Origin: an uncultured Chloroflexota bacterium
Lineage (GTDB): Bacteria > Chloroflexota > Anaerolineae > Anaerolineales > Anaerolineaceae
Assembly (NCBI GenBank): GCA_902786265.1
Contig: CADACE010000017.1
Coordinates: forward strand, 1 to 64,000
DNA length: 64,000 bases
Reading direction: 5' to 3'
In this document: positions 1-64,000 of the stretch, piece after piece
Numbering within the stretch: the stretch's first letter is position 1
Layout: every line of letters begins with the position of its first letter
The notes under the pieces: model-generated
The model's database searches: none
What the model was told of the DNA's origin: nothing
What the model saw: the letters and a program-made list of their open reading frames with translations, nothing else
Translations under genes and position numbers: made by a program

Positions 1-88
1 CGGAAACATACCGAACCCGGAAGTCAAGCGCGTGTCCGCTGATGGTACTTGGAGGGCGGCCTCCTGGGAGAGTAAGAAATTGCCAACT
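1..88 (+). rRNA. rrf: 5S ribosomal RNA, 3' part
   Basis: The sequence carries the conserved 5S signatures in order: CCGAACCCGGAAGTCAAGC, then GATGGTACTTGG, then GGGAGAGTAAGAAATTGCC. About 30 bases of the 5' end lie outside the window. A T-rich stretch just after position 90 probably marks transcription termination. An rRNA operon therefore ends here. The exact 3' end is uncertain by a few bases. Confidence 0.93.
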
Positions 89-447
89 TCACTTTTTTTA
101 TTTAACGCAAAGAGGACGGTTTCACATCAGCGGAACTGTCCCCCCTGTTTGATATTCTTCGATCCGGATCCGCCACTCCGCCATCTTTGATGCGTGTTTT
201 ACTGTGTCGGCTGCGCTGTAGCAAGAAAACCGACCACGCCGCGCTTCGTGTGCTCTGGTGGTAAGCGTATGACACTTTTATATCAGGTGTCAGGCGCAAT
301 GCAGCCCGTGTGCCGGTACCGGGAGTCCGTTTCGCAAAAAAGGAAAACCGGGTATGGTTGATTCAATGGGTTCGTGTCGAAAATACAGCTATTGAAATTT
401 TTAAAAAAATATATCCTAATTTTGGTTTATTTGAAAAGGGACCATCA
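89..447. other. Intergenic stretch without a supported gene
   Basis: After the T-run that follows the 5S RNA I see no convincing coding frame. An open frame runs in from about 310, but the only good ribosome binding site (AAAAGGG, 434-440) precedes the ATG at 448. The in-frame extension upstream of 448 is therefore probably not translated. Confidence 0.5.
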
Positions 448-801
448 ATGTTCACTGTAATTCTGGTTTTATTTATGATCATAGCAATTGTCGGAATATT
501 GTTGTTCAGAAAAAAAGAGGAAAATCCGATAATGGAAAATGAAACAAATATAGAAAAAGATTTTACTAATGAGAATGGGGAAGAATCCCGGAATAATAGT
601 GAAGATGTGAAAGAATCTCGGGAGAATAAAGCCGGCAGTTTACACTGTGGGGAAAATGCCGGCTTTGTCAGCGAAAGATCGGGCAGAATAACAGGGCCAC
701 TCGAAGCGGCGATTCTGACAACATTGGAAAAACAGGGATACCGATATTCTGAAGGCAGCAGTACCGCCCTTATCGTTTTAGAAAATGATAAGGGCTTATA
801 G
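448..801 (+). CDS. Small membrane-anchored protein of unknown function
   Basis: I do not recognise this 117-residue protein. The start is set by AAAAGGG at 434-440. Residues 1-20 form one hydrophobic segment (FTVILVLFMIIAIVGILLF) followed by RKK, so it is likely an N-in single-pass or signal-anchor protein. A long Glu/Asn/Lys-rich, low-complexity stretch follows, then a short C-terminal part (about residues 82-117) that may be folded. The 3' end overlaps the next gene by 17 bases in another frame. The two could be coupled genes or one gene split by a frameshift. Confidence 0.55.
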   Translation: MFTVILVLFMIIAIVGILLFRKKEENPIMENETNIEKDFTNENGEESRNNSEDVKESRENKAGSLHCGENAGFVSERSGRITGPLEAAILTTLEKQGYRYSEGSSTALIVLENDKGL

Positions 802-1633
802 GACATACGCATATGATAATATAGCTGTATATAAGGTAATAAAGCATGCAACCGGAAATGATTATTATGTTGTCGAAAAATTTGGAAGCGCTGAAAAGAA
901 TTTGCTTGCGCTGTATTTTGTATTAAATCATGATCTGTCAGATTCCCGAAGTGAAATATCAGAAACAAAACGTTTGTTATCTTCATATACTGCGGAAACA
1001 GTAAGAGAAAAGCTTTATTCTGATTTTGGAAATGAGGACATAGATCGTTACGTTAATTTTGATTATGAAACCGATAAGAATTATGCGTTCAATATAAAAC
1101 GTCCGGATGATTTTCTTTTTCAAATTGTGTACGAATTCAACAACTGCAAAGCGCTGATATATACTGAATATGATGGAAATAGCGAAAAAGAGATCCTTGT
1201 TGATCTCTATGGAATCTTAGCCGTAAAGAAGGTATTTGATGAAAAAGAAAAGGATGTATTGTCGGGGTTGGATTTATCTGATGAAGAAATGGTAAAGTAT
1301 TTGTGCACATTTATCACCCGAGACTTTTATTTTACAATATTGAAAGGTCACGAATGGACTGTTGTTGTGGAGAGGGACGATATTAATTTGGGAGACATAA
1401 GAGGACCGTTTATTTTTGATGATTTGGATGATCGAATGAAAATACCGGACCTTCTCCAATACTTAGCCGACAATGTATTATACAAAGATTATAAATGGAG
1501 GATTCGCTCCGGAAAGGATCTTGGGCTGATCTCCGGAGGCAGCGTAAAAAGCTGCCTCTATCCCGAAAAGACGATAAAGGAAATGAACATCAGATATATT
1601 GCCTGCATTGAATGGTCATCGAGGACCATGTGA
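785..1633 (+). CDS. Protein of unknown function, 282 aa
   Basis: I do not recognise a family. The protein is soluble-looking, rich in Asp, Glu and Tyr, with no signal peptide or membrane segment. Its frame is closed by a stop just before the ATG at 785, and no clear ribosome binding site precedes that ATG. Translation may depend on coupling to the upstream gene, which it overlaps. Alternatively a frameshift has separated a single ancestral gene. An 8-bp hairpin (1536-1543 with 1551-1558) lies within its 3' end and might help terminate transcripts of the convergent neighbour 11 bases away. Confidence 0.55.
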   Translation: MIRAYRTYAYDNIAVYKVIKHATGNDYYVVEKFGSAEKNLLALYFVLNHDLSDSRSEISETKRLLSSYTAETVREKLYSDFGNEDIDRYVNFDYETDKNYAFNIKRPDDFLFQIVYEFNNCKALIYTEYDGNSEKEILVDLYGILAVKKVFDEKEKDVLSGLDLSDEEMVKYLCTFITRDFYFTILKGHEWTVVVERDDINLGDIRGPFIFDDLDDRMKIPDLLQYLADNVLYKDYKWRIRSGKDLGLISGGSVKSCLYPEKTIKEMNIRYIACIEWSSRTM

Positions 1634-1644
1634 CTTACGATTAT

Positions 1645-2373
1645 TTATTTTCCAAGCTCACAGCGGATTTCTTTGATATTGTCGTTTGAAACAAGAAATT
1701 CCGAAAGCGTGCTTAACTTTACTTTCTGGTTCATACGGAGCGTCAGGTCGTATGTCCAGATCCCGTCTTCTCCGACTGCTACTTTGCTCTGGATGATCTG
1801 CATATTGTTTTTATCAATAAAATCATTCATCATTTTGGTGAAGTTGGTTGAATCATCTACTTTGCAGTGCAGCTGACCGATATTGACTGCGTCGCCGCTG
1901 ATGGTGTATTTGTGCATGATCACCTGCAGGGCACCGATAACGATGGTTGTGAAAATGCCCAGAACATATAATCCGGCTCCTACTGCAAGACCGATGCCGG
2001 ATGTTGCCCAGATGCCTGCGGCAGTGGTGAGCCCGCGGATAGATGTACCATTGCGGAAAATGATGCCTGCCCCAAGGAAGGATACACCCGAAATCACCTG
2101 TGCGGCAATACGGGCAGCATCCACATCGCGGGTGCCGGTAATATATTTCCCGGATGGATCTGCCAGATCAACAAAGCCGTACTTTGAAACAATCATCATC
2201 AGTGCTGCTGCGCAGCATACAATAATATGGGTGCGGATTCCGGCTTCTTTGAAGCGCATACTGCGCTCGAACCCAATAACCGCGCCGCATACACAAGCAA
2301 TCAAAATTCTCGCAAAAAACTCAGCGTATTGAACGAGCGAGAATTGACTCATCATATATTCCGCAAATGTCAT
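1645..2373 (-). CDS. MgtC/SapB family membrane protein
   Basis: This 242-residue protein has the MgtC/SapB layout. Several membrane helices in the first ~145 residues carry the family signatures GAVIGFERSMRFKEAGIRTH (about 30-49), a region around VSGVSFLGAGIIFR (about 93-106) and LTTAAGIWATSGIGLAVGAG. A cytoplasmic ACT-like C-terminal domain follows. MgtC proteins are linked to growth at low magnesium and, in pathogens, to inhibition of F-type ATPase; the metabolic role in commensals is unclear. It is transcribed alone, convergent with the preceding gene. I found no definite magnesium riboswitch upstream. Confidence 0.88.
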   Translation of the reverse strand: MTFAEYMMSQFSLVQYAEFFARILIACVCGAVIGFERSMRFKEAGIRTHIIVCCAAALMMIVSKYGFVDLADPSGKYITGTRDVDAARIAAQVISGVSFLGAGIIFRNGTSIRGLTTAAGIWATSGIGLAVGAGLYVLGIFTTIVIGALQVIMHKYTISGDAVNIGQLHCKVDDSTNFTKMMNDFIDKNNMQIIQSKVAVGEDGIWTYDLTLRMNQKVKLSTLSEFLVSNDNIKEIRCELGK

Positions 2374-2794
2374 GGTCGTTTCTCCCTTTTTCAGATCGGA
2401 TATAATAAAAAATTATGACTGTTCAAAAGCTTTATTCAAACCAATCACACAACTTATCAGCTTTTTCTGTGTATTAGAATACGGTACAGCAGATGTTTAG
2501 CCACCGGATGCTTTATCGTGAACTGTCATTATTTATAATGTTATCATTTTTTGTTGAATATTTATACAAATTTGAAAAATTTTCTTTATGATAAAATGTT
2601 ATATCCATAAAAAATTATATAATCTATGCTGTTTTAATTTTCAAAAGAACGGAAAGTGAACCAGCTGCAGCTGTCGTTTCCGGGTATCTCTTTCCGGAAA
2701 ACGTGCTGTGGTGACATTTGGATTTATGTATATGATTTATGTTACAATAAAATCGAATACGACTTCATTATTGAAAGATTTCAGAGTCTGACTC
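2374..2794. other. AT-rich divergent intergenic region
   Basis: This region separates the divergently transcribed mgtC-like and MATE genes. It is strongly AT-rich around 2520-2640. An extended -10 element (TG-T-TACAAT, 2740-2748) points toward the MATE gene. No ORF or RNA gene is supported. Confidence 0.4.
2740..2748 (+). promoter_or_regulatory. Extended -10 promoter element for the MATE gene
   Basis: TGTTACAAT matches the extended -10 form TGnTATAAT with one mismatch. The same nine bases precede the MBOAT gene at 4774-4782. A convincing -35 hexamer at the right distance is lacking, which is compatible with an extended -10 promoter. Confidence 0.4.
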
Positions 2795-4150
2795 GTGTCC
2801 GAAATAAATCAAAATTCTTCTTCCAAATTGTCCGGTACCGGAAAGCGTGCCATGCTGATCGCTCTTGTTCAGCTTGCGATGCCTGCTATTCTGCAGCAGC
2901 TGCTTTCCTCTGTTCTGCAATATGTCGATACGGCAATGGTCGGCCATCTGGGAGAAGCCGCGACCGCGGCGGTGAGTACCAGTACCTCCGTGAACTGGCT
3001 GGTTCATTCACTGCCATATGGGTTCACGATCGGTATCCTATCGCTCATTTCAAGGGCTTATGGCCGGGGCGACGGATTGGAAATGAAACGCCTGGCCGCG
3101 ATGGGGTGCCGGGTAGTGATTTTTTTCGGAGCGATCCTGACGGCTGCCTGTCTGGCAATTTCTCCCTTTTTGCCGATTTGGATGCAGGCAGCACCGGAGA
3201 TCCGGGCTGATGCTTCCTCGTATTTCTTTATCGTCAGTGTGCCGCTGTTGTTTTTCGTGGCGAACAGTGTTTTTGCTGCATGTATGCAGGCGATCAAAGA
3301 CACCCGCACACCCATGATCATCAATGTCTCAGCGAATGTGCTGAATGTTATTCTGAACTGGATGCTTATCTATCAGTTCCGGATGGGAACGAATGGCGCC
3401 GCGCTTGCAACGGCGATTTCCACTGCCGCCGGTGGAGTGGGAATGTTTTTCGCTTTCCGCCGCAAAAAGCAGCTTTCTTTTCCGCTGCGTGACGTGTTCC
3501 GCCCGGCGATGGATCTGTTCAGAAAAGTCATCAATATCGCGCTGCCGGTGATGGGCACATCGATCATTTCCTGCATGGGGTATATCGTTTTTGCCGGTAT
3601 GGTCAGCGGGATGGGTGTAACAATTTTTGCTGCTCATTCCATCGCACTCACAGCGGAAGAGATTTTTTATCTGCCCGGTTATGGGATCCGCACCGCAACC
3701 TCTGCTCTTATCGGGATCGCTATCGGTGAAAAGGACCGGCAGAAATTCCTGGATATCCGCAATGTGAGTCTGCTGCTGACAGTTTCGCTGATGGTGTTCA
3801 GCGGTGTGATGGTCTTTGTCGTTTCCAATCCGCTGATGAGGATCTTCACGAACAGTGAGGATGTTATTACGCTGGGTGCAAGGCTGCTGCGCGTCGTGGC
3901 TTTCTGTGAGCCTTTCTTTGGGCTGATGGTCGCCTGGGAAGGTATTTTCTATGGGACCGGCCGTACCCGTGCTGTTTTTGTCATCGAGTCCGCTTCCATG
4001 TGGGGAATCCGGATTTTGTGTACCTGGCTGGTGATACGCGCGGGGTACGGGGTTATCGAGGTCTGGTATTGTATGATCGCGGATAATGTCGCCAAAGCCC
4101 TTGCGCTTACGCTTTGCGGTCTGCGGCAGAAGACCTATGACTTATTCTGA
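2795..4150 (+). CDS. MATE family multidrug/toxin efflux transporter
   Basis: The 451-residue protein has about twelve membrane helices in two halves. MATE-typical stretches include PAILQQLLSSVLQYVDTAMVG (residues 29-49), the second-half counterpart LPVMGTSIISC, and NVILNWMLIYQF. MATE proteins export cationic or organic compounds using a Na+ or H+ gradient; the substrate cannot be read from sequence. The start is a GTG with only a weak upstream GAAAG, so the ATG 18 codons downstream, which still precedes the first helix, is an alternative. The gene appears monocistronic and ends shortly before the tRNA-Leu promoter. Confidence 0.9.
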   Translation: MSEINQNSSSKLSGTGKRAMLIALVQLAMPAILQQLLSSVLQYVDTAMVGHLGEAATAAVSTSTSVNWLVHSLPYGFTIGILSLISRAYGRGDGLEMKRLAAMGCRVVIFFGAILTAACLAISPFLPIWMQAAPEIRADASSYFFIVSVPLLFFVANSVFAACMQAIKDTRTPMIINVSANVLNVILNWMLIYQFRMGTNGAALATAISTAAGGVGMFFAFRRKKQLSFPLRDVFRPAMDLFRKVINIALPVMGTSIISCMGYIVFAGMVSGMGVTIFAAHSIALTAEEIFYLPGYGIRTATSALIGIAIGEKDRQKFLDIRNVSLLLTVSLMVFSGVMVFVVSNPLMRIFTNSEDVITLGARLLRVVAFCEPFFGLMVAWEGIFYGTGRTRAVFVIESASMWGIRILCTWLVIRAGYGVIEVWYCMIADNVAKALALTLCGLRQKTYDLF

Positions 4151-4230
4151 TTCTGCAAAAAATCCGTACAGATTTTTTCCCGGATTTATAGTGTTTCGTA
4201 ACTATTTTGGCGGGCTTATTCAAAAAATAC

Positions 4231-4259
4231 TTGACATAAACTGCCGCTCCAATTAAAAT
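4231..4259 (+). promoter_or_regulatory. Sigma-70 type promoter for tRNA-Leu
   Basis: A perfect -35 (TTGACA, 4231-4236) is separated by 17 bases from -10 TAAAAT (4254-4259). The tRNA begins 16 bases after the -10. This is one of the cleanest housekeeping promoters in the window. Confidence 0.85.
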
Positions 4260-4274
4260 GGAAAATCAGTAAGC

Positions 4275-4358
4275 GGCGCGATGGCGGAATCGGCAGACGC
4301 AACGGACTTAAAATCCGTCGATGGTGACATCGTGTGGGTTCGACCCCCACTCGCGCTA
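4275..4358 (+). tRNA. tRNA-Leu (anticodon UAA)
   Basis: The sequence folds as a class II tRNA. The acceptor GGCGCGA (4275-4281) pairs with TCGCGCT (4351-4357), with a G-U at the end. The D region is GGCGGAATCGGCAGACGC. The anticodon stem-loop has UAA at 4309-4311. A short variable arm (GATGGTGACATC) is followed by a T arm with TTCGACC. The discriminator is A and CCA is not encoded (the following bases are CAA). UAA reads UUA and UUG codons. Confidence 0.95.
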
Positions 4359-4378
4359 CAATTTTTATGAGTAAAAAG

Positions 4379-4416
4379 CACCTTTTTCCGGAATCTAAAG
4401 AAAAGAAGGTGTTTTT
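4379..4416 (+). terminator. Terminator after tRNA-Leu
   Basis: CACCTT (4379-4384) pairs with AAGGTG (4406-4411), extended inward by T/A pairs, and is followed directly by TTTTT. It sits 21 bases after the tRNA. Confidence 0.75.
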
Positions 4417-4516
4417 ATTATGTCAAAAACTCAACAGATTCGCTGTAAAAAACCGATTTTTACTCCTAATCTCATAATTCTCGTCGTAAACAGCTGCAGT
4501 ATTGTTGTGCAAATAA

Positions 4517-4545
4517 ATGTCCCTCGGAACGGTGAGGGACATTTT
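4517..4545 (+). terminator. Second terminator-like hairpin
   Basis: ATGTCCCTC (4517-4525) and GAGGGACAT (4534-4542) form a perfect 9-bp stem with an 8-base loop, followed by TTT. It may back up the tRNA terminator. Confidence 0.55.
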
Positions 4546-4773
4546 CAAAATCAGGTATTCCTTAGAATATTTCTCCGCTCATCCCAGAAACATCGTCTGA
4601 TTGCGAAGGCAGGGTTCGGTATATTCGAAAAAGCCTGCAGAATTATTTTGCTTGCGGTTTAGTCCTTCTATCTGTTTTTCTTCGTGATCCCAATACTTTC
4701 CAATCCCAATACTTCCCAATCTTTTATTGATGTGTCTGATCATCCTAAAAATATATAGAAACAATTGTTATTA

Positions 4774-4782
4774 TGTTACAAT
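4774..4782 (+). promoter_or_regulatory. Extended -10 element for the MBOAT operon
   Basis: TG-T-TACAAT lies 58 bases before the MBOAT start codon, in AT-rich DNA. It is identical to the element before the MATE gene. No good -35 is visible. Confidence 0.4.
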
Positions 4783-4839
4783 TTTTAAGAATAAATAAAA
4801 AATTATTTAGTAATTCGAAAAAGGACTCTTTTTGGGTTT

Positions 4840-6333
4840 ATGCAGTTTAATTCTGTAGATTTTTTGATATTTTTCCCCTTTGTTATAGCAGTTTACTTCG
4901 TTATACCTAAAAAGCTTCGCATGATATGGCTTCTGGCTGCCAGCTACTATTTTTATATGAGCTGGAATGCAAAATATGCATTGTTGATTGGTACTTCTAC
5001 AATCGTAACTTTTTTAAGTGGATTGTTATTATCTTCATTTAAAACAGGAAATATAGAGCAAAAGAAACGATTAACAATGGTTGTTTGTATCGTTGTTAAT
5101 CTGGGAATATTAGCAATTACTAAGTACGCTAATTTCGCAATAATATCAATTAATATGCTTCTTAGAACCCTGAAAATTTCTACTATAGCGCATAGATTTG
5201 ATATTTTGCTGCCGGTAGGTATTTCATTTTATACATTCCAGGCTTTGGGATATATGATAGATGTTTACCGAGGTGATGTGGAAGCTGAAAGAAATTTTGT
5301 CAGATATGCTCTGTTTGTTTCTTTTTTCCCGCAGCTGGTTGCAGGACCTATTGAAAGATCGAAAAACCTATTAAATCAGATGCGTCACATTGAAGACATT
5401 CGGTTATGGAATGCGAGAAGAGTTACTTCCGGTGCAATCCTGATGGTTTGGGGATTTTTTATGAAAATGGTAATAGCAGACAGAGTTTCTATCCTGGTAG
5501 ATACCGTTTTCAATAATTACAGAATGTATGGAAGTACTGAATTATTTTTAGCTGCGATAGGATTTACAATTCAGATTTATACGGATTTTGGAAGTTATTC
5601 CATGATTGCTATCGGTGCTGCTAAAATCATGGGCTTTGAACTCATGGAGAATTTTAGTGCGCCATACTTTGCGAAGAATATCAGGGATTTCTGGGGAAGA
5701 TGGCATATTTCCTTAAGTACATGGTTTAGAGATTATCTTTATATACCTTTGGGTGGTAACCGTAAAGGAACCAGACGTAAGTACATGAATACCATGATCG
5801 TGTTTTTGGTAAGTGGGTTGTGGCATGGAGCAAATTGGAGTTATGTTGTATGGGGAGGAATCCATGGATTGTACCAGGTTATCGGAGATGTTTTAAAACC
5901 ATACACAAAAATACTGTTAGAGAAATGTAAAGTAAATACAGAGTGTTTCAGTTGGCGGTTACTTCAGACAATCAAGACATTTTTTCTTGTTACTTTTGCA
6001 TGGATATTCTTCCGTGCGGACAAAATTACGCAAGCATTACGTTTTATAAAGAGGATTTTTGTAAAACCGACGCCATGGATACTCTTCAGTGATGGCTTAT
6101 ATAACCTTGGATTAAATATGACGGAAATGAACATATTGGTTTTTTCCATTGTGATCCTTTTGCTTGTTGATTTAGTTCATGAACTCAAGGGAATGACGTT
6201 GGATGCATTTTTATTTACACAGAATATCTGGTTTGAATGGAGTGTTTTGATAGTTCTTATTCTGATGACTTTTGTTTTTGGAAAATATGGACCAACATTT
6301 GATGCTAAGCAATTCATATATTTTCAATTTTGA
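4840..6333 (+). CDS. MBOAT family O-acyltransferase (AlgI/DltB type)
   Basis: This 497-residue polytopic membrane protein belongs to the MBOAT family as in AlgI, DltB and PatA. Typical segments are VGISFYTFQALGYMIDVYRG, FFPQLVAGPIERS, NIRDFWGRWHISLSTWFRDYLYIPLGG and VSGLWHGANWSYVVWGGIHG. The last contains the family's conserved histidines, including the likely catalytic one. Such proteins pass acyl groups, usually acetyl, across the membrane to a periplasmic or wall-side partner that acylates a polysaccharide or teichoic acid. The next gene, 17 bases away, encodes an SGNH-like protein and is the probable partner. The pair is visibly richer in A and T than its neighbours. Confidence 0.9.
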   Translation: MQFNSVDFLIFFPFVIAVYFVIPKKLRMIWLLAASYYFYMSWNAKYALLIGTSTIVTFLSGLLLSSFKTGNIEQKKRLTMVVCIVVNLGILAITKYANFAIISINMLLRTLKISTIAHRFDILLPVGISFYTFQALGYMIDVYRGDVEAERNFVRYALFVSFFPQLVAGPIERSKNLLNQMRHIEDIRLWNARRVTSGAILMVWGFFMKMVIADRVSILVDTVFNNYRMYGSTELFLAAIGFTIQIYTDFGSYSMIAIGAAKIMGFELMENFSAPYFAKNIRDFWGRWHISLSTWFRDYLYIPLGGNRKGTRRKYMNTMIVFLVSGLWHGANWSYVVWGGIHGLYQVIGDVLKPYTKILLEKCKVNTECFSWRLLQTIKTFFLVTFAWIFFRADKITQALRFIKRIFVKPTPWILFSDGLYNLGLNMTEMNILVFSIVILLLVDLVHELKGMTLDAFLFTQNIWFEWSVLIVLILMTFVFGKYGPTFDAKQFIYFQF

Positions 6334-6350
6334 ATGGAATGTGTAACTAA

Positions 6351-7793
6351 ATGATTAAATCCACTGCAAGAATAATATGTTTTCTGCTTATTTTGGCATT
6401 TTGTTTAGGATATACGAATTCTGTGTTTAAATTTAAATATGGCGATGGCATATATGATGTTACGAAGTTTTACGAGCTTGATGATAACACTGTTGATGTA
6501 TTGTTCTTAGGAAGCAGCCATGCTTTTGAAAACTTTAATACGGGAACGTTATGGGATGAATATGGGATGTCATCGTATGTATTGGCCGGTTCCGTTCAGC
6601 CCATGTGGAATACGTATTATTACCTTAAAGAAGCACTGAAAACACAAAGACCCGGGTTGATTGTATTGGAAGGATATTGCACAATATTGTCAATGGAGTT
6701 TATAGATGACAGCAGAATTATTAAGAATAATTATGGACTGCATTGGTCAAAGGACAAGATAGAATCTTTAAAAATCAGTTCACCACAGGAACGCTGGAGA
6801 GAATTCTTTTTGGAATATACGCAGTATCATACGCGTTATAACGAGTTGACCAGTGAAGACTTTTTAAAAAATCAAGGTAACCCTCTATATACTGCCTGGA
6901 AGGGATTTGGGTGTAATATGGACACCAAGCCATTTATACAAACCGATATTTCGAATGTGGCAGACAGAGCACCGCTTTTTGATAAAACTGAGAAATACTA
7001 TAGGGCAACAATAGAACTTGCATTGGAGAATAATATACCTGTTATTGTAGTGATTTCACCTTATGCAGGAATTAAAGAACAAGATCAACAGATGTTTAAC
7101 ACCGCAAATGATATTGCTGAAGAGTATAATATTCCTTTTTTGAATTGCAATCTGCTAAGTAATGATATAGGCATCGATTGGGCAGTTGATGCTGCTGATC
7201 CTGATCACTTGAATTATAGAGGAAATCAGAAATTCTCAAAATATATAGGACAGTACATAGTTGACAATTACGAAATTCTTGATCATAGAGGAGAGGAAAT
7301 GTATTCATCATGGCAAGATGATGCAAACTATATAAGACAAATGATTTATGACCAGGAATTGACAGAGTGCTCTGAATTATCAGCCATAACGCAGAAGCTT
7401 AAAAATGAGAATTATTGGATTTTTATGTCTCTATCAGGATCATGTAATACAGCGAATACCATGTTTTCTGAATTGTTTGATTCGGTAGGCATACCAAAAA
7501 ATGGAAAAACTGGAATTTGGTTTGCTGCTATGGATGGTGTCCAGTGGGATTCATCCATGGATGGTGGTGAATTTTTCAAGACAACAAATTCCAATGATTT
7601 TCACTTAAAGAGTTCAATGTATGAAAATGGTAATTGTCGTAACGAAATCATTATTGATAATACTGACTATACAAATGTAGTTAGCGGATTAAACATCGTT
7701 ATATTTGATACCATGACAAAGAAGGTTGCTGATAGCATTGGATTTAATGTTTATAATGATTATGCAATAAACCATTGGAAACATTATGAGTAA
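6351..7793 (+). CDS. SGNH-hydrolase-like O-acetylation partner protein
   Basis: The 480-residue protein starts with a signal peptide or signal anchor (residues 6-22) and continues outside the membrane. It has the block I motif of SGNH/GDSL-like proteins, LFLGSSHAFENFN (about residues 51-63, Ser at 55), and a block V-like DPDHLNYRGNQKF with the Asp-x-x-His pair (about 284-287). Proteins of this kind (AlgX, AlgJ, DltD-like) take acyl groups delivered by an MBOAT protein. The tail beyond about residue 310 is not recognised and could bind the target polymer. Adjacency to the MBOAT gene and the shared base composition support a two-gene operon. Confidence 0.75.
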   Translation: MIKSTARIICFLLILAFCLGYTNSVFKFKYGDGIYDVTKFYELDDNTVDVLFLGSSHAFENFNTGTLWDEYGMSSYVLAGSVQPMWNTYYYLKEALKTQRPGLIVLEGYCTILSMEFIDDSRIIKNNYGLHWSKDKIESLKISSPQERWREFFLEYTQYHTRYNELTSEDFLKNQGNPLYTAWKGFGCNMDTKPFIQTDISNVADRAPLFDKTEKYYRATIELALENNIPVIVVISPYAGIKEQDQQMFNTANDIAEEYNIPFLNCNLLSNDIGIDWAVDAADPDHLNYRGNQKFSKYIGQYIVDNYEILDHRGEEMYSSWQDDANYIRQMIYDQELTECSELSAITQKLKNENYWIFMSLSGSCNTANTMFSELFDSVGIPKNGKTGIWFAAMDGVQWDSSMDGGEFFKTTNSNDFHLKSSMYENGNCRNEIIIDNTDYTNVVSGLNIVIFDTMTKKVADSIGFNVYNDYAINHWKHYE

Positions 7794-7886
7794 ACAATTA
7801 GTCGATCAACTCAAAGAGCACTATCAGGAAGATTAGAATCATGCAATTACAAATTGACTCCTGAAAATAACTGTCAAGTTTTGCTA

Positions 7887-7914
7887 TTGACTTTTGTTGA
7901 TTTATTGATAAAAT
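7887..7914 (+). promoter_or_regulatory. Promoter for the first subtilase-sortase gene
   Basis: TTGACT (7887-7892), a 16-base spacer and TAAAAT (7909-7914) form a good sigma-70 promoter about 140 bases upstream of the coding start. The -10 hexamer lies in the loop of the inverted repeat at 7896-7937. Confidence 0.6.
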
Positions 7915-7937
7915 TTAGAAAAATCAATAAACTCAAC
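7896..7937. repeat. Inverted repeat overlapping the promoter
   Basis: GTTGA-TTTATTGA (7896-7908) is mirrored by TCAATAAA-C-TCAAC (7924-7937). The arms are 13 bp with one extra base on the right. The spacer contains the -10 hexamer. It could be a repressor site, or a weak stem terminating the MBOAT operon, but no T-run follows directly. Confidence 0.5.
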
Positions 7938-8052
7938 ATATTAAAGCCTTTTTTGAAACGATCATGGTCCCGGATCGGATACTTCAGATGAATCTCTCAT
8001 CAGTCTTTCTTTGAGTCTTTTCCTTCTTGTTTTACAGTAGTTACGGGGAAAA

Positions 8053-10389
8053 ATGATATATAGAATAAGTTATCGGTTTTTTGTCCTTTTCCTTACCCTC
8101 TTTTCGGCGCTGTTTTTTCTTCCGGCGCGGGCAGAGGATGAGACAGTTTATTACCAGCCTATAACGGATATTTTTCTGGATGTCAAAGAACTTTCCATGA
8201 GCGTCGGAGATCAGGTAACGCTTCCGCTTACCTGGCTTCCGGCTGAAACTCCCGCTGTGTTTTTGAAGTGGTATACAGATGATAAAACGGTCAGCATCGA
8301 TCCCGGGTCTCTCACAGTCACTGCTCTTTCAGCGGGAAAGACCCGCCTGTTGGTGGAAAGCAATTCCGGATTTGCCTGGGATTACTGTGACATCACCGTG
8401 ACCGGAAGCGAAGCCAAAAGTGCCGCGGAGAAAAAGGCCGGAACAGAGCTGGTCACACTGTCTGATTCGGCACGAGAAAAAATCAAGGCAGATACCATCC
8501 TTCACTATCTGGATTTTCTCGAAAGCTCAAGTTTTACTCCGGAAGATTTTGCCGCGCTGTCGGAAAGGCATTATAATCTGACCGCGGTCGTAAGACCGGG
8601 GACAGTCTCCGCTCAAAGCAGACTGGCGGCTTCTCTGGGCATGGAGAAAACACTGGAACTTCCGGATTTTTCCGCCGTCAGTTTGTATGGGACCCTGGGA
8701 CAAATACTGGAATATGCGGAGAACAACGCTGATTTGATTCGGATTTTTGAATTTGAACCGATGACACTGGATGATCCGGCCACTGAGCAGGAATACGGGA
8801 CCACGGCTAAGAGCATGAACCTGAAAGATAATGTAGAGGAATTGACTTCCGTAAGCACAGCCCATGGTCTTGGCTTGAAAGGGGATAATGTTGTTATTGC
8901 CGTTATCGATTCCGGCCTGAATAAAAATCACGAGCAATTCATGGGCAGGGTCATTGATGAATATTGTGCCGGTCTCGCTGACGATGATTGGCATCCATCC
9001 TGTGACGAAGGATCTTCGGAACCGACCAACTCTCGGATCAAAGAGGAATACAATCACGGATCTCATGTAACCGGGATCGCTGCCGGACGCGACGGGATCG
9101 CGCCGAACGCGAAGATCATTTCCATTAATCATTCAGTCGAGTCTTGTGAGGAAAATGAATGTTACCGCGACATTTATTTCAGTATCTGGGAGGTCAGCCA
9201 GTATCTCGCTGACTTACAGAAAAAGTATAAGACAGTGGGAAAGCCGCAGATCGCTGCAGTCAATATCAGCTTCGGTGGTACCATGAAGTCTTTTTCGGAC
9301 AGCTGCGATGAAAAATATGAGGAGTATAAGGAAGCATTTGACATTCTCCTGGCAAACGATATCATCCCTGTCACCGCCAGCGGGAATACCGGATTTGCGG
9401 AAGGTGTCCAGCCCTATGGGTGTGTATCCGGCAGTTTAACTGTCGGCGCGCTCGCGGACAGCCCTGATCCGACGATCCGCGGCACTTCCAGTCATGGCCG
9501 AAGGATCGACATTCTTGCGCCCGGAACGCATATCTGGTCTGCTCTTTTGGTCGATGACGGCAAGGAAGATACGGTCTGTTCGGGGATCAATTGTTATGGC
9601 AGCAAAAACGGCACATCCATGGCGGCTCCGATGGTGACCGGCGCGATCGCCATTCTCAAACAGGCTGATCCGAGCCTGACGGCTTCCGAACTTAAATCTC
9701 TGCTCATCAGCATGTCCACGAAAACAGCGAATTACCGGTTGAAAAACAACTTGTATCCCGCCATGACATTTGCGTATGACAAACCTGTACTGGATTTTTC
9801 GGAAATTGAAAAACACATTTCTCCGGCACCGCGGCCGGAGCCCGATCCTCACTTTTGGCCTTCCGATATGGAAGTCCTTCCCCGCACCGGTTTTTCTGCG
9901 GCGTGTTCGCTTAGCTCGAACACCATGCCAAAGGATCTGAAATATGGATCTCCGGATATGATCCTGGAGATACCTTCCCTCGGTGTCTCATCGGAAATCG
10001 TTGAAGTGCCTGTTTGGGAAAATGAGTACGCGGTCACATGGCTCGGTGATTCTGTGGGCATGCTGGAAGGGTCCGCGCAGCCCGGGAAAGGTACGGTCAT
10101 TCTGGCGGCACATAACCATCTGAACGATACCGAAAGCGGTCCGTTTGCTCTGCTCGGTTCCATGGAAGAGGGAGAGAGAGTTTTCATCCGTGACGGAAAC
10201 AATGACCTTCATACATTTATCGTTTACGCGAATGCGAAAGTTTCTGAAACCGATTTCGAAACAGTTGATCAAATTGCGGCATCTTTTGAAGACACACTGA
10301 TCATGATCACCTGTGAAGACGAAATGATTTCAGGCGGATATGCAAACCGCCGCGTTGTCTTTGCCAAACCGGTGGATAGTAAGAGGTAG
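8053..10389 (+). CDS. Secreted subtilase (S8) fused to a sortase domain
   Basis: The 778-residue protein has four parts. A signal peptide ends at ARA (25-27). A bacterial Ig-like (Big2-type) domain covers about 35-117. An S8 peptidase covers about 265-580, with Asp286 (AVIDSG), His335 (NHGSH), Asn445 and Ser522 (GTSMAAP). A C-terminal sortase domain covers about 630-775, with His687 (AAHNH), Cys754 (LIMITCED) and Arg766 or Arg767. An LPRTG motif (609-613) lies between peptidase and sortase, followed by FSA. All catalytic residues of both enzymes are present. Subtilases cleave proteins; sortases cleave LPxTG-type motifs and join them to amines. A paralogue is at 59060-61549. The gene stands alone; GGGGA precedes the ATG. 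Confidence 0.88.
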   Translation: MIYRISYRFFVLFLTLFSALFFLPARAEDETVYYQPITDIFLDVKELSMSVGDQVTLPLTWLPAETPAVFLKWYTDDKTVSIDPGSLTVTALSAGKTRLLVESNSGFAWDYCDITVTGSEAKSAAEKKAGTELVTLSDSAREKIKADTILHYLDFLESSSFTPEDFAALSERHYNLTAVVRPGTVSAQSRLAASLGMEKTLELPDFSAVSLYGTLGQILEYAENNADLIRIFEFEPMTLDDPATEQEYGTTAKSMNLKDNVEELTSVSTAHGLGLKGDNVVIAVIDSGLNKNHEQFMGRVIDEYCAGLADDDWHPSCDEGSSEPTNSRIKEEYNHGSHVTGIAAGRDGIAPNAKIISINHSVESCEENECYRDIYFSIWEVSQYLADLQKKYKTVGKPQIAAVNISFGGTMKSFSDSCDEKYEEYKEAFDILLANDIIPVTASGNTGFAEGVQPYGCVSGSLTVGALADSPDPTIRGTSSHGRRIDILAPGTHIWSALLVDDGKEDTVCSGINCYGSKNGTSMAAPMVTGAIAILKQADPSLTASELKSLLISMSTKTANYRLKNNLYPAMTFAYDKPVLDFSEIEKHISPAPRPEPDPHFWPSDMEVLPRTGFSAACSLSSNTMPKDLKYGSPDMILEIPSLGVSSEIVEVPVWENEYAVTWLGDSVGMLEGSAQPGKGTVILAAHNHLNDTESGPFALLGSMEEGERVFIRDGNNDLHTFIVYANAKVSETDFETVDQIAASFEDTLIMITCEDEMISGGYANRRVVFAKPVDSKR

Positions 10390-10719
10390 AAAGTAAGCTG
10401 TCAATAAAACAGCGGATTGAAAAATAATTCAGCATCTCTGATATTAAGGGGCTGCGTCATATAAAAAGGCGCAGCTATTGTATGACAGGCTGACAATGCT
10501 CGATAGTGTAAGTCCGCTGAGTTAAAGCATCCGACTTGTTTTGAAATATACAATTAATCCTGGCAGTTATTCTTTCGTTGAATAAGTCGAAAAAATAAGG
10601 GTTCCCGGGTAAGCAGAAAATTTTCCTTATCAGATTCCTTTCCCTCCTGCTTGATAATATGAGAAACAGGATAAAATAAAAAATCACTCAATAAATTGCG
10701 CCTGATGAGATAAAGAACT
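10390..10719. other. Intergenic region with a hairpin
   Basis: GCTGCG (10451-10456) pairs with CGCAGC (10470-10475) around a 13-base loop and may end the subtilase-sortase transcript, though no T-run follows. Nothing else is supported up to the GNAT remnant. Confidence 0.4.
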
Positions 10720-10869
10720 ATGGAGCTTGAAATTACCCGTTTTCACGAAAGAGATATCGATGTTGTATTTGAGATACAGCGGGCTGCATACAAGCCGTTG
10801 TATGAAAAGTACCATGATACCGGTTTATGTGAAGGAACAGTCAAGCAGGGAGAGGTAAGTGAAATTTAA
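10720..10869 (+). pseudogene. N-terminal remnant of a GNAT acetyltransferase
   Basis: A 49-codon frame begins ATG-GAG-CTT and ends TAA at 10867-10869. Its translation reads MELEITRFHERDIDVVFEI, then QRAAYKPLYEKYHDTG, which matches the start of GNAT N-acetyltransferases (beta1-alpha1 region). It then breaks off after a few unrelated residues. The acetyl-CoA binding part is absent. The remnant ends inside the start of the following VOC gene, so a deletion seems to have joined the two. The family call rests on memory of N-terminal GNAT sequences. Confidence 0.6.
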
Positions 10870-11248
10870 TTCTTTAATTCCTGAACTAACGGTATCAGAC
10901 ATTGATCGGACCAGAGATTTCTATGTGAACATTTTACAGTTCAAAGTGGAGTATGAGCGGGTTGAAGACAAGTTTGTATTTCTCTCATATGAGGGCAATC
11001 AAATGATGTTTGAGCAGGAAAACGGCTGCTGGAGTGTCGGACCGCTTGCGTATCCGTATGGACGGGGAATTAATTTTGAAATGACAGTCTCCGATGTCGA
11101 AAGCCTTTATAAACGCGTTTTAGATTTCGGAATCAGACCTTTCCGGGATATGAAAGTAAGCCGGTATAAAAGCGGGAACACGACTATTGTTCAAAAAGAA
11201 TTTTTAATCCAGGATCCTGATGGATATCTTTTGCGGTTTACGGACTGA
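10859..11248 (+). CDS. VOC superfamily (glyoxalase/bleomycin resistance-like) protein
   Basis: The 129-residue protein has the paired beta-alpha-beta-beta-beta pattern of the vicinal oxygen chelate fold. It opens with the typical FNSLIPELTVSDIDRTRDFYV and ends with a typical FLIQDPDGYLLRF containing the C-terminal aspartate. The stretch EYERVEDKFVFLSYEGNQMM resembles bleomycin-resistance-type members. The GTG start follows GGGAGAGG and overlaps the end of the GNAT remnant. Members bind small ligands or act as metal-dependent lyases, isomerases or dioxygenases; the substrate cannot be told. Confidence 0.85.
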   Translation: MKFNSLIPELTVSDIDRTRDFYVNILQFKVEYERVEDKFVFLSYEGNQMMFEQENGCWSVGPLAYPYGRGINFEMTVSDVESLYKRVLDFGIRPFRDMKVSRYKSGNTTIVQKEFLIQDPDGYLLRFTD

Positions 11249-11272
11249 CCTATCGAATTTCGGAGATCATTT

Positions 11273-12112
11273 ATGAAGAGTGCAATAACATCAAAACCGA
11301 ACGAATTTCATTTGGACAGATTATGGTGGTATCTGTTTCTGATTATCCTGCTGTCTGCATTTTGTTATATCACCCTGGACGTATTGCTGCTTCCGTATTC
11401 GATTGAGTACAGCGAAACAGGGAAAATGACAGCCGGTTATTTTCTATATGCAGCGATAGGACTGTTATTATCAACTCCGACACCTTTTGCAGCGGTTCTG
11501 ATTATTTCTCTATTTATAGAAAAAATCGGTATCAGGCAGATGTTCCGTAATATTTTCCGCACTGAGAACAAATTGAAGACTGTCTTGATTACAGGCGGGT
11601 TTTGTTTGCTTGCTTTTGTTTACGCAATACTGTTCGGAAAGCCCAATGGCTCGCCCTGGTATATGTTCCCTCTCGGTTTCCTGATCATGATACCGTTTGT
11701 CGGTATCGCTGAAGAAACCGGTTGGCGGGGTCTATTACAGCCGGAATTTGATAAAAGAATGTCATATCCATTCTCGGTTCTTCTTACCGCCGCGATTTGG
11801 TTCGTCTGGCATTTTCCTGTGTTTATAGACCCAACATCAAACCATTATGGTGACAGTATCATCGGATTTGGAATCACGATTTTTATCTGGTCGTTTGCTT
11901 TGGCTGCAATATATAAATGGACAAAAAGCGTGATCGCCTGTGCGCTGTATCATACTTTTATTGACGCGATTGGTGCGGTTTATGATTGGAACGCATTATT
12001 TGACGGCTTCCCGGGAAATGTATCGACAAATGTTTACCGGAGCATTTGGCTGACAGTATCTTTTGTCTTATGGCTTATAGCAGATAAGAAAGAAAAATAT
12101 GCAGCGTCATAA
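11273..12112 (+). CDS. CPBP family intramembrane metalloprotease/glutamic endopeptidase
   Basis: The 279-residue protein has about seven or eight membrane helices and the CPBP (Abi, CAAX-processing-like) motifs: Glu147-Glu148 with Arg152 in AEETGWRG, the WHFPVF motif with His180, and a third motif around CALYHTFIDAIG. In bacteria these proteases are linked to bacteriocin immunity, surface protein maturation or regulated proteolysis. It lies 24 bases after the VOC gene and is probably co-transcribed with it. A second CPBP protein is encoded at 29745-30710. Confidence 0.87.
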   Translation: MKSAITSKPNEFHLDRLWWYLFLIILLSAFCYITLDVLLLPYSIEYSETGKMTAGYFLYAAIGLLLSTPTPFAAVLIISLFIEKIGIRQMFRNIFRTENKLKTVLITGGFCLLAFVYAILFGKPNGSPWYMFPLGFLIMIPFVGIAEETGWRGLLQPEFDKRMSYPFSVLLTAAIWFVWHFPVFIDPTSNHYGDSIIGFGITIFIWSFALAAIYKWTKSVIACALYHTFIDAIGAVYDWNALFDGFPGNVSTNVYRSIWLTVSFVLWLIADKKEKYAAS

Positions 12113-12210
12113 ATTTCAAATTACAAAGGATGCCCGGAAATGAGAAAAATGGTTCTCGGCCGGCATGATAGCCCGACCGATATAAGGTCGGATAAAAGAG
12201 AGGATGAAAA

Positions 12211-13590
12211 ATGATTCAAATCGGCGGAAATGAGAGAAAGATCGTCGTCATTATTGCTGTAATCATAGGCCTTCTTTTGATTACGGGACTTCTTGCGAAA
12301 CAAAAAATGAGCAAACCTAATAGTAAAACTGCAGAAGCATCAGGAAGGATCGAGATCAGGGGATTTGACTGGGGACCGGCGATAGCCAGGGTAATTATTA
12401 AGTTCCCTCACGATCTGAAAAAAGATCAGATTCTTTCCGCTGATATGTTTCAGGTAAAGGAAAAAAAGAAAGGCAATAAATCTGCCGTTTCATCTGAAAG
12501 AAAAATTACGGATCTTTATTTTTCTGATGAAAACGGGAACCGCGCTGCTCTCGCTGATACAGAAACCGAGCCATCCTTTATAACATTGGAACTTCAATAC
12601 TCACCTGAAGAAGGCTCTCCGTTTTATTATGATCCGACATCGTTCAACTATTGGTACAAGTCATATTCGATGGAAATAAAAATGCGGAAGGGAAAGACAC
12701 TTCTGCTTTCGAATAATGCAGAGATTGGTTTGGAAACGATAAAGATATCTTTTGCGGGAAAAGCAAATGAATCTGTTATTTTACCGGAAACGGAAAAGGT
12801 AAATACTTCCCGATCTTTCACGGGAAAAGACGGAAATAAGCTTACATACGCATCATTTGTGCCGGATGATGCTTCAGCGGATAATAAGAGGCCGCTTGTG
12901 ATCTGGCTGCACGGAGCAGGTGAAGGTGGGACAGATCCGTTGATCACTCTTTACGGGAACAAGGTTACTGCACTGTTCAGCGAAGAATTCCAGAATACGA
13001 TGAATGGCGCATATGTACTTGTTCCGCAGACTCCGACGATATGGAAGTTAAATGAGAAGGGAGAATATTTCTCAACTCAATATCCGGGAGAGCACTCCTT
13101 TTATCTTCACGATTTAAAAGAGCTTATAGATGAATATGCTGATTCGAATCATGTAGATAAAGACAGAATAATCGTCGGCGGATGCTCAAACGGCGGATTT
13201 ATGACAATGGATCTGATATTGAATTATCCCGATTTCTTTGCGGCTGCATATCCGATTTGTGAAATGTACGAACCAGAATTGATTCCGGATGAGAAATTAG
13301 AAGGAATTATAAATCTTCCGATGTGGTTTGTTTTTGCCCGTAATGATAATACGGTTGTTCCTTCTATGTATGAAGAACCTCTTCTTCAGAGGTTGAAACA
13401 ACTCGGAGCGGGGCAAAATCTGCATGTATCGGAATTTGCTGATGTTCATGACACTTCAGGTCTTTATTATAAAGACAACGAACCATATCAATATTACGGT
13501 CACTTTTCATGGATATATTTCTTTAATAACGATTGTTTTGACGGGGATCTGTCTTTGTGGCAATGGCTTTCTGAACAGAAACGTGATTGA
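12211..13590 (+). CDS. Membrane-anchored alpha/beta-hydrolase esterase with N-terminal Ig-like domain
   Basis: The 459-residue protein has a signal anchor (about residues 10-28), then an Ig-like beta domain (about 45-185), then a serine hydrolase domain. The hydrolase has VIWLHGAGEGG (oxyanion region) and nucleophile Ser326 in GGCSNGGF. The Asp is probably in FARNDNTVVP, and the His in the C-terminal YYGHFSW. This resembles extracellular polysaccharide- or feruloyl-type esterases with an Ig-like N-terminal domain. It acts outside the cell, probably on dietary or host polymers; the substrate is unknown. A short hairpin (12173-12191) lies just before its ribosome binding site. Confidence 0.8.
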   Translation: MIQIGGNERKIVVIIAVIIGLLLITGLLAKQKMSKPNSKTAEASGRIEIRGFDWGPAIARVIIKFPHDLKKDQILSADMFQVKEKKKGNKSAVSSERKITDLYFSDENGNRAALADTETEPSFITLELQYSPEEGSPFYYDPTSFNYWYKSYSMEIKMRKGKTLLLSNNAEIGLETIKISFAGKANESVILPETEKVNTSRSFTGKDGNKLTYASFVPDDASADNKRPLVIWLHGAGEGGTDPLITLYGNKVTALFSEEFQNTMNGAYVLVPQTPTIWKLNEKGEYFSTQYPGEHSFYLHDLKELIDEYADSNHVDKDRIIVGGCSNGGFMTMDLILNYPDFFAAAYPICEMYEPELIPDEKLEGIINLPMWFVFARNDNTVVPSMYEEPLLQRLKQLGAGQNLHVSEFADVHDTSGLYYKDNEPYQYYGHFSWIYFFNNDCFDGDLSLWQWLSEQKRD

Positions 13591-13718
13591 TACAGTGTTT
13601 TACCGGAGATTTTACGATTTTGGGCAGGTATTGAAACGATACAAATATGTTATAAGAAAGATGAATAACTGAATAAATGATTTCCTTCTTTTATGGGAAA
13701 ACAGAAAGAAGATGTATT

Positions 13719-14456
13719 ATGAAAGCAAAAATATTATTATTTTTATTGATTTTCGCGATTTCGGCGGTTTCTGCCGCAGCACAGTCAGCCTCCGTTCTCG
13801 GAACGCAGCGGGAGGATATTATCTTTGCCGAAAATGGGACCGATGAACTTGTGAAGTGCTATTCAAAAAACGCGATCGTCCGTCTTCCGGAAAATCCGGC
13901 GGCTGAGGAAAAAATCAACACGGCGCTCGCGGAAATTGAAGATCAGCTTATGCATGACTGCCGGGGCCTTTTCAGCGAACAGGAAGAGATCCTGAAAAAT
14001 TATGGCTCTGACAGTGAATTTCAGCGGCCCATGTTCACCATGGAAATGCGGAGTGAACTGACTCCTCAGCGGATCTCGGGCGGCATCGTTTCCTTTGAGA
14101 CTGTAGATTACATGTACAGCGGAGGCGCTCACGGGATGTATGGTGTTAACGGAAAGACCTTTGACACTCTGACGGGGGAGGAGCTTACGCTGACATCGCT
14201 TTCCGGTGAGCCGGAAGCTTTCCGTGATGCCTGCGTCACGGAAATGGTACGGCAGGGACTTCTCATGGAGAACCTTTGGTTTAAAACTGCCGACGAGCTG
14301 CGCCCCGCAATGGAAGTCATCGCAGACCGGGAAAGCTGGTACCTGACTGATACAGGGATCGTCTTCCACTCTTCTCCCTACGAACTGGCTCCCTATTCCG
14401 AAGGCGCGCTGGAATTTCTCATTCCCTACAGTCAGCTCCCGGGACTGAAGTATTGA
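13719..14456 (+). CDS. Secreted DUF3298/DUF4163 domain protein
   Basis: The start at 13719 is chosen because AGAAAGAAG precedes it and a signal peptide follows (MKAKILLFLLIFAISAVSAA). The 245-residue protein has a DUF4163-like first half and a DUF3298 second half, recognisable from VDYMYSGGAHGMYGVNGKTFD and LTLTSL. These domains occur in RsiV-type anti-sigma factors, which bind lysozyme, and in secreted proteins of unknown role. No anti-sigma cytoplasmic part or sigma gene is present here. A strong terminator follows. Confidence 0.78.
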   Translation: MKAKILLFLLIFAISAVSAAAQSASVLGTQREDIIFAENGTDELVKCYSKNAIVRLPENPAAEEKINTALAEIEDQLMHDCRGLFSEQEEILKNYGSDSEFQRPMFTMEMRSELTPQRISGGIVSFETVDYMYSGGAHGMYGVNGKTFDTLTGEELTLTSLSGEPEAFRDACVTEMVRQGLLMENLWFKTADELRPAMEVIADRESWYLTDTGIVFHSSPYELAPYSEGALEFLIPYSQLPGLKY

Positions 14457-14488
14457 CGTTTTCCCCTGTTTTTGGGCTTAATAGGACA

Positions 14489-14519
14489 GTGGGGCAGAAA
14501 GAATTTCTGCCCCACTTTT
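14489..14519 (+). terminator. Intrinsic terminator
   Basis: GTGGGGCAGAAA (14489-14500) and TTTCTGCCCCAC (14504-14515) form a perfect 12-bp stem with a 3-base loop, followed by TTTT. It ends the DUF3298 gene and lies between convergent genes, so it may also serve degV. Confidence 0.9.
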
Positions 14520-14538
14520 GGTGTTTACCATATTCTTA

Positions 14539-15390
14539 TCAGTTTTTTTTGATATAGGTTATAGCGCAGGCATTCCTTCCGACATGGGCGCCGACCGTCG
14601 CTCCTACCGGGACGATCTGCCGCTCTTCGATCGTGAATCCTGCCTGTCTGATTTTGTCAGCAAGCCGGATGGCATTTTCTCTTTCATATGAATACATCAC
14701 GTAGATAGGATGCTTTGGATCAGGCGGTTCCGCGAAGAGTCTTCCCACCACATAACTGATCGCATTCCGCATCCCGATATGTTTGGAAATAATGATCGGT
14801 TTTCCGTTGGTTCCGAGAGAACAGTGCATGATCGGTTTGATATGTCCGATTTTTGCGATACGATACGTTCTGCCGGATAATCTGCCGTTTTTAACCAGAT
14901 ATTCCATCGTATCCATGATTGTGTAGATCGCTGCTCTCTTTTTGAGTTCTTCAAGGGCATCGAAAATGGTTTTCCCATCCATGCCGGCATTTCTCATCCG
15001 GACAGCTTCTTCCACCAACAGCCGCTGTCCGCCGGTACAGGTCAGAGAATCAACAAGCCAGATCCTGTCATAATTTATGAGATTCTTCACCATGACAGCC
15101 GTTTGATAATCTCCGGAAATACCGGAGGACAAAGGAATATAAACTACTTCATCATTGTTTTCTTTTGCGCTTGAAAACAGTTCTTCAAAAAGGGCAGGTG
15201 ATGGCTGAGATGTTTTCGGAAAGTTTTTATCAATCTCTATCCTTTCGAAGAATTCTTCTTTTGTTATGGATATATTTTCAAGATAGGTGTTTTCGCCGAA
15301 ACTGATGGACATAGGCAGACAGGTTATATTCATCTTCTTAAGCTCATCCAGCTCAAAATCAGCTGCCGAATCAGTTGCAATAATAACCAT
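14539..15390 (-). CDS. DegV family fatty-acid-binding protein
   Basis: The start at 15390 is chosen because AAGGAG lies eight bases upstream and the family's N-terminus begins MVIIATDSAADF. The 283-residue protein shows the DegV marks: the SQPSPALFEELF region, IPLSSGISGDYQTA around the lipid-binding serine, VDSLTCTGGQRLLV, NGRLSG and the C-terminal HVGRNACAITYI. DegV (FakB-like) proteins bind a fatty acid and present it to the kinase FakA. No fakA is in this window, so exogenous fatty-acid use depends on genes elsewhere. Confidence 0.9.
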   Translation of the reverse strand: MVIIATDSAADFELDELKKMNITCLPMSISFGENTYLENISITKEEFFERIEIDKNFPKTSQPSPALFEELFSSAKENNDEVVYIPLSSGISGDYQTAVMVKNLINYDRIWLVDSLTCTGGQRLLVEEAVRMRNAGMDGKTIFDALEELKKRAAIYTIMDTMEYLVKNGRLSGRTYRIAKIGHIKPIMHCSLGTNGKPIIISKHIGMRNAISYVVGRLFAEPPDPKHPIYVMYSYERENAIRLADKIRQAGFTIEERQIVPVGATVGAHVGRNACAITYIKKN

Positions 15391-15441
15391 TTTCTCGCTC
15401 CTTAATTCAAAGCAAATTTCTTCCATTTCTGAATTAAAGAA

Positions 15442-15470
15442 ATTGTATCATTTTTCTTTGTTTATGTCGA
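15442..15470 (-). promoter_or_regulatory. Promoter for degV
   Basis: Read on the minus strand: TCGACA (15470-15465), 17 bases, then TG-A-TACAAT with the hexamer at 15447-15442. It is an extended -10 promoter about 50 bases upstream of the chosen start. Confidence 0.65.
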
Positions 15471-15667
15471 ATTCTATAATTTTGAACAGAAACTCATTCT
15501 GACTTCCGCATCCATATGGTACTGAATATCATAATCCGGTCCGCTGCCGCCGGGCCCCGGCAGCTTCCATGCATTACAAAGGTAACATGTCATGGTGAAA
15601 CCGGAATAATTCTGTTATTGCAGGTTTCTTTATTTGATGTTATAAACATATATAAAAGGACAGACTT

Positions 15668-16783
15668 ATGAAAGCGGAAAATCTCGAAAAGATCATTGAA
15701 CTGCGTCACCGGCTGCACAAATATCCGGAACTCTCCGGAAAAGAAACCGAAACGATCCGGATGCTCAGCGAATTCCTTCGGGAAAATACGTCGCTTGAGA
15801 TCATCAGACGGGATGGCTGGTTTTACGCAGTGAAAAACGGAAGCTGCGGCATCTCTCCGATCGCTTTCCGTTCGGATATGGATGCGCTGCCGATGGATGA
15901 AGGGATAGATATACCATATGCATCAGTAAATCCGGGAGCTGCGCATAAATGCGGGCATGACGGGCATTCAGCAGCGCTGTGCGGACTGGCTCTGGAGCTG
16001 GATCAAATGACGGTCCGGAGGACGGTGTATCTGATTTTTCAACCCGCAGAGGAAATCGGTCAGGGCGGAGAAAAATGTGCGGAACTCATCGATGAGAAAG
16101 GAATATCGGAAATATACGCTTTCCACAACCGCAGCGGATTCCCTGAAAAGAGCGTCATCTTCCGCAGAAATCTCACACAGCCCGCATCCGAAGGACTTCT
16201 CATCCGCTTTCAGGGGAAGACATCCCATGCCAGCGAGCCGGAACTCGGGAAAAATCCGGCAGCCGCCCTTGCGGAATTGCTGTTGTATTCCCAGGATCTC
16301 GTTGCCGGACTCCGGGACGGGATGACGCTTTGTACTCCTGTCGGTATGCAATGCGGTACGGATGACTTCGGTATCTCCGCGGGGGATGGACATGTATCCT
16401 TCACGCTTCGGGCTGAAAAAGAGCCTGTGATGTATCGTATGGAAAAAGCCCTCCTTCAGCGGGCAGCGGAATTAGCAGAGCGGGAGGGACTGGTACTCAG
16501 CCATGAGATCAGGGACCGGTTTCCTGAGACTGCCAACCATGACTGTGCCATCGAACGGGTGATCGGAGCAGCCTCAAAGCTGGGGCTGCAGTGCGTTGAA
16601 ATGCGAGAGGTCTGGCGCGGTTCAGAGGATTTCGGCTATTATCTCAAAAAGTGTCCCGGAGCGATCTTTTACATCGGGAACGGTGAATCCTGGCCTCCGA
16701 TCCACACCCGAACCTTTGACTTCAATGACAGCATTCTGGAAACCGCGGTTGATATGTTTCTGACCCTGGCCTCTGAGGCCTGA
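15668..16783 (+). CDS. M20 family amidohydrolase (N-acyl amino acid hydrolase type)
   Basis: The 371-residue protein fits the M20D peptidases (hippurate/IAA-amino acid hydrolases, AbgB-like). It has LRHRLHKYPELSGKE (12-26), the metal-site FRSDMDALPM (67-76), CGHDGH (95-100), PAEEIGQGGEK with the catalytic Glu pair, and the terminal PPIHTRTFDFND. A small dimerisation domain interrupts the middle. It removes acyl groups from N-acyl amino acids or similar amides using two divalent metals in the cytoplasm. AAAAGGACAG precedes the ATG. The substrate is not identifiable. Confidence 0.88.
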   Translation: MKAENLEKIIELRHRLHKYPELSGKETETIRMLSEFLRENTSLEIIRRDGWFYAVKNGSCGISPIAFRSDMDALPMDEGIDIPYASVNPGAAHKCGHDGHSAALCGLALELDQMTVRRTVYLIFQPAEEIGQGGEKCAELIDEKGISEIYAFHNRSGFPEKSVIFRRNLTQPASEGLLIRFQGKTSHASEPELGKNPAAALAELLLYSQDLVAGLRDGMTLCTPVGMQCGTDDFGISAGDGHVSFTLRAEKEPVMYRMEKALLQRAAELAEREGLVLSHEIRDRFPETANHDCAIERVIGAASKLGLQCVEMREVWRGSEDFGYYLKKCPGAIFYIGNGESWPPIHTRTFDFNDSILETAVDMFLTLASEA

Positions 16784-16892
16784 CGGGCAGTCTGTGCATT
16801 TTTCTGCGGCATTGCCGGGGAAAATTCTGGCTGTTCCCGGCAGCGGCAGGGTTTATGGTTGTAAATTTCAAAATAAATTGGGTGAGGATGGT

Positions 16893-17876
16893 ATGAGGAA
16901 AATTATTATTGATACGGATACCGGATCGGATGATGCAGTCGCCATCATGATGTGTTTACTGGAGCCATCTGTAGAAGTGTTGGCTCTGACCACAGTCAGT
17001 GGTAATGTACCGGTTGAACAGGCAACGCTGAACTGCCTGATGTCCGCAGAGATCGCGGTCGGGAAAGAGAATGTTCCCCCGGTTTATGTAGGTGCGGACA
17101 GACCGCTGATCCGCAGTCGTGTACATGCCAGAAATGTCCATGGAAATGACGGCATGTCCGATTGTGACCTGATCCATCCGACTGTAAAACCTGTTGAAGA
17201 TATCTGTGCCTGTGACGCAATCATTGACCTGGTAAAGAAATTCCCGGATGAGATTGAAATTGCCGTGATCGGTCCTGTTACCAATCTCGCTCTGGCTATG
17301 ATGAAGGATCCTGAGACCATGAAGCATCTGAAATGCATCTGGACGATGGGAACCTGCGGGTTTGGACGCGGAAATACTACCCCGGTGAGTGAATTCAATG
17401 TCTATGCAGATGCCGAAGCTTATAAAATAATGATGGATTTCGGTGTGCATGTCTATGTCGGCGGATATGATTTGTGTACAAGCGCGGCAGCCTGGTTTGA
17501 TGATGACACAAAACGCTTGCTGGACAGCGGAAAAGAAGCTGCGCGGTACGCAGTGCTGTGTAACGAAGCTCTTGCGCGTTTCTGCCTTGCGATCGGTGGC
17601 GAGAGGAGAATCGACCTTCCGGACGCAGTTTCCCTGGCACCGATGTTATGGAGTGATGTGATCGTTAAAGCAGTGCCGTGTGTTTCCCATGTATGCACAG
17701 AGCACAACGAAACATATGGCCAGGTAATTTTCTATGACGGAGGGATGCTGGCAGGAATGGGTCCGGGATTTGATGCCGGATATTATGGTAAAAAGGAACC
17801 TAACTGCACGGTTATCTCTGAAATCAACAACGTTCTTTATAAACAGCGTTTGGAAGCTCTTCTTACAAAGGATTGA
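16893..17876 (+). CDS. Nucleoside hydrolase (IUNH family)
   Basis: The 327-residue protein begins with the family's N-terminus, MRKIIIDTDTGSDDAVAIMM, whose DTDxGxDDA aspartates bind Ca2+ and the ribose. Supporting stretches are ALTTVSGNVPVEQATLN, IAVIGPVTNLALAM, EFNVYADAEAYKIMM and the late DxxC-like region. It splits purine or pyrimidine ribonucleosides into base and ribose for salvage. The start is placed at 16893, after GGTGAGG, not at the earlier in-frame ATG, because the family begins here. It lies about 110 bases after the M20 gene and may be co-transcribed. Confidence 0.92.
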   Translation: MRKIIIDTDTGSDDAVAIMMCLLEPSVEVLALTTVSGNVPVEQATLNCLMSAEIAVGKENVPPVYVGADRPLIRSRVHARNVHGNDGMSDCDLIHPTVKPVEDICACDAIIDLVKKFPDEIEIAVIGPVTNLALAMMKDPETMKHLKCIWTMGTCGFGRGNTTPVSEFNVYADAEAYKIMMDFGVHVYVGGYDLCTSAAAWFDDDTKRLLDSGKEAARYAVLCNEALARFCLAIGGERRIDLPDAVSLAPMLWSDVIVKAVPCVSHVCTEHNETYGQVIFYDGGMLAGMGPGFDAGYYGKKEPNCTVISEINNVLYKQRLEALLTKD

Positions 17877-17997
17877 ACTTTTTCGATATATATGAATAAA
17901 GAATGATATCGAAATATTACGCAAGGCTTTTTGTGTTCAAAACGATAAATTTCGTGTATATCACAGCAGTTTTCTTGATAACTGTCAGACAATCAAA

Positions 17998-18031
17998 ATA
18001 ATAATCCCGCGGCTTGGTGCGGGATTATTAT
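17998..18031. terminator. Bidirectional terminator
   Basis: ATAATAATCCCGC (17998-18010) and GCGGGATTATTAT (18019-18031) form a perfect 13-bp stem with an 8-base loop. A/T-rich flanks on both sides suit the two convergent genes it separates. Confidence 0.88.
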
Positions 18032-18072
18032 CAAACAAGCAGGTATCCGTTTATCGCGAAATCAAATTCCGT

Positions 18073-19134
18073 TCAAAGCGCGCGGACCAGTTTCGCCATT
18101 TCCTCCGTGCAGTGTTCCGCCTGCGGAAATTCGCCCGTATGCTCCCAGAAGGCATGAGCCATTCCGTTATAGCGGAGAAACCGCACCGGGATCCCGGCTT
18201 CCGTTAGTTTCTGACCGAAAAGTTCATCCTGTATGCGCAGATAATCATATTCTCCCACAGCGATCAGCGTTGGCGGGAAACAGCTGTAATCACTCACTTC
18301 GCCGACAGAAAACCTTGGATCATGGATCTGTTCCGGATGTTCGAGATATAAAGCGGATGTGAACGGGACCATATTCCGGATATCATTGATGAATTCCATT
18401 TTGATCTCAACATTTTCCCGCAGATCGTATTGATCCAGGCTCCATCCGATTTCCTCTTCCGAAAGATTAAAAGCAGCCGGATAAAGCAGCATCTGCAGTT
18501 TGATGAGTTTTTCTTTATCCATCACACAGCAGGCAGCTGAGAGATTGCCGCCCGCGGAATCACCGGAAACAGCGATTTTTTCCGGATCAATGCCCAGTTC
18601 CGCCGCGTGGGCATGCACCCAGCGGACTGTCTGGTAACACTGATTGACATGAGACGGGAACTTGTGTTCAGGCGCCAGATCATAATCCACGGAAACCACG
18701 ACCGCATCCGCGCGGTCGGCAAGCTCTTTGCAGGCGTTTTCGATCACACGCGCGGTGCCGCCGAAAAATCCGCCGCCATGAATATAAACCACGGTAGGTT
18801 TCGGTGTTGCACCGTCTGAGGGCGTATAGATCAGGATCGGCAAATCTCCGGCATCTGTGTTTATCACCCGGATATCGGTGGTAACACCATGGCTCAGATC
18901 CACACTGACGCATCCCATGCTTGTACGTATGGCATGAATTTCAGCCGCGGTCAGGTTCGCCGGATCTTTGATGTTCGGTCCGGTCGGTTTCACACGAAAC
19001 CAGTGTTCTTCCCGGGAATCAACAGCACCGGGTTCATCCGTTTCCGGTACCGGTTTCACACAGATATCCAGTGTACCTTTGCGGATGATCTCACTCTTTT
19101 CCCGAAGGACCTTGAGACATTCATTGTAATTCAT
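18073..19134 (-). CDS. Alpha/beta hydrolase, hormone-sensitive lipase-like esterase
   Basis: The 353-residue protein has the HSL-family HGGGFFGG oxyanion motif, VSVDYDLAPEHKFPS, and the nucleophile serine in GDSAGGNLSAA. The Asp is in VGEYDYLR and the His in GMAHAFWEH. It is a cytoplasmic carboxylesterase with small acyl-ester substrates. It follows the mglBAC genes with a 9-base gap and its own strong AAGGAGG site, so it is probably the last gene of that operon. This suggests that the imported sugar or glycoside may be acylated. Confidence 0.9.
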   Translation of the reverse strand: MNYNECLKVLREKSEIIRKGTLDICVKPVPETDEPGAVDSREEHWFRVKPTGPNIKDPANLTAAEIHAIRTSMGCVSVDLSHGVTTDIRVINTDAGDLPILIYTPSDGATPKPTVVYIHGGGFFGGTARVIENACKELADRADAVVVSVDYDLAPEHKFPSHVNQCYQTVRWVHAHAAELGIDPEKIAVSGDSAGGNLSAACCVMDKEKLIKLQMLLYPAAFNLSEEEIGWSLDQYDLRENVEIKMEFINDIRNMVPFTSALYLEHPEQIHDPRFSVGEVSDYSCFPPTLIAVGEYDYLRIQDELFGQKLTEAGIPVRFLRYNGMAHAFWEHTGEFPQAEHCTEEMAKLVRAL

Positions 19135-19143
19135 CAGGCCTCC

Positions 19144-20142
19144 TTATTTGTTGGTGTTATATTTCCGCATATCGATGGCGACCGCGATGATGATGATCAG
19201 CCCTTTGACAACCCACTGCCAATAGGAAGACAGTCCGATGAAGGTCAGCCCGTAATTGATCACGTTGAAGATGATCACACCGAGAAAAACTCCGACTACG
19301 GAACCGACACCGCCGGTCATGGAACAGCCGCCGACAATACAGGACGCGATGGCATCCATTTCATAGCCGTTCCCGTAGGAACTGTTAGCGGATCCGGTCC
19401 GGGCAGCTTCCAACGCGCCGGCTAACCCATAACAGGCACCTGCGAAAGCGAAGGTGATCATCTGGATCTTGAAAACATTGATCCCTGATACCCGGGCAGC
19501 TTCCGGATTGGAGCCGACGGAGAAAATCTCACGCCCCAGGCAGGTTTTTGTGAGCAGAATATGGACGATAATACACATCCCCAGCGCGAAAAAGACAATG
19601 ATCGGAATTCCGTTGATGTTGCCGGACCCGAGATTGGTGAAGCTTTTCAGAAATCCGCCGAGAGGCTGTGAATTATTCGGCGGTTTGTTGCACAGCAGCA
19701 GGTTCGTGCCGTAAACAACCATCATCCAGCCTAATGTTGCCAAAAAAGCGGGAACCTTCAATTTCGATACGGTGAACCCGTTGAGCAGACCGACGATCAG
19801 GCCGACCAGAACCGCGGCAAAGATTGGTACGATCGGAGGTAATTCGGGAATATTCCAGAATTTGATGTAATAATCAGCCTTCTGTGCCAGAGAACCCGCG
19901 ACAACTGCCGTGAGGCCGACGGTACGGCCGCCGGAAAGGTCTGCTGAGCCGGAAATCAGGATGAACAGACATCCCAGAGCCACAATAATACGTGTCGAAC
20001 TCTGCATCAGAATATCGCGAAGTACACGCCAGGAGAAAAACTTCGGCGACATGGTGCCGATGACCACGATCATCACGATCATAATCAGAAACAGCGCATA
20101 ATTCGACAGAATTTGTTTGATATTGATTTTCTTAGTATTCAT
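19144..20142 (-). CDS. mglC: Galactose/methyl-galactoside ABC transporter permease
   Basis: The 332-residue membrane protein resembles E. coli MglC closely: SSTRIIVALGCLFILISGSADLSGGRTVGL, NPEAARVSGINVF (the coupling loop) and the C-terminal VGGCSMTGGVGSVVGVFLGVIIFNVINYGLTFIG. It forms the dimeric channel with MglA for import of galactose-type sugars. It follows mglA by three bases, indicating translational coupling. Confidence 0.92.
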   Translation of the reverse strand: MNTKKINIKQILSNYALFLIMIVMIVVIGTMSPKFFSWRVLRDILMQSSTRIIVALGCLFILISGSADLSGGRTVGLTAVVAGSLAQKADYYIKFWNIPELPPIVPIFAAVLVGLIVGLLNGFTVSKLKVPAFLATLGWMMVVYGTNLLLCNKPPNNSQPLGGFLKSFTNLGSGNINGIPIIVFFALGMCIIVHILLTKTCLGREIFSVGSNPEAARVSGINVFKIQMITFAFAGACYGLAGALEAARTGSANSSYGNGYEMDAIASCIVGGCSMTGGVGSVVGVFLGVIIFNVINYGLTFIGLSSYWQWVVKGLIIIIAVAIDMRKYNTNK

Positions 20143-20145
20143 TCG

Positions 20146-21681
20146 CTACGCCTCCAAAGGCTGATAAGTACTGGCAAGGTACATGACCTTTTCATCGGTC
20201 GCTTCCGCGCCATCCAGAATTCCGGACAAATGACCTTCACACATAACAGCGATGCGGTCGGACATGCCCAACAATTCCGGCATCTCCGAGCTGATCATAA
20301 TTACGGCTTTGCCTTCCTGTGCCATCTGTTCCATCAGGCTGTAAATCTCATATTTTGCGCCGACATCAATACCGCGGGTCGGTTCATCCAGGATCAGGAT
20401 CTGCGGGGTCAGCAGCATCCAGCGGGCAAGGACCGCTTTCTGCTGATTGCCGCCGGAAAGGTTCTGTATCTCAGCTTTAAGTCCCGGAGCCTTGATGTCA
20501 AAAGCTTTCATGTATTGATCCGCGTCCGCGGTACGCTTCCGGTTATCGATAAACGGACCGTTGGTATAAACGGAATAGTCCGCGGTCTGTTTGGCGATGG
20601 TGATGTTCTCCAGAACGCTGATCTTCGGGAAGATACCCGAAACGCGGCGTTCTTCTGTCAGCAGTGCCACATTGGATCGGATCGCGTCTTCCGGAGAGTG
20701 GATATCAATGTTTTGGCCGTCAATGAAAATTTCCCCGGATTCCTTTTTGCGCAGACCGAAGATTGTTTCAACGAGTTCCGTGCGCTGCGCGCCGACAAGC
20801 CCGCCGATGCCAAGGATCTCCCCCTTATGCAGGCTGAAACTGACATCCTTAAAGCTGTGAGGGTTCGCTGAGGTCAGATGACGGACTTCCATCTTGATGC
20901 CGCCCGGAACATGTTTCTTTTCGGGGAAACGATTGCTCATTTCACGGCCGACCATGCGTTTCACGATGGCATCCATATCCAGTTCACTGGCAGGCCAGTC
21001 ACCGACGATCTGCCCGTCACGCATGATGGTCACATCGTCTGAGATATCAAGAATTTCATCGATCTTATGGGAAATATAGATGATGGAAACGCCTTTTTCC
21101 GTAAGACGGCGGATCAGCTTGAAGAGCAGCTCCGCTTCGACTTCCGTCAGCGAAGAGGTCGGTTCATCCATGATGATGATCTTTGCTTTATAGGAAACGG
21201 ACCGGGCGATTTCGATCAGCTGACAGTGGGAGGTGGAAAGCGTCTGTACCTTTGCCTTGGGATCGATGGGAATTTCCAGATCATCCAGCAGGTCTTTTGT
21301 TTCCTTGTAAAGGCGCTTCCATTCTACGAAATGGATACCGAGCGTATTCCGGTACGGCAGCCGGCCGACCCAGATGTTTTCCATCACCGTCAGCGAACGC
21401 ATTGGCTGCAGTTCCTGATGGATCATGGCTATCCCGTTCCGGAGCGCGTCCGCCGGACCGGAAAACACCACAGGCTGACCGTTGACAAAAATCTGTCCCT
21501 TGTCGGGCTGGTAAATGCCGAAGGCGCATTTCATCAGGGTTGATTTCCCCGCGCCGTTTTCGCCCATTAAGGCATGAACTTTTCCGGGCTTTACCGCGAA
21601 GGAGACATCATCCAGCGCCTTGACCCCGGGGAATGATTTTGTGATGTGTTTTAATTCAAGAATGTAATGGGAGTCTTCCAT
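20146..21681 (-). CDS. mglA: Galactose/methyl-galactoside ABC transporter ATP-binding protein
   Basis: The 511-residue protein contains two tandem ABC ATPase domains. The first has Walker A GENGAGKST, the family variant LSTSHCQLIEIARSVS and IIMDEPTSSL. The second has a degenerate Walker A (GGLVGAQRTE) and an intact LSGGNQQKAVLARW with LILDEPTRGID, as is usual in the MglA/RbsA/XylG family. The start at 21681 is chosen because AAGGA lies eight bases upstream; an earlier ATG at 21699 overlaps that site. A hairpin separates it from mglB. Confidence 0.93.
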   Translation of the reverse strand: MEDSHYILELKHITKSFPGVKALDDVSFAVKPGKVHALMGENGAGKSTLMKCAFGIYQPDKGQIFVNGQPVVFSGPADALRNGIAMIHQELQPMRSLTVMENIWVGRLPYRNTLGIHFVEWKRLYKETKDLLDDLEIPIDPKAKVQTLSTSHCQLIEIARSVSYKAKIIIMDEPTSSLTEVEAELLFKLIRRLTEKGVSIIYISHKIDEILDISDDVTIMRDGQIVGDWPASELDMDAIVKRMVGREMSNRFPEKKHVPGGIKMEVRHLTSANPHSFKDVSFSLHKGEILGIGGLVGAQRTELVETIFGLRKKESGEIFIDGQNIDIHSPEDAIRSNVALLTEERRVSGIFPKISVLENITIAKQTADYSVYTNGPFIDNRKRTADADQYMKAFDIKAPGLKAEIQNLSGGNQQKAVLARWMLLTPQILILDEPTRGIDVGAKYEIYSLMEQMAQEGKAVIMISSEMPELLGMSDRIAVMCEGHLSGILDGAEATDEKVMYLASTYQPLEA

Positions 21682-21702
21682 GGCATTCTTCCTTTTCATT
21701 CA

Positions 21703-21732
21703 AATAAACAGCCGGGAGAACTCCCCCGGCTG
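21703..21732 (-). terminator. mglB-mglA intercistronic attenuator
   Basis: On the minus strand CAGCCGGGGGAG pairs with CTCCCGGCTG, followed by TTTATTTG. Partial termination here would give more binding protein than ATPase and permease, which is common for such operons. Confidence 0.75.
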
Positions 21733-21753
21733 CTTTTTATTCGTAAAACTGGC

Positions 21754-22800
21754 TTAGAAAGCCGGATCGGTGATATCGTATGCAGCTTCTGCGAGGTTAT
21801 CTTTGGTGATGCCTACGTAGTTGATCCAGATGCGGTGGCCTTCAACTTCGACGCCGTCCATATCCAGATTTTCGGTGGTGACTTCCTTGCCGTTTTCAAG
21901 CAGCCACATGGTCTTGTAAATGGCCTTGCCAAGTTTCACCGGGTTGTTCAGCGCGGTGACCAGCATGGTGCCGTCTTCAACTGCTTCGCAGCCGACAACA
22001 GTGGCGTCCACGCCGCAGACCGGGATGAAGGAAGCTTCATCCTGGAAGAAACCGCCGGCCTTCAGCGCTTCGATGGCGCCCAGAGCCATATCGTCATTGC
22101 AGGCGAAGACGACATCAATGTCATCACCATAGTTGGCGAGGAGGGCGGCAACCATTTCCTGTGCTTTACCGCGGTTGTATTCAGCGATCACTTCACCGCC
22201 GATGCGGTTTGTTTCGATGCCGGCTTCTTCACAGGCAGCGACAGAATATTCAGCGCGGACCTGGGTATCATAGTGCCAGGTAAAGCCGAGCAGCATGATG
22301 TAGTCCAATTTGCCGTTGCCGTTGCGGTCAGCTTCCGGATGGGATTTCCAGTAATCAGCTACTGCTTTCCCCATCATGGTACCGGACATTTCCGCGCGGG
22401 AAGTGACGAGGTACAGGTCTTCGTAGTTGGCAAAATCTTCATCGGACGGGGAGTCGGTGTTGGCGAAGATCATCGTAACGCCTTCTTCTTTACCCTGTTC
22501 GCAGATTTCGGAAATACCGGCGGTATTGATGTTGTTCAGAACAAGATATTTCACGCCGTTGGTGTACATGTTATTCAGGTTGTTGGTCTGAGTGGCGGCA
22601 TCATTCATGGAGTCGGCATCGATGATGGTGATGGTGCCGTCAGCAGCAGCGGTGTTCAGCAATGTCTGGCGGGCATTCTGAATGAAGGTGTCCGCGAAGT
22701 TGTACCAGATCACGCCGGCAACCGGGGCGTCATCAGCGAAAACTGCCGGAACAATGGCCAGCATTGAAACAATAAGCATGAGCAGTAAAGCTTTTTTCAT
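21754..22800 (-). CDS. mglB: Galactose-binding periplasmic-type substrate-binding protein
   Basis: The 348-residue protein has a signal peptide (MKKALLLMLIVSMLAIVPAVFA) and a two-lobe sugar-binding fold. The calcium site of the MglB family is visible in DRNGNGKLDYIML, paired with the later QVRAEYS region. VVFACNDDMALGAIEALKAGG and VCGVDATVVGCEAVEDGTMLVTALNN are typical. Substrate is probably galactose, glucose or a galactoside. Unusually for a Gram-positive binding protein there is no lipobox cysteine, so it is not an obvious lipoprotein and its retention at the cell surface is unexplained. Confidence 0.92.
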   Translation of the reverse strand: MKKALLLMLIVSMLAIVPAVFADDAPVAGVIWYNFADTFIQNARQTLLNTAAADGTITIIDADSMNDAATQTNNLNNMYTNGVKYLVLNNINTAGISEICEQGKEEGVTMIFANTDSPSDEDFANYEDLYLVTSRAEMSGTMMGKAVADYWKSHPEADRNGNGKLDYIMLLGFTWHYDTQVRAEYSVAACEEAGIETNRIGGEVIAEYNRGKAQEMVAALLANYGDDIDVVFACNDDMALGAIEALKAGGFFQDEASFIPVCGVDATVVGCEAVEDGTMLVTALNNPVKLGKAIYKTMWLLENGKEVTTENLDMDGVEVEGHRIWINYVGITKDNLAEAAYDITDPAF

Positions 22801-22828
22801 AATTAAACTTCCTTTTCCTTAAAATAAT

Positions 22829-22848
22829 GTTATGTTCCCTAACATAAC
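22829..22848. promoter_or_regulatory. Palindromic operator in the mglB leader
   Basis: GTTATGTT and AACATAAC form a perfect 8-bp inverted repeat with a 4-base centre (CCCT). A minus-strand -10 (TACAAT, at 22864-22859) lies just upstream, so the palindrome covers about +1 to +20 of the mgl transcript. This is where a sugar-responsive repressor would bind. No regulator gene is adjacent. Confidence 0.6.
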
Positions 22849-22858
22849 TGTCGGAGCT

Positions 22859-22864
22859 ATTGTA
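22859..22864 (-). promoter_or_regulatory. -10 element of the mgl operon
   Basis: TACAAT on the minus strand lies 59 bases before the mglB start. The expected -35 region is a T-rich run with no good hexamer, so activation by another factor is possible. Confidence 0.45.
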
Positions 22865-23008
22865 ATAAAGAAACACGAAAAAAATAAGAGTTATTTTTCA
22901 TAAACAATGGTGTCAAATGTCATTATTTTTTTGATACATCCTGCAGGCGGGTTTCGCAGAGCCGCAAAGCAAAGATTTGTTTTGGGACAGTAAGTTTTTC
23001 CGGAGATA

Positions 23009-23039
23009 TTGAAGCAAATAAGTATCCTCAGGATATAAT
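23009..23039 (+). promoter_or_regulatory. Promoter for the MFS transporter
   Basis: TTGAAG (23009-23014), a 19-base spacer and a perfect TATAAT (23034-23039) lie about 40 bases before the start codon. The spacer is longer than ideal. Confidence 0.5.
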
Positions 23040-23078
23040 TCAGTTGAAAAGAGCCTGTTTTGAAAAGGAAAGAAGCAA

Positions 23079-24269
23079 ATGAAAAAGGACTACCAAAAGA
23101 CACTGACCGCCTGTTATCTGGGGTTTATTACACAGGCGATAACAGCCAACTTTACCCCATTGCTTTTTTTGAGATTTCATACATATTACGGCATTTCTCT
23201 GGGAAAAATTGCTTTAATTCCCACAGCCTTTTTCATTACGCAGCTGCTGATCGATTTGTTCTGCGCCGTATTTGTGGATGCCATCGGTTACCGCCGCAGT
23301 GTGGTGCTTTCGGAGGTCACAAGCTGCCTGGGTTTGGCCGGTCTGGCGGTGCTGCCGGACCTGTTCGCGGATCCATTTGTCGGCATCCTGATCTGTGTGA
23401 TCATTTACGCGATCGGCAGCGGACTTATTGAAGTCCTTTGCAGCCCTATTGTGGAAGCGTGTCCTTTTGACCATAAAGACGCGGTTATGAGCCTGCTGCA
23501 TTCCTTTTACTGCTGGGGCTCGGTCGGTGTGATCCTGCTTTCTACCTTGTTTTTCGCTGTATTCGGAATTGAGCATTGGAAAATCATGGCCTGCGTCTGG
23601 GCATTGGTTCCCTTTTATAATATTTATAACTTTGCCACCTGTCCCATCGAGAGGCTGACCGAGGAAGGCAAGGAAATGACCGTTTTTGATCTCGCGAAGA
23701 AGCCATTGTTCTGGATGGCGGTTGTGCTTATGGTTTGTGCCGGAGCGTCCGAATTATCCATGGCGCAGTGGGCATCCGCTTTCACGGAAGCGGCTCTTGG
23801 GTTTTCGAAAACAGTCGGTGATCTGATCGGCCCCTGTTTGTTCGCTGTTATGATGGGGATCTCCCGTGTTCTCTATGGCAGGTACGGTGCAAAAATGAAT
23901 CTGATTCGGTTTATGATCGGGTCCGGGATCCTGTGTTTGTGCTGCTACCTGACAGCATCACTGTCAGACAATCCCGTTTTTGGATTGATCGGATGTATAT
24001 TGTGCGGTTTTTCTGTCGGGATCATGTGGCCCGGGACCATCAGCGTCACATCTCCACGACTTCCTGACGGAGGAACTGCGTTATTCGCGATGCTTGCGAT
24101 GTCAGGTGATCTCGGTGGAGCCTTTGGACCCAGTTTAGTCGGTATGGCCGCTCAGCAGTCCGGTGATAATATGCGTTCCGGGATGCTGTTCGGATGTATT
24201 TTTCCTCTGATATTAGTCATTATCCTGTTGATTTTAGACAGGAGCCTGGTTAAGAAAAAAGACAGATAA
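23079..24269 (+). CDS. MFS transporter
   Basis: The 396-residue protein has about twelve membrane helices. MFS-type features include the loop after helix 2 (VFVDAIGYRRSVVLSE, resembling the GxxxDRxGRR signature) and its second-half counterpart SRVLYGRYGAKM. The overall look is that of sugar/fucose-type MFS carriers (FucP/FHS-like), but the substrate is not certain. It is divergent from mglB, whose sugar theme may or may not be shared. AAAGGAAAG precedes the ATG. Confidence 0.85.
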   Translation: MKKDYQKTLTACYLGFITQAITANFTPLLFLRFHTYYGISLGKIALIPTAFFITQLLIDLFCAVFVDAIGYRRSVVLSEVTSCLGLAGLAVLPDLFADPFVGILICVIIYAIGSGLIEVLCSPIVEACPFDHKDAVMSLLHSFYCWGSVGVILLSTLFFAVFGIEHWKIMACVWALVPFYNIYNFATCPIERLTEEGKEMTVFDLAKKPLFWMAVVLMVCAGASELSMAQWASAFTEAALGFSKTVGDLIGPCLFAVMMGISRVLYGRYGAKMNLIRFMIGSGILCLCCYLTASLSDNPVFGLIGCILCGFSVGIMWPGTISVTSPRLPDGGTALFAMLAMSGDLGGAFGPSLVGMAAQQSGDNMRSGMLFGCIFPLILVIILLILDRSLVKKKDR

Positions 24270-24302
24270 AGTTATGACTTTTTATAGTAAAACTCTTGTA
24301 TA

Positions 24303-24331
24303 GTGACACAGATAAATCTATTTGGTATAAT
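24303..24331 (+). promoter_or_regulatory. Promoter for the LRR protein
   Basis: GTGACA (24303-24308), a 17-base spacer and TG-G-TATAAT (hexamer 24326-24331) form an extended -10 promoter. A second candidate, TTGAAG with 18 bases to TATAAT, lies at 24356-24385. The leader before the LRR gene is thus over 200 bases long; no other gene is seen in 24270-24590. Confidence 0.6.
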
Positions 24332-24590
24332 TCATAAAAAGATTAAATCCTGGTGTTGAAGAAATTGTATTATATCAAGTATAATAATTCTAAAAATATT
24401 TCACGAATGGTTACCTGGTTGAGATGCTGGTAAAGCTAAGGTTTTTTGCGGAAAGTGATAAGCGAAATTTATGGGACAGATGGTCCCGGAAAAGAGGTAT
24501 ATCAGGCGGATAGAAAGACCAATATCGGGTTTCAGCTGTTGTGGAATTGTCTTCTGCCTGCTGCCCGGAACTGCTGATAAAGGAGAGTTT

Positions 24591-26531
24591 ATGAAAAAGG
24601 CCGTTATATTAATTGTTTTATTATTATGCATTGCAATTAATGCTTATGCTCAGGATGCTGAGCCTGAGGTGTTCACATACGGAGAATGGCAATATCAGGC
24701 AAATGATACAGGCTTGACAATCACAGAATATACAGGAACAGCGAAGAATGTCGTCGTTCCTAATGAAATTGAGGGAAAGACTGTGAACGGTCTGGCGGAA
24801 AGCCTTTTCCTGAATTACATGAGTCTGGAAAAGGTGGTAATCCCTAACAGCGTAACAGTGCTGGGCAAATTTGTGTTTCAGGGATGCGGAAATCTTAAAG
24901 AAGTGGCTCTGCCGCTGAATATCAAAACGATCCCGGAAAGCGCCTTTGAGTATTGCGGTTCGCTGGAAACCATTGCAATACCCGGAAGTGTGACAAGCAT
25001 TGCAAAGAAGGCTTTCAAGGACTGCGGTGCTTTGAGCATTATCAATTTGCCGGGAGAACTCTCATCAGTCGGTGAGTCTGCTTTTGAAAACTGCTCATCA
25101 CTGCGAATCATTAATGTTTCCAGAAGCCTGTCGACTGTGAGCGCCAATGCGTTCAAAGGAACTGCCTGGCTTGAGGGTCAGACGGATGAATTCGTATTTA
25201 TTGGACGCGGGATCCTGCTGCGCTATAACGGCGATGCCGCTCGTGTGGAGGTCCCCTACGGTACGGTTGCAATCGCTAATGCCTTTGACGGAAATGCGAA
25301 GGTCGAAAGCGTCTTTTTGCCGGATACCGTACGGCGGATCATGATGTATGCTTTCCATGACGCGGTGAACCTGACGAGCATCAACTTTCCTCAATATCTT
25401 ACTACTATCGGAAGCGGCGCTTTCTGGGGATGCCGGCGGCTGGAGTCCGCAGATCTGCCTGAAAGCCTGACAAGTATCGGTTCCAATGCTTTCCGCGGAT
25501 GCGAACGGCTGACAGCGCTCGCTTTCCCCTCAAAGGTAAAGAAAATTGAATCCTATGTGGGCGGCAGCTGCGCGTCGCTGACCGATGTGCGTATCCCCGC
25601 TGCCGTGACCTCGTTCCATAAAAATGCTTTTGCAAAATCTCCGAATGTCAACATTCAAATTGCAGCAGGGGCTGATGTTGAGCAGATCCTGATCGACAAT
25701 GGCATTTCCTATACATACTATAACCAGCAGAATGACGACTTCATTTATAACTCTGATGGTGAAAGCGTGAATATCGTACGCTATATCGGCAATCTCTATG
25801 ATGTCGAGGTTCCCGCGGAAATTGACGGCATGCCTGTGACTGCTATCGGAGTCGCAGCCTTCCAGAACAATCCATCCGTGCGTCGTGTGAAGCTGCCTTT
25901 GACTGTCAAAACCATTAATGACTGGGCTTTTTCTTATATGGATGACCTTCAGGCTGTTTCTTTACAGTCAGGATTGGAATCCATCGGTGCCAATGTCTTC
26001 ACCGGCGACCCGGTTCTGCCTGAGCTAAAGCTGCCCGGGAGTCTGACAAGTATAGGTGTTAATCTCCTCGATAAGAACATATCGACAAAGCTTTGCGCGG
26101 TGGAAGGCACCATGAGTTATGACCAGCTGATAAATGATGGCTATTGGGTACTGCCGATGAACCAGTGCAGTCCCGATGAAGTGATGCTGGATCAGTGGGA
26201 AGTCGCGAATCTGACCGTTGGCATGACGGTCGATCCCTCTATGGTAGGGTCTATGAATACCCCATCCGCATTGCTTACTGCTCGTTATGGAGATAATATT
26301 GATGTCATCCGTATTCCAGACGGTACTACTGAAGTGACGGCGGATTTGATCAGCGGAGCCGGTTCCAATCTGATCCTCTCCGTTCCCGAGGGAGTGACTG
26401 CCATAGATCCCGCGATTCTCAGCGGCCGTATCATTACTATAGTCGGCCGCACGGGTACCTATGCCGAGACGTTCGCCCGGGAGAACAATGTCAAGTTTGT
26501 CGTTCGTGTGAACACCTGGCTGGGACAATAA
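24591..26531 (+). CDS. BspA-type leucine-rich-repeat surface protein
   Basis: The start is fixed by AAAGGAG and an immediately following signal peptide (MKKAVILIVLLLCIAINAYA). The 646-residue secreted protein contains two blocks of LRR_5 (BspA-like) repeats, about 60-340 and 385-500. The repeat theme is a short strand such as LETIAIPGSVTSIAKKAFKDC. A final region (about 580-635) has further repeat-like turns ending GRTGTYAETFARENN, a typical BspA C-terminal unit. No LPxTG, choline-binding or membrane anchor is visible. Such proteins mediate adhesion or ligand binding. Transcribed alone. Confidence 0.88.
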   Translation: MKKAVILIVLLLCIAINAYAQDAEPEVFTYGEWQYQANDTGLTITEYTGTAKNVVVPNEIEGKTVNGLAESLFLNYMSLEKVVIPNSVTVLGKFVFQGCGNLKEVALPLNIKTIPESAFEYCGSLETIAIPGSVTSIAKKAFKDCGALSIINLPGELSSVGESAFENCSSLRIINVSRSLSTVSANAFKGTAWLEGQTDEFVFIGRGILLRYNGDAARVEVPYGTVAIANAFDGNAKVESVFLPDTVRRIMMYAFHDAVNLTSINFPQYLTTIGSGAFWGCRRLESADLPESLTSIGSNAFRGCERLTALAFPSKVKKIESYVGGSCASLTDVRIPAAVTSFHKNAFAKSPNVNIQIAAGADVEQILIDNGISYTYYNQQNDDFIYNSDGESVNIVRYIGNLYDVEVPAEIDGMPVTAIGVAAFQNNPSVRRVKLPLTVKTINDWAFSYMDDLQAVSLQSGLESIGANVFTGDPVLPELKLPGSLTSIGVNLLDKNISTKLCAVEGTMSYDQLINDGYWVLPMNQCSPDEVMLDQWEVANLTVGMTVDPSMVGSMNTPSALLTARYGDNIDVIRIPDGTTEVTADLISGAGSNLILSVPEGVTAIDPAILSGRIITIVGRTGTYAETFARENNVKFVVRVNTWLGQ

Positions 26532-26851
26532 TTGACAGCAGAAGTCCTGATATTTCTTTGCATTGTAATGAGCAGAGAAGCAGAACCGGCTGAAATTTTT
26601 GAAACTTTTTACCAAATAAAAATGATCCGCTCATACCGATTATCCGGCAGGGCGGATTTTTACGTTTAAAAGTTACAAAACAGAGTCAGAAAATAAATAT
26701 GGAATGATATGAATTTGTAAAAAATGGATATTCAGCAAGAGTTCAGAAGAGAACAAGAATCACTGTGTTGAGGTTATAGTGTGCATTATTTTTGATTTAT
26801 TAATTAGAATTGATAATTATTTATGTTGACCGGTTTTCAGGAGTTACAGTT
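26532..26851. other. Intergenic region with a weak terminator
   Basis: ATCCGC (26625-26630) pairs with GCGGAT (26652-26657), followed by TTTT; it probably ends the LRR transcript. The rest is AT-rich with no supported gene. Confidence 0.45.
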
Positions 26852-27262
26852 ATGATTTATCCTATCATACACGATCCATTCTTTTTGTCGCAGAAATCAG
26901 AAACAGCCGATGTATCGGATAAACCTGTGATCAATGATCTTCTCGATACACTCCGTGCAAATCTCGACGGGTGTGTAGGCATGGCAGCGAATATGATCGG
27001 AATAAAGAAGAAAATCATTGTTTTCTGTAAGGGAAGCAGACAGATGGTGATGGTGAATCCGGAAATCACTGCGAAGTTTGGTGAATATGAAACGGAAGAA
27101 GGCTGTCTGTCTCTTTCCGGTGTACGAAAAACAAAGCGATATCGAAAAATCACCGTCAAATTTCAGGATCAGGATTTCAAATACCATATCGGCACCTATG
27201 ATGGATTTACCGCACAGATAATTCAGCATGAGGTTGACCATCTGGAAGGTATTCTGATATAA
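26852..27262 (+). CDS. Peptide deformylase-like protein
   Basis: The start at 26852 follows AGGAG by ten bases and gives the usual N-terminus MIYPIIHDPFFLSQKSE. The 136-residue protein has the deformylase motifs EGCLS (metal Cys85) and QHEVDH (His126, Glu127, His130). Motif I reads GMAANMIG, with Met where classical enzymes have Gln (GxGLAAxQ). That Gln helps hold the formyl group, so activity may be altered. I recall short Met-variant proteins of this kind from other Clostridia, so it is a lineage type and not a local mutation. It is probably not the essential general enzyme. Confidence 0.85.
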   Translation: MIYPIIHDPFFLSQKSETADVSDKPVINDLLDTLRANLDGCVGMAANMIGIKKKIIVFCKGSRQMVMVNPEITAKFGEYETEEGCLSLSGVRKTKRYRKITVKFQDQDFKYHIGTYDGFTAQIIQHEVDHLEGILI

Positions 27263-27359
27263 GAGCAGAAGGATTGTGAAGTAAAATGGAATCTGAGGAC
27301 CGGGATGGAAAATGGTCAGATGATCCAAAGTAAAAAAAATCTGACATAAGGAGATTGAT

Positions 27360-28010
27360 ATGAACAAGAAAGAAAATGGAGAACGTAAACTGACTGAAGC
27401 GGAGAAAATCCGTCTCGAAGCTTTTACTGAACAGGTAGCTGCTTTGGAAAAGGACGGATATGTAAAAACTGATCTGACGATCAGCGCTGACAAAGCCAAT
27501 ATCATCGGGCCGTTATATGGGTTCCTGACGGCACTGCCGTTTATCGTATTGTATTTTATTATCAATCCGCAGCCGTTGTTTTGGGGAAAACTCGGATTAT
27601 TAAAAACGACGCTCCTGGTTATCTTTTATTTCGTTCTGGTTATTCTGCATGAACTGATCCATGGTCTCACATGGAGCCGGTTTACGAAAAACGGGTTCCG
27701 CAGCATCTCCTTCGGTGTTATCTGGCGCTCTTTGAATCCTTACTGCACCTGCAGTGAACCGTTGAGTAAAACCCACTATATGACCGGATCGCTGATGCCC
27801 TGGTTTGTTTTGGGAATCCTGCCGTGCATTGCAGCTCTGATCATACCCAGCGGGTTTCTGCTTTTTATCGGTGTAATCATGGTTTTGTCAGCGGGCGGAG
27901 ATCTGCTGATTGTTCAGATGATGCTTGCCCGGAAGTCTGACGGCGAATTGTTGTTTCTGGATCACCCGACAGACATCGGATTGGTATGTCTGGAGAAAAA
28001 ACAGCAGTAA
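27360..28010 (+). CDS. DUF3267-type membrane metalloprotease-like protein
   Basis: The 216-residue protein has four or so membrane helices and a zinc-protease motif HELIH (His97, Glu98, His101) in the second helix, as in DUF3267 and site-2-protease-like families. A later helix pair (about 140-185) could supply the third metal ligand. The function of DUF3267 is not established. AAGGAG precedes the ATG. It sits about 100 bases after the deformylase-like gene. Confidence 0.8.
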   Translation: MNKKENGERKLTEAEKIRLEAFTEQVAALEKDGYVKTDLTISADKANIIGPLYGFLTALPFIVLYFIINPQPLFWGKLGLLKTTLLVIFYFVLVILHELIHGLTWSRFTKNGFRSISFGVIWRSLNPYCTCSEPLSKTHYMTGSLMPWFVLGILPCIAALIIPSGFLLFIGVIMVLSAGGDLLIVQMMLARKSDGELLFLDHPTDIGLVCLEKKQQ

Positions 28011-28106
28011 GAAAGGTATGCAAACATTCCGTCAAACAGGAACCGTTTTGATGAACCGGATGGTATATATTTCAAATTATTTTCGAATATGTAAACGGCG
28101 GAAATT

Positions 28107-28868
28107 ATGAACATCGCACTGGTGCAAAGCCGGATTTTCTGGGAAGACAGGGAAAGAAACCTGGCAAAAGCGGAAGAATATATTTCATGCAATCCCGGTA
28201 CGGAATTATTTCTCTTCCCGGAAATGAGTTTCACGGGTTTCTCGATGAACACGTCCAAGACAGCCGATAGAGATCAGGAAACTGTCAATGCAGTAAGGAA
28301 AATAGCGGTTCAATACGGTGTTTCCGCGGGATTTGGCTGGGTTCGGCAAAATGGCGATAAATGTGAAAACGTATATACCATTTTGGATCATAAGGGACAA
28401 ATTATATCGGAATATGTGAAAATACATCCATTTTCTTTTGCCGGAGAAGATAAACTCTTTTCCGGAGGAACAAATCTATCCGTATACAGAATCGGAAATA
28501 TTCCGTTTACAACTTTTATCTGTTATGATCTGCGTTTCCCTGAATTATTCAGACAGGTATGTAAAGAAGTGCACGCTGTCATTATCCCCGCGAATTGGCC
28601 GGCAAAACGTGCTGAACACTGGAAGGCACTTCTGCGGGCACGCTCAATAGAAAATCAGGTATATATCTTTGCTGTCAATTGTGCCGGTGAAATGGATTCC
28701 CTTTATTACAGCGGGGACTCCTGTATTATTGATCCGAACGGAGATATTCTCATGAGCCTTTCAGGGAAAGAAGGCATTTTGAAGTTTGATTTTATTGATA
28801 ATACGGATCGATACAGAAACGCATTCCCGGTTTTGAATGATATCAGATCTGACATTTTTTCAGTATAA
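28107..28868 (+). CDS. Carbon-nitrogen hydrolase (nitrilase superfamily, omega-amidase-like)
   Basis: The 253-residue protein has the nitrilase-superfamily triad: Glu39 in FLFPEMSFTGF, Lys105 in EYVKIHPFSFAGE and Cys139 in TFICYDLRFPELFR. The wording around the cysteine is that of Nit2/YafV-like omega-amidases, which hydrolyse alpha-keto-glutaramate or -succinamate. The context does not reveal the substrate. Only a weak ribosome binding site is visible. Confidence 0.87.
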   Translation: MNIALVQSRIFWEDRERNLAKAEEYISCNPGTELFLFPEMSFTGFSMNTSKTADRDQETVNAVRKIAVQYGVSAGFGWVRQNGDKCENVYTILDHKGQIISEYVKIHPFSFAGEDKLFSGGTNLSVYRIGNIPFTTFICYDLRFPELFRQVCKEVHAVIIPANWPAKRAEHWKALLRARSIENQVYIFAVNCAGEMDSLYYSGDSCIIDPNGDILMSLSGKEGILKFDFIDNTDRYRNAFPVLNDIRSDIFSV

Positions 28869-28907
28869 TATTGAAAAAGATATTATCCAAGATATTATCC
28901 GGACTGC

Positions 28908-28936
28908 TGCGGTACTTTGCGGCATTCTGTTATAAT
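28908..28936 (+). promoter_or_regulatory. Promoter for the MBL-fold gene
   Basis: TGCGGT (28908-28913), a 17-base spacer and TG-T-TATAAT (hexamer 28931-28936) form an extended -10 promoter about 55 bases before the start. Confidence 0.55.
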
Positions 28937-28989
28937 TTTTCGGCAAAGATTTTCACAGACAATTCAATTGAAAATATAAGCAGGATGGT

Positions 28990-29688
28990 ATGTCAGATAT
29001 AAATATTATTCAAATTAATCAGAATACCTGGCGTATAGAAGACCAGGACGTGCGTTTTTTTCTCCTGACCGGATCAGAAAAAGCTTTATTGATCGATTCC
29101 GGCATGAATGTCCATAACGCGAAGGATATTGCAGAATCTCTGACAGAGCTTCCGGTCAGCTTACTGAATACGCATTCGGACCGCGACCATATCGGCAGCA
29201 ACAGCCAGTTTGAACACTTTTATATGCACCCGGCGGAGGAAGCCCATTATCGGGAATCCGGTGGCACAGGTGAGCTGATCCCCGTTATGGATGAAGATAT
29301 CCTTGATCTCGGAAACAGAAAACTGAAGATCATTGACCTTCCCGGGCATACTCCGGGAAGCATTGCGGTTTTGGATACAGCCAACCGGGTGTTGATAAGC
29401 GGTGATCCGATTCAGGAGAACGGCAGGATCTTTATGTTTGGAAATCACCGTGATATGAGCAGCTATATCAAAAGCCTTGAGCGCTTGGAACAGTTCCGCG
29501 GCGAATTTGACGAGATATGGCCATCACATGCGGCTATTCCCGTTTCACCGGATCTGATACATAAACTTCGCGAGGGTGCAGCCGGTATATGTGAGGGGAA
29601 ATATACCGGTGCGGATATTGAAATGTTCGGGAAAAAAGTTGTGTTATACGATATCGGTTTTACTGCTTTCTTATGCGATAAGAAATGA
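28990..29688 (+). CDS. MBL-fold metallo-hydrolase
   Basis: The 232-residue protein has the metallo-beta-lactamase fold signature with a substitution: the metal motif reads His62-x-Asp64-x-Asp66-His67 (THSDRDH) where HxHxDH is usual. Other ligands are probably the His in DLPGHTPGS, the Asp in LISGDPI and the His in PSHAAIPV. Members hydrolyse lactones, thioesters or phosphodiesters. The Asp substitution is found in a subset of the superfamily. The cytoplasmic substrate is unknown. Confidence 0.86.
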   Translation: MSDINIIQINQNTWRIEDQDVRFFLLTGSEKALLIDSGMNVHNAKDIAESLTELPVSLLNTHSDRDHIGSNSQFEHFYMHPAEEAHYRESGGTGELIPVMDEDILDLGNRKLKIIDLPGHTPGSIAVLDTANRVLISGDPIQENGRIFMFGNHRDMSSYIKSLERLEQFRGEFDEIWPSHAAIPVSPDLIHKLREGAAGICEGKYTGADIEMFGKKVVLYDIGFTAFLCDKK

Positions 29689-29744
29689 GCAGTTTGCGGT
29701 TCGTTTCTGATCGAATATTTTGATATAAAAGGATTCATTTAATT

Positions 29745-30710
29745 ATGGAACAAAGCAATGCTAAAAATGTATTCTCCCGCCTTGGATTTGCTCAGGCAGC
29801 GGGAGGTGTCGCTGCAGCAATTTTGGGAAGATTGGTTCTGATGCCGCTTGTTACCGGAGAAAATCTGCAGAAGACTTTTGATGCAGTCGGTCCTTCAGGC
29901 CTTTTATTGATGGTTTATATCCCGCAGTTCATTTATCTGCTGGTATATTGGCTGATCGTAAGACCGATGCCCATAATGGATTGGCAAAAGGAAACCCCCG
30001 GCTTCAAAAAAATCGCCGAGATTTTCCTGATGATGTATGCCGTTTCGGGCGTGATCAATCAAATCGGTACTGCTATTACAAAATCCGCTCCGGCGGGAGG
30101 CACCATGCAGCTGGATTTACTCGCGAAGATGCAGACAACCAAACTCCCGATAGGGATCCTGATCCCTGTGGTCATAGGACCGATATTGGAGGAACTGATT
30201 TTCCGGAAGCTTATGCTCGACAGGACCAGAGGGTATGGCGAAAAGACTGCCATTATTTTTTCAGCGATCTGCTTCGGCCTTTTCCATGGGAACCTGACAC
30301 AGTTCCTCTATGCAGGCTGTGTCGGTCTGTTCCTTGGGTATGTTTACTGCAAGACCGGGAAGGTCCTGTATACGATCATTATGCATATGCTGCTGAATGC
30401 CTGCAGTTCGGCGATCCTGTTGGTGCTTCCGATTCTTGAAAGCTCACATGCGGATGGCGCGGTAATCGCAATCATCGGATTGGGACTGATTTTGATCGTA
30501 CTCGGTTTTATGACTGTTGCTGGGTTTATCCTTCTGATCAATTGGATCAGGAAGAAAAAGTTCATACTGGATGATTCGATGCCGGATCGTATTCCTGAGG
30601 GCGAGGTACTGAAAACCGTTTATCTGAACCCCGGGGTGATGGTGCTGTTTGCGGTTGAAATTTTGGGCATCATCGCCGATCTGTTCAACATTGATCTTCA
30701 TTTGGGATAA
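29745..30710 (+). CDS. CPBP family intramembrane protease
   Basis: The 321-residue protein has about eight membrane helices and the CPBP motifs Glu149-Glu150 with Arg154 (LEELIFRK) and His181 (GLFHGN), then a third motif in TIIMHMLLNAC. It is unrelated in detail to the CPBP protein at 11273 beyond the shared family. Such proteases cleave membrane or surface proteins. It is 57 bases from the MBL gene and may be co-transcribed. A terminator follows. Confidence 0.87.
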   Translation: MEQSNAKNVFSRLGFAQAAGGVAAAILGRLVLMPLVTGENLQKTFDAVGPSGLLLMVYIPQFIYLLVYWLIVRPMPIMDWQKETPGFKKIAEIFLMMYAVSGVINQIGTAITKSAPAGGTMQLDLLAKMQTTKLPIGILIPVVIGPILEELIFRKLMLDRTRGYGEKTAIIFSAICFGLFHGNLTQFLYAGCVGLFLGYVYCKTGKVLYTIIMHMLLNACSSAILLVLPILESSHADGAVIAIIGLGLILIVLGFMTVAGFILLINWIRKKKFILDDSMPDRIPEGEVLKTVYLNPGVMVLFAVEILGIIADLFNIDLHLG

Positions 30711-30812
30711 AAAGACCGCAGTATTATTTCAAGGTCCGGACTTTTCCGTAAGAAAAATATATTTCAGCATCTGTGTGATGTTTATGCAGAGCTTCAGATA
30801 CAAATAACAAAG

Positions 30813-30847
30813 ACATCTCCTGCCTGAATTGAGCCGGAGATGTTTTT
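30813..30847 (+). terminator. Terminator after the CPBP gene
   Basis: ACATCTCC (30813-30820) pairs with GGAGATGT (30836-30843), followed by TTTTG. Confidence 0.7.
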
Positions 30848-31151
30848 GATGTATGACGGGCATCCGGAGCGATTATGCGGATGTTCCCATTTTGCTGATT
30901 AATTCCGGTAAACGGTTTTACGGAACCTTTGACGTGATTCCGTTGCATTTTTGAAAAATGCGGATAGATTTCTGAATTATGTCAATGATCTCTCTTCCTG
31001 ACGACTGTCTATGACGGTTTGAACTCATAAGAATATCCCTTGATTCACGGATGGCGTTAAACCGTCGGAATATGTCACCATTCATACTGTTCAGATGAAA
31101 TAAAATAAGATATTTTTTTTTATTACAACCTGTGTGAAGGGAGATTTCTCT
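30848..31151. other. Upstream region of gene set A with an inverted repeat
   Basis: GACGGTTT (31013-31020) is mirrored by AAACCGTC (31059-31066), 38 bases apart. An A/T-rich stretch with a possible -10 (TAAAAT, near 31104) follows, and GAAGGGAG sits before the transporter start. The repeat may be a regulator site but differs from the AraC-type repeats at 41661. No gene is supported. Confidence 0.4.
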
Positions 31152-32330
31152 ATGGCTAAGGGCAGTAAAAATAATGCACCCGGCAGTCTTGCGGTTGCGT
31201 TAGGTGTAGGTTTTGTATGGTTTACCAGCCAGTTTGGCGGCGGTTTTGCTTCAGGAACTCAGCTTTATCAGTATTTCATCAATTTCGGCATCTGGTGTCT
31301 GGCTACTCCCGCGATCGCGCAGCTGTTCCAGGCGTTTTTTCAATGGTATGCCCTGCGGTTTGCTTACGAACATAAGACAGTAAACTACCGCGACTTTTGC
31401 GATCAGTTTTATGGAAAATTCCGGGTAGTTTTTTCAAATCTTTATGAAGTTGTCTACCTGATGCTCATTCTGCTTGCCCCGTCCATTGCCTTCGCGACCG
31501 GCGGCTCAACACTCAATGAACTGACAGGGATCCCCTATATCATCTGTACTGTGATCGTGGGGATCCTTATTTATATCGTGGCACTTTTCAATACCGATAT
31601 GATCCGCAAAGCGGCAACGATCGTTTCCTATGTGCTCATCATCGGTGTGCTGATCGTTTTTATTCCCAACATCATCGCCGAATGGGGCGACATTATGGAT
31701 GCCATCCACCAGATGTCTGCCGGTGCGCTTCCTGTAGGCGCCTCAGGCCCTGGCGGGTTTGGCCCCGCACTGTGGAATTGTATTCTTTACGGGGCTTACC
31801 ATGTCGCTTCCATTGGCCTTTACGTTGCTCACGCGCAGAAATTCACCGAAGAAAAACAATGCTTCACCAGTATGGCTTACGGGTTCATTATTAACGCTGT
31901 CGTGATCTCACTCGTCAACTTCGGCCTGCTGGCTGTCGCGATGAATCCGGAACTGCCGAACTACTCCGTTTATACGCTGTTGTTTGCGCAGCGCGGTGTG
32001 ATCCCGGGTGTTCTGGCTCCGATGGTTTCCATCCTGATCATTATCGGCTCTGTATTCTCCGGTGTCAACATGATCACCGGCTTTGTCAACCGCGTTGTTA
32101 CCGGCCTTGAGAAAAATGAATCCGAAGCGGACACACAAAAGAAACGCACTCTGCGCACCAGAATTACTGCTCTGGCATGCACACTGCTCACCTTCGGCAT
32201 CGCCCAGTTCGGGCTGCTGCCGCTGGTTCGGAAAGGTTACAGCTATCTCGGCTTCGCCTGCATCGTGGTCATCGTGATCCCGTTCCTGATCCGTATGGTC
32301 CTTGAACTGCTGGGCGTTGTGAAGAAATAA
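31152..32330 (+). CDS. YkvI-like membrane transporter (APC/LeuT superfamily)
   Basis: The 392-residue protein has about ten to eleven membrane helices. Its first helix carries FGGGFASGTQLYQYFINFG, close to the GAGFASGQE signature of the YkvI family, distant relatives of amino-acid and branched-chain transporters of the LeuT fold. The start at 31152 is preferred because GAAGGGAG precedes it. It opens gene set A, 29 bases before the ACP-hydrolase gene, so it probably imports the substrate of that hydrolase. The substrate is unknown. Confidence 0.78.
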   Translation: MAKGSKNNAPGSLAVALGVGFVWFTSQFGGGFASGTQLYQYFINFGIWCLATPAIAQLFQAFFQWYALRFAYEHKTVNYRDFCDQFYGKFRVVFSNLYEVVYLMLILLAPSIAFATGGSTLNELTGIPYIICTVIVGILIYIVALFNTDMIRKAATIVSYVLIIGVLIVFIPNIIAEWGDIMDAIHQMSAGALPVGASGPGGFGPALWNCILYGAYHVASIGLYVAHAQKFTEEKQCFTSMAYGFIINAVVISLVNFGLLAVAMNPELPNYSVYTLLFAQRGVIPGVLAPMVSILIIIGSVFSGVNMITGFVNRVVTGLEKNESEADTQKKRTLRTRITALACTLLTFGIAQFGLLPLVRKGYSYLGFACIVVIVIPFLIRMVLELLGVVKK

Positions 32331-32359
32331 TTTGTCATTATATTACAAGGAGGTTTTTT

Positions 32360-34822
32360 ATGAGTATCAGACAGGAGATCTATGAAAAACTCGTTGAACG
32401 GGCTTCCCAGCTTTTCGGAAAGAGCCCGGCAGAGTTTTCCGAAGATACCCGCTTCGTGGAGGACTGCAACGCGAAATCGACACAGTACTCCCAGATCACC
32501 ACTTTTCTTGAGGATGAATTTGACACGGAAATCCCGTTCATGTCCTTCCGCCGCCAGGCTACCTTTGGGGAAGCTGTGGATTATGTGTTGACGGAATGCC
32601 TTGGTGAAGAGGCAGAAGCGGCAGCCCCAGCAGCCGCACCGGCACCGGCTCCCGCAGCCGCGCCTGCTTCCGGACGCCGCAAGGAGATTTTCGATAAACT
32701 CGTTGAACGCGCATCCCAGCTTTTCGGAAAAGCTCCGGAATCATTCTCTGAATCGACCCGCTTTGTTGAAGACTGCAATGCGAAATCCACACAGTATTCA
32801 CAGATCACAACCTTCCTTGAAGACGAATTTGATACCGAGATCCCGTTCATGTCCTTCCGCCGTCAGGCTACCTTTGGCGAGGCGGTGGATTATGTTCTGA
32901 CGGAATGTCTGGGTGAAGAAATTGAATCCGCAGCTTCTGCTGTACCTGCCGCAGCTGCGGCTCCGGCTCCTGTTCCGGCTGCTGCCCCGGCAGCTGCGGA
33001 AGAAGTTGAATCCTCCTCCGCAAAATCAGATCATGATGATGAACTGGCTCTCCGCGAACGCTTTACCCTGCGTGAAACCTTCCAGGGTGAAGAACTGGAT
33101 GCGATCTATATGGTAGCCCGCAAACCGGTCGCAGTTGACCCGAGCGTTGACCTCGCGAACTCTGATGACCCGATGGCCCGCATGGGACAGGGGTTCTGCC
33201 CGGCATTCAACCAGCGGGTTTATGAATGCGCTCCCGGCATCCTCTGCGAACAGGATGTGCCGGTGAAGATGCGCGACGGTGTTACCATCTACTGTGACAT
33301 TTACCGTCCAAAGGATGAAAGCCAGAAATATCCTGCCATTGTCTCCTGGTCCTGGTTCGGCAAACGCCCGGGTGAAGGTATGAGCGAATGGCAGATCATG
33401 GGCGTACCGCCCCATACCGTTTCCAAATTCGCGAAATTTGAATCCCCGGATCCGATGTACTGGTGCTACCAGGGCTACGCTGTCGCGAATGTTGATGTCC
33501 GCGGCGCCGGCCACTCCGAAGGCAACGTCCACATGTTCACTCATCAGGACCGCGAAGACGGTTATGACTTCGTGGAATGGCTGGGTGTGCAGCACTGGTG
33601 CAACGGCAACGTCGGTATGGCAGGAAACTCCGGTGTAGCGATGCACCAGTGGGGTATCGCTTCCATGCAGCCGCCGCACCTGAAGTGCATCGCCCCGTGG
33701 GAATGCACCACCGATCTTTACCGCGAATCCTTCTATGAAGGCGGCGTTCCGGCTCTTTCCTTCAACAAGTTCATTTCCGCCCAGGTTACCGGGACCGGCG
33801 GCGTTGACAGCCAGGTCGACATGGCTGTGAAATATCCGCTGATGAACGGTTATTGGGAAGACAAACGCCCCGATTTCTCCAAGGTCATCTGCCCGGTTTA
33901 CCAGACAGCCGGTTTCTCTCATTTCCATCTGCGCGGTTCTGTACAGGCCTTCCGCAAAGCCAAGACCAAGCTGAAGTGGCTGCGTGCCCACCGTGATTTC
34001 GAATGGCCGGATACCTATCAGCCGGAAAATCTGGAAGATCTGAAGCGCTTCTATGACCGCTATCTGAAGGATATCCACAATGGTTGGGAAATGACCCCGC
34101 GTGTCCGTCTTGACATTATGGATGCCTATGACTGCGATTATCAGGTTCGCCGTCCGGAAAATGAATTCCCGCTCAAACGCACGGAATACAAGAAGTTCTA
34201 TTTCGATGCTTCCGACCCGAACAACCTGACCATGCGCGATGAACCGGTCTCCGTGGAAAGCTCTGTGGCTTATGACGGGAACACCGGTCAGGTCGAATTC
34301 GATATGACCTTCAATGAAGATACCGAACTTACCGGTTACATGTACCTGCATCTGTTTGTTGCTCCGGAATCCTACAACGATATGGATATGTTCGTCAACA
34401 TCCAGAAGGCCGATGCGGACGGTAACTGGATCCCGTGGTATACCCTCGATGAACCGCATCCGGGTGCCTGGGGCAAGTGCCGTATTTCCCATCGTGAACT
34501 GGACCCGAAAGAATGCCAGACGATCAAGGACCTTATGGTGCAGCCGGTCATGGCACACCGCCGTGAACTCAAAGTCCAGCCGGGTGAGATCGTCCCGGTC
34601 GATATCGAGATCGTACCGAGTGCCCGTATCTGGCATAAGGGTGAAAAACTCCGTGTTCAGATCGCCGGCCGCTACATCCGTGAAGGCTGGTTCGAACCGC
34701 TTGCCTGGGATACCGACAACCATGGCCGCCAGATCATCTACACCGGCGGACAGTACCAGTCCTTCATCCAGGTACCGGTGATCCCTCCGAAGTACAAAGC
34801 CGGAGATTACGTTTACAGATAA
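32360..34822 (+). CDS. Tandem acyl carrier domains fused to a CocE/NonD-type serine hydrolase
   Basis: This 820-residue protein has two nearly identical ACP-like domains (about 6-84 and 108-187), joined by Ala/Pro-rich linkers (85-107, 188-225), then a CocE/NonD (X-Pro dipeptidyl-peptidase S15-like) hydrolase. The proposed phosphopantetheine serines are Ser40 and Ser143, each in NAKST where classical ACPs have DSL. The hydrolase has nucleophile Ser424 (AGNSGVA), a probable catalytic His in LRAHRDFEWP (His544), and the C-terminal jelly-roll ending in RVQIAGRYI and a late NHGRQIIYTGG. CocE enzymes cleave esters or amides through an acyl-serine. Fused carrier thiols suggest transfer of the acyl group to ACP rather than water. 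AAGGAGG precedes the ATG. Genes for AcpS, Pta and an acyl kinase follow. Confidence 0.85.
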   Translation: MSIRQEIYEKLVERASQLFGKSPAEFSEDTRFVEDCNAKSTQYSQITTFLEDEFDTEIPFMSFRRQATFGEAVDYVLTECLGEEAEAAAPAAAPAPAPAAAPASGRRKEIFDKLVERASQLFGKAPESFSESTRFVEDCNAKSTQYSQITTFLEDEFDTEIPFMSFRRQATFGEAVDYVLTECLGEEIESAASAVPAAAAAPAPVPAAAPAAAEEVESSSAKSDHDDELALRERFTLRETFQGEELDAIYMVARKPVAVDPSVDLANSDDPMARMGQGFCPAFNQRVYECAPGILCEQDVPVKMRDGVTIYCDIYRPKDESQKYPAIVSWSWFGKRPGEGMSEWQIMGVPPHTVSKFAKFESPDPMYWCYQGYAVANVDVRGAGHSEGNVHMFTHQDREDGYDFVEWLGVQHWCNGNVGMAGNSGVAMHQWGIASMQPPHLKCIAPWECTTDLYRESFYEGGVPALSFNKFISAQVTGTGGVDSQVDMAVKYPLMNGYWEDKRPDFSKVICPVYQTAGFSHFHLRGSVQAFRKAKTKLKWLRAHRDFEWPDTYQPENLEDLKRFYDRYLKDIHNGWEMTPRVRLDIMDAYDCDYQVRRPENEFPLKRTEYKKFYFDASDPNNLTMRDEPVSVESSVAYDGNTGQVEFDMTFNEDTELTGYMYLHLFVAPESYNDMDMFVNIQKADADGNWIPWYTLDEPHPGAWGKCRISHRELDPKECQTIKDLMVQPVMAHRRELKVQPGEIVPVDIEIVPSARIWHKGEKLRVQIAGRYIREGWFEPLAWDTDNHGRQIIYTGGQYQSFIQVPVIPPKYKAGDYVYR

Positions 34823-34889
34823 AAACCATCCATGCCGGAACAGCTTCCGCTGCTCCGGCATGTGTACCTGACAGGGAAGGAAGTCTCTC

Positions 34890-35264
34890 ATGATCATCGG
34901 GATCGGTACGGATCTGTTGAAAAAAGACGGTATTTCAGATGCTGTCTTACAGGCCGGTGATCCGTTTCGGGAAAAAACATTCACCCGGAAGGAACTGGAT
35001 CAGGCACAGGAAAGACCGGTCCCGGGAGATTACCTTCGCTGTCGTTTTGCAGCCAAGGAAGCTGTATTCAAATCCCTTGGGGCAGATCCGGAAAGCGCCC
35101 GGCTCAATGAGATCGAGATCCTCGATGATGAGAGAGGCGCTCCGCATGTAACACTTCACGGCGCACTCAAACAGCACGCCGTCATGAAAAAGATCCATGC
35201 CGTGCATGTCAGCATCAGCTATGATGGCGATTATGCACAGGCATTCGCCATTTCTGAGGGATAA
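34890..35264 (+). CDS. Holo-ACP synthase, phosphopantetheinyl transferase (set A)
   Basis: The 124-residue protein has the AcpS layout: GIGTDLL near the start (magnesium Asp), RCRFAAKEAVFKSLG in the middle, and the C-terminal VHVSISYDGDYAQAFA. It moves 4'-phosphopantetheine from CoA to the carrier-protein serine. Its place directly after the ACP-bearing hydrolase points to those domains as its substrate. A second, distinct copy lies at 52227. Neither sits with fatty-acid synthesis genes, so both look pathway-dedicated. Confidence 0.88.
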   Translation: MIIGIGTDLLKKDGISDAVLQAGDPFREKTFTRKELDQAQERPVPGDYLRCRFAAKEAVFKSLGADPESARLNEIEILDDERGAPHVTLHGALKQHAVMKKIHAVHVSISYDGDYAQAFAISEG

Positions 35265-35293
35265 CGGTTTCGTTTCCCCGAAAGGAAAGCAAA

Positions 35294-36292
35294 ATGTCAC
35301 TTATTGAAACCCTGATCGAAAAAGCAAAACAATCTCCGAAACGTGTCGCGCTGCCCGAGTGCGAAGCTGACAAAACCCTGCTGGCTGCCCGCCGAGTCAA
35401 AGATGAAGGGATCGGTATCCCGGTCCTTGTGAACGATCCCGCGGTTATCCGGGAGACAGCTGCCCGTGTCGGTGTCAGCGTTGACGATATGGAAATCGTC
35501 GATATCGCTGATGAAGAATTCAAGGCTCAGGTCATTGCAAAATATATGGAATACCCGGCTGATAAACGCCAGCTTTCCGAAAAAGGTGCCCGCCGCAAGA
35601 TGGGCAATCCCATGTATTACGCGATGATCATGGAAGCTGCCGGTTTTGTTGACTGTACCTTCTGCGGTCACGTCAATACCACCGGAGACGTCCTGATGAC
35701 AGCCATGCAGGCGATCGGTATGCAGGATGGTGTGGATGTTCCTTCCATCTTCGCGCTCACTGAGATCCCGAATTTCAAGGGCTCTGAAGGAAATCTGCTC
35801 GCCCTTGCGGACTGCGGCCTGAACCCGGAACCGAAGGCTGATGACCTGGCATCCATCGCTATCGCCACCTGCGATAATGTCCATGCCCTGATGGGCTGGG
35901 AACCCCGCTGCGCTTTTCTGAGCTTTTCCACTCTTGGCAGCGGTACTGCCGAAAGTGTCGACAGGATCAACGAAGCGATTCGTATCGTCAAAGAACGCCG
36001 CCCGGACCTGAAGGTCGATGGTGAATTCCAGCTCGACACAGCTGTCGTTCCTGAAGTTGCGGCCAAAAAGGTGAAGAAAGAAAGTGAAGTCGCTGGAAAA
36101 GCCAATGTCCTGATTTTCCCGGATCTCAGCGCTGCCAATATCGGCATCAAGATGATCCAGATTTTTGCCGGCGGAAAAGGATACGGTCATACGCTTTCCG
36201 GCTTCAACAAACCGGTCGCTGACTCTTCCCGCGGCTCTTCTGTTGAAGAGATCGTCGGGGATATCGCGATGGTGATCATCGCTGCAAAATAG
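35294..36292 (+). CDS. Phosphate acyltransferase, Pta/Ptb family (set A)
   Basis: The 332-residue protein belongs to the phosphate acetyl/butyryltransferase family: LPECEADKTLLAARR, VDCTFCGHVNTTGDVL, FLSFSTLGSGTAESVDRINEA, DGEFQLDTAVVPEVAAKK, VAGKANVLIFPDLSAANIG and the final NKPVADSSRGSSVEEIVGD. Its full length and end are Pta-like. The family converts acyl-CoA and phosphate into acyl phosphate. Here the neighbours (ACPs, AcpS) raise the possibility that acyl-ACP is used, as PlsX does in lipid synthesis. The acyl chain is not identifiable. A paralogue is at 51221. Confidence 0.88.
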   Translation: MSLIETLIEKAKQSPKRVALPECEADKTLLAARRVKDEGIGIPVLVNDPAVIRETAARVGVSVDDMEIVDIADEEFKAQVIAKYMEYPADKRQLSEKGARRKMGNPMYYAMIMEAAGFVDCTFCGHVNTTGDVLMTAMQAIGMQDGVDVPSIFALTEIPNFKGSEGNLLALADCGLNPEPKADDLASIAIATCDNVHALMGWEPRCAFLSFSTLGSGTAESVDRINEAIRIVKERRPDLKVDGEFQLDTAVVPEVAAKKVKKESEVAGKANVLIFPDLSAANIGIKMIQIFAGGKGYGHTLSGFNKPVADSSRGSSVEEIVGDIAMVIIAAK

Positions 36293-36338
36293 GAATCGTT
36301 TGAGATCTGACGGATAGAAAAGAAAGGAGCAAGCCTTA

Positions 36339-37451
36339 ATGGGATATAAAATTTTTACTCTGAGCCCCGGTTCAACTTCGACAAAACTCGCTGTTTTTGA
36401 CGGCGAAGAAAGAATTTTCAAAGCCAATGTTCAGCATGACCCGGAAGTTTTGAAAACTTTTGCCCGTGTCAGTGAACAAAAGCCTTATCGTGTTCAGACC
36501 ATCCTTGACGAACTGGAAAAAGCCGGCATCAGCATCTCCGAAATGGATGCCTTCGCAGCTTACTCCGGCGGACTGGTCTCTACGCCCGGCGGTATTTTCC
36601 CGGTCAATGATAAGATCCTGGACGACTGCACTTCGGGCCGTCTGATGGAACATCCCGCTATTCTCGGTGCGCAGATCATCGACGCCTTTGCCAAAGAAGT
36701 CGGCAAACCCGCTTATTTGGTGAACCCTCCGGATGTGGATGAATTTGATGACGTTGCCAGAGTCACCGGGATCAAAGGCGTTTACCGTGAATCCCATGTC
36801 CATGTTCTGAACCAGAAGGAAGTTGCCATGCGGGCAGCCAAAGAACTGGGCAAGAAGTATGAAGAATGCAATTTCGTTGTCTGCCATGTGGGCGGCGGTA
36901 CATCTATTACAGCCCAGAAACAGGGACGGATCGTTGACGCCAATGACGTGCTGAATGGTGATGGTCCGATGGCTCCGAACCGATCCGGTTATGTCCCGCT
37001 TATGCCGGTCGTCAAGATGTGCTATTCCGGAAAATACAGTCTGGATGACATGAAGAAGAAAATTTCAAAGACCGGCGGTCTGCTGGGACTTCTCGGCACC
37101 GACAACATGCTGGAGATCGAGCAGAGGATCGCAGCCGGTGACAAATGGGCTGAACTGGTTTACAACAATTTTGCCTACCAGCTGGCGAAATACATCGGCT
37201 CTTACGCCTGTGTTCTCGAGGGTAAGGTGGATGCGGTCGTTATGACCGGCGGTGTTTCCAACGATGAAGACTTCATCGCAAATGTGAAGAAGTATGCCGG
37301 ATGGGTTGCTCCTTTCATTGTCTATGGCGGTGACTTTGAGATGGAAGCTCTGGCTTCCGGTGCCATCCGCGCACTGACCGGTGAAGAAGAAACCAAAGAA
37401 TACACCGGTGTTCCGGTCTGGACCGGTTTCGACTTTGAACCGAAGGAGTAA
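36339..37451 (+). CDS. buk: Butyrate kinase-family acyl kinase (set A)
   Basis: The 370-residue protein is a member of the acetate/butyrate kinase (ASKHA) family: SPGSTSTKLAVF (phosphate 1 loop), HPAILGAQIIDAFAKEVGKPAYLVNPPDVDEFDDVARVTG, VVCHVGGGTSITA, and DAVVMTGGVSNDEDF. It makes ATP and a free acid from acyl phosphate and ADP. It directly follows the phosphate acyltransferase, as in butyrate fermentation operons. Actual specificity could be butyrate, isobutyrate, propionate or another short acid. A paralogue lies at 47833. Confidence 0.92.
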   Translation: MGYKIFTLSPGSTSTKLAVFDGEERIFKANVQHDPEVLKTFARVSEQKPYRVQTILDELEKAGISISEMDAFAAYSGGLVSTPGGIFPVNDKILDDCTSGRLMEHPAILGAQIIDAFAKEVGKPAYLVNPPDVDEFDDVARVTGIKGVYRESHVHVLNQKEVAMRAAKELGKKYEECNFVVCHVGGGTSITAQKQGRIVDANDVLNGDGPMAPNRSGYVPLMPVVKMCYSGKYSLDDMKKKISKTGGLLGLLGTDNMLEIEQRIAAGDKWAELVYNNFAYQLAKYIGSYACVLEGKVDAVVMTGGVSNDEDFIANVKKYAGWVAPFIVYGGDFEMEALASGAIRALTGEEETKEYTGVPVWTGFDFEPKE

Positions 37452-37453
37452 GC

Positions 37454-38431
37454 ATGGCAAGACGGGAACGGCTGTGTCCTGAAATCACAGACCCTCAGCT
37501 CAGGGGCTTTTTGGACATGCTCCCGGATCTTCGTGCCTTTAACTCGGGGCTGGTCCTGTCGCAAAAGCGTTTTGCCGAAACGACTGAGTTTTCTTTACCC
37601 GGCCGTAAGATCTCTGTATGTTTTCACCGGGCGAAGGATGCGCAGGGAAATGATATCCCCGGTGCGCGTCCGGTGCTTTTTGAATATCATGGCGGCGGAT
37701 TTATGCTGGGCGATGCTGAAAAGACGGATGCCCTGTGTGAACGGATCGCAAGAGATTTAGGCATTCATGTCGTCGGTGTGAATTACCGCCTGGCTCCGGA
37801 AAATCCTTTTCCCGCGGCTGTAAAGGATGCCTATCAGGTGATTCGCCGCATGCGGCAGTATGCTTCGGAATACGGGATCGATCCGGACCGGATGGCTGTG
37901 ATGGGATACTCAGCCGGAGCCACACTCAGCACCGCGGCTGCCATGCAGGCCGTGCTGAACGGTGAATTTGCGCTGAAAGCCCAGGTGCTGCACTATCCGT
38001 ATCTGGATGCTGTTCATCTTCCGGATGAAAAAAAGCATTATGACTGCGATATGGCACCCGAAGTGATGAAAGCCTTCACACTGCTTTATTCCACGGAAGA
38101 AGAGCGGAAGAATTCCTATGTTTCTCCGGTCTGCGCGTCTGCCGATGAACTGCGGGGCTGCGCGCCGGCACTGATCCTGCCCGCGGAAAGGGATTCCCTG
38201 AAGGAGGAAGGACTGCTGTACGCACAGCATCTGCGGGATGCGGGCGTGGAAGTGAAGGTTCAGGTGATGGATGCCATGCACCACGGTTATGTGGAAGACG
38301 CTGCCAATGAAGAAGCATATGCTGCCACTCCCGCGGAAGTCCGGAAGACACATGATCCGTCTTTCCGGCAGCAGGCTGATCACGCGATCCAATTAACGGA
38401 GGAATTTCTGAAAGAGAAATTCGCATTGTGA
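37454..38431 (+). CDS. Alpha/beta hydrolase, HSL-like esterase (set A)
   Basis: The 325-residue protein has the HSL-family YHGGGFMLGD oxyanion motif, VNYRLAPENPFPAAVKDAY, nucleophile serine in MGYSAGATLS, Asp in PAERDSL and His in AMHHGYVED. It starts two bases after the kinase stop, with its AAGGAG overlapping that gene's end, so it is part of the operon. It may open ester substrates or recycle acyl-carrier esters or thioesters. Confidence 0.9.
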   Translation: MARRERLCPEITDPQLRGFLDMLPDLRAFNSGLVLSQKRFAETTEFSLPGRKISVCFHRAKDAQGNDIPGARPVLFEYHGGGFMLGDAEKTDALCERIARDLGIHVVGVNYRLAPENPFPAAVKDAYQVIRRMRQYASEYGIDPDRMAVMGYSAGATLSTAAAMQAVLNGEFALKAQVLHYPYLDAVHLPDEKKHYDCDMAPEVMKAFTLLYSTEEERKNSYVSPVCASADELRGCAPALILPAERDSLKEEGLLYAQHLRDAGVEVKVQVMDAMHHGYVEDAANEEAYAATPAEVRKTHDPSFRQQADHAIQLTEEFLKEKFAL

Positions 38432-38549
38432 AATAAAACAACAAGATGATGTACCTCCGTGTCATCGATTCGGAAAAGTGAGAAAAGTACAGTTACAGGT
38501 ACTTATTATCAGGTTTTGTTATTGATAAATTTTGTAGTGAGGAGATTTT

Positions 38550-39491
38550 ATGAAAATTTTAGGTATTTCTTCCGGAACCCTTAATGGTTCCAACGACTCC
38601 ATGTGCAAGGAAGGTTTGATGGGGGCACAGGAAGCCGGAGCTGAGATTGAATTCATCAATCTGCACAAACTGGATATCAAGCACTGCACCGGTTGTATCG
38701 CCTGCGTGAAATCCATCATGAGCGGCCGCGGCCGGACCTGCGCCCTCAAAGATGACTTCCTCTGGCTGCTGGATAAAATGCTGGATGCCGATGGTATTCT
38801 GATGGTCTCCCCGATTTTTGAAAACGGTGTTCCGGGTATCGTTCACACCGTTTGCGACCGCTTTGGCCCCTCCATGGACCGCGGCAATCTGGTGATCGCT
38901 GATATGCTCTCAAAGGAACACGGCGGTCCGGGTGTTGATCCGAGACTTCTGAAAGATAAGGTGATTTCCTTCATGGCCGTCGGCGGTTCTGACTGGGGTT
39001 CTCTGGTACAGATGGACCATGGCATGGTCGCGATGAGCCCGATGTGGAAGATCATTGACAATGACAAGTTCCAGTGGTCCAAGACCATCCTGATGGATGA
39101 CGCCGCTCTTGCCCGCGCGCATCAGATCGGTATCAACCTCGCGAACGCGGCGAAAGATATCGAACATGCCACATGGCAGGGTCCCGAAGGTGTCTGCCCG
39201 CACTGCCACACCAATAACTTCTACATCGAACCGGGTACCACCCACGCGATCTGCGGCCTTTGCGGTATGGAAGGCGAACTGGAAGTCAAAGATGGCGCGA
39301 TCCGCATCGTTTATGCTGAAGAAGAATACGCAAAAGCCCATGACACCATGTCCGGAAAGATGGCCCATGGTAAGGATATTCAGGTAAATGAAGGCCGATT
39401 GGCTGAGCTGCAGAAGAACAGCGAAGAATTCAAAGCCCGCAAGGCCAAGTATCGTGACTTCATTAAACCGTCTGTGCCGGAAAAAGCATAA
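38550..39491 (+). CDS. Flavodoxin-fold Fe-S flavoprotein with zinc-ribbon tail (set A)
   Basis: The 313-residue protein starts as an NADPH-dependent FMN reductase/iron-sulfur flavoprotein: MKILGISSGTLNGSNDSM binds FMN phosphate, and Cys46-x2-Cys49-x2-Cys52-x11-Cys64 can bind a 4Fe-4S cluster. A second part (about 214-240) has a rubredoxin-like or zinc-ribbon motif, CPHCH and CGLCG (Cys216, 219, 235, 238), and a C-terminal charged helix follows. It is a cytoplasmic electron carrier or small-molecule reductase. Its paralogue at 42412 has the same added ribbon. Both copies adjoin a 4-helix membrane protein gene. Confidence 0.82.
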   Translation: MKILGISSGTLNGSNDSMCKEGLMGAQEAGAEIEFINLHKLDIKHCTGCIACVKSIMSGRGRTCALKDDFLWLLDKMLDADGILMVSPIFENGVPGIVHTVCDRFGPSMDRGNLVIADMLSKEHGGPGVDPRLLKDKVISFMAVGGSDWGSLVQMDHGMVAMSPMWKIIDNDKFQWSKTILMDDAALARAHQIGINLANAAKDIEHATWQGPEGVCPHCHTNNFYIEPGTTHAICGLCGMEGELEVKDGAIRIVYAEEEYAKAHDTMSGKMAHGKDIQVNEGRLAELQKNSEEFKARKAKYRDFIKPSVPEKA

Positions 39492-39521
39492 ACGGAAATA
39501 ATTAATAAAGGGGAAAATAAA

Positions 39522-39965
39522 ATGCAAAAACCGAGTGCAAAATGGATTATTATCTTTAATGTGGTTCTGTGTGTGCCGATGGCCATCATTATGTCGATTT
39601 CGGCGGCCCTTCTTGCCCACCAGCCACTTGTGTTTTCAAAGCTGCTGCCGAATATGCTGATAGCTTTCTGTCTGGCGGTCCTGATCAACATTATTCTGCC
39701 TATCCCGAAAATCCAGGACGGGTTCGCAAAGCTGTTCAAACTGGATCCACACAGCCTCCCCGGTGTTCTCGTCGGCAGTATCCCGGTATGTCTGATCTTC
39801 ACGGTCGGCGTTGGTCTGCCGCTGTCCTGGTGGAATGTAAGAATGGCTCCGGCTTTCTTATTCGCTTTCCTGGATACATTCATCCCGCTGTACATCATTC
39901 TCTATATTGTCGCTTTCATCATGACACCGATCGCCATGAAGGCTGCGAACAACGCCTGCAAATAA
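39522..39965 (+). CDS. Four-helix membrane protein, DUF2798-like tandem (set A)
   Basis: The 147-residue protein has four predicted membrane helices arranged as two similar hairpins (about 8-65 and 80-143). Each hairpin ends in a proline-containing helix and a basic tail, as in DUF2798. No catalytic motif is seen. It ends set A, 30 bases after the flavoprotein. A divergent relative sits beside the second flavoprotein (41836). The constant pairing suggests that it docks or serves the flavoprotein at the membrane. The DUF assignment is tentative. Confidence 0.6.
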   Translation: MQKPSAKWIIIFNVVLCVPMAIIMSISAALLAHQPLVFSKLLPNMLIAFCLAVLINIILPIPKIQDGFAKLFKLDPHSLPGVLVGSIPVCLIFTVGVGLPLSWWNVRMAPAFLFAFLDTFIPLYIILYIVAFIMTPIAMKAANNACK

Positions 39966-39986
39966 AATCTGCAATTAGAAACGGAA

Positions 39987-40019
39987 AAGGCCTCGCTCAA
40001 AAGGGCGAGGCCTTATTTT
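39987..40019 (+). terminator. Terminator ending gene set A
   Basis: AAGGCCTCGC (39987-39996) and GCGAGGCCTT (40005-40014) form a perfect 10-bp stem followed by ATTTTA. Confidence 0.88.
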
Positions 40020-40092
40020 AATACTCCTGTCAATTACCTGAATATCACAGGATGCTGTTATTTGTAGGTGTTCTTCATCAACCCTCTGAATT

Positions 40093-40458
40093 TCAGAATA
40101 ACCCGTTGTCATGTTTCGGAACAATTCCGCCGACATCGTGTTCGACGCAGTCCCAGTGTTCACAAAGCTTTCCGTTTTCCAGCCGATACAGATCGAACAC
40201 CTTATTGATCATACCGTTTGCCAGTGTGCATTTAAAAAATACACAGACCAGATCACCTTCCTCCATAATGCTGCGGATCTCCATATGCGGTTTCATGGCC
40301 AGAAATTTTTCCGCGAACTTCAGAAATCCCTTTTTCCCGGTTTCCGTATTCGGATTGTGCTGGATATAATCATCGGCCATATAGGCATCGATGTTGGAGA
40401 CATCCCAGCCGTTGAAGACTTCTTCATAAAACTTCAGAACGATTTCTTTGTTAGTCAT
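40093..40458 (-). CDS. SnoaL-like/NTF2-fold protein
   Basis: The 121-residue protein fits the SnoaL-like polyketide cyclase or ester-cyclase branch of the NTF2 fold: FYEEVFNGWDVSNIDAYMADDYIQHNP, then a central beta sheet with GDLVCVFFKCTLANG and a final KLCEHWDCVEHD. Members include cyclases, dehydratases such as bile-acid BaiE, and ligand-binding proteins. Its start overlaps the AraC stop by four bases (ATGA), so the two are translationally coupled. It may process or sense the pathway's substrate. Confidence 0.82.
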   Translation of the reverse strand: MTNKEIVLKFYEEVFNGWDVSNIDAYMADDYIQHNPNTETGKKGFLKFAEKFLAMKPHMEIRSIMEEGDLVCVFFKCTLANGMINKVFDLYRLENGKLCEHWDCVEHDVGGIVPKHDNGLF

Positions 40459-41390
40459 ATTTCATCCTTTTCTGCAGCGCTTATCCCGGGCTGAATATTC
40501 TTCTGCTCTCTGCCGCGCGTATTTCTGTACTCTGTCGGAGACTGCCCGTAAGTCTTGCGAAAGATATCGCGGAAGTTCCCCTGGTTGTTATAACCGAGAA
40601 CATCGGCAATTTTTGATATCGGGTAATTGCTTCCCAGCAGCAGCCGGGCTGCTTCCTTCATTTTGGCATTCTGTATGATTTCCGTAAAGGAGAGCCCCAT
40701 ATACGTTTTGAGGATCCGCTGGACCTGACGTTCACTGTAATTAAAAAGATCTGCAAGCTCTTTGAGCGTGACAGTTGTGTAATGATCCTGGATGTATTTC
40801 ATGATGGCAAGCAGGTTCTCACTTTTCCGGATAGAAATGTTCCCGAAAACAACATCGCTGCCATGATTTCGCAGAAGCATAATAAAAAACTGGTCGACCA
40901 GACTGTTTACCATCCGGTTCCGGAATTCATCACATCTGAGACTTTCCAGATAAGCATTTTTCAGGACCTCCATCAGTGCCGGATCCCACTCACAGGGGAA
41001 GAAGAGAAATGGGTGCGGATTCAGTCCGTAAAGGATCCGGCTGAAAAAATCTGCAAGGATGCTTTCTTTGTCCTGCAAAACGCCCAAAAAAGCTTTTTCA
41101 AAAGTACTGCGCCGGATCAGAAGACAAAGCAGATTTCCTTCAGAAAAACAGCTGAGAGCGTGTCTGGCTTCAGGAGCGACAATGCAGATGTTTCCCTTGC
41201 GCATCGGGATCTTCTGGTCTGCCACAAATCCGGTAAATTCACCGTCAAGCATGATCTGGACAGAAAAGAAGTTGTTGGTATGCCATACCGGAGGGAAAAA
41301 AGCCGGCTGATGATGGAAATGGACATCAATATCTTTCTCCTGCAAGACCTCTTCTTCCAGATTTTCTTCCGTGATCTGAATCGAAAACAT
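40455..41390 (-). CDS. AraC family transcriptional regulator
   Basis: The 311-residue protein has an N-terminal cupin-like sensing domain (HFHHQPAFFPPVWHTNNFFSVQIMLDGEF, about 24-52) and a C-terminal double helix-turn-helix (about 205-297). The latter has LKELADLFNYSERQVQRILK and the recognition-type ISKIADVLGYNNQGNFRDIFRKTYGQSPTEYR. It lies between gene sets A and B, divergent from B. Repeats that look like its operator lie at 41661-41730. It is the only regulator gene within the 31-54 kb block and probably controls set B, perhaps both sets. Confidence 0.92.
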   Translation of the reverse strand: MFSIQITEENLEEEVLQEKDIDVHFHHQPAFFPPVWHTNNFFSVQIMLDGEFTGFVADQKIPMRKGNICIVAPEARHALSCFSEGNLLCLLIRRSTFEKAFLGVLQDKESILADFFSRILYGLNPHPFLFFPCEWDPALMEVLKNAYLESLRCDEFRNRMVNSLVDQFFIMLLRNHGSDVVFGNISIRKSENLLAIMKYIQDHYTTVTLKELADLFNYSERQVQRILKTYMGLSFTEIIQNAKMKEAARLLLGSNYPISKIADVLGYNNQGNFRDIFRKTYGQSPTEYRNTRGREQKNIQPGISAAEKDEI

Positions 41391-41660
41391 TTCAGCCGCA
41401 CCCTGAAGTTCTTATCTGTAATATCTGTATGTATGAGGGTATTGATATTCGGTATCTCCCGCTTTCTCATAACAATGGCGGAAATATTCTTCGATCAGAA
41501 GTTGTTTTTTATCTTTACTGAACGCTTCCTGCATGGGACCATCTGCCTTTTTATGACGTAATTCCATCGGTATTTTTAGAATAATCTGTTTGTCTTATAT
41601 TGCCTTCATTATATAGGCAAAAATAAAAGCAAAGAATCAATCTGATTCGATATCATCGGG

Positions 41661-41730
41661 TAATGTCGTAAAACCGTTTACTAATGTCGTAAAACCAACT
41701 TTTCAAGAAAAATCTTTTACGATATGGTTA
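41661..41730. promoter_or_regulatory. Putative AraC-type operator, two direct and one inverted copy
   Basis: TAATGTCGTAAAACC occurs twice, at 41661-41675 and 41682-41696, exactly 21 bases apart (two helical turns). A third, inverted and imperfect copy reads TTTTACGATATGGTTA at 41715-41730 (shared core TCGTAAAA). The array lies between the araC-like gene and the first gene of set B. AraC-type dimers often bind such direct repeats. Confidence 0.7.
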
Positions 41731-41835
41731 ATCACTACAGCATGATTCAGCCTCTTCTGGTTGCGGAGGTGATTTAAACCTGTACTCGATCCTTAAAATT
41801 CAATTTTTTGAAAGCAATAAGGGACTTTTCAGCTT

Positions 41836-42285
41836 ATGAAATACAACAATGAGTGGTTTTTCAAGTGGAACATAATCACAAACACCTGTATGGCGCTGAT
41901 CATTAATACCGCCGCGACAATTTTTGCCGGCGGTGATACTTTGCAGGGATGGGTAAAAGGCTGCTGCTGCGCTTTTACGATCAACACCATAGCCGCGATC
42001 CTGATCCCTGTCGGGCCTTTGAGCATGAAATTTGCCCGCGGCCTGTGCAAGACAAAACCGGGTACCCTTCCTGATCTTCTTGCAAGGAACCTGATCGTCA
42101 ATTTGATTTTTGTCACGATCGTAAGCCTTGGAATGGCCATGATCAACGTCGGTTTTGTCCCCGATTTTTTCCGGATTTGGATATCAACTTACTTTAAACT
42201 GCTGCTGGTCGGGATCATCGGTGCATCGATCATCGAAAAACCGATCGAATTGTTTTGTGACAAATATGGCAAAGCGGGATCCTGA
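41836..42285 (+). CDS. Four-helix membrane protein, DUF2798-like tandem (set B)
   Basis: The 149-residue protein has four membrane helices in two repeated hairpins (about 9-66 and 84-141) and resembles the protein at 39522 in size and layout, with low identity. No catalytic motif is visible. AAGGGA precedes the ATG. It is the first gene after the putative AraC operator and is followed by the second Fe-S flavoprotein gene. The order of membrane protein and flavoprotein is reversed relative to set A. Confidence 0.6.
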   Translation: MKYNNEWFFKWNIITNTCMALIINTAATIFAGGDTLQGWVKGCCCAFTINTIAAILIPVGPLSMKFARGLCKTKPGTLPDLLARNLIVNLIFVTIVSLGMAMINVGFVPDFFRIWISTYFKLLLVGIIGASIIEKPIELFCDKYGKAGS

Positions 42286-42330
42286 CCCGTTGTGATCCGG
42301 GATCAGGGATTTGATTGAATTTGTGGATAA

Positions 42331-42375
42331 ACCAATAACGCGGTTGTCGGCGGTTTTATCGCTTATTGGTATTTT
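42331..42375 (+). terminator. Hairpin between membrane protein and flavoprotein genes
   Basis: ACCAATAA (42331-42338) pairs with TTATTGGT (42363-42370) around a long loop, followed by ATTTTATAAAA. It could be a partial terminator that lowers expression of the downstream genes. Confidence 0.45.
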
Positions 42376-42411
42376 ATAAAACCATTTTGTTTTATTCAGG
42401 AGGGACTGAGA

Positions 42412-43359
42412 ATGACATATAAAGTAATGGGCATCACTGCCGGAAGAAAAAACAGCAACAGTGAAATTTTATTAAAGGAAGCATTAATGGCTTGTGAAGA
42501 AGCCGGTGCCCAGATCACCATGGTAAATCTTTCCGATTATACCATCCTTGACTGTACCGGATGCACTGCCTGCACGATGGCAATGTCACAAGGGAAAAAT
42601 GCCGGCTGTGTTCTCGATAAAAAGGATGACAAGAAACGCATCATGGACGTTATGCTGGATCAGGATGCAGTCATTTATTCTGCCCCGACCTATGACCTGC
42701 AGCCCTGTGCGCTGTTCACCCGTTTTTGCCAGCGCAGCCTTGCTTACGAGACCAGCTTCCTTGAAGCTATTGGCGCGATCGAACGCAGAGCCCGTCTTGC
42801 GGGGCTCATTGCCGTCGGAGGCTCCACACGTGCCTGGCAGTCTATGGCGCTTGAATCCATGCAGGCAGCCATGTTTACCACAGACATGAAAGTCGTCGAT
42901 ATGATCCTTGCCACCCGCGTTCCCGGAAACGGTCAGTGTGTTCTGAATGATGAACTGATCGCCCGCGCGCACAAGATGGGTGAAAACATCATGACCGCGA
43001 TCCAGACACCTGTTGAAGATCGCCATTGGCTGGGTGATGAAGACATGGGCTGGTGCCCGAACTGCCATTCCAATGCGCTCGTTCTCGGTGAACCGCAGTG
43101 GGACGGTGTTTCCTATGAAGTGGAATGCCAGGTATGCGGATGCGGCGGTACGCTGGAGAAGGTTGATGGCAAGTGGAAGTTCGTCATTGACCCGGTCAAC
43201 GGCCGTCTGAAGGATCGCACCACAGTCGAAGGCCGCCAGCTGCACCTGGATGAGATCGGTTATACCCAGGGAGCCATGTTCTACGCCAACCCCGAAAACA
43301 TGAAGCTTGCCCAGCAGAAAAAGCAGAAGTACATCGATAAGAAGTACCCTGCCGTGTAA
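42412..43359 (+). CDS. Flavodoxin-fold Fe-S flavoprotein with zinc-ribbon tail (set B)
   Basis: The 315-residue paralogue of the protein at 38550 begins MTYKVMGITAGRKNSNSE (FMN site). It carries Cys48-x2-Cys51-x2-Cys54-x11-Cys66 and a ribbon with CPNCH and CQVCGCGG (about 214-244). The same domain order and the same cysteine spacing show common descent; the sequences have otherwise diverged. It likely transfers electrons to or from the FAD enzyme encoded next. GGAGG precedes the ATG. Confidence 0.82.
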   Translation: MTYKVMGITAGRKNSNSEILLKEALMACEEAGAQITMVNLSDYTILDCTGCTACTMAMSQGKNAGCVLDKKDDKKRIMDVMLDQDAVIYSAPTYDLQPCALFTRFCQRSLAYETSFLEAIGAIERRARLAGLIAVGGSTRAWQSMALESMQAAMFTTDMKVVDMILATRVPGNGQCVLNDELIARAHKMGENIMTAIQTPVEDRHWLGDEDMGWCPNCHSNALVLGEPQWDGVSYEVECQVCGCGGTLEKVDGKWKFVIDPVNGRLKDRTTVEGRQLHLDEIGYTQGAMFYANPENMKLAQQKKQKYIDKKYPAV

Positions 43360-43460
43360 TTAAGTGTCAAAAAACATATCGATGATGGTTGTGGATTTTT
43401 ACAATTTTCACCGATGTAGATAAATCAAACAAACAAAAAACATAAGGAGAAATTTCCAAC

Positions 43461-44954
43461 ATGAAGCAAATGGAAGCTGATGTCATCGTTGTAGCAGCCG
43501 GTCTTTCGGGCCTTGCTGCCAGCATTTCCGCGGCAGAAAACGGCGCGAAAGTGCTTACTTTTGAAAAATCCACAACTACCGGCGGCGCGGCCAATATGGG
43601 TATGGGTCCTCTGGGTGTAGGTTCCCGAATTCAGCGGGAACATATGGTTTCCCTCACCCCCGGTGAAGCCTTCCGCAAGCACATGTATTTCACACATTAC
43701 CGCGTGGATGCGCGGATGGTCCGTGACTATTATTTCAAATCCGGCGAAACCATTGACTGGCTGCAGGAAATGGGTGTTGAATTCGCCGGTGTACAGCGCG
43801 CCTTCTCCGCTCCGGAAGATACCCGCCCGTACTCCGATGGTGAATTCACATGGCACGTTGTCCAGCCGGAAGGCGGCGGCATCCCGGGACCGAGAGCGGC
43901 AACCGCGATGACCAAGAAGATGACCGAACGCGCAACTGACCTTGGTGTGGAATTCCTCTTCGAGACCCCGGTCCAGAAGCTTATCAAGGAAGACGGCAAG
44001 GTAGTCGGTGTTATCGCCAAAGATAAGAACGGCGAGGAAATCGAAGCCAGAGCCAAGGCTGTTATCGTCGCGACCGGCGGTTTTGGCGACAACCCCGTGA
44101 TGATCAAGGAACAGACCGGATATGAATTCGGCAAGACCATCTTCAACTTCGCTGTCCCGGGCATGAAGGGCGACGGGCTGAAGATGTGCTGGGAAGCCGG
44201 CGCCGGTAAAGAACCCTGCACCATGGAGCTGATGTACCAGCTGCCTGACAACATGAACCACTTCATCCTTGACGGTGCGTTCCGCCAGCCGTGTCTGTGG
44301 GTCAACCGCAACGGTGAACGCTTTATGCCGGAAGATCAGATCGGCAATACCACCTTCACAGGCAATGCCATCACCGCACAGCCGGGCATGGTCGCCTTCG
44401 CGATTTTCGACAGCAAACTGCTGAAGAAATACAAGAAGAACGGTCCGGATATTCCGAGCCATGTCCATCCGCATGACCTTTATGATCACTTCGATGAACA
44501 GTGGGAACGCGATCTTGCCGACGGCTATGAACCGTGCACCCAGGCTGATACCATTGAAGAACTTGCCGAAAAGGCCGGGATCGACGTTGACGGACTCGTC
44601 GCGCAGGTAGAAGAATACAACGAAATGTGCGATGGCGGATTTGACGAGATCTTCGAAAAAGACCGCCGCTATATGCAGCCGATCGCGAAAGCTCCGTTCT
44701 ACTGCCTGCGGCAGAACGTGGGTGCCTACGGTTCCCTGGGCGGTGTGAAGATCAACCACAAGACCCAGGTAATGACCCAGGAAGCGAAAGTTATCCCCGG
44801 GCTCTACTGCGTGGGTACCGATGCGTGCAACATCTTCGGTGACAGCTACCCGTTCATCCTTTCCGGCAACACCATGGGCTTCTGCCTGAACAGCGGACGA
44901 ATTGCCGGTGAAAACGCGGCTGCTGAAGCGCTCGGAGACGATTTCGATTTCTAA
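43461..44954 (+). CDS. FAD-dependent oxidoreductase, fumarate reductase flavoprotein-like
   Basis: The 497-residue protein has the FAD_binding_2 fold: a dinucleotide motif AAGLSGLAAS (12-21, with Ala where the first Gly is usual), TTTGGAANMG, a mid-chain ATGGFGDNP, and a C-terminal GLYCVGTDACNIFGDSYPF with SGNTMGFCLNSGRIAGENAA. It resembles fumarate, urocanate or 3-ketosteroid-type reductases that saturate an activated C=C bond. No Tat signal, haem or FMN-binding domain is present, so it is soluble and cytoplasmic. Electrons could come from the flavoprotein before it or the Fe-S flavoenzyme after it. The substrate is unknown. Confidence 0.86.
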   Translation: MKQMEADVIVVAAGLSGLAASISAAENGAKVLTFEKSTTTGGAANMGMGPLGVGSRIQREHMVSLTPGEAFRKHMYFTHYRVDARMVRDYYFKSGETIDWLQEMGVEFAGVQRAFSAPEDTRPYSDGEFTWHVVQPEGGGIPGPRAATAMTKKMTERATDLGVEFLFETPVQKLIKEDGKVVGVIAKDKNGEEIEARAKAVIVATGGFGDNPVMIKEQTGYEFGKTIFNFAVPGMKGDGLKMCWEAGAGKEPCTMELMYQLPDNMNHFILDGAFRQPCLWVNRNGERFMPEDQIGNTTFTGNAITAQPGMVAFAIFDSKLLKKYKKNGPDIPSHVHPHDLYDHFDEQWERDLADGYEPCTQADTIEELAEKAGIDVDGLVAQVEEYNEMCDGGFDEIFEKDRRYMQPIAKAPFYCLRQNVGAYGSLGGVKINHKTQVMTQEAKVIPGLYCVGTDACNIFGDSYPFILSGNTMGFCLNSGRIAGENAAAEALGDDFDF

Positions 44955-44975
44955 AAGCGAAGTAAAAACAATCTG

Positions 44976-45004
44976 TCAGGACACGCAGTTCATGCGTGTC
45001 CTGA
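44976..45004 (+). other. Perfect 11-bp hairpin in the set B spacer
   Basis: TCAGGACACGC and GCGTGTCCTGA enclose a 7-base loop. No T-run follows (TACTATT), so it is more likely an RNA-stability or processing element, or a weak terminator, between the FAD enzyme and the Fe-S enzyme. Confidence 0.6.
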
Positions 45005-45076
45005 TACTATTCGGCAGAGCATGAATTAAAGATCTGCCGGATTTACTAAGCAGGACTTAACTGACAGGAGTGCTTA

Positions 45077-47167
45077 ATGAAGATTTTTATTGATGACCGG
45101 GAAATAGAGGCGAAAGAAGGACAATCCGTTCTTGACGCAGCTCTTGATGCCGGGATCTTCATTCCTCATCTTTGCAGCCATCCGGATCTTGAGGCGAAAG
45201 GCGGCTGCAGACTCTGTTCTATTGAAGTAGAGGGTGAAGATAAGGCGGTACCCGCATGTGAGACCATCGTGAAAGATGGTATGAAGGTCACCGTAAACGG
45301 ACCGAAGGCGGAAAAAGTCAGAAGGATGTCGATGGAACTGATCCTTGCCTCCCATCCCGCTGACTGCACCGGATGCCCGAAATACGGCAAATGCGAGCTG
45401 CAGAGTATGTACCAGTATATGGGCGTGAGTCCGGAAAGATGGCGCAAGAAGTCCCGACCGGTACCGAACAATGATTCCAATCCGCTCATTTCCCACCTGT
45501 TTACCCGCTGTATCCGCTGCGGACGCTGCATCAGAGCCTGTCAGGATCTCCGCGGCGTAAAGGTATTGGATTATATCAACACACCGCAGGGCATTAGAGC
45601 CGGGATCCCGGACGGCAAGTCTCTGGCGGAAGCCGGATGCCGTTTCTGCGGTGCGTGTATTGAAGTATGCCCCACCGGTTCCATCGTGGACCAGGTGAAA
45701 ATCATGAAGGATAACCGTTCCTACGCGGACAACATTGTGCCCTGCAGGGCAACTTGTCCCGCCCGTGTGGATATTCCGCGGTTTATCCGCTATATCAAAA
45801 ACGGCGATTTCGACAAGGCGACTGCGGTCATCAGGGAGAGAGTACCGTTCCCGGAAACACTCGGTAGTGTCTGTACCCATCCCTGCGAAACAGAATGTAA
45901 ACGCGGTGAAGTGAACGAACCGCTTTCAATCTGCCGCCTGAAGAGAGCTGCCGGTGTAAACGACAGCGGGGCCTGGAAGGCGAGAGTCCGGAAGGACGCT
46001 CCTACGGGCAAAAAGGCTGCTGTTATCGGTGCGGGTCCTGCCGGTCTTACTGCGGCATATTACCTTGCGAAGAAGGGCCATGAGGTGACAGTGTTCGAGA
46101 AGAACCCGAAAGCGGGCGGCCAGTGCCGTTATGGCATTCCGTACTATCGCCTTCCCGACGAACTGCTCGACAAGGAAATTGACGCGATGCTGGAATCCGG
46201 CTTTACCCTGAAGACCGATACCGAAGCTCCGGCTCCGGCTGACCTTCTTGCAAGCGGATTCGATACAGTGCTTGTCGCTGTTGGTACGCATCAGGGTACC
46301 AAGCTCCCGTTGGAAGGCGGTGATCTCCCCGGCGTTTATCTGAACGCGGAATTTCTGAAGAGATCCCGCATGGGCGATCCGATGCCCGTCGGTGAAAAGG
46401 TGATGATCCTCGGCGGCGGCAGTGTTGCTTATGACTGCGCGAGGACTGCTATCAGGCTCGGCGCGAAAGAAGTCCATGTAGCCTGTCTCGAAAGTCCCGA
46501 AAAGATGACTGCCTCAAAAGATGAGATCGAAGAAGGCGCCGAAGAAGGTGTGATCCTTCATGCCGCCCATTCGTTCCGCCGCATTACCGGTACCGACAAA
46601 GCCGAAGGTGTGGAACTTCAAAAGATCGAACGCTTCTATTTTGACGAAAATCACAGAGCCGTTATCGACCTGGTCGAAGGCAGCAATCAGATCATCCCTG
46701 TGGACAATGTTATTTTCGCGGTAGGGCAAAAACCGTTTGGGACGGATAAGATGGGGCTTGAACTTACCCATGGTCCGTACATTGCGGCGGATGAAAACCT
46801 GGCCACAAGTATGGCGGGTGTCTATGCTGCGGGCGATGTTGTGACCGGGACAAAGACGGTCATTGACGCGATCGCCGCAGGCCGCAAGGCTGCCGAACAA
46901 ATGGACCTCTTCATGGGAGGCGACGGCGACATCAGTGAAGAGCTTCTGGATAATGAAGTGCCGTCTCCGTTCATCGGACATATCGATGGCTTCGCAGCCC
47001 TCAAGCGCGGTGAACCGAAAGTCGCGGATGCGAAAGAACGTGCGCATAGCTTTAGCCTTGTGGAGCAGCCATTCTCCTGCGATCAGGCGAAATGTGAAGC
47101 GGAACGATGCCTGCAGTGCGACCTGAGACTGCAGCTGACCCGCCCGAAGCTTTGGAACGAATACTAA
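45077..47167 (+). CDS. Multi-cluster Fe-S NAD(P)H oxidoreductase (NuoG-like N-terminus, GltD-like C-terminus)
   Basis: The 696-residue protein strings together several redox modules. A 2Fe-2S ferredoxin has Cys33, 44, 47 and 61. A NuoG/HydA-type His-Cys3 site has His93, Cys97, 100 and 106. Two 4Fe-4S sites have Cys145/148/151/155 and Cys188/191/194/198. A GltD-type part has CRATCPARVDIPRF and CTHPCETECKRG. FAD and NAD(P)H sites are at GAGPAGLTAAYYLAKKG (318 on) and MILGGGSVAYDCARTA. The tail ends CLQCDLRL. It likely passes electrons between NAD(P)H and ferredoxin or the neighbouring flavoenzymes in the cytoplasm. The next gene encodes a NuoF-tail-like ferredoxin, probably its subunit. Confidence 0.86.
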   Translation: MKIFIDDREIEAKEGQSVLDAALDAGIFIPHLCSHPDLEAKGGCRLCSIEVEGEDKAVPACETIVKDGMKVTVNGPKAEKVRRMSMELILASHPADCTGCPKYGKCELQSMYQYMGVSPERWRKKSRPVPNNDSNPLISHLFTRCIRCGRCIRACQDLRGVKVLDYINTPQGIRAGIPDGKSLAEAGCRFCGACIEVCPTGSIVDQVKIMKDNRSYADNIVPCRATCPARVDIPRFIRYIKNGDFDKATAVIRERVPFPETLGSVCTHPCETECKRGEVNEPLSICRLKRAAGVNDSGAWKARVRKDAPTGKKAAVIGAGPAGLTAAYYLAKKGHEVTVFEKNPKAGGQCRYGIPYYRLPDELLDKEIDAMLESGFTLKTDTEAPAPADLLASGFDTVLVAVGTHQGTKLPLEGGDLPGVYLNAEFLKRSRMGDPMPVGEKVMILGGGSVAYDCARTAIRLGAKEVHVACLESPEKMTASKDEIEEGAEEGVILHAAHSFRRITGTDKAEGVELQKIERFYFDENHRAVIDLVEGSNQIIPVDNVIFAVGQKPFGTDKMGLELTHGPYIAADENLATSMAGVYAAGDVVTGTKTVIDAIAAGRKAAEQMDLFMGGDGDISEELLDNEVPSPFIGHIDGFAALKRGEPKVADAKERAHSFSLVEQPFSCDQAKCEAERCLQCDLRLQLTRPKLWNEY

Positions 47168-47178
47168 GGAGGTGCCGC

Positions 47179-47754
47179 ATGACGACTTTAGAACATGTTA
47201 AAGCCCTGAAGGACACAGAGTGCATTGTGGATGTCCTCCTGAATGAAGTAAAGAAGAACGAATGCAAGACCTGCGGGAAATGCACTTTCGGCTATGAGGG
47301 AATTAACCAGCTTGAAATGATCCTTTCCGATATCACGGAAAAGAAAGGCCGTCCCGGAGACATTGAACTTATGGATGACCTCTGCGGGGTGATGAAGGAA
47401 CAGTCCCTCTGTGAGACCGGTGAAGAAATCGCAGCCGCGGTTCTGGAAGCTATTTCGGCTTACAGAAAGGACTTTGAAGACCACATCAGCAAGAGAGGCT
47501 GCCGCGCGGGTGTCTGCAAAAAGTACATGACCTACCATGTGCTTGCGGCGAAGTGTATCGGCTGCGGTGACTGCATGGATGTCTGTGAGGATGACGCGAT
47601 CCTCGGCAAGAAGAAGTTTGTGCATGTGATCGTACAGGATGAATGTACTCAGTGCGGCAAATGTCTTGAGGCTTGTGACGAAGAAGCGATCGTGACCGCG
47701 GGTGCTATCAAACCGCGCTGCCCGGCAAAGCCGATTCCCTGCAAGGCAAAATAG
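47179..47754 (+). CDS. NuoF C-terminal-like ferredoxin subunit
   Basis: The 191-residue protein corresponds to only the end of NuoF/HydB-type NADH dehydrogenase subunits. A 4Fe-4S site is formed by Cys29/32/35 (CKTCGKC) and Cys78 (SLCETG). The linker CRAGVCKKYMTYHVLAAKC follows, then two ferredoxin clusters (Cys126/129/132/136 and Cys156/159/162/166). The NADH- and FMN-binding parts of NuoF are absent. AAGGAGG, 12 bases after the previous stop, sets the start at 47179. Together with the 696-residue protein it rebuilds a NuoG/NuoF-like wire around a GltD-like flavin core. Confidence 0.82.
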   Translation: MTTLEHVKALKDTECIVDVLLNEVKKNECKTCGKCTFGYEGINQLEMILSDITEKKGRPGDIELMDDLCGVMKEQSLCETGEEIAAAVLEAISAYRKDFEDHISKRGCRAGVCKKYMTYHVLAAKCIGCGDCMDVCEDDAILGKKKFVHVIVQDECTQCGKCLEACDEEAIVTAGAIKPRCPAKPIPCKAK

Positions 47755-47832
47755 GCAAAAAGCAAAAACACAGGACGGTGATGGAAGCGGAGACCAGCTT
47801 TCATCACCGCCATGAAAGGATCAATTACAGAA

Positions 47833-48942
47833 ATGGCATACAGAATTCTTGTTATCAATCCGGGGTCAACTTCGACCAAGGTTGGTGCCTTTGAAGGAGA
47901 AAAAGAACTGTTTTCTGTCAATGTATCGCATGATGCTGAAAAGCTGAAAACATTCGCCACTGTCAGTGACCAGCTTCCCTACCGAAAAGAAACGATTCTC
48001 AAAGCGCTCAAGGATGAAGGGATCGACCTTTCTTCGTTTGACGCGTTTGTCGGCAGAGGCGGCGGCCTTCTGGCAGTTGAAGGCGGTACCTATAAAATCA
48101 ATGATATTCTTCTGGACCACGCGGAACGCGGCGCGAACGGCATCCAGCATCCCGCTCAGCTTGGTTCCCAGCTGGCGAACGGGTTCGCTGTGCAGTACGG
48201 GAAGCCCGCGTTTGTTGTGAACCCTCCGGATACCGATGAAATTATCCTTGAAGCACGTATGACAGGGCTGAAGGGAGTTTACCGGAACGTCCATCTGCAC
48301 GCGCTCAACCTTAAAGAAACAGCCATCCGGCACAGTGCGGCAAACGGTTGGAAATATGAGGATAAAAACTATATTGTCTGCCATATCGGCGGCGGCATTT
48401 CCATCTCCGCGCACCGGAAGGGCAAGATGATCGACGGCAATGACATCGTCGGCGGTGAAGGGCCGATGGCTCCTACACGCTGCGGTGCGATCCCTGTCGG
48501 AGAGGTCATCAAATACTGCGCGAAAGCGGAAGATATCAAAGAAGTCAAGAATATCTGCATGAAATCCGGCGGTTTTGTCAGCCATCTCGGAACCAGCGAT
48601 GCCAGAGAAGTCAACGCAATGGCAGCCGAAGGCAATAAATACGCCCAACTGGTCTGGGACACAATGATGTACCAGATCATCAAGTATATCGGCGCGATGG
48701 CCGGTGTTCTTCACGGTCAGGTGGATGGAATTCTCCTGGGCGGCGGTATGGTCCATAACAAAGATCTTGTGAAGGAAATTACGGACAGCTGCTCCTGGAT
48801 CGCTCCTGTTTCTGCCTATCCGGGCGAATTCGAGCTTGAAGCGATGGCGGCCGGTGCTATCCGTGTTTTGAACGGTGAGGAAGAACCGAAAACCTATACA
48901 GGTAAACCAAGATGGAGCCCAAGCGATCTTGAGTCTCTGTAA
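47833..48942 (+). CDS. buk: Butyrate kinase-family acyl kinase (set B)
   Basis: The 369-residue paralogue of the kinase at 36339 has NPGSTSTKVGAF, GGLLAVEGGTYKINDILLDH, PAFVVNPPDTDEI, VCHIGGGISISAHRKGKMIDGNDIVGGEGPMAPTRCG and DGILLGGGMVHNKDL. The family start is at 47833; the in-frame ATG at 47812 lacks a binding site and adds seven atypical residues. It makes ATP from an acyl phosphate. In set B the kinase is separated from its phosphate acyltransferase by the thiolase-DUF35-ACP genes, unlike classical ptb-buk order. Confidence 0.92.
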   Translation: MAYRILVINPGSTSTKVGAFEGEKELFSVNVSHDAEKLKTFATVSDQLPYRKETILKALKDEGIDLSSFDAFVGRGGGLLAVEGGTYKINDILLDHAERGANGIQHPAQLGSQLANGFAVQYGKPAFVVNPPDTDEIILEARMTGLKGVYRNVHLHALNLKETAIRHSAANGWKYEDKNYIVCHIGGGISISAHRKGKMIDGNDIVGGEGPMAPTRCGAIPVGEVIKYCAKAEDIKEVKNICMKSGGFVSHLGTSDAREVNAMAAEGNKYAQLVWDTMMYQIIKYIGAMAGVLHGQVDGILLGGGMVHNKDLVKEITDSCSWIAPVSAYPGEFELEAMAAGAIRVLNGEEEPKTYTGKPRWSPSDLESL

Positions 48943-48966
48943 CTTTCAATAATTGGGAAAGAAAGG

Positions 48967-50331
48967 ATGGTAAAAGTGGAGCAAATCGTACAACAAACTA
49001 AACTGCATCCATATTCACGAAGTGTTTCGATCATCGGAGTCGGCAGTACGCCTTTCATGTACACCGTCGACAGTCCGGAGACTAACGGGCTCACGGAAGG
49101 TGAATTGTTCGGTTATGCCGCATTGAAGGCAATGGAAGATGCCGGTGTAAACCCGAAGAATATTGATTATTATTTCCATGGTGAGGCAAGCCCGCTCAAC
49201 GGGTCCAACTACCTTGTTCCGAACATCCAGATCGGCAACTGGTTTGGCATGAAGGGTAAAGGCTCGATCCATCACTCTGAAGCCTGCTGCACCGGTTATC
49301 TGGCAATCGAACAGGCAGTGAATGCTATCGCTTCCGGCAAATATGACTGCGTACTGACAGCCTGCGTGGAATTTGGCGACAGCACTCCTGCTCCGGCGGA
49401 CAATGTGGAAACCCGCAAGCACCCCTACAAACGCGACAAGATGACCATGGACAAGTTCCTCAGGACTACCCAGTGGCTCTATGACCGCACCTACACCCGC
49501 GCGCTGATGGCAGGGCAGGAAATGATTTACGATGATGCGGCTGAATGGTATGTCCGCACCCGCAAGATCACCGCGGAACAGATGAACGACGCGCTGAACT
49601 GGATGGCGATCAATTCCCGCCGCAATGCCGCGACTACTCCTCTCAGTCTGATGAACTGGTCCAAGACGACCGATAACCCGATCAAGACCTATGACGAGCT
49701 GGCTGAAGAGCAGGGAATGACTGTGGATGAATACATGAATTCTCCCTTCAACCCGCGCATGGGTGACTTCCTCCGCGCGGCCGGTGTCGAGCTGAAATGC
49801 GACGGCGCGGCTGCCTGTATCGTCTGTGCTACCGATATGATCCCGCAGATCGCTCCGAACCTGAAGCATGCCCCGATCGAAGTCCTCGGTATCGGAAGCT
49901 CCGCTCTGGAAGCTACCAACCCGCACTTCGAAGTCCGTGCCACAGAAGAAGCTGTCCGCCAGGTTTATGAACTGACCGGGTTGAGCGGCGACGATCTCGA
50001 CCTCTTCTATGCTAATGACTTTATCATCACCTCCCAGCTCATCGCTGCCGAAATCGCCGGATACCTCCCGTTTGGTGAAGGCTGGAAATATATCGTAGAC
50101 GGACGCACTGCCTGGGACGGCGACAAACCGCTCAACTCCAACGGCGGACGCACAGCCTTCGGTCATGCTCATGCGGCATCCGGTCTGGCTGATGTTTACG
50201 AAGCCTGCAAGCAGATGTGGGGCGAGATGGGTGAACATCAGGTCAAGATCAAGAACCCGAAAACTGCCATGCTCAGAGGTTATGGCGGCGCACAAAATGT
50301 CGCGGCAATCATTCTGCAGAAGAAAGACTAA
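48967..50331 (+). CDS. SCP2-like thiolase/ketoacyl synthase-like enzyme
   Basis: The 454-residue protein has the thiolase fold: SIIGVGSTPF at the start, nucleophile Cys107 or Cys108 (HSEACCTGYLAIEQAV), and catalytic His400 in NGGRTAFGHAHAASG. The end GYGGAQNVAAIIL lacks the second cysteine of classical degradative thiolases, as in SCP-x-like and condensing-type members. An insertion of about 100 residues (roughly 140-260) lies between. It makes or breaks a C-C bond next to a thioester. The DUF35 gene that follows encodes the usual partner of such thiolases, and an ACP follows that, so the acyl carrier may be ACP rather than CoA. Confidence 0.85.
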   Translation: MVKVEQIVQQTKLHPYSRSVSIIGVGSTPFMYTVDSPETNGLTEGELFGYAALKAMEDAGVNPKNIDYYFHGEASPLNGSNYLVPNIQIGNWFGMKGKGSIHHSEACCTGYLAIEQAVNAIASGKYDCVLTACVEFGDSTPAPADNVETRKHPYKRDKMTMDKFLRTTQWLYDRTYTRALMAGQEMIYDDAAEWYVRTRKITAEQMNDALNWMAINSRRNAATTPLSLMNWSKTTDNPIKTYDELAEEQGMTVDEYMNSPFNPRMGDFLRAAGVELKCDGAAACIVCATDMIPQIAPNLKHAPIEVLGIGSSALEATNPHFEVRATEEAVRQVYELTGLSGDDLDLFYANDFIITSQLIAAEIAGYLPFGEGWKYIVDGRTAWDGDKPLNSNGGRTAFGHAHAASGLADVYEACKQMWGEMGEHQVKIKNPKTAMLRGYGGAQNVAAIILQKKD

Positions 50332-50350
50332 GAACGGAGGATCAGCGAAG

Positions 50351-50770
50351 ATGGCTATCAAATTGGAAAAAGTGGTTGAACACTACTACGAAGCGCTTGA
50401 AGAGGGCAAGATCCTCGGACGCAAGTGCCCGGTCTGCGGGAATGTTGAATTTCCTCCGGTTTATGCCTGCAACAAATGCGGAAACTATGAAACCGAATGG
50501 TATGAGATTAGCGGCAAAGCCAGGATCCATTCCATCGTAATGCCTGCTGCGCTTTCTTCCAAACCGGAATATAAAAATCTCGGCAAATATGCCTACTGCG
50601 AAATAGAGCTTGAGGAAGGCACGCACCTGAACGCCGTTGTCCGCGGCATCAACAAGAAGAAGCGCCAGGAACTGATGGATAAACTTCCGGAAGTCTACTG
50701 CCACGCTGCGATCTTCGAACGCGAACAGGGATTCAAGACTGTCGTCTTTGATCTGGATGAAGGTCAGTGA
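50351..50770 (+). CDS. DUF35 OB-fold zinc-ribbon thiolase partner
   Basis: The 139-residue protein has a rubredoxin-like zinc ribbon, KCPVCGNVEFPP and CNKCGNYE (two C-x2-C knuckles, about 25-45), then an OB-fold (about 46-135), as in DUF35/ChsH2/PhlB-type proteins. These bind SCP2-like thiolases and channel acyl groups. GGAGG sets the start at 50351, 19 bases after the thiolase stop. In archaea a DUF35 protein bridges thiolase and HMG-CoA synthase. Confidence 0.88.
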   Translation: MAIKLEKVVEHYYEALEEGKILGRKCPVCGNVEFPPVYACNKCGNYETEWYEISGKARIHSIVMPAALSSKPEYKNLGKYAYCEIELEEGTHLNAVVRGINKKKRQELMDKLPEVYCHAAIFEREQGFKTVVFDLDEGQ

Positions 50771-50825
50771 TCCGTTCCCCTAACGGAGCTGAAAGCGCTT
50801 TGCGCCTGAGACAGAAGTAAAAACA

Positions 50826-50853
50826 GCCTGTATGGCCGTGCGGTCATACAGGC
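50826..50853 (+). other. Hairpin before the ACP gene
   Basis: GCCTGTATG (50826-50834) and CATACAGGC (50845-50853) form a perfect 9-bp stem with a 10-base loop, directly followed by an A-run and the AAGGAG of the ACP gene. It could modulate ACP translation or protect a processed ACP mRNA. Confidence 0.6.
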
Positions 50854-50876
50854 AGAAAAAAAGGAGATTTGTGATT

Positions 50877-51110
50877 ATGGATAGAAAAGAATTGGAAGAA
50901 AAGATCATTGAGTTGGTTTCCGTTGCTTACAAGACGGATAATGTTACACTCGAAACAAGCTTCAAAAATGATCTGAAGGGTGCCTCTGTTCAGATGGTCG
51001 CTCTCGTTTCCGAGATCGAAAATGAACTGGATGCCACGATCATGCTCGCGGATGCATCCGCATGCTCCACTGTAGCGGACCTTGTTGATCTCGTTGAAGA
51101 TGAATTGTAA
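50877..51110 (+). CDS. Discrete acyl carrier protein (set B)
   Basis: The 77-residue acidic protein has the ACP four-helix pattern. The proposed phosphopantetheine serine is Ser37 in LKGASVQMVALVSEIENEL, where classical ACPs have DSL; helix 2 is otherwise typical. The C-terminal helix is STVADLVDLVEDEL. AAGGAG sets the start at 50877. It lies between DUF35 and the phosphate acyltransferase and is distinct from the paired ACP domains of set A. I take it as the acyl carrier for the thiolase; no fatty-acid synthesis genes are near. Confidence 0.85.
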   Translation: MDRKELEEKIIELVSVAYKTDNVTLETSFKNDLKGASVQMVALVSEIENELDATIMLADASACSTVADLVDLVEDEL

Positions 51111-51146
51111 TCCTTTCCGGATAAACTCCATTTGCTGAACGAAAGA

Positions 51147-51192
51147 GAGGGACGGTTTCGCGTGACGCTTTCCGTCACACGGACAGTCCCTC
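51147..51192 (+). other. Nested hairpin between ACP and phosphate acyltransferase genes
   Basis: GAGGGAC (51147-51153) pairs with GTCCCTC (51186-51192), and inside it GTGACG pairs with CGTCAC. No T-run follows. It may separate differing mRNA levels of ACP and the downstream enzymes. Confidence 0.55.
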
Positions 51193-51220
51193 GATTTCAT
51201 ATATTGGAAAAGGGAAACCC

Positions 51221-52225
51221 ATGAGTGTTTTAGATAAGATTTTTGAAAAAGCAAAGCAGAATCCGCAAAAAGTAGCTTTTCCGGAAGCGATGAATGAAAA
51301 GATGATGCAGGCCGCGTATGAGGCAGGCAAAGACGGATATATCATCCCGATCCTTGTCGGCAACGGCGCCGAAATCAAGGCCGCGGCGGAAGAACGCGGT
51401 TATGATGCTTCTGTGTTCACCATTGTGGATATCAACGAAGAAGAATATAAAAACAAGGTCATCGCTGCTTTTGTCGCGCGGGAAGATACCCGGCTGAAAG
51501 AAAAAGCGCTTGGACGCCGCATGCAGGATCCGCTTTATTACGCGATGGCGATGCAAAAAGTCGGCGAAGTGGATGTTACCTTTGCCGGTATCGACTACAC
51601 CACCGGTGACGTCCTGCTTGCTGGCCAGATGATCATCGGGCTTAAAGAGGGCATCAGCACCATCTCCAGCATCGGTCTCTGCGACATTCCGGGGTATGAG
51701 GGCAGCGAAGGCAGTCTGCTCGCGGTCGGTGACAGCGGTGTATGCACCAATCCGAACCCGGAACAGCTGGCGGATATCGCGATTTCCGCCTGTGAAACGG
51801 TTCAGGGTCTGCTGGACTGGGAACCGCGCTGCGCAATGGTCTGCTATTCCACACTGGGCAGCGGACAGGGTGAGCTGATCGACAAGGTCAAGGAAGCGCT
51901 CCGTATCGCTCAGGAAAAACGCCCGGATCTCAACATCGACGGCGAATTCCAGCTGGACGCGGCGATTTCACCGGCTGTGGCTGCCAAGAAGGTCAAACGC
52001 GAAAGCAAGGTTGCCGGTAAGGCCAACATCCTGATCTGGCCGGACCTGAACGTCGGCAATATCGCCGTCAAACTCATCCAGCAGTTCGGTCACGCGAATG
52101 CCTACGGACCGATGCTCCAGGGCTTCAGCAGCATTGTCTGCGACTGCTCCCGCGGCGCGCCGGTCTCCGAGATCAAGGGCAACATCGTCATTTCCGCGGT
52201 CCGTGCGGCAGGTTTGAAGAACTGA
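51221..52225 (+). CDS. Phosphate acyltransferase, Pta/Ptb family (set B)
   Basis: The 334-residue paralogue of the enzyme at 35294 has FPEAMNEKMMQAAYEAGKDG, VTFAGIDYTTGDVLLAGQM, MVCYSTLGSGQGELIDKVKEA, DGEFQLDAAISPAVAAKK, VAGKANILIWPDLNVGNIAVKL and the end CSRGAPVSEIKGNIV. It turns an acyl thioester and phosphate into an acyl phosphate for the kinase at 47833. It directly precedes a second holo-ACP synthase gene, by a single base. Confidence 0.88.
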   Translation: MSVLDKIFEKAKQNPQKVAFPEAMNEKMMQAAYEAGKDGYIIPILVGNGAEIKAAAEERGYDASVFTIVDINEEEYKNKVIAAFVAREDTRLKEKALGRRMQDPLYYAMAMQKVGEVDVTFAGIDYTTGDVLLAGQMIIGLKEGISTISSIGLCDIPGYEGSEGSLLAVGDSGVCTNPNPEQLADIAISACETVQGLLDWEPRCAMVCYSTLGSGQGELIDKVKEALRIAQEKRPDLNIDGEFQLDAAISPAVAAKKVKRESKVAGKANILIWPDLNVGNIAVKLIQQFGHANAYGPMLQGFSSIVCDCSRGAPVSEIKGNIVISAVRAAGLKN

Positions 52226-52226
52226 C

Positions 52227-52640
52227 ATGAATGAAAGAATTTCCGGTGCGGGGGTCGACCTTGTCTCCATCAGCGAGATCGAGGAGCTTGACAAGCGCAC
52301 CCGCGGCGCGTTTACAGAGCGGACCTTTTCGGATATGGAGAGGGCCGAAGCGGAACAGTCACCCGACAGGTATTCCTTTCTTGCGGGCAGATTTGCGGTA
52401 AAAGAAGCTGTTTTCAAGGCTGTCGCGCACCTCACACCGGAAAAATCTTTTGACTTCAGGATCGTCGAAACAAAGCGGAACGCTGACGGATCTCCGGAGA
52501 TCGTCATCAACGAATCTCTGGCGGCTGTTTTGAGATCAGCTGCCGTCACAAAGCTGCTTGTTTCCATTACAAATCAAGGCGGACTGGCGCTTGCCCAGGT
52601 CGTTGCTGTCAGTGAGAGCAGCCCTGAAAGCTGCTCATAA
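52227..52640 (+). CDS. Holo-ACP synthase, phosphopantetheinyl transferase (set B)
   Basis: The 137-residue protein has the AcpS motifs GAGVDLVSISEIEEL, FLAGRFAVKEAVFKAVAH and the C-terminal LLVSITNQGGLALAQVVA. It differs clearly from the copy at 34890 (the N-terminal VDLV variant is the more classical form). It starts one base after the Pta-like stop, so it is in the same operon and probably loads the ACP at 50877. Whether either copy also serves fatty-acid ACP cannot be told from this window. Confidence 0.88.
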   Translation: MNERISGAGVDLVSISEIEELDKRTRGAFTERTFSDMERAEAEQSPDRYSFLAGRFAVKEAVFKAVAHLTPEKSFDFRIVETKRNADGSPEIVINESLAAVLRSAAVTKLLVSITNQGGLALAQVVAVSESSPESCS

Positions 52641-52647
52641 TTGAATC

Positions 52648-52719
52648 GTGTGTCAATAAGGCAGTTTTTCAGGGCCGATCCATTTCTTCATAAAGCACCC
52701 TTATTGACACACTTTTTTT
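52648..52719 (+). terminator. Strong terminator/attenuator before the MFS gene
   Basis: GTGTGTCAATAAGG (52648-52661) and CCTTATTGACACAC (52699-52712) are a perfect 14-bp inverted repeat followed by seven T. It ends the AcpS transcript. The ribosome binding site of the next gene begins right after the T-run, so read-through or antitermination would govern that transporter. Confidence 0.85.
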
Positions 52720-52732
52720 GGAGAAAATTCAT

Positions 52733-53959
52733 ATGGATATCATGAAAAAAAGATGGCTTATCCTTTTCGCCAGCTGCCTGGTGACTTTGTGCGCCGGGTC
52801 GCTGTATGCCTGGAGCGTGTTTGCCACCCCGATGGCGGAATATTTATCCACGCTTACGGGTACGCAGATCGCGAGCCTCGCGATCGTGTTCACGGTTGCG
52901 AATTCGGTAGGCCCGATTACCATGATCTCGGGTGGAGCGATCAACGACAGGATCGGTCCCCGCTGGATCCTGATCATCGGCGGTCTTTTGTTCGGCGCAG
53001 GGATGATCGGCTCAGGCTTTGCAAAATCTGTTACGGGGCTGGTCATCGCTTATGGGCTCGGAGTCGGGCTTGGTGTGGGGATGGTTTACGGCACGATCGT
53101 TTCCAACGCGGTCAAATTCTTTCCCGATAAATCCGGTCTTGCCGGAGGACTCACGACAGCCTGCTATGGCGGCAGTTCCATCATTATCCCGATCATCGCC
53201 ACCGCGATGCTGACCCGTTATGAGATCACGACCTGTTTCAAGATCCTTGGGGCTGTGATGGGTGCACTCATTGTCCTCTCTTCCTTTGTGATCGAAGCCT
53301 GCCCGGCCGGTTTTACTGTTGCCGGTGCGGATAGCAAAAAGGGCACCAAAGCTGCTGCGCCTGCGGTCGATTATACCTGGCGGCAGATGCTGGCTGAAAA
53401 GAAGTTTTATCTGATGCTGGTCGTGCTGATGTGCGGGGCTTTCGGCGGGATGATGATCATCTCCCAGGCGTCTCCGCTTGCGCAGAGGATGATGGGGTTC
53501 ACCCCCGCCGCCGCTGCCGCAGTCGTTTCCATACTTGCGTTCTTCAACATGCTCGGCAGGCTGGCGTCGGGAATGATCTCCGACAAATTAGGCGCGGAAC
53601 GGACGATGGAAGTCACCTTCTCTCTGTCATGTGTGGCCTGTATTCTGCTGTATTTCTGCGGTGCCGGAAAAGACGCGATGTTTTATATCGGACTTTCGGT
53701 TGTGGGGTTCAGCTTCGGCAGTATTATGGGCATCTATCCGGGGTATACGGCCAAACAATTCGGACGGAAGAACAACAGTGTCAATTACGGCATTATGTTT
53801 ATCGGTTTTGCTCTGGCAGGGTTGTTTGGCCCGATGATCATGAACTCGATCTACGGTTCTACTGGGATCTATCAGCCGGCATTCCTTGTTTCCGCGGGCC
53901 TGGGCCTGGTCGGATTGATCCTTGTTTTTATCCTGGATCCGAAGAAAAAAGCAAATTGA
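52733..53959 (+). CDS. MFS transporter, oxalate/formate antiporter (OFA)-like
   Basis: The 408-residue protein has twelve helices and OFA-family features: SLYAWSVFATPMAEYL in helix 1, GGAINDRIGPRWILIIGG, GLGVGLGVGMVYGTIVSNAVKFFPDKSGLAGGL, and FNMLGRLASGMISDKLGAERTM in the second half. The family moves small carboxylates such as oxalate, formate, lactate or pyruvate. TTGGAGA sets the start at 52733 over the in-frame TTG at 52718. As the last gene next to set B it may import the acid substrate or export the acid product. Confidence 0.88.
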   Translation: MDIMKKRWLILFASCLVTLCAGSLYAWSVFATPMAEYLSTLTGTQIASLAIVFTVANSVGPITMISGGAINDRIGPRWILIIGGLLFGAGMIGSGFAKSVTGLVIAYGLGVGLGVGMVYGTIVSNAVKFFPDKSGLAGGLTTACYGGSSIIIPIIATAMLTRYEITTCFKILGAVMGALIVLSSFVIEACPAGFTVAGADSKKGTKAAAPAVDYTWRQMLAEKKFYLMLVVLMCGAFGGMMIISQASPLAQRMMGFTPAAAAAVVSILAFFNMLGRLASGMISDKLGAERTMEVTFSLSCVACILLYFCGAGKDAMFYIGLSVVGFSFGSIMGIYPGYTAKQFGRKNNSVNYGIMFIGFALAGLFGPMIMNSIYGSTGIYQPAFLVSAGLGLVGLILVFILDPKKKAN

Positions 53960-53977
53960 TCCGGGTTTTGTGAGGAG

Positions 53978-54012
53978 CAGCCGGTGATCGGGGAGGGGAA
54001 GGTCACCGGCTG
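53978..54012. terminator. Bidirectional terminator
   Basis: CAGCCGGTGA (53978-53987) and TCACCGGCTG (54003-54012) form a perfect 10-bp stem between two convergent genes; a T-rich stretch follows on the plus strand. Confidence 0.8.
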
Positions 54013-54016
54013 TGAA

Positions 54017-54580
54017 TCATTTTATTTCAACGGGGACGGTAAACGCCCCGTTTTTGTATTCTGTCACATATACCGCGCAGTTCCCGATATATTGAGACCA
54101 ATAGCTGCCGTGGGAATCCGGAGTCAGATATTCCAGGATCCCTTTCATGGCGATGGCATGGGTGGAAACCAGAATGTTATCATCCTGTCCGGCAAGTTCC
54201 TCGATAAACTCACCCGCGCGTGCCACGACGCTGCCCAGCTGTTCCATCCCTTCCGGGGCGGGGTTGTGCTCAAAATCGCTGAAAAACGTGATGACCTCCG
54301 GTGCGAGCGCATTCAGGTCCATCCCTTCATAAGACCCGTAATCCATTTCGATCAGGCGTTCATCGATGGTCACCGGTACATCCGGCGCGATGATTTCGGC
54401 GGTTTGGACTGCCCGGACCAGGGGGCTGGAATAAACCCTGGAGAAAGCGACCTCACGGAGCCGTTCGGCTGCCTCATGTGCCTGCGCGATGCCTTTTTCA
54501 TTCAGAGGATAATTGCTCCTGCCCTGTAAAACCTGCCTGATATTCAGTTCGGTCTGTCCGTGCCGTATGACGTAGATCAT
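54017..54580 (-). CDS. Histidine phosphatase family protein
   Basis: The 187-residue protein begins MIYVIRHGQTELN with the phospho-accepting His7 in RHG. The second catalytic region, ILVSTHAIAMKGIL, has the conserved His, and SSPLVRAVQTAEII is typical of phosphoglycerate-mutase-like phosphatases of the CobC/GpmB type. It removes phosphate from small metabolites in the cytoplasm. It ends next to a strong bidirectional terminator and follows the AEC transporter gene by 25 bases, probably as an operon. Confidence 0.92.
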   Translation of the reverse strand: MIYVIRHGQTELNIRQVLQGRSNYPLNEKGIAQAHEAAERLREVAFSRVYSSPLVRAVQTAEIIAPDVPVTIDERLIEMDYGSYEGMDLNALAPEVITFFSDFEHNPAPEGMEQLGSVVARAGEFIEELAGQDDNILVSTHAIAMKGILEYLTPDSHGSYWSQYIGNCAVYVTEYKNGAFTVPVEIK

Positions 54581-54605
54581 TCTTTCTCCTTTGCCGCTCT
54601 TAGTA

Positions 54606-55538
54606 TCAGAGATTGATATAAACCGTCAGCCCGACGAAAACGAGCAGTGTCACGAGCGTGGAGAAGGATATGGCCGTGGAGACGTAATCCCTGTGCCCTT
54701 CAAATTTTCCGAACATCGGGATGGCATAGGATCCGGGCAGGCTGAATGCGAGGATGAGCGCTACCATCGTTTCCTTGCTGTAAGGGATAAAGCGGAAAAT
54801 GATGAGGCAGCTGACCGCGCAGAAAGCCCACATCGCCGCGAAGCGCGTGATGATCGTAAACAGTACGGATCTCCGCAGGTCTGCCCGCAATGACAGGTCA
54901 TATCCCAGGGTGATCAGGATCAGCAGCCCGGCAGGGTCTGAGAGAAAGCTTACCGTCGTCCGGTATATGTTATTGAAGGAGGAATTGCTGATGCGGGTAT
55001 CCAGCCCTAAGAGACCCAGGGCGATCCCCAGCACCATCGCGATAAACGTAGGGGAGAGCGCGGCGTTTTTGAGGATCTTCCGGAAATCGGCATCGCTGCC
55101 ATCCACGACCTGCAGGATGGGGATAACGATCAGAAACAGAAAGACGGTGTGAGCCACATCAATGATCGCCATATCGCTGGTACCGCGGGTACCGTAAAGC
55201 ATGGCCAGCAGCGGATAACCGATGGTCCCGCCCTCAATGGTGGCAAAAACGAAGGGGAAATACTTCGCCCTTTCCGGAATAAAGCGCCTCAGCAGGAAAC
55301 CGATGCCGAATTCCGCGAGCACCGCCAGGAAAAATACGATGATGATCGCCAGGGAATCTTTGGAATAGTCGGCGAACATGAAGGCGTTGAGCAGAATGAC
55401 CGGCAGCATAAACTTGCTGACGATCGTCTTGATCGCCGCGCTGCCGTTGTCGTTCATCAAATTCTTTTTGCGCATCAGGATTCCGATGGAAAACGCGATG
55501 GCAAGCGGCAAAATCATTTCAATAACGGAATTAAGCAT
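54606..55538 (-). CDS. AEC family transporter (auxin efflux carrier-like)
   Basis: The 310-residue protein has ten membrane helices in two five-helix halves, with the AEC features NDNGSAAIKTIVSKFMLPVILLNAF in the first half and the crossover-like ILAFSLPGSYAIPMFGKFEG in the second. Bacterial members carry organic acids such as malate or malonate. RBS and start are consistent with ATG at 55538. It is divergent from the HTH/P-loop/CYTH gene. Confidence 0.87.
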   Translation of the reverse strand: MLNSVIEMILPLAIAFSIGILMRKKNLMNDNGSAAIKTIVSKFMLPVILLNAFMFADYSKDSLAIIIVFFLAVLAEFGIGFLLRRFIPERAKYFPFVFATIEGGTIGYPLLAMLYGTRGTSDMAIIDVAHTVFLFLIVIPILQVVDGSDADFRKILKNAALSPTFIAMVLGIALGLLGLDTRISNSSFNNIYRTTVSFLSDPAGLLILITLGYDLSLRADLRRSVLFTIITRFAAMWAFCAVSCLIIFRFIPYSKETMVALILAFSLPGSYAIPMFGKFEGHRDYVSTAISFSTLVTLLVFVGLTVYINL

Positions 55539-55679
55539 CTTTCTTTATCCTTTCTCCCAAAATTATATCATCTAATCATTTCCGGCTTTCAGCAAAAGTT
55601 CTACCAAAATTCGACAGCCCGGTCCTTCCATTTCGACCGGGTTTATGTTAGTATAGAGATGTGAGTGGTGAGGATGAAG

Positions 55680-56984
55680 ATGAACGATTACGGGTTTGGA
55701 AATTATCTTTATGAAAAGCGGAAAGCGGCCGGGCTTTCACAGAATGAACTGGCGGAAAAACTCGGAGTGACCGGAAAAGCGGTCTCCAAATGGGAAACCG
55801 GAGCTGCAAAACCGAGGACAAATGTGCTTCGGAACCTTTCAGCACTGTTGAACGTTCCTGTTGAGGAACTGTTGAAGAAAAGAGAAGGAGAAAAACAAAT
55901 GACAATCAGTAAAATCGTTATTACGGGCGGACCCTGCGCGGGAAAAACAACGGCAATGAACTGGATACAGAATGCTTTTACTCTCAGGGGCTTTACTGTC
56001 CTGTTTGTCCCGGAAACGGCTACGGAACTGATTTCCAACGGGGTCGCTCCCTGGACCTGCTCTTCCAACGGTGAATATCAGAAGTGCCAACTCAGGCTGC
56101 AGAACGAAAAGGAAAAGGTTTTTGAATATGCCGCGAGGACGATGAACAGTGAGAAAGTCCTGATCGTCTGTGACCGGGGCGCGCTGGATAATAAAGCTTA
56201 TATGAATGATGCCGAATTCGCTGCCGCGCTGAATTTTATCGGTTCCAACGAGATCGAACAGCGTGACAGTTATGATGCTGTGTTTCATCTGGTCACGGCA
56301 GCCAAAGGGGCTGTTGAGTTTTACACAACTGCCAATAACACGGCGCGTACGGAAACCCCGGAGCAGGCGGCAGCGCTGGACGACAAACTGATCGCAGCCT
56401 GGTCAGGCCATCCGCATCTGCGGATCATCGACAATTCAACGGGATTTGAGGAAAAGATGAGACGACTGATTGCGGAAATCAGCTTCTTCCTCGGGGAACC
56501 GGAACCATTTGAGATCGAGCGTAAGTTCCTGATCGAATATCCGGACCTGAAGGCGCTTGAAGCCATGCCGAACTGCCGGAAGGTGGAGATCATCCAGACC
56601 TATCTGAAGTCGGAAGAGAATGAAGAAGTCCGTATCCGCCAGAGGGGAACCAACGGGCATTATATGTACTATGAAACCCGCAAACGTCCCGTCAGCGGCA
56701 TGAAACGCATTGAGATCGAGAAACGGCTGACACAGGAAGAGTATCTGGCACGGCTGATGGAGGCGGATCCGGAAAGGCGTCCGATCCGCAAGGATCGTTA
56801 CTGTCTGGCGGACGGGAACCAGTATTTTGAAATCGACGTTTATCCTTTCTGGAAGGATCAGGCGGTCCTCGAGATCGAACTGACCGATCCGGAAGAGGAG
56901 ATCCGTTTCCCGGAATTCCTCAAGCTGATCCGTGAGGTCACGGATGATGAGAATTACAGGAATGCGGCACTGGCAAAGATTTAA
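55680..56984 (+). CDS. Fusion of HTH, NadR-like P-loop kinase and CYTH domains
   Basis: The 434-residue protein joins three domains in one frame. An XRE helix-turn-helix covers 1-66 (LSQNELAEKLGVTGKAVSKWETG). A P-loop nucleotide-binding domain of the AAA_28/NadR kinase type covers about 76-270, with Walker A GGPCAGKT (83-90) and a CDRG motif. A CYTH triphosphatase-like domain covers about 275-434, with EIERKFLIEYP, KxExRxR-like EEVRIRQRG and EKRL. CYTH enzymes act on triphosphates. The combination suggests a DNA-binding protein that senses or modifies a nucleotide. Start codons at 55665, 55674 and 55680 are all possible; GTGAGG favours 55680. Confidence 0.82.
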   Translation: MNDYGFGNYLYEKRKAAGLSQNELAEKLGVTGKAVSKWETGAAKPRTNVLRNLSALLNVPVEELLKKREGEKQMTISKIVITGGPCAGKTTAMNWIQNAFTLRGFTVLFVPETATELISNGVAPWTCSSNGEYQKCQLRLQNEKEKVFEYAARTMNSEKVLIVCDRGALDNKAYMNDAEFAAALNFIGSNEIEQRDSYDAVFHLVTAAKGAVEFYTTANNTARTETPEQAAALDDKLIAAWSGHPHLRIIDNSTGFEEKMRRLIAEISFFLGEPEPFEIERKFLIEYPDLKALEAMPNCRKVEIIQTYLKSEENEEVRIRQRGTNGHYMYYETRKRPVSGMKRIEIEKRLTQEEYLARLMEADPERRPIRKDRYCLADGNQYFEIDVYPFWKDQAVLEIELTDPEEEIRFPEFLKLIREVTDDENYRNAALAKI

Positions 56985-56999
56985 GAAAGAAGGAACTCG

Positions 57000-57887
57000 A
57001 TGAACAGAAAAATCTCCTGGGAATCAGGCGTACTGGATGAGATTGAACTGGTTTATGAAAAAGCTGAAAATAATGAAAATATCGGCAAAATGCTGGAACA
57101 GCTGGAAGATCGGGCTTTATCGGAGATCAGGGAAAGCTGCGGCCTGCTGAAATCTGAGAAATACGGAAAATTTACTCCGGAAATTATTGACGGCATGTCT
57201 TTGAGTGAAAAGGAACAAATAATCACGATATTGGGTAAAGCCGGTATAGCAGCCATCAGTCCGGATGCTAAAAACGCAAAAATCATATGCAAATTGTCTC
57301 CGTATATTCAATTAACGATGGGCTGCTCCTTTTTCATTCTTCTGAACAGCCTCGAAAAACTTGACGGATCGTGGAATGAAGTCCTGGTTCCGGGTCAAAC
57401 GACTTTGGAACTTCAGGTTCCGATCGGCGGAAGGAAAGGTCTTGTTCAATGGGAAATGCTGGTCATGAGCCTGTATCCCTGGATCTCATTCAGAGAAATC
57501 TCTTCCGGTCAGGCCGCGGTTGATCAGGTACCGGCGGGAGAAACTGCCCAAAAGGAGGCTCCTGTTCCAGAAAAGAAACCCGGCGCGGATACGGTCAGCG
57601 AATCGAAGCCTGAAAAGAAACCATTCTGGAAACGTTTGTTCTCTAAGAAGCAAAACAAACATGATCCTGAAGAGTTCAAACAGCTCATGACATCTCAATT
57701 GGCAGCTTTCTGGCTGGATACCGGTGATGAAAAATACAGGGAAGAATATTTCCGTCGGATCAAAATGTGCGGTGTTTCGGATGCTGCAGCTGAGAACTGG
57801 TTAGAATTCGAGACAGAGATCCTGGAACGCTGTCCGCGCCCGGAGATGCTTTCGGAAAATTTCATCAAGCAGCCTGTTTTACTTTGA
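57000..57887 (+). CDS. Protein of unknown function, 295 aa
   Basis: I do not recognise it. The first ~165 residues are mixed helix and strand and look folded, without membrane segments. A Lys/Pro/Glu-rich linker follows (about 170-222, with KKPFWKRLFSKKQNK), then a helical C-terminal region of about 70 residues (DPEEFKQLMTSQLAAFWLDTGDEKYREEYFRRI). It begins 15 bases after the preceding fusion gene with AGAAGGA before the ATG, and ends overlapping the next gene by four bases (TTGA). Confidence 0.6.
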   Translation: MNRKISWESGVLDEIELVYEKAENNENIGKMLEQLEDRALSEIRESCGLLKSEKYGKFTPEIIDGMSLSEKEQIITILGKAGIAAISPDAKNAKIICKLSPYIQLTMGCSFFILLNSLEKLDGSWNEVLVPGQTTLELQVPIGGRKGLVQWEMLVMSLYPWISFREISSGQAAVDQVPAGETAQKEAPVPEKKPGADTVSESKPEKKPFWKRLFSKKQNKHDPEEFKQLMTSQLAAFWLDTGDEKYREEYFRRIKMCGVSDAAAENWLEFETEILERCPRPEMLSENFIKQPVLL

Positions 57888-58216
57888 AAGAAAAATTTCT
57901 TCCGGAAGATATCAGTTATTACGCTGTTCATTTTGATTACCCTCTATCCTATGTGAACAAAATATCAGATGAGGCGGAATGGCATTTCTGGCACAGCCAT
58001 GAAAAGAATTTGCCGGAACCTGTGTGGAAAGAAATTTGTTCGTTATCGGATCGGAACCGGATGTTGTTCCTGCCATTAGCGACATTTATGGTGGATCACC
58101 TGGGATGGTCGATAGATGCAGTAAACAAATATTCCTGGCATGAACAGGGTATGCTGAATATTCTCCGTTGGAATAAAAAGGGGACGCTGGCATCCGCCAG
58201 ACCGTGGGAAACGTAG
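57884..58216 (+). CDS. Small protein of unknown function, coupled to the preceding gene
   Basis: This 110-residue frame begins with TTG overlapping the stop of the previous gene. It is Trp- and His-rich (AEWHFWHSHEKNLPEPVWKEI) and predicted helical. The overlap implies coupling; alternatively it is an accidental frame. Codon use looks coding and the composition is not that of a shadow frame. Function is unknown. Confidence 0.5.
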   Translation: MKEKFLPEDISYYAVHFDYPLSYVNKISDEAEWHFWHSHEKNLPEPVWKEICSLSDRNRMLFLPLATFMVDHLGWSIDAVNKYSWHEQGMLNILRWNKKGTLASARPWET

Positions 58217-58231
58217 CTCACGAATAAATTT

Positions 58232-58263
58232 ATGGATACTAAAAATTATGGATACTAAAAATT
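58232..58263 (+). repeat. Tandem 16-base duplication over a start codon
   Basis: ATGGATACTAAAAATT occurs twice back to back (58232-58247, 58248-58263). Each copy supplies an ATG. The first is out of frame and opens an 8-codon peptide ending TAA within the second copy. The second begins the hydrolase gene. Confidence 0.9.
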
Positions 58264-59006
58264 ATGAAATCAATAAGAGCGGTCATAACATCCGCTGTAA
58301 GATGTATTTTGAAAAAGGATCTGCGATCCGGTATGTTGTGATCACAGGACATGGGTTTGGCGGACATAAGGATAACAAAGCTGCCGAGCGGTTCGCGGAG
58401 CATATATTGAAAAAGCATAAAGACGCGGCGGTGATCACATTTGACTGGCCCTGTCACGGGGATGATGTGCGGAAAAAGCTGACGCTGGCGGATTGCGATG
58501 CTTATCTTGATACGGTGATCCGGGATACCGCTGAAAAATATCCCTCAGCCGCGCTTTACGGCTATGCCACCAGTTTCGGCGGCTATCTGTTCCTGAAATA
58601 TATCCATGACCATGGCAGCCCGTTTGAAAAAACCGCGCTGCGCTGTCCGGCAGTCTGGATGTATGATGTGCTGACAAGGACGATCATGAAAAATGATGAG
58701 ATGGACAGGCTGATGAAGGGGAAAGATGTGCCGGTGGGGTTTGACCGTAAGATCATGGTCAGTCAGGCATTTCTGGAGGAACTCCGGAGCAATGATATCC
58801 GTGATTACGATTATCTGGATTATGCCGAAAACATGCTGATCCTGCACGGGACAAAGGATGAGGTGGTCCCATTCGCGGATTCACAAGCCTTTGCAGACAA
58901 CAATCTGATCGAGTTCATCCCGATCGAGAACGCCGACCACAGGTTCCAGAGTCAGAAACTGATGGACGAGGCGATCAAGCAGATCCAGCTCTTTTTCGCG
59001 TGGTGA
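58248..59006 (+). CDS. Alpha/beta hydrolase
   Basis: The 252-residue protein has the serine-hydrolase fold: VITGHGFGGHKDNKA at the oxyanion site, ITFDWPCHGDD, a nucleophile region YGYATSFGGYLFL (nucleophile probably the Ser in ATSFGG), Asp in LHGTKDEVVPF and His in ADHRFQ. The motif around the serine (A-T-S-F-G) departs from G-x-S-x-G. The start lies in a tandem duplication and no strong ribosome binding site precedes it, so translation may be low or coupled to the small upstream frame. Confidence 0.82.
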   Translation: MDTKNYEINKSGHNIRCKMYFEKGSAIRYVVITGHGFGGHKDNKAAERFAEHILKKHKDAAVITFDWPCHGDDVRKKLTLADCDAYLDTVIRDTAEKYPSAALYGYATSFGGYLFLKYIHDHGSPFEKTALRCPAVWMYDVLTRTIMKNDEMDRLMKGKDVPVGFDRKIMVSQAFLEELRSNDIRDYDYLDYAENMLILHGTKDEVVPFADSQAFADNNLIEFIPIENADHRFQSQKLMDEAIKQIQLFFAW

Positions 59007-59015
59007 GATGATGAG

Positions 59016-59048
59016 GCGAGACAACGGGGGTTGACCCCATTGTCTCGC
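59016..59048. terminator. Bidirectional terminator
   Basis: GCGAGACAA (59016-59024) and TTGTCTCGC (59040-59048) enclose an inner GGGG-TTGA-CCCC stem and separate convergent genes; TCTTTGTCT follows on the plus strand. Confidence 0.8.
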
Positions 59049-59059
59049 TCTTTGTCTCA

Positions 59060-61549
59060 TTAATCGGGTAAAGCAAAGATCACCCGGCGGTTGAGGTAGC
59101 CGCCGTCAGGGGATTCATCCTCACAGGTGATCAGAACCATCGAATTTTCTTTTACGTCACCGGCGATCCTTTTGAACCCGTTGGCAGGAACTATTGCGTT
59201 CTGATAAACGTGCCAGGTCTGCATCGTGCCTCTGCTGTCCGTGATCATGATGCTGTCTCCGGCTTCGAGGTCCCGCAAAAGAGCGAACGGTCCGGCTTCG
59301 GTGGTGTTCAGGTGATTATGCCCGGTCAGAACGGTGACACCCTCACCCGGAAAAGCGCTGCCTTCCAGCATGCCGATTGCGCTGCCCAGCCATTCCACCG
59401 GATATTCTCCATCGATGTAAGGAACCGTCACGATATCGGATTCTACATCCAGTTTTGGAAGCTGGATCGTCAGGCGGGTCGGTTTGTATTGTACGCTCAG
59501 CGGCTGTGCGGAGAGTTTCTGCGGATGCAGCGCGGAAAAGCCGGTCTTCGGCATCTGAAAATCGAAATCTTCGATCCAACGACCGGGTTTTACCTGATGA
59601 GAAGCGTAATAAGCGGGGAAATTTGAAAAGTCCAGAACCGGTTTTGTGAACGGGAATATGGTTCCGGTACCGTCATCCGTAGTAAAATTCCAACCATTCG
59701 AATTCCGCCTGTCAGCGGTTTTTGTTGACATTTCCACAAGTATCGTTTTGTATTCCTCGAGCGTTTTTCCGGGAAAAGCTTCCATGATCAGAGCCAAAGC
59801 ACCGCTGACAACCGGGGTAGCCATGGATGTGCCGGTCATCAGACCATAAGTATTTGTGCCGGGTTTTCCGTCATTATCGACTAAATATGCTGACCAGAGC
59901 TGTGTTCCGGGAGCGAGAATATCAACGACAGGGTGGTGATTGGAATAGCAGGCAATGCAGGGTTTTTCCATGTCCGCCAGTGCGCCAATTGCCAGGCTGT
60001 TAGACAGACAGCCCGGTGAATCGACGGCATCATCATAAAATTCGTTGCCGGCAGCGGCTGCGACAAGGATGCCTGCCGCATTCAGATTCTGAATATATTC
60101 ATATTCTTCGGAGCAATCAGCATCATTATCGCAATAATCAGCATATTTTCCGCCGCCAAGGCTTAAATTCAGGATAGATATTGGTTTTCCTTCCTTTTTC
60201 AGCTCATCCTGGATCTCCAGCATCCAGTCGTAAGCAGCATAAATATCATGATTCCACAATGTAACTGTATATCCGGACGGATTGTCCTGCGAAACCGCGT
60301 ACGGGCTGTAAAAATCCGACTGGACCATCACGGAAACAATGTCTGCACCCGGAGCTATGCCGTCTTTCCCCGCAGAGATCCCTGCCACATGCGATCCGTG
60401 ATTGTATTCGTTCAGATCTGCTGCTCCGCCGGGAAAAGCAGAATATGTTTCGCCATAGTTTTCGATGGTTCCGCCTTCACATGAGGAAATGAGATTGTTA
60501 TCGCAGTCATAGCATTCATAAACATCACACTCCTCATCATTCACGTCACAGGGTTCACAGCCTTCGATGGGCTTGCAATTCCAGCTCCAGCTGAAACAGT
60601 TTTCACGGATCACTCTGCCGGCATACTGTTCGTGCTGATTGTTCAGTCCCGTGTCGATAATGGCAATGGTGATTCCTTTGCCGGTATAACCAAGCCTGTG
60701 CATGGTGCTGACGGATGTCAGTTCTTCTACATGCCCCTGCAGCATTGTCGTGTTTTTGCCCTGAACGGTTTTGGACGTCAGGGTGGAAGTTCCTGTTTCC
60801 GGCAGCGGGTCAAAGATATAGATATCATGCCCCTTGAAAATTTGGATCAGGTCTTCATTGTTTTTGACAAATTCAAGGATCTGTGAAAGCGGACCATGCA
60901 GGCTGACCATATGGAGATGCTTCATGGGCCATGCTCTGGTCATTCCCAGCGTCAGAGCACGTTCGCTTTCCGCTTCCTCTGTCCCGGGCAGGACCTTTGC
61001 CATGACCATCATGGACCGGTCCAGAAGATTTTGGAGGGATTCCTCAGTAAAAACAGACTTTTCCAGCAGATCGAGATAGCGGGTGATTTGGGATGCTTTG
61101 ATCTTTGCCCTGTCCTCTGCGGACAAGGTGAGCAGAGATTTTCCTTCCACCATCCCGGAGATGTCCTTTTCCTGAGTCCCGCTGACCGTGATCTCGCAGA
61201 CCGCATAAGCTTCTTTGTCAAAGCTTTCCGCCATGACCCGGGCGGTCCCCGGGGTGAGAGCAGTCACGGTGTTTGTGAGCTGGTTGACCGCGATGACCGT
61301 ATTGTCGGTATTGAACCATGCCAGCCGGGTGACATGCGGATCTTCGGGGTCAAAGCTTACCGAAAAGGTATATTTTTCCCCAACCTCAAGCGTCAGGGAT
61401 GTGACACCCAGGTCAACTCTTCTGATTGGCTGATAAGAGGTTCCTGTGCCTTTTACAGGAGTCTGTGCAAGGACAGATGTTACCGAAAGGAAAAGATACA
61501 AAAATAATGATAAGATAACAACAATGGAATGTTTTGATGATTTTTTCAT
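59060..61549 (-). CDS. Second secreted subtilase (S8) fused to a sortase domain
   Basis: The 829-residue paralogue of the 8053 protein has the same order. A signal peptide ends at VLA (26-28), and an Ig-like (Big2-type) domain covers about 42-125. The S8 peptidase has Asp299 (AIIDTG), His384 (NHGSH) and Ser575 (GTSMATP). The sortase has His744 (LTGHNH), Cys809 (VLITCED) and Arg821 or Arg822. An MPKTG motif (666-670) precedes FSA between the two enzymes. An insertion between Asp and His (about 318-357) holds eight cysteines and is absent from the first copy. AAAAGGAGAG precedes the ATG. It lies 74 bases after the LytTR regulator gene on the same strand, so it may be its co-transcribed target. 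Confidence 0.88.
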   Translation of the reverse strand: MKKSSKHSIVVILSLFLYLFLSVTSVLAQTPVKGTGTSYQPIRRVDLGVTSLTLEVGEKYTFSVSFDPEDPHVTRLAWFNTDNTVIAVNQLTNTVTALTPGTARVMAESFDKEAYAVCEITVSGTQEKDISGMVEGKSLLTLSAEDRAKIKASQITRYLDLLEKSVFTEESLQNLLDRSMMVMAKVLPGTEEAESERALTLGMTRAWPMKHLHMVSLHGPLSQILEFVKNNEDLIQIFKGHDIYIFDPLPETGTSTLTSKTVQGKNTTMLQGHVEELTSVSTMHRLGYTGKGITIAIIDTGLNNQHEQYAGRVIRENCFSWSWNCKPIEGCEPCDVNDEECDVYECYDCDNNLISSCEGGTIENYGETYSAFPGGAADLNEYNHGSHVAGISAGKDGIAPGADIVSVMVQSDFYSPYAVSQDNPSGYTVTLWNHDIYAAYDWMLEIQDELKKEGKPISILNLSLGGGKYADYCDNDADCSEEYEYIQNLNAAGILVAAAAGNEFYDDAVDSPGCLSNSLAIGALADMEKPCIACYSNHHPVVDILAPGTQLWSAYLVDNDGKPGTNTYGLMTGTSMATPVVSGALALIMEAFPGKTLEEYKTILVEMSTKTADRRNSNGWNFTTDDGTGTIFPFTKPVLDFSNFPAYYASHQVKPGRWIEDFDFQMPKTGFSALHPQKLSAQPLSVQYKPTRLTIQLPKLDVESDIVTVPYIDGEYPVEWLGSAIGMLEGSAFPGEGVTVLTGHNHLNTTEAGPFALLRDLEAGDSIMITDSRGTMQTWHVYQNAIVPANGFKRIAGDVKENSMVLITCEDESPDGGYLNRRVIFALPD

Positions 61550-61623
61550 AGTCTCTCTCTCCTTTTTTCCGTGAAATTACCATATTTCTATAAATAACAT
61601 ATGACATGGGTATGAATACTTTA

Positions 61624-62385
61624 TCAGAGTAAACCTTCCGGACTGTCGGGAGGTCTCTCCTGTGGCAGCTTCCGGCTGTTTTCGGACATTTCCTGCATCT
61701 TATAGGTGAAGTAGGCTTCTTTGAGCTGCCGGCGGGCTGAGCGGTTTAATAAATACAGGGTGCCGTCAATCATTTCACAATCCTGTGAACCCCATTTTTT
61801 TACATGACGCATATGGATGGCGACACCGCGCTTGATGGTCAGGAAGTTTTTGTCTAATTGTGACTCAACTTTGCTGAAGGGCATCCATATGGAATATACA
61901 GAGCCATTTTTGATGAAGATGTTTGTCTTGTGGTCGTTTGCTTCCACACGGACGATGTCATTCTGATTGAGCGTATAAATATTGCTGCCGATCCGGATCG
62001 TCAGCAAACTTTCCGGCAGATCGGTAAGGTTCATAGTTTTGGCTCGTTTCACAGCCTCGGCAATATCTTCAGGGTGACAGGGTTTTACAAGATAGTGGAT
62101 CGCCCGGACACTGAAAGCCTCTACAGCATGTGTGTCGCTGACGGTGATGAATACGACCTGGGTTCCGGGTGAAATTTTCCGCATCTCTTTGATGACTTCA
62201 ATGCCGTTTTCCGCTTCGAGGTAGATGTCCATGAATACAAGGTCATAACGCTGCTGTTTTGCCGCGGTCAGGAATGCCTTCCCGGTTTCGAAGGTATCAA
62301 TGACGACATTGTCAACTATCCTGATTAGATCATCCCGCAGCGTTTCGATATCCTGCCTGTTGTCATCACAGATCGCGATTCTCAA
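61624..62385 (-). CDS. LytTR family response regulator
   Basis: The 253-residue protein has a receiver domain (1-~118) with the acidic pair Asp7-Asp8, phospho-acceptor Asp53 (VFMDIYL), Thr in FITVSD and Lys in LVKPCHP. A LytTR DNA-binding domain follows (about 128-230, with IVRVEANDHKTNIFIKNG and KRGVAIHMRHVKKW). The start is a TTG preceded by GGGAGG. A proline-rich tail ends the chain. It pairs with the divergent GHKL kinase; AgrA/ComE-like regulators of this type control secretion, bacteriocin or quorum-sensing genes. Confidence 0.92.
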   Translation of the reverse strand: MRIAICDDNRQDIETLRDDLIRIVDNVVIDTFETGKAFLTAAKQQRYDLVFMDIYLEAENGIEVIKEMRKISPGTQVVFITVSDTHAVEAFSVRAIHYLVKPCHPEDIAEAVKRAKTMNLTDLPESLLTIRIGSNIYTLNQNDIVRVEANDHKTNIFIKNGSVYSIWMPFSKVESQLDKNFLTIKRGVAIHMRHVKKWGSQDCEMIDGTLYLLNRSARRQLKEAYFTYKMQEMSENSRKLPQERPPDSPEGLL

Positions 62386-62420
62386 ATTCTGCCTCCCGGA
62401 AAAATATCAATACTCTGCTC

Positions 62421-62429
62421 ATTTTAGCA
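62421..62429 (-). promoter_or_regulatory. Extended -10 element for the regulator gene
   Basis: On the minus strand TG-C-TAAAAT lies about 36 bases before the TTG start. A clear -35 is missing, which would suit activation by the regulator itself. Confidence 0.4.
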
Positions 62430-62454
62430 CAAACAAAAGTTGAATTTGTCAGCT

Positions 62455-62516
62455 ATTTCGCAGACGGTATGCTGTGATTTCGTAAGTGGTACATTCTGTA
62501 ATTCTGTGAAATTTCG
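62455..62516. promoter_or_regulatory. Putative LytTR-binding direct repeats
   Basis: ATTTCG-N5-GGTA occurs at 62455-62469 and again at 62477-62491, exactly 22 bases apart. A third ATTTCG lies at 62511-62516. LytTR regulators bind two direct repeats spaced by about two helical turns. The array lies between the divergent regulator and kinase genes. Confidence 0.55.
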
Positions 62517-62538
62517 GGAATTTCTTTCTTTTTTTCTG

Positions 62539-62567
62539 TTGATTTTATATCGGTGGAATTGTATAAT
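62539..62567 (+). promoter_or_regulatory. Promoter for the sensor kinase gene
   Basis: TTGATT (62539-62544), a 17-base spacer and a perfect TATAAT (62562-62567) lie about 31 bases before the kinase start codon. Confidence 0.75.
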
Positions 62568-62598
62568 CATAGCATCATCTGTGGAAAGGGGTAAGCAT

Positions 62599-64000
62599 AT
62601 GTCAGCAGATTTTCTGTTGCGTCATTTTATCGGCTTTGCGCTGCAGGTTCTGCCGGCAACAGTTTTATTGCTTTTGCCATTTGAGCGGACGAAATACCGT
62701 TTCCCATACCGCCGGACATGGGCGCTCTTCGGCTTTGTTATTATGATCCTGTGTGCTGTTTATTCGGTATCCGCCCGGGTGGTGAATATCAGCAGACAAG
62801 AGACGATGGGAGCGGGCTTTTTGTTCGGCAATTTATTCATGTGCCTGAGTATCGTTATCATAGCGTGCCTGTATTTCCTGCTGATCCGGGATCAGACCAT
62901 GCGGAAAGCATTCCTGTTTTTCAGTGTCGTATCCTTTTCCGCTATTCAATATACGCTCGCCAATGTTCTCCTGAGTTTTTTCCCGCTGAAACCGGCTTCG
63001 CAGGCCGGGCAAAGCTATGATATTAACACCTGCATTGCGTATGGACTGGTTACACTGGTCCTTCTTCCGCCGGTCGCGGTTTTCTTCAGAACCTCCGTGC
63101 GCACTTATTTGAAAAACATGAATGCAGTGTCCGGCCGCGGAGAGTTCATCCTGCTGATCACGGTGACAGCTTTTTATCTCGCACTCAACGCGCTGCTTTC
63201 CATGTTTTGGACGCAGTATCAGGAAATTGCCCATACGAATCAGAGTTATTATATGCCTGTGATCATTATGTTGACCGCTCTGCTTTTTATCGTTTATTAC
63301 AGTGTCATCAAACTGTCAAATTATCGGTTTGAGGAGGAAGAACGGAAGCTTGAAGCGGCTATTATGCGGGCAGACCATGAAAAGATACGGATGAGCATGG
63401 AAGAGCAGCGCAAACGACTGCATGACACGCGGCAGCTGCTGAATCACATGTCTTCCATCGTTCAAAACAGCGGCCGGGATGAGCTTCTTGACTACATCGG
63501 ACAAACGCTGGATCATATCCATGTTACGGATGAGCGCTTTTGTGCGGACAGCCGCATGAACGGGATCCTGCAGTATTATGCGGCTGCTGCCCGTGCGTCG
63601 GGAATCGGGTTTACGGTCCGGGCTCGCTGTAACGATCTATCATCGATTTCCGAAATTGATCTGACCGTATTGCTGGGGAACGCGTTGGAAAATGCTATAC
63701 ATGCTGCCGCGGCATGGCAGGCAAAACATGAGCCGGAACGGGCAGGCATAACGGTCACAGCTGATGATGGAGAGAACCTGCTGCGTATCCACATTGAAAA
63801 CAGCTGCGCTCAGGTCCTTTATGCTCCGCATGTCAGCAGAGACGGACAGGACAGTTTTCTTCCGGCAGATTCTTTCCTGAGCATCGGTGGAAGTGGCCAG
63901 GGTCTGAACCGCATCAGTGCGATCGCTGCCAAATATGAAGGTCTGGCTTTATTCTGCTATGACGCGGAGAACGAGAAATTTCTTACATGGATCACGCTGA
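62599..64000 (+). CDS. GHKL-type sensor histidine kinase, cut by the window end
   Basis: AAAGGGG precedes the ATG. At least 467 residues are visible. About six membrane helices fill residues 1-235. A coiled helix with the phospho-accepting box LHDTRQLLNHM follows (His275), typical of AgrC/ComD-like kinases. A GHKL ATPase domain follows, with the N-box LGNALENAIHAA and G-box GGSGQGLNRI, and the sequence reaches the last beta strand before the edge. Little of the protein is therefore missing. It probably senses an extracellular peptide or membrane signal and phosphorylates the divergent LytTR regulator. Confidence 0.9.
   Translation, partial: MSADFLLRHFIGFALQVLPATVLLLLPFERTKYRFPYRRTWALFGFVIMILCAVYSVSARVVNISRQETMGAGFLFGNLFMCLSIVIIACLYFLLIRDQTMRKAFLFFSVVSFSAIQYTLANVLLSFFPLKPASQAGQSYDINTCIAYGLVTLVLLPPVAVFFRTSVRTYLKNMNAVSGRGEFILLITVTAFYLALNALLSMFWTQYQEIAHTNQSYYMPVIIMLTALLFIVYYSVIKLSNYRFEEEERKLEAAIMRADHEKIRMSMEEQRKRLHDTRQLLNHMSSIVQNSGRDELLDYIGQTLDHIHVTDERFCADSRMNGILQYYAAAARASGIGFTVRARCNDLSSISEIDLTVLLGNALENAIHAAAAWQAKHEPERAGITVTADDGENLLRIHIENSCAQVLYAPHVSRDGQDSFLPADSFLSIGGSGQGLNRISAIAAKYEGLALFCYDAENEKFLTWITL

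Follow-up and report, generated by a model that had tools for sequence, protein, structure and literature searches.

Why should a secreted protease carry a sortase at the end of its own chain? The question is raised by the gene at 8053-10389 (+) in the window, the whole stretch of 64,000 nucleotides analysed here, for which a first-pass annotation had offered self-anchoring or a coupled cut-and-join chemistry on surface proteins. In usual sortase sorting, one shared membrane enzyme serves many membrane-tethered substrates. We found that in this gut bacterium the substrate motif and the enzyme form one unit, which is carried by unrelated cargos. Two genes of the window have this unit behind a subtilase:

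8053-10389, + strand: whole gene, secreted subtilase with a C-terminal LPxTG-sortase module, 778 aa
8053-8133, + strand: signal peptide, aa 1-27, cleavage likely after ARA (hydropathy scan; cleavage site by eye)
8161-8403, + strand: Big_2-like domain, around aa 37-117 (full-length model, with beta strands at 39-117)
8464-8751, + strand: probable subtilase prodomain, about aa 138-233 (position and model)
8881-9732, + strand: Peptidase_S8 domain, aa 277-560, with D286, H335, N445 and S522 (Pfam)
9877-9891, + strand: LPRTG sortase substrate motif, aa 609-613
9964-10374, + strand: Sortase domain, aa 638-774, with H687, C754 and R766 (Pfam)
59060-61549, - strand: second S8-sortase fusion, 829 aa, about 42% identical to the first (Pfam and alignment)
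59705-60682, - strand: Peptidase_S8 domain of the second fusion, aa 290-615 (Pfam)
59540-59554, - strand: MPKTG of the second fusion, at aa 666-670
59072-59467, - strand: Sortase domain of the second fusion, aa 695-826 (Pfam)

The gene at 8053-10389 is a single unbroken reading frame of 778 aa. The hydropathy scan found one strongly hydrophobic stretch in the protein, aa 5-28, which is the signal peptide, and this agrees with the first-pass annotation, which had seen no other membrane-like segment. The same annotation had proposed an S8 peptidase with Asp286, His335 and Ser522, followed in frame by a sortase domain with His687, Cys754 and Arg766/767, and all these residues proved right. The Pfam matches are far above the cut-offs, both for Peptidase_S8 (aa 277-560, E 6.8e-38, 131 bits against a cut-off of 21.8) and for Sortase (aa 638-774, E 1.4e-17, 64 bits against 26.6). 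In an alignment of 11 homologous S8-sortase proteins, D286, H335, S522 and the oxyanion N445, together with H687, C754 and R766/R767, are invariant. Judged by the family profile and the Asp/His/Ser triad, both of which were found, the subtilase part is an ordinary S8 domain. A Pfam match to Big_2 was obtained in the homologues 59060-61549, L017 and L025, and none in the 8053-10389 protein itself. In the full-length model, a separate alpha/beta domain (aa ~138-233, block pLDDT mostly 70-95) stands directly before S8, and by its position it is probably the subtilase prodomain.

The LPRTG motif (aa 609-613) ends 24 residues upstream of the Pfam sortase domain. The first-pass annotation had mentioned neither this motif nor the second fusion at 59060-61549 (-), nor the other modules across the genome. 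The MPKTG of the second fusion occupies the matching place, and the modules of the two genes fall on different branches of the module tree. The closest relative of the first protein, L033, is 86% identical and shares its architecture (774 aa). Comparison of the two genes gave dN/dS values of 0.28 in S8 and 0.16 in the sortase, indicating purifying selection on both domains; the 27 codons that lead from LPRTG to the sortase domain gave 0.85, with no difference in the LPRTGF codons among them. An assembly or gene-fusion artefact was ruled out, as the fusion recurs in L033, L034, L088, L056 and others and is under purifying selection. Just upstream of the fusion gene, the region 4840-7793 (+) encodes an MBOAT O-acyltransferase and then an exported protein of 480 aa in which Pfam matched nothing, a pair that recalls polymer-acylation pairs.

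The source genome (4.6 Mb, 89% complete) gave 26 sortase matches. Complete C-terminal modules account for twenty of these, and their xPxTG stands 163-184 residues before the end of the protein; another two are partial modules (C8:50531, C60:2730), and the remaining four are stand-alone sortases, namely one class D-like (C41:31010), one class B (C23:52212) and two short secreted proteins (C23:69464, C50:6045). The module consists of LPxTG, a linker of about 20-30 residues and the sortase domain, and it closes unrelated secreted proteins. Proteases among its passengers in the source genome include five subtilases and two enzymes of papain type, one of the latter on a partial module. Other passengers are a calcineurin-like phosphoesterase, a metallo-beta-lactamase fold that carries BspA leucine-rich repeats, Cna_B/FctA domains in three proteins, MBG/InlB repeats, a ubiquitin-like domain and some proteins in which Pfam matched nothing. 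Relatives add a cohesin, an amidase and S41 peptidases, and SdrD_B stalks, DUF11 and Big repeats and a protein kinase were found elsewhere in the order. Many of these passengers are typical LPXTG cargo (Cna_B, FctA, SdrD_B, LRR_5, MBG). Since papain, phosphoesterase, metallo-beta-lactamase-fold, LRR, Cna_B/FctA, SdrD_B, cohesin and kinase proteins all bear the module, the subtilase is just one cargo. In a sortase tree built by a quick method, the S8 passengers are scattered over several places (5 changes), suggesting recombination of cargo with module. The modules lie mostly apart from the stand-alone sortases in this tree, with module C13:141933 and stand-alone L121 as exceptions and a weak deepest branch.

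Some passengers are worth describing one by one. A goat-abomasum Anaerolineaceae protein, L036:3228-5528 (+), has cohesin and Big_2 with the module at its end, suggesting a self-anchored scaffold of cellulosome type. The Ser/Thr protein kinase L161:1052-3439 (+) of genome G004 ends in an LPRTGFAPG-sortase module and may be a receptor-type kinase with the sortase outside. In the 303-aa module protein L028:3556-4464 (-), the passenger is a secreted ubiquitin-like domain (E 5.7e-14). The genes L019:3175-5055 (-) and L022:3562-4674 (-), both cut by contig ends, encode FctA (Spy0128-like isopeptide) and then LPKTG and a sortase, L019 also having Cna_B; the products are possibly pilin-like subunits that could polymerise themselves. 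Partial modules occur in L031:3032-4330 (-), a papain-type protein whose sortase frame is lost before the Cys, and in L027:2691-3080 (+), a frame without the motif, and decay or a frameshift is possible in these cases.

The motif has a near-fixed position in 81 complete modules, where its columns hold L in 71, P in 81, T in 80 and G in 81, one module (L092) having LPAAG. At X, 13 different residues occur; the two columns immediately upstream of the motif carry less than 1 bit. Catalytic His, Cys and Arg are each present in 81/81, so that the catalytic cysteine, on whose conservation in homologues the first-pass reading depended, is invariant. In this alignment, a fixed L-P-T-G with a free X and a fixed Gly past the scissile bond is the pattern that a sortase substrate should show. 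This Gly is no more variable than the catalytic residues, in keeping with cleavage. All four Pro codons, all four Gly codons and three Thr codons are used in the motif; since synonymous codons vary, selection acts on the protein.

A contig collection was scanned with one peptide pattern around the catalytic Cys. It matched almost only Flexilinea and other Anaerolineaceae/Chloroflexi MAGs, several of them labelled goat gut, and also Flexilinea flocculi TC1 and one Lachnospiraceae stand-alone-type protein. Because a single pattern was used, its silence outside Anaerolineaceae is weak, and a survey of 301 genomes drawn across Chloroflexota is the better test. In this survey, matches reaching the motif came from three families (f1, f2 and f12) of the source order, and matches outside the order mostly start past the motif and mostly lie in short frames. 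When loci were read individually, xPxTGF was present in 18/18 modules (L103-L120) and in 0/10 intact sortases from outside the order. By their sequences, motif-bearing modules within Chloroflexota are confirmed only in the source order (Flexilinea, Anaerolineaceae and kin). Profile matches number 1 to 49 per genome in the source genus, Flexilinea, and 21-49 in its five largest genomes (4.0-4.8 Mb, source genome included). A plasmid collection gave one Chloroflexota module (LPQTGFAPG, CP069395.1) and one Streptomyces class F sortase. The Chloroflexota plasmid protein, QRN84582.1, is annotated 'DUF11 domain-containing protein', an example of how annotation conceals the module.

The AlphaFold model of the module (63 sequences) had a mean pLDDT of 91.7, and its Foldseek and VIA matches are sortases. 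Together with Pfam, this bears out the sortase-like C-terminal domain, for which domain search and structure prediction had been suggested as the check. Block pLDDT was 75 for residues 1-10, 87 for residues 11-20 and 70 for residues 21-30, so the motif (residues 13-17) is placed more confidently than its flanks. The top VIA row is SrtE1 5cuw (Z 16.3, rmsd 2.6, 138 aligned), tied with class C rows, and class C and A sortases gave Z values of 14-16. In SrtE1 5cuw, residues 168-170 (AQA) of the enzyme's own linker sit in the active site, residues 171-192 are not visible, and Ala170 contacts Tyr229, a contact which the authors also modelled for P3 of the sorting signal (PMC5148588). The VIA alignment starts on this linker peptide, with model residue 12 on chain residue 168; V12-L13-P14 would therefore take P5-P4-P3, and T16-G17 would be brought to the catalytic cysteine. 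The modelling thus supports a reach of the motif to the module's own groove, and the alignment range implies that LPRTG would lie there in substrate register. The spacing from the motif to the first strand is also similar (19 residues in the module, 22 in SrtE1). AlphaFold may dock LPxTG from having seen sortase complexes. The full-length model (11 sequences) had a mean pLDDT of 64 with a poor linker and sortase half (pLDDT 22-60), and it was left out of the docking inference.

Taken together, the observed architecture, the conserved motif and catalytic residues, the diversity of cargo and the restriction to one lineage make it fairly probable that the module is a portable self-sorting tail, whose sortase cleaves LPxT-G of its own chain and passes the passenger to a cell-wall amine. 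After export, the LPxT-G bond would be attacked by a sortase Cys, either that of the chain itself or that of an adjacent copy. In the window protein, C754 would cut T612-G613 and hold the subtilase as a thioester, a cell-wall amine would take over this passenger and leave the protease covalently on the surface, and the freed tail (Gly-Phe-...-sortase) would be shed. An ordinary LPXTG sorting signal has a hydrophobic segment and a charged tail, whose place the sortase domain would fill here. In this scheme we infer export beyond the signal peptide, the cleavage, the nucleophile, the wall attachment and action in cis rather than in trans. Self-anchoring as the first-pass annotation proposed it becomes the best-supported reading, and a stronger one than could then be known, because the sortase's own LPxTG stands in the same chain.

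Twenty complete modules on unrelated secreted passengers in one genome argue for the self-sorting tail, and so does the lack of conventional signals. The Gram_pos_anchor model (PF00746), which would miss unusual signals, found nothing over its cut-off in the source genome and none in 37 of 41 lineage genomes, and the controls B. subtilis and L. lactis score. Genome G033 of the same order has 14 module-model matches, and conventional signals score above the Gram_pos_anchor cut-off in it too, so the two systems may occur there side by side. Other LPxTGF sites of the source genome (L139-L141, L146, L147, L149) were rejected as sorting signals, being in tiny or implausible frames without a membrane tail. 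The source genome encodes peptidoglycan Mur ligases and two tandem FemAB-type ligases; a peptidoglycan wall carrying an amine bridge is plausible on this evidence, which does not point to a particular nucleophile. Against the self-sorting tail, neither precursor nor enzyme has a membrane anchor, which leaves retention near the wall unexplained, and the same genome has stand-alone sortases; the LPAAG of L092 also speaks against it.

The missing membrane anchor would suit self-release, in which the module cuts LPxT-G, water resolves the thioester and the passenger is shed without any anchoring. Several passengers are hydrolases able to work free in the gut, and the conservation of the motif is equally compatible with this reading, but many others are adhesin-, stalk- or pilin-like and would make little sense if shed, and sortases hydrolyse slowly; we regard self-release as rather unlikely. 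The modelled motif fills the groove, and the same N-terminal segment is aligned with lidded class C sortases and with the SrtE1 linker peptide, as if LPxTG were only a pseudosubstrate that keeps the sortase off, the fusion delivering to the surface an enzyme whose real substrates are other proteins. A lid, however, needs neither an exact LPxTG with a free X nor an invariant Gly, the Gram_pos_anchor search found no external LPXTG substrates in the source genome, and about 20 differently loaded copies would be superfluous for one enzyme function, which makes this account unlikely.

The stand-alone sortases (C41:31010, C23:52212, C23:69464 or C50:6045) could instead cut LPxTG in trans, the fused sortase being only the leaving group or acting elsewhere, but the fused domains retain all catalytic residues (81/81) under purifying selection, and processing of this kind seems quite improbable. 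The other proposal of the first-pass annotation, that the subtilase generates ends and the sortase joins them, draws on the two intact active sites in one chain. It fared badly against the diversity of cargo, since most modules carry no protease and the passengers are of many kinds, and subtilases hydrolyse and form no LPxT thioesters; we consider it highly improbable.

Beyond the self-sorting tail itself, we tentatively propose, as an idea that could fall either way, that the lineage anchors each surface protein by its own single-use transpeptidase, a disposable intein-like C-terminal leaving group replacing the shared membrane sortase, and that the shed Gly-initiated sortase may act in trans, cross-linking or exchanging passengers. 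If the self-sorting tail is true, sorting would proceed without a membrane-retention step, Chloroflexota would have a defined route for anchoring surface proteins, and natural self-processing sortases would be available for protein ligation. Sortases and LPXTG signals are known; neither a natural sortase-LPXTG fusion nor a sortase from Anaerolineae/Flexilinea was reported in the literature searched, with most subscription journals outside it, and as far as it shows, a natural enzyme-substrate fusion used as a multi-copy anchoring tail is undescribed.

With the sortase superfamily (PF04203; nearest classes E, F and C) the module shares the profile, the fold, the His/Cys/Arg triad and the LPxTG motif. 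It differs from a typical membrane sortase, which has an N-terminal anchor and a separate substrate, in having a signal peptide only and in being the C-terminal domain of the substrate itself. None of the NCBIfam class cut-offs (C, D, E, F, GN) was reached (class F 39.3/166 bits, class E 26/160). The class C sortase lid is Asp-Pro-aromatic. As modelled, the module resembles this lid and the SrtE1 linker peptide (5cuw) in that residues ahead of the catalytic domain would occupy the active site of the same protein, but these residues form a full substrate motif, LPxTGF, with no conserved Asp-Pro-aromatic motif in the 81 modules, whereas the lid and linker are not LPxTG (AQA in SrtE1, PMC5148588).

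Engineered self-cleaving sortase fusions, inteins and Hedgehog-type proteins have a domain that processes its own chain and hands on the upstream part via a thioester; the module, by comparison, is natural, multi-copy and of sortase fold, and its single turnover is a proposal only. LPXTG-anchored subtilases depend on a separate sortase. Those of the SGO_0316/0317 family (NF040553) are likewise secreted S8 proteins with LPxTG near the C-terminus, and the 8053-10389 protein scores 23 bits with their profile against a cut-off of 1400. The LPXTG sorting signal (Gram_pos_anchor, PF00746) has in common with the module a C-terminal LPxTG on secreted proteins with similar cargo domains. The hydropathy scan found no hydrophobic segment past LPRTG (aa 609-613); where the ordinary signal continues with a hydrophobic segment and a positive tail, the module has the sortase domain instead.

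Follow-up and report, generated by a model that had tools for sequence, protein, structure and literature searches.

Two gene sets of a gut Anaerolineaceae bacterium suggest an acyl carrier protein-based catabolic module ending in a phosphotransacylase and a butyrate-kinase-family enzyme

Fermenting bacteria are thought to gain ATP from acyl-CoA thioesters through a phosphotransacylase and a kinase. Two gene sets, A and B, on a 64,000-nucleotide stretch of DNA from a gut Anaerolineaceae bacterium (the window, by which we mean the whole stretch analysed) resemble the known Ptb-Buk and Pta-AckA pairs in their phosphotransacylase family with its catalytic residues, in their kinase family and in the presumed formation of acyl phosphate and ATP. 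They differ from these pairs in combining a Pta-type enzyme with a Buk-type kinase, in the loss of the arginines that contact the CoA phosphates and in having a dedicated acyl carrier protein (ACP) and AcpS-type phosphopantetheinyl transferase. A dedicated carrier protein that holds the acyl group during breakdown is also a feature of citrate lyase and malonate decarboxylase. In these systems, however, the cofactor genes are of the CitG/MdcB type, whereas the module has AcpS, a front end of the S15 hydrolase or thiolase type, and a presumed transfer of the acyl group to phosphate followed by a kinase; Pfam and NCBIfam searches of the cluster proteins found AcpS-type genes and no CitG/CitX, MdcB/MdcG, lyase or transferase subunits. 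PlsX forms acyl phosphate from acyl-ACP and phosphate, the very reaction that we propose for the module Pta, but the two belong to different families (in Pfam, Pta A and Pta B match PTA_PTB only and no PlsX family), and the product would here feed a kinase rather than a glycerol-phosphate acyltransferase.

Three further systems bear on the possible substrate. Phloroglucinol breakdown in C. scatologenes uses enzymes of the SDR, cyclase, 3HCDH and BKACE families (PMC10470551). Genes of these families occur beside the module in several relatives, yet the C. scatologenes pathway runs on CoA with ordinary Pta/Ptb and kinases and no ACP is described in it (PMC10470551), and the window's genome has no cyclase match. 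PhlACB (PhlC with the DUF35-type PhlB and PhlA) resembles set B in its thiolase with a DUF35-type partner, and the PDB matches of the set B thiolase include PhlC structures; in contrast to PhlACB, a profile search of set B found thiolase and DUF35 only, with no PhlA-like third condensing subunit, and the ACP of the module is fused to or lies beside DUF35. Phloretin hydrolase, or DAPG hydrolase (PF18089), which cuts acyl-phloroglucinol, might be a functional counterpart, although it is of another Pfam family and its acceptor is water, not ACP. In open-access papers, we found no described ACP-Pta-Buk catabolic cluster.

Set A (31152-39965) and set B (41836-53959) are both co-directional, with gaps of 2-118 bp and 1-126 bp, respectively, and most of their genes have a purine-rich stretch 5' of the start; a SnoaL-like gene and an AraC regulator lie between them on the minus strand (Table 1). 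A reading of the sequence alone had placed ACP, AcpS, Pta and Buk in both sets, and Pfam and NCBIfam profiles detect all four families there. The corresponding proteins are 47% (Pta), 47% (Buk) and 31% (AcpS) identical.

Table 1. Genes of set A, of the interval between the sets and of set B
Feature	Coordinates	Strand	Basis of assignment
Membrane transporter, first gene of set A	31152..32330	+	no Pfam or NCBIfam match
ACP-ACP-S15 (CocE/NonD) hydrolase fusion, 820 aa, Ala/Pro linkers	32360..34822	+	Pfam S15 3.9e-37; NCBIfam ACP model 9e-21
AcpS-type phosphopantetheinyl transferase A	34890..35264	+	Pfam ACPS 9e-12
Pta A, without CoA-phosphate arginines	35294..36292	+	Pfam PTA_PTB 8e-87
Butyrate-kinase-family acyl kinase A	36339..37451	+	TIGR02707 411 bits
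HSL-family (Abhydrolase_3) esterase	37454..38431	+	Pfam 1.2e-57
FMN_red flavoprotein (set A)	38550..39491	+	Pfam 8e-17
Small DUF2798-like membrane protein (set A)	39522..39965	+	profile from set A and B copies
SnoaL-like protein (NTF2 fold, by eye)	40093..40458	-	103 bits to L121 homologue
AraC-family regulator	40455..41390	-	Pfam HTH_18
DUF2798-like membrane protein (set B)	41836..42285	+	Pfam 1.9e-4, under curated cut-off
FMN_red flavoprotein (set B)	42412..43359	+	Pfam 1.1e-9
FAD_binding_2 reductase, without fused cytochrome	43461..44954	+	Pfam 2e-55
NuoG-N / GltD-like electron-transfer flavoprotein	45077..47167	+	Pfam/NCBIfam profiles
NuoF-C-terminal-like ferredoxin	47179..47754	+	Pfam/NCBIfam profiles
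Butyrate-kinase-family acyl kinase B	47833..48942	+	TIGR02707 381 bits
Thiolase-superfamily enzyme	48967..50331	+	Pfam Thiolase_C_1 1.4e-23
zf-ChsH2/DUF35 thiolase partner	50351..50770	+	Pfam 1.6e-7
Free-standing ACP, carrier serine in KGAS	50877..51110	+	Pfam PP-binding 3e-7
Pta B, without CoA-phosphate arginines	51221..52225	+	Pfam PTA_PTB 7e-88
AcpS-type phosphopantetheinyl transferase B	52227..52640	+	Pfam 5.6e-14
MFS carboxylate transporter (SfMCT/OFA family)	52718..53959	+	NCBIfam SfMCT 396 bits, cut-off 320

Several of the accompanying genes recur near the module elsewhere (loci of relatives are numbered with the prefix L). The transporter of set A, which we take to be YkvI-like, is kept 5' of ACP-S15 in L050-L061 and the AraC regulator 5' of set A in L050-L056; SnoaL-like homologues lie close to the module in L119 and L121, and in L065 the HSL esterase is in frame with Pta. 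The FMN_red protein of set A has cysteine motifs that, judged by eye, are possible Fe-S and zinc-ribbon sites. The FAD_binding_2 reductase of set B belongs to the fumarate/urocanate/vinylphenol reductase superfamily (top NCBIfam model VprA, under its cut-off; PDB 1qo8 and 6t85). In the set B thiolase, the active-site cysteine is likely the one in SEACCTG and the histidine the one in GHAHAASG, and these motifs are kept in 14 relatives.

In the draft genome of the host, which is about 89% complete, Pta A and Pta B are the only two PTA_PTB matches, and one of the three matches to the acetokinase family is a full-length acetate kinase outside the sets. Further ACP and AcpS-type genes are located on other contigs. 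Among 12 other members of the genus that were searched, nine have no Pta match and three have weaker matches. Within a 301-genome sample of the order, a sample that leaves out the same-genus genome G668, no genome but that of the window has the ACP-S15 fusion. In G668, both Ptas are on one contig, and set A, the FAD/NuoG/NuoF genes and set B form one unbroken run; in Erysipelotrichaceae, A-type and B-type genes are mixed. Because of these two arrangements, the earlier description of the sets as two copies of a module needs to be modified: A and B look less like independent copies than like parts of a single pathway, either two stages of it or two branches.

Sets A and B quite probably constitute an ACP-based catabolic module that conserves energy, most likely from a polyphenol-derived substrate; the reactions, their direction and the substrate are what we infer from sequence. 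In the proposed scheme, the dedicated AcpS would arm the ACP. The FAD reductase, together with the NuoG/GltD- and NuoF-like proteins, would prepare the substrate, most likely by reducing it, or take up electrons. The acyl group would be loaded onto the ACP thiol in set A by the S15 serine hydrolase acting as an acyltransferase and in set B by C-C cleavage by the thiolase/DUF35 pair. The bond cut in set A, for which the sequence-only reading had proposed an ester or amide, may be an ester, an amide or a C-C bond. Pta would then phosphorolyse acyl-ACP to acyl phosphate, from which the butyrate-kinase-family enzyme would produce ATP and a free acid that the carboxylate transporter could export. 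Candidate substrates include an acylated or alkylated phloroglucinol, a beta-diketone and an aryl ester. The passage from acyl-ACP through acyl phosphate to ATP, which had been suggested as a logic common to both sets, is the part for which sequence support is strong: neighbours are conserved, the Ptas form a separate clade that has lost the CoA arginines and retained the catalytic residues checked, and the carrier serine is present in all 76 ACP domains (see below). As for the loading step in set A, transfer from an ester to a thioester is uphill unless the ester is activated, a point against the scheme.

The distribution of the module was explored with an alignment of the A and B Buk sequences, which was used to scan 84,980 species genomes; the best 80 of 429 relatives were examined. 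Their genes are stop-to-stop frames rather than curated models, and metagenome bins among them may carry incorrect taxon labels. The four families stay together in several phyla. Among these best 80, ACP-S15-AcpS-Pta-Buk, sometimes with one member missing, occurs in Lachnospiraceae, Oscillospirales, Erysipelotrichaceae and Coriobacteriia, and the same association is seen in a Treponema and in Dehalococcoidia, Deferrisomatales and Acidobacteria records. Strain-named records include Agathobacter ruminis, Konateibacter massiliensis, Flavonifractor sp. AGMB03687, Collinsella phocaeensis and Anaerobacterium chartisolvens. The ACP is either separate or fused, the fusion partner being DUF35 in L107, L109 and L128 (in the last through a long Ala/Pro linker). 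Thiolase and DUF35 accompany the module in Coriobacteriia, Erysipelotrichaceae and Lachnospirales, and L107, L109 and L116 hold both the S15 and the thiolase type. An ACP lies within 6 kb of 49 of the 61 module Ptas of relatives, and S15 or thiolase lies within 8 kb of 49/61; since the loci were mostly found through Buk, such co-occurrence counts are partly conditioned on it. A smaller part of the 80 loci, comprising most of L088-L103, L118 and certain others, has Buk together with a Ptb-type enzyme but no module and provides an internal contrast. ACP or AcpS was found in none of 23 classical Pta loci, which reach only about 1.5 kb to each side (a span of about 4 kb). When 400 genomes of the phylum to which the window belongs were searched for Buk, four genomes besides the window itself proved to have more distant Buks; in their short loci, three have a weak Ptb-like neighbour and none has ACP or AcpS. 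Scans of viral contigs found no relatives.

The suggestion that the substrate is a polyphenol comes from relatives in which the module adjoins genes of the phloroglucinol-degradation type. Cyclase (PF04199), BKACE (PF05853), 3HCDH and SDR genes, not all four in each case, adjoin it in L096, L114, L125 and L104/L219, and in L207 these genes and the module form one contiguous run. The linkage spans Dehalococcoidia, Acidobacteria, Clostridia, Flavonifractor and one Lachnospirales genome. The cyclase, which we call DPGC-like from its gene context and not from comparison with a characterised enzyme, is present in 15 of the 29 genomes with the module, whereas among 337 Lachnospirales genomes that lack a module Pta only six have it at E < 1e-60 (Fisher 2e-14); with that cut-off applied to the module genomes too, 14 of the 29 remain (3e-13). 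Because the genomes with the module are spread over several phyla and the comparison set is confined to Lachnospirales, a test within the Lachnospirales sample is fairer, and there the cyclase occurs in 3/7 module genomes versus 6/337 (p = 4e-4). If the centre genome, selected because it has both cyclase and module, is left out, the figures are 2/6 versus 6/337 (p = 0.007). Phloretin hydrolase has strong matches in four of the six genomes that have the cyclase without the module, where the two genes are about 4.5 kb apart, and in 5 of 16 genomes with cyclase and module, on other contigs. This is suggestive of the module replacing phloretin hydrolase, although the numbers are small and the genomes incomplete. 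We tentatively consider that the module may represent a widespread anaerobic strategy, in which the cleavage of bonds in plant polyphenols by retro-Claisen reaction or acyl transfer, which would otherwise go to waste, gives acyl-ACP and then, by way of an ACP-specific phosphotransacylase and an acyl kinase, ATP, parallel to and independent of CoA.

A variant that overlaps with our preferred explanation, and that we regard as a realistic possibility, keeps the same ACP-to-ATP logic but assigns it a substrate other than a polyphenol, such as another ester or amide, with the phloroglucinol linkage being secondary. Around half of the module genomes searched have no cyclase, and both the window's genome and G668 are among them; nor does either of these two have a match to DAPG hydrolase (PF18089). 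In these two bacteria, the route might thus lead to an earlier end product or start from another substrate. In addition, esters and amides are the usual substrates of S15 enzymes, and set A has an esterase and a transporter of its own. The phloroglucinol-type linkage in several lineages, together with the cyclase enrichment, speaks for a polyphenol instead.

The main rival to the catabolic reading is the opposite, biosynthetic direction. Since the Pta and kinase reactions are reversible, the direction has to be deduced, and Buk could make acyl phosphate from an acid and ATP, Pta could pass it to ACP, and the S15 or thiolase-type enzyme, both of which types can be acyltransferases, could then acylate an acceptor in biosynthesis or modification. 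The carrier serine of the ACP is present in 76 of 76 domains. In the ACP-ACP-S15 fusion, the carrier serines are S40 and its repeat (the sequence that we take to be E. coli AcpP served as alignment control only); an AlphaFold model predicts two four-helix ACP domains (mean pLDDT 80.9), with S40 as the first residue of helix II (40-54), as expected for the ACP family. In 58 of the 76 domains, the serine is preceded by lysine, whereas canonical ACPs have aspartate there; the usual D-S motif is found in the ACP on contig C25 of the same draft genome. The lysine may explain the presence of a dedicated AcpS in the cluster. The S15 nucleophile, S424 in a GxSx context, is invariant in 42/42 aligned sequences, as is H544 among those aligned. 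The loss of CoA contacts in Pta would fit either direction. What makes the reverse route unlikely in our opinion is the catabolic appearance of the neighbours, namely the reductase chain, carboxylate transporter and esterase in the window and the phloroglucinol-degradation-type genes in relatives, against which the window's sets offer no condensing or ketoreductase genes of biosynthetic type: apart from the thiolase-superfamily enzyme, no ketosynthase, acyltransferase or ketoreductase genes accompany the ACP there. Use of the ACPs in lipid or polyketide synthesis, which would have spoken against the sequence-only reading, is not suggested by the gene maps examined, in which they do not lie beside such genes.

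The catabolic reading further depends on Pta acting on acyl-ACP. We consider it very improbable that the Ptas are ordinary CoA-dependent enzymes working with butyrate kinase, while ACP and AcpS serve only the hydrolase/thiolase or some unrelated task, even though Pta and Buk normally act on CoA esters and acyl phosphates. By sequence profile, Pta A and B are of the Pta and not the Ptb type, and yet the kinase that accompanies them is a butyrate kinase and not an acetate kinase. Together with 61 sequences from 57 loci, they make up a set of 63 module Ptas that forms a single clade with support of 100/99, and in the Lachnospirales sample the scores of module-type Ptas (at least 390 bits) and classical Ptas (at most 280 bits) do not overlap. 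To the earlier question whether the Pta and Buk copies both form clades apart, the answer is yes for Pta only; there is no module clade in the Buk tree, where module labels require at least 10 changes, which is not surprising if the kinase sees acyl phosphate only. The 3'- and beta-phosphates of CoA are touched in the Pta of P. gingivalis by Arg89 and Arg135, which are equivalent to R87 and R133 of the M. thermophila enzyme (Mt) (PMC6461089). None of the 63 module Ptas has arginine at either position: Pta A has P and M, Pta B has E and L, and the R133 site is L/M/I in 60/63 and A, N or Y in the other three. Classical Ptas, 23 of 29 of them from Lachnospirales, retain R133 in 29/29 and R87 in 28/29, and the 133 site of Ptb enzymes is occupied by K or R. 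At the same time, Q244, K257, N279, K283, Q286, S309 and R310 (Mt numbering) are retained in 63/63 module Ptas. In P. gingivalis, mutants of S311, R312, D309 and D318 lose all or most activity, whereas those of Arg89 and Arg135 lose 58% and 21% (PMC6461089). The two arginines are thus not strictly essential, a point in favour of continued CoA use, and for the same reason their loss denotes a changed carrier site rather than ACP use itself. Nevertheless, their absence from every module Pta and the ACP-AcpS-Pta neighbourhood conserved in several phyla argue against a CoA-dependent enzyme. The reverse pattern, with R87/R133 present and S309/R310 gone, is seen in MaeB-type Pta domains of the same order as the window, consistent with the role of such malic-enzyme domains as CoA sensors (PMC7902834). 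The Y282 site, which corresponds to a residue lining the acetate pocket in MaeB (PMC7902834), is V/I in 63/63 module Ptas, suggesting a larger acyl group. A structure model of Pta based on two sequences was of low quality (pLDDT 60) and was set aside. The pattern of residues indicates that module Ptas no longer grip the nucleotide half of CoA, as would be expected of an acyl-ACP enzyme.

That common families such as Pta, Buk, ACP and hydrolases have simply come to lie side by side by chance can hardly be credited, and we rejected it, given that the same association recurs across several phyla, with ACP fused to S15 or DUF35 and with a Pta clade of its own.

If the proposed module does operate in this way, substrate-level phosphorylation would have a second carrier beside CoA. 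Cleavage by enzymes of the hydrolase or thiolase type could then give ATP, not heat. The module would also be a testable candidate for how microbes of the gut and of sediments gain energy from polyphenols.

In four loci from the window's order (L130, L132, L133 and L137), the MaeB-type Pta domains have the CoA arginines R87/R133 (M. thermophila Pta numbering), and the catalytic S309/R310 are gone. Judged by these residues, the domains are a useful contrast to the Ptas of the module (the ACP, AcpS, Pta and Buk gene set). In a relative's locus, L065, a single open frame spans an HSL esterase and a module Pta, a possible natural fusion.

A conserved Buk/Ptb cluster, distinct from the module, was observed in L088-L103 and L118. 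According to families assigned by eye, its partners in these loci are pyruvate:ferredoxin oxidoreductase, isopropylmalate-dehydrogenase-like and aconitase-X-like proteins and a carboxylate transporter, and ACP is absent from it.

Coordinates of the features discussed and of other window genes
Feature	Position	Strand	Remark
XRE-type HTH, AAA_28-like ATPase and CYTH-like domain in one protein	window 55665-56984	+	by eye
BspA-like leucine-rich surface protein	window 24471-26531	+	by eye
SnoaL-like protein	window 40093-40458	-	between module sets A and B
HSL esterase-Pta frame	L065:1565-3781		
Buk/Ptb cluster, example	L101:1057-12000		

AP_endonuc_2 TIM-barrel genes lie close to the module in L121 and L126, and oxidoreductase-like genes, recognized by eye, are also close in L121; in these genes the two loci resemble C-glycoside deglycosylation systems. 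Homologues of the SnoaL-like protein are found close to the module in L119 and L121, and the window's protein might be an isomerase of the module pathway.

Follow-up and report, generated by a model that had tools for sequence, protein, structure and literature searches.

The hydrolase gene and its operon

The window analysed here (the whole stretch of DNA, 64,000 nucleotides in length) carries at 32360–34822 on the plus strand a single uninterrupted open reading frame of 820 amino acids, in which two acyl carrier protein (ACP) domains and a CocE/NonD hydrolase are joined by Ala/Pro linkers. The gene is present as a single copy in its genome. The first ACP domain (32360–32605, +) has its predicted 4'-phosphopantetheine site at Ser40 (codon 32477–32479, motif DCNAKST), and the second (32678–32914, +), an internal duplicate of the first, at Ser143 (codon 32786–32788). 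The domains span residues about 5–77 and 108–180, and the two copies are 91% identical as protein and 80% identical as DNA. In NCBIfam, the two stretches matched the PRK00982 subfamily of acyl carrier proteins (E 9e-21) and TIGR00517 (E 1.5e-15), and the PP-binding match in Pfam was below the threshold. In the AlphaFold2 model each serine sits where helix II of an ACP four-helix fold begins, and a model of the ACP alone reached a pLDDT of 93 and TM values of 0.7–0.8 to solved ACPs. Moreover, the attachment serine (the Ser40 position) is invariant in all 26 ACPs aligned, and the Asp that usually precedes it is in every case replaced by Lys, or by Arg in two. An Asp before the Ser (the DSL motif) is common in ACPs and does not define them; Lys or Arg in its place appears from the alignment to be a trait of this subfamily, with fold and serine kept. 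The linkers at residues 87–101 and 190–225 are disordered in the model (pLDDT <50).

The catalytic part (33239–34783, +; residues 294–808) comprises a CocE/NonD alpha/beta hydrolase and a PepX_C domain, according to both profile and structure matches. It matched TIGR00976 with E 7e-64 (216.7 bits, family cut-off 66.3; NCBIfam), Peptidase_S15 at residues 306–478 (E 4e-37) and PepX_C at residues 574–803 (E 3e-29; both Pfam). The nearest solved relative is the Staphylococcus aureus CocE/NonD protein SACOL2612 (3ib3/3iii; E 3e-93), and the structure match of the catalytic part to 3iii gave Z 38.6 over 506 residues. This protein and the Rhodococcus cocaine esterase (1ju3) share with ours the catalytic and PepX_C domains and the positions of the Ser and His; ours differs from CocE/NonD hydrolases in its fused or paired ACPs, in its operon with AcpS, Pta and Buk, and in the replacement of the classic Asp, which is also seen in 3ib3. 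The nucleophile Ser424 and His544 are invariant among the relatives aligned. The preliminary description had claimed two near-identical ACP-like domains and an ACP-ACP-CocE chain with Ser40, Ser143 and an intact Ser424; the reading frame, the NCBIfam and Pfam matches and the AlphaFold2 models bear this out, with the domains being true ACPs. The Asp position of the CocE triad holds a polar residue, so that even the acyl-Ser424 chemistry is a prediction. In a further comparison, the model matched the fold of 2,6-dihydroxypseudooxynicotine hydrolase (2jbw) with Z 20.6, which we take to be an alpha/beta hydrolase cutting an acyl-hydroxyarene C-C bond. By analogy this match shows that C-C acyl-arene cleavage would be within reach of the CocE fold, although 2jbw is a plain hydrolase without ACP. 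The PF18089 domain of phloretin hydrolases (DAPG_hydrolase) is absent from the 820-residue protein in the Pfam search.

The operon opens with a conserved membrane protein, probably a transporter (31134–32330, +), which matched no Pfam family above the cut-off; ORF clustering found it ahead of the hydrolase gene in 13 loci, window included, and it is 74–95% identical in relatives. Behind the hydrolase follow AcpS, a holo-ACP synthase (phosphopantetheinyl transferase) recognised by Pfam ACPS (E 9e-12) and by NCBIfam (34890–35264, +), the phosphate acyltransferase Pta1 (35294–36292, +; PTA_PTB E 8e-87) and the butyrate-kinase-family acyl kinase Buk1 (36339–37451, +; TIGR02707 E 3e-123, above cut-off), just as had been proposed for the genes directly downstream. 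The next genes encode an Abhydrolase_3 (HSL-family) esterase (37454–38431, +; E 1e-57), co-conserved in 20 of the 32 hydrolase loci counted below, a reductase of the flavone reductase (FLR) type (38550–39491, +) and a small membrane protein (39522–39965, +), after which a terminator-like hairpin lies at 39987–40014. A gene for an AraC-type regulator, judged as such from its sequence, lies near the operon on the opposite strand (40455–41390, −); it is 46–63% identical in relatives and belongs to a family found by ORF clustering in 9 loci (family 10). A further hairpin of 14 pairs is located between the hydrolase and AcpS genes (34831–34862), with a T-run on the minus strand only, and is possibly an element of mRNA processing or attenuation, or a stop for minus-strand transcription.

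The closest relative of the hydrolase (96% identity) is found in a MAG labelled Anaerolineaceae (locus L015), and the MAG of the window (contig G000:C17) was grouped by kinship in one genus with it. Most other close copies of the operon belong to MAGs of Lachnospiraceae and other Clostridia. The host assignment of the window contig is doubtful, and either transfer or mis-binning may lie behind this distribution. DegV was set aside as a taxonomic marker, its matches in relatives being only about 30% identical.

Conservation of the kit and of its phosphate acyltransferase

Scanning a single genome from each species, we obtained 67 loci, of which 42 contain the hydrolase relative itself and most others ACP matches only. 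The following counts refer to the 32 hydrolase loci whose flanks exceed 1 kb on the upstream side and 4 kb on the downstream side. An ACP is fused to the hydrolase or encoded just upstream in 30 of them (fused twice in 10, fused once in 6, as a separate gene in 14) and is missing in two (L043 and L052), while Pta together with Buk is present in 28 and AcpS in 20. That the same partnership is seen both as a fusion and as adjacent genes argues strongly for joint action of ACP and hydrolase. The kit occurs in Bacillota, Actinomycetota and MAGs filed as Chloroflexota, with Lachnospiraceae, Oscillospiraceae, Bacilli, Atopobiaceae and one unclassified Actinomycetota among its carriers, so that the suggested search for AcpS, Pta and Buk travelling with the hydrolase found them together across phyla. 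The two-ACP chain is neither unique nor essential to the idea, because loci with one ACP, or with the ACP on a gene of its own, are equally common. Homologues without acyl-phosphate genes, which the preliminary description had named as speaking against it, exist only at the edge of the distribution: the two loci without ACP, a locus with ACP and no Pta or Buk within its 10 kb flanks (L049), and a frameshifted one (L042); 28 of the 32 loci keep Pta and Buk. In the frameshifted locus (L042:10055–11854, Flavonifractor An112) both the ACP and the hydrolase appear to be broken and no Pta or Buk is nearby, which suggests joint decay of the module or else a sequencing error. Such hydrolases without ACP, Pta and Buk (L043, L052, L149–L151) were seen in aerobic Proteobacteria and in one MAG each of Coriobacteriaceae and Freyarchaeota, some of them close to aromatic-catabolism genes. 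On plasmids of aerobes the neighbours of hydrolase-only homologues vary, with some aromatic-catabolism genes as the limit of the clue to the substrate.

We further focused on the residues of Pta that contact CoA, using the Methanosarcina thermophila enzyme as reference for numbering and alignment. Arg87 and Arg133 are CoA-site residues of Pta, and mutating their equivalents in a CoA-using Pta has moderate effects only (PMC6461089). Arg133 is lost in all 38 Ptas of the module, being replaced by Met (as in Pta1), Leu, Ile, Trp, Val or Phe. The catalytic Ser309 is kept in all 37 that are long enough, and Arg310 in 36 of these 37, with one Lys; both are kept in Pta1, and the L025 Pta ends before these positions. 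Arg87 and Arg287 are lost in most as well. Our argument rests on Arg133, because Arg87 falls in a gappy part of the alignment and its placement is ambiguous for the Pta of a second kit (Pta2: E in one alignment, R in another). Among the controls, Arg87 and Arg133 are both kept in a CoA-type Pta encoded by a neighbouring gene in L013 and in the solved enzymes 1qzt, 8fir, 6iow and 7t88, and the solved 1vmi keeps Arg133 only. The baseline across the order consists of malic-enzyme fusions, used here only as a control for CoA-site residues, and both arginines are kept in 30 of 30 such Pta domains (L092–L121). These domains are without the catalytic Ser-Arg pair, a mirror image of the module Ptas. 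Five Ptb-like controls have Lys, Lys, Met (L146), Arg and Arg at position 133. In the tree, the Ptas of the module, second kit included, form one clade with 99/93 support. The loss of Arg133, the retention of Ser309 and Arg310 and the single clade together indicate that the acyl donor of these enzymes is probably acyl-ACP and not acyl-CoA. The simplest reading of the residue pattern would be that they have lost their hold on CoA and accept the acyl group borne by the phosphopantetheine of an ACP. The earlier claim that AcpS, Pta and kinase are the set required for turning an ACP thioester into ATP stands as to its genes, which are real, and the residue pattern fits an acyl-ACP donor, a preference that we infer. 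No other PF01515 (Pta) gene was found in the genome of the window (89% completeness), so a role of Pta1 and Pta2 in acetate metabolism at large is conceivable as well.

A second kit and the flavone reductase neighbour

Downstream in the window, a second ACP, Pta, Buk and AcpS kit (47812–52640) is paired with a thiolase and a Zn-ribbon protein. It contains the acyl kinase Buk2 (47812–48942, +; 90% identical in genome G007), a thiolase-like enzyme (48967–50331, +; Thiolase_C_1 E 1e-23) related to benzoylsuccinyl-CoA thiolase and PhlC, its DUF35/ChsH2-type Zn-ribbon partner (50351–50770, +; zf-ChsH2 E 1e-7), a stand-alone ACP (50877–51110, +; PP-binding E 2e-7), Pta2 (51221–52225, +), an ACP-type enzyme of the same clade with Leu at Arg133, and AcpS2 (52227–52640, +; ACPS E 6e-14), and ends with an MFS transporter (52718–53959, +; MFS_1 E 1e-38). 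Thiolase and Zn-ribbon are alike in PhlACB and in pairs of SCP2-thiolase and ChsH2-type proteins, to which this kit adds an ACP, an ACP-type Pta, Buk and AcpS. In G007 (L127) the kit has the same gene order and lies on the hydrolase contig; a similar thiolase set, with AcpS not detected, is found in G106 (L124), which belongs to another family of the order; and in L029 the thiolase and Zn-ribbon genes are divergent from the ACP-hydrolase operon. In L124 the module-type Pta clade and a stand-alone ACP accompany the thiolase, and the CocE hydrolase was not detected. Two different acyl loaders on one ACP, Pta and Buk kit are what an ACP-based energy-saving step predicts. The preliminary description mentions neither this thiolase-based kit nor the link to flavone reductase described below. 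Between the two kits lie genes for a FAD-dependent reductase of the fumarate-reductase/vinylphenol-reductase type (43461–44954, +; Pfam, NCBIfam), an FeS/FAD electron-transfer protein (45077–47167, +; 2Fe-2S, 4Fe-4S and Pyr_redox_2 domains) and an FeS electron-transfer protein (47107–47754, +; NADH_4Fe-4S and Fer4 domains).

The FLR-type protein of the operon, an FMN protein, is 59% identical to FLR, the crystallised flavone reductase from Flavonifractor plautii (PDB 7D38; E 5e-125). FLR targets the C ring of flavones, and its activity fell most when G106, W149, H271 or I275 was mutated (PMC7862272). These four residues are kept in all complete close FLRs, which are 57–70% identical to FLR, and the protein of the window keeps D103 as well. 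The relatives adjoining the hydrolase in Konateibacter (L047) and in L032 are 68–70% identical to FLR, and a relative of at least 50% identity is present in only 12 of the 32 loci. A second FLR-family reductase in the window (42412–43359, +) is 30% identical to FLR and does not retain the mutation-sensitive residue set. The FLR neighbour points to flavonoid catabolism for the operon, with flavone reduction as the predicted reaction. Moreover, genes for a CoA-transferase III, a 2-hydroxyacyl-CoA dehydratase with its activator, an acyl-CoA dehydrogenase and ETF lie upstream in L047 and L057 and partly in L032, a set that resembles the fld/acd pathway for aryllactates and arylpropionates. They fit arylpropionate or aryllactate products; alpha-hydroxy-dihydrochalcones from flavonols would give aryllactates. 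Because of the FLR link and these upstream genes, our best guess for the acyl donor, and a tentative one, is a dihydrochalcone (phloretin, for example, or an alpha-hydroxy-dihydrochalcone).

In Clostridium butyricum FLR, Fcr and phloretin hydrolase are encoded side by side (PMC11868195). The gut pathway of FLR, CHI/EnoR or Fcr, and phloretin hydrolase (PMC7862272, PMC11868195) shares with our operon an FLR-type enzyme with the same active-site residues, but phloretin hydrolase (Phy) releases the acid to water, and no ACP, Pta or Buk has been described there. Genes of the phloretin hydrolase family PF18089 occur in 9 of 35 carrier genomes. Across the order the count is 4 of 301, but this baseline is a different set of taxa and we claim no enrichment; in the genome of the window none was found. 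The CocE protein as a universal replacement for phloretin hydrolase is rejected on the basis of these 9 carrier genomes, and the substrate may therefore differ.

A proposed carrier-protein route to ATP

We propose, with a probability of about 0.6, that the hydrolase loads acyl groups onto its own carrier arms, within an operon that breaks down polyphenols (probably flavonoids) anaerobically and yields ATP via Pta and Buk. First, AcpS would arm Ser40 and Ser143 with phosphopantetheine. Second, the CocE domain would attack an acyl-arene ketone or an activated ester of a flavonoid breakdown product, by which Ser424 would be acylated, with an arylpropionyl group from a dihydrochalcone as the best candidate, and the acyl group would then pass to the neighbouring ACP thiol and not to water. 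Third, the ACP-type Pta would phosphorolyse acyl-S-ACP to acyl phosphate, from which Buk would form ATP and a free aryl(lactic/propionic) acid. We consider it rather probable that a circuit from ACP via acyl phosphate to ATP operates. The wider idea of an ACP-dependent substrate-level phosphorylation general to anaerobic polyphenol catabolism, in which holo-ACPs replace CoA, either an ACP-fused serine acyltransferase or a thiolase/ChsH2-type pair serves as loader, and the ACP-specific Pta clade makes ATP together with Buk, has in our opinion an even chance. The last two steps belong to the same enzyme families as Pta-Buk and Pta-AckA substrate-level phosphorylation, with ATP and acid as the probable output; the difference is a donor that is probably acyl-ACP, the lost Arg133 and the separate Pta clade.

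The main rival is the reverse direction, in which Buk would activate an acid with ATP, Pta would load the ACP and the CocE domain would pass the acyl group to an alcohol or amine, giving esters or amides (for example in phenolic conjugation). The steps of the circuit can run both ways, and acyltransferase activity is within the repertoire of alpha/beta hydrolases. The reverse direction would also mirror the FakAB-PlsX route, in which fatty acid and ATP give acyl phosphate and then acyl-ACP (PMC10146087, PMC12594616). That system (acyl-ACP:phosphate transacylase and fatty acid kinase) is alike in its ACP, acyl phosphate and kinase chemistry, but it consists of other protein families, serves lipid synthesis and runs opposite to the direction proposed here. 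We consider the reversal unlikely, since the surroundings look catabolic, with reductases of the FLR and fumarate-reductase types, proteins of electron transfer, MFS transporters and a PucR-type regulator; the dehydratase, acyl-CoA dehydrogenase and ETF genes likewise look catabolic, and in the second kit a carbon-carbon enzyme pair takes the place of the hydrolase.

The same circuit could instead draw on an ordinary activated ester, such as an acylated or galloylated polyphenol or a hydroxycinnamate ester, and not on a C-C acyl arene. CocE/NonD enzymes are known as esterases and the operon encodes a second, HSL-family esterase, but going from a simple ester to a thioester is uphill, so little energy would be saved; moreover, the parallel kit uses a thiolase, FLR has the C ring of flavones and not an ester as its target, and an ester donor seems improbable to us. 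It is more improbable still that the role of the ACPs is limited to tethering a substrate or bringing it to a plain hydrolase, in the manner of an acyl-ACP thioesterase, with Pta and Buk using acyl-CoA independently: CocE homologues without ACP do exist and Arg87 and Arg133 are not strictly essential for CoA use by Pta (PMC6461089), but Arg133 is absent from every module Pta and kept in the CoA-type and malic-enzyme controls, and the same Pta clade accompanies a thiolase and a stand-alone ACP at L124. Chance or mis-assembly is rejected, because independent MAGs show the architecture again and isolates show the pairing of ACP with hydrolase.

An ACP-tethered hydrolase with a presumed carrier-protein route to ATP appears to be undescribed; in the open literature, with most subscription papers outside the scope of the search, nothing relevant was found on CocE with ACP and butyrate kinase or on ACP-based substrate-level phosphorylation. 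If the proposed circuit is true, an ACP would hold a catabolic, CoA-like job, a Pta without Arg133 beside an ACP would be a search signature for such pathways, and the energetics of anaerobic polyphenol degradation would be directly testable with four proteins. Flavonoid cleavage in the gut has been described as hydrolysis to water by phloretin hydrolase, with the bond energy wasted. The proposed circuit would mean that some gut and rumen anaerobes gain ATP from flavonoid cleavage, which would explain why they do it.
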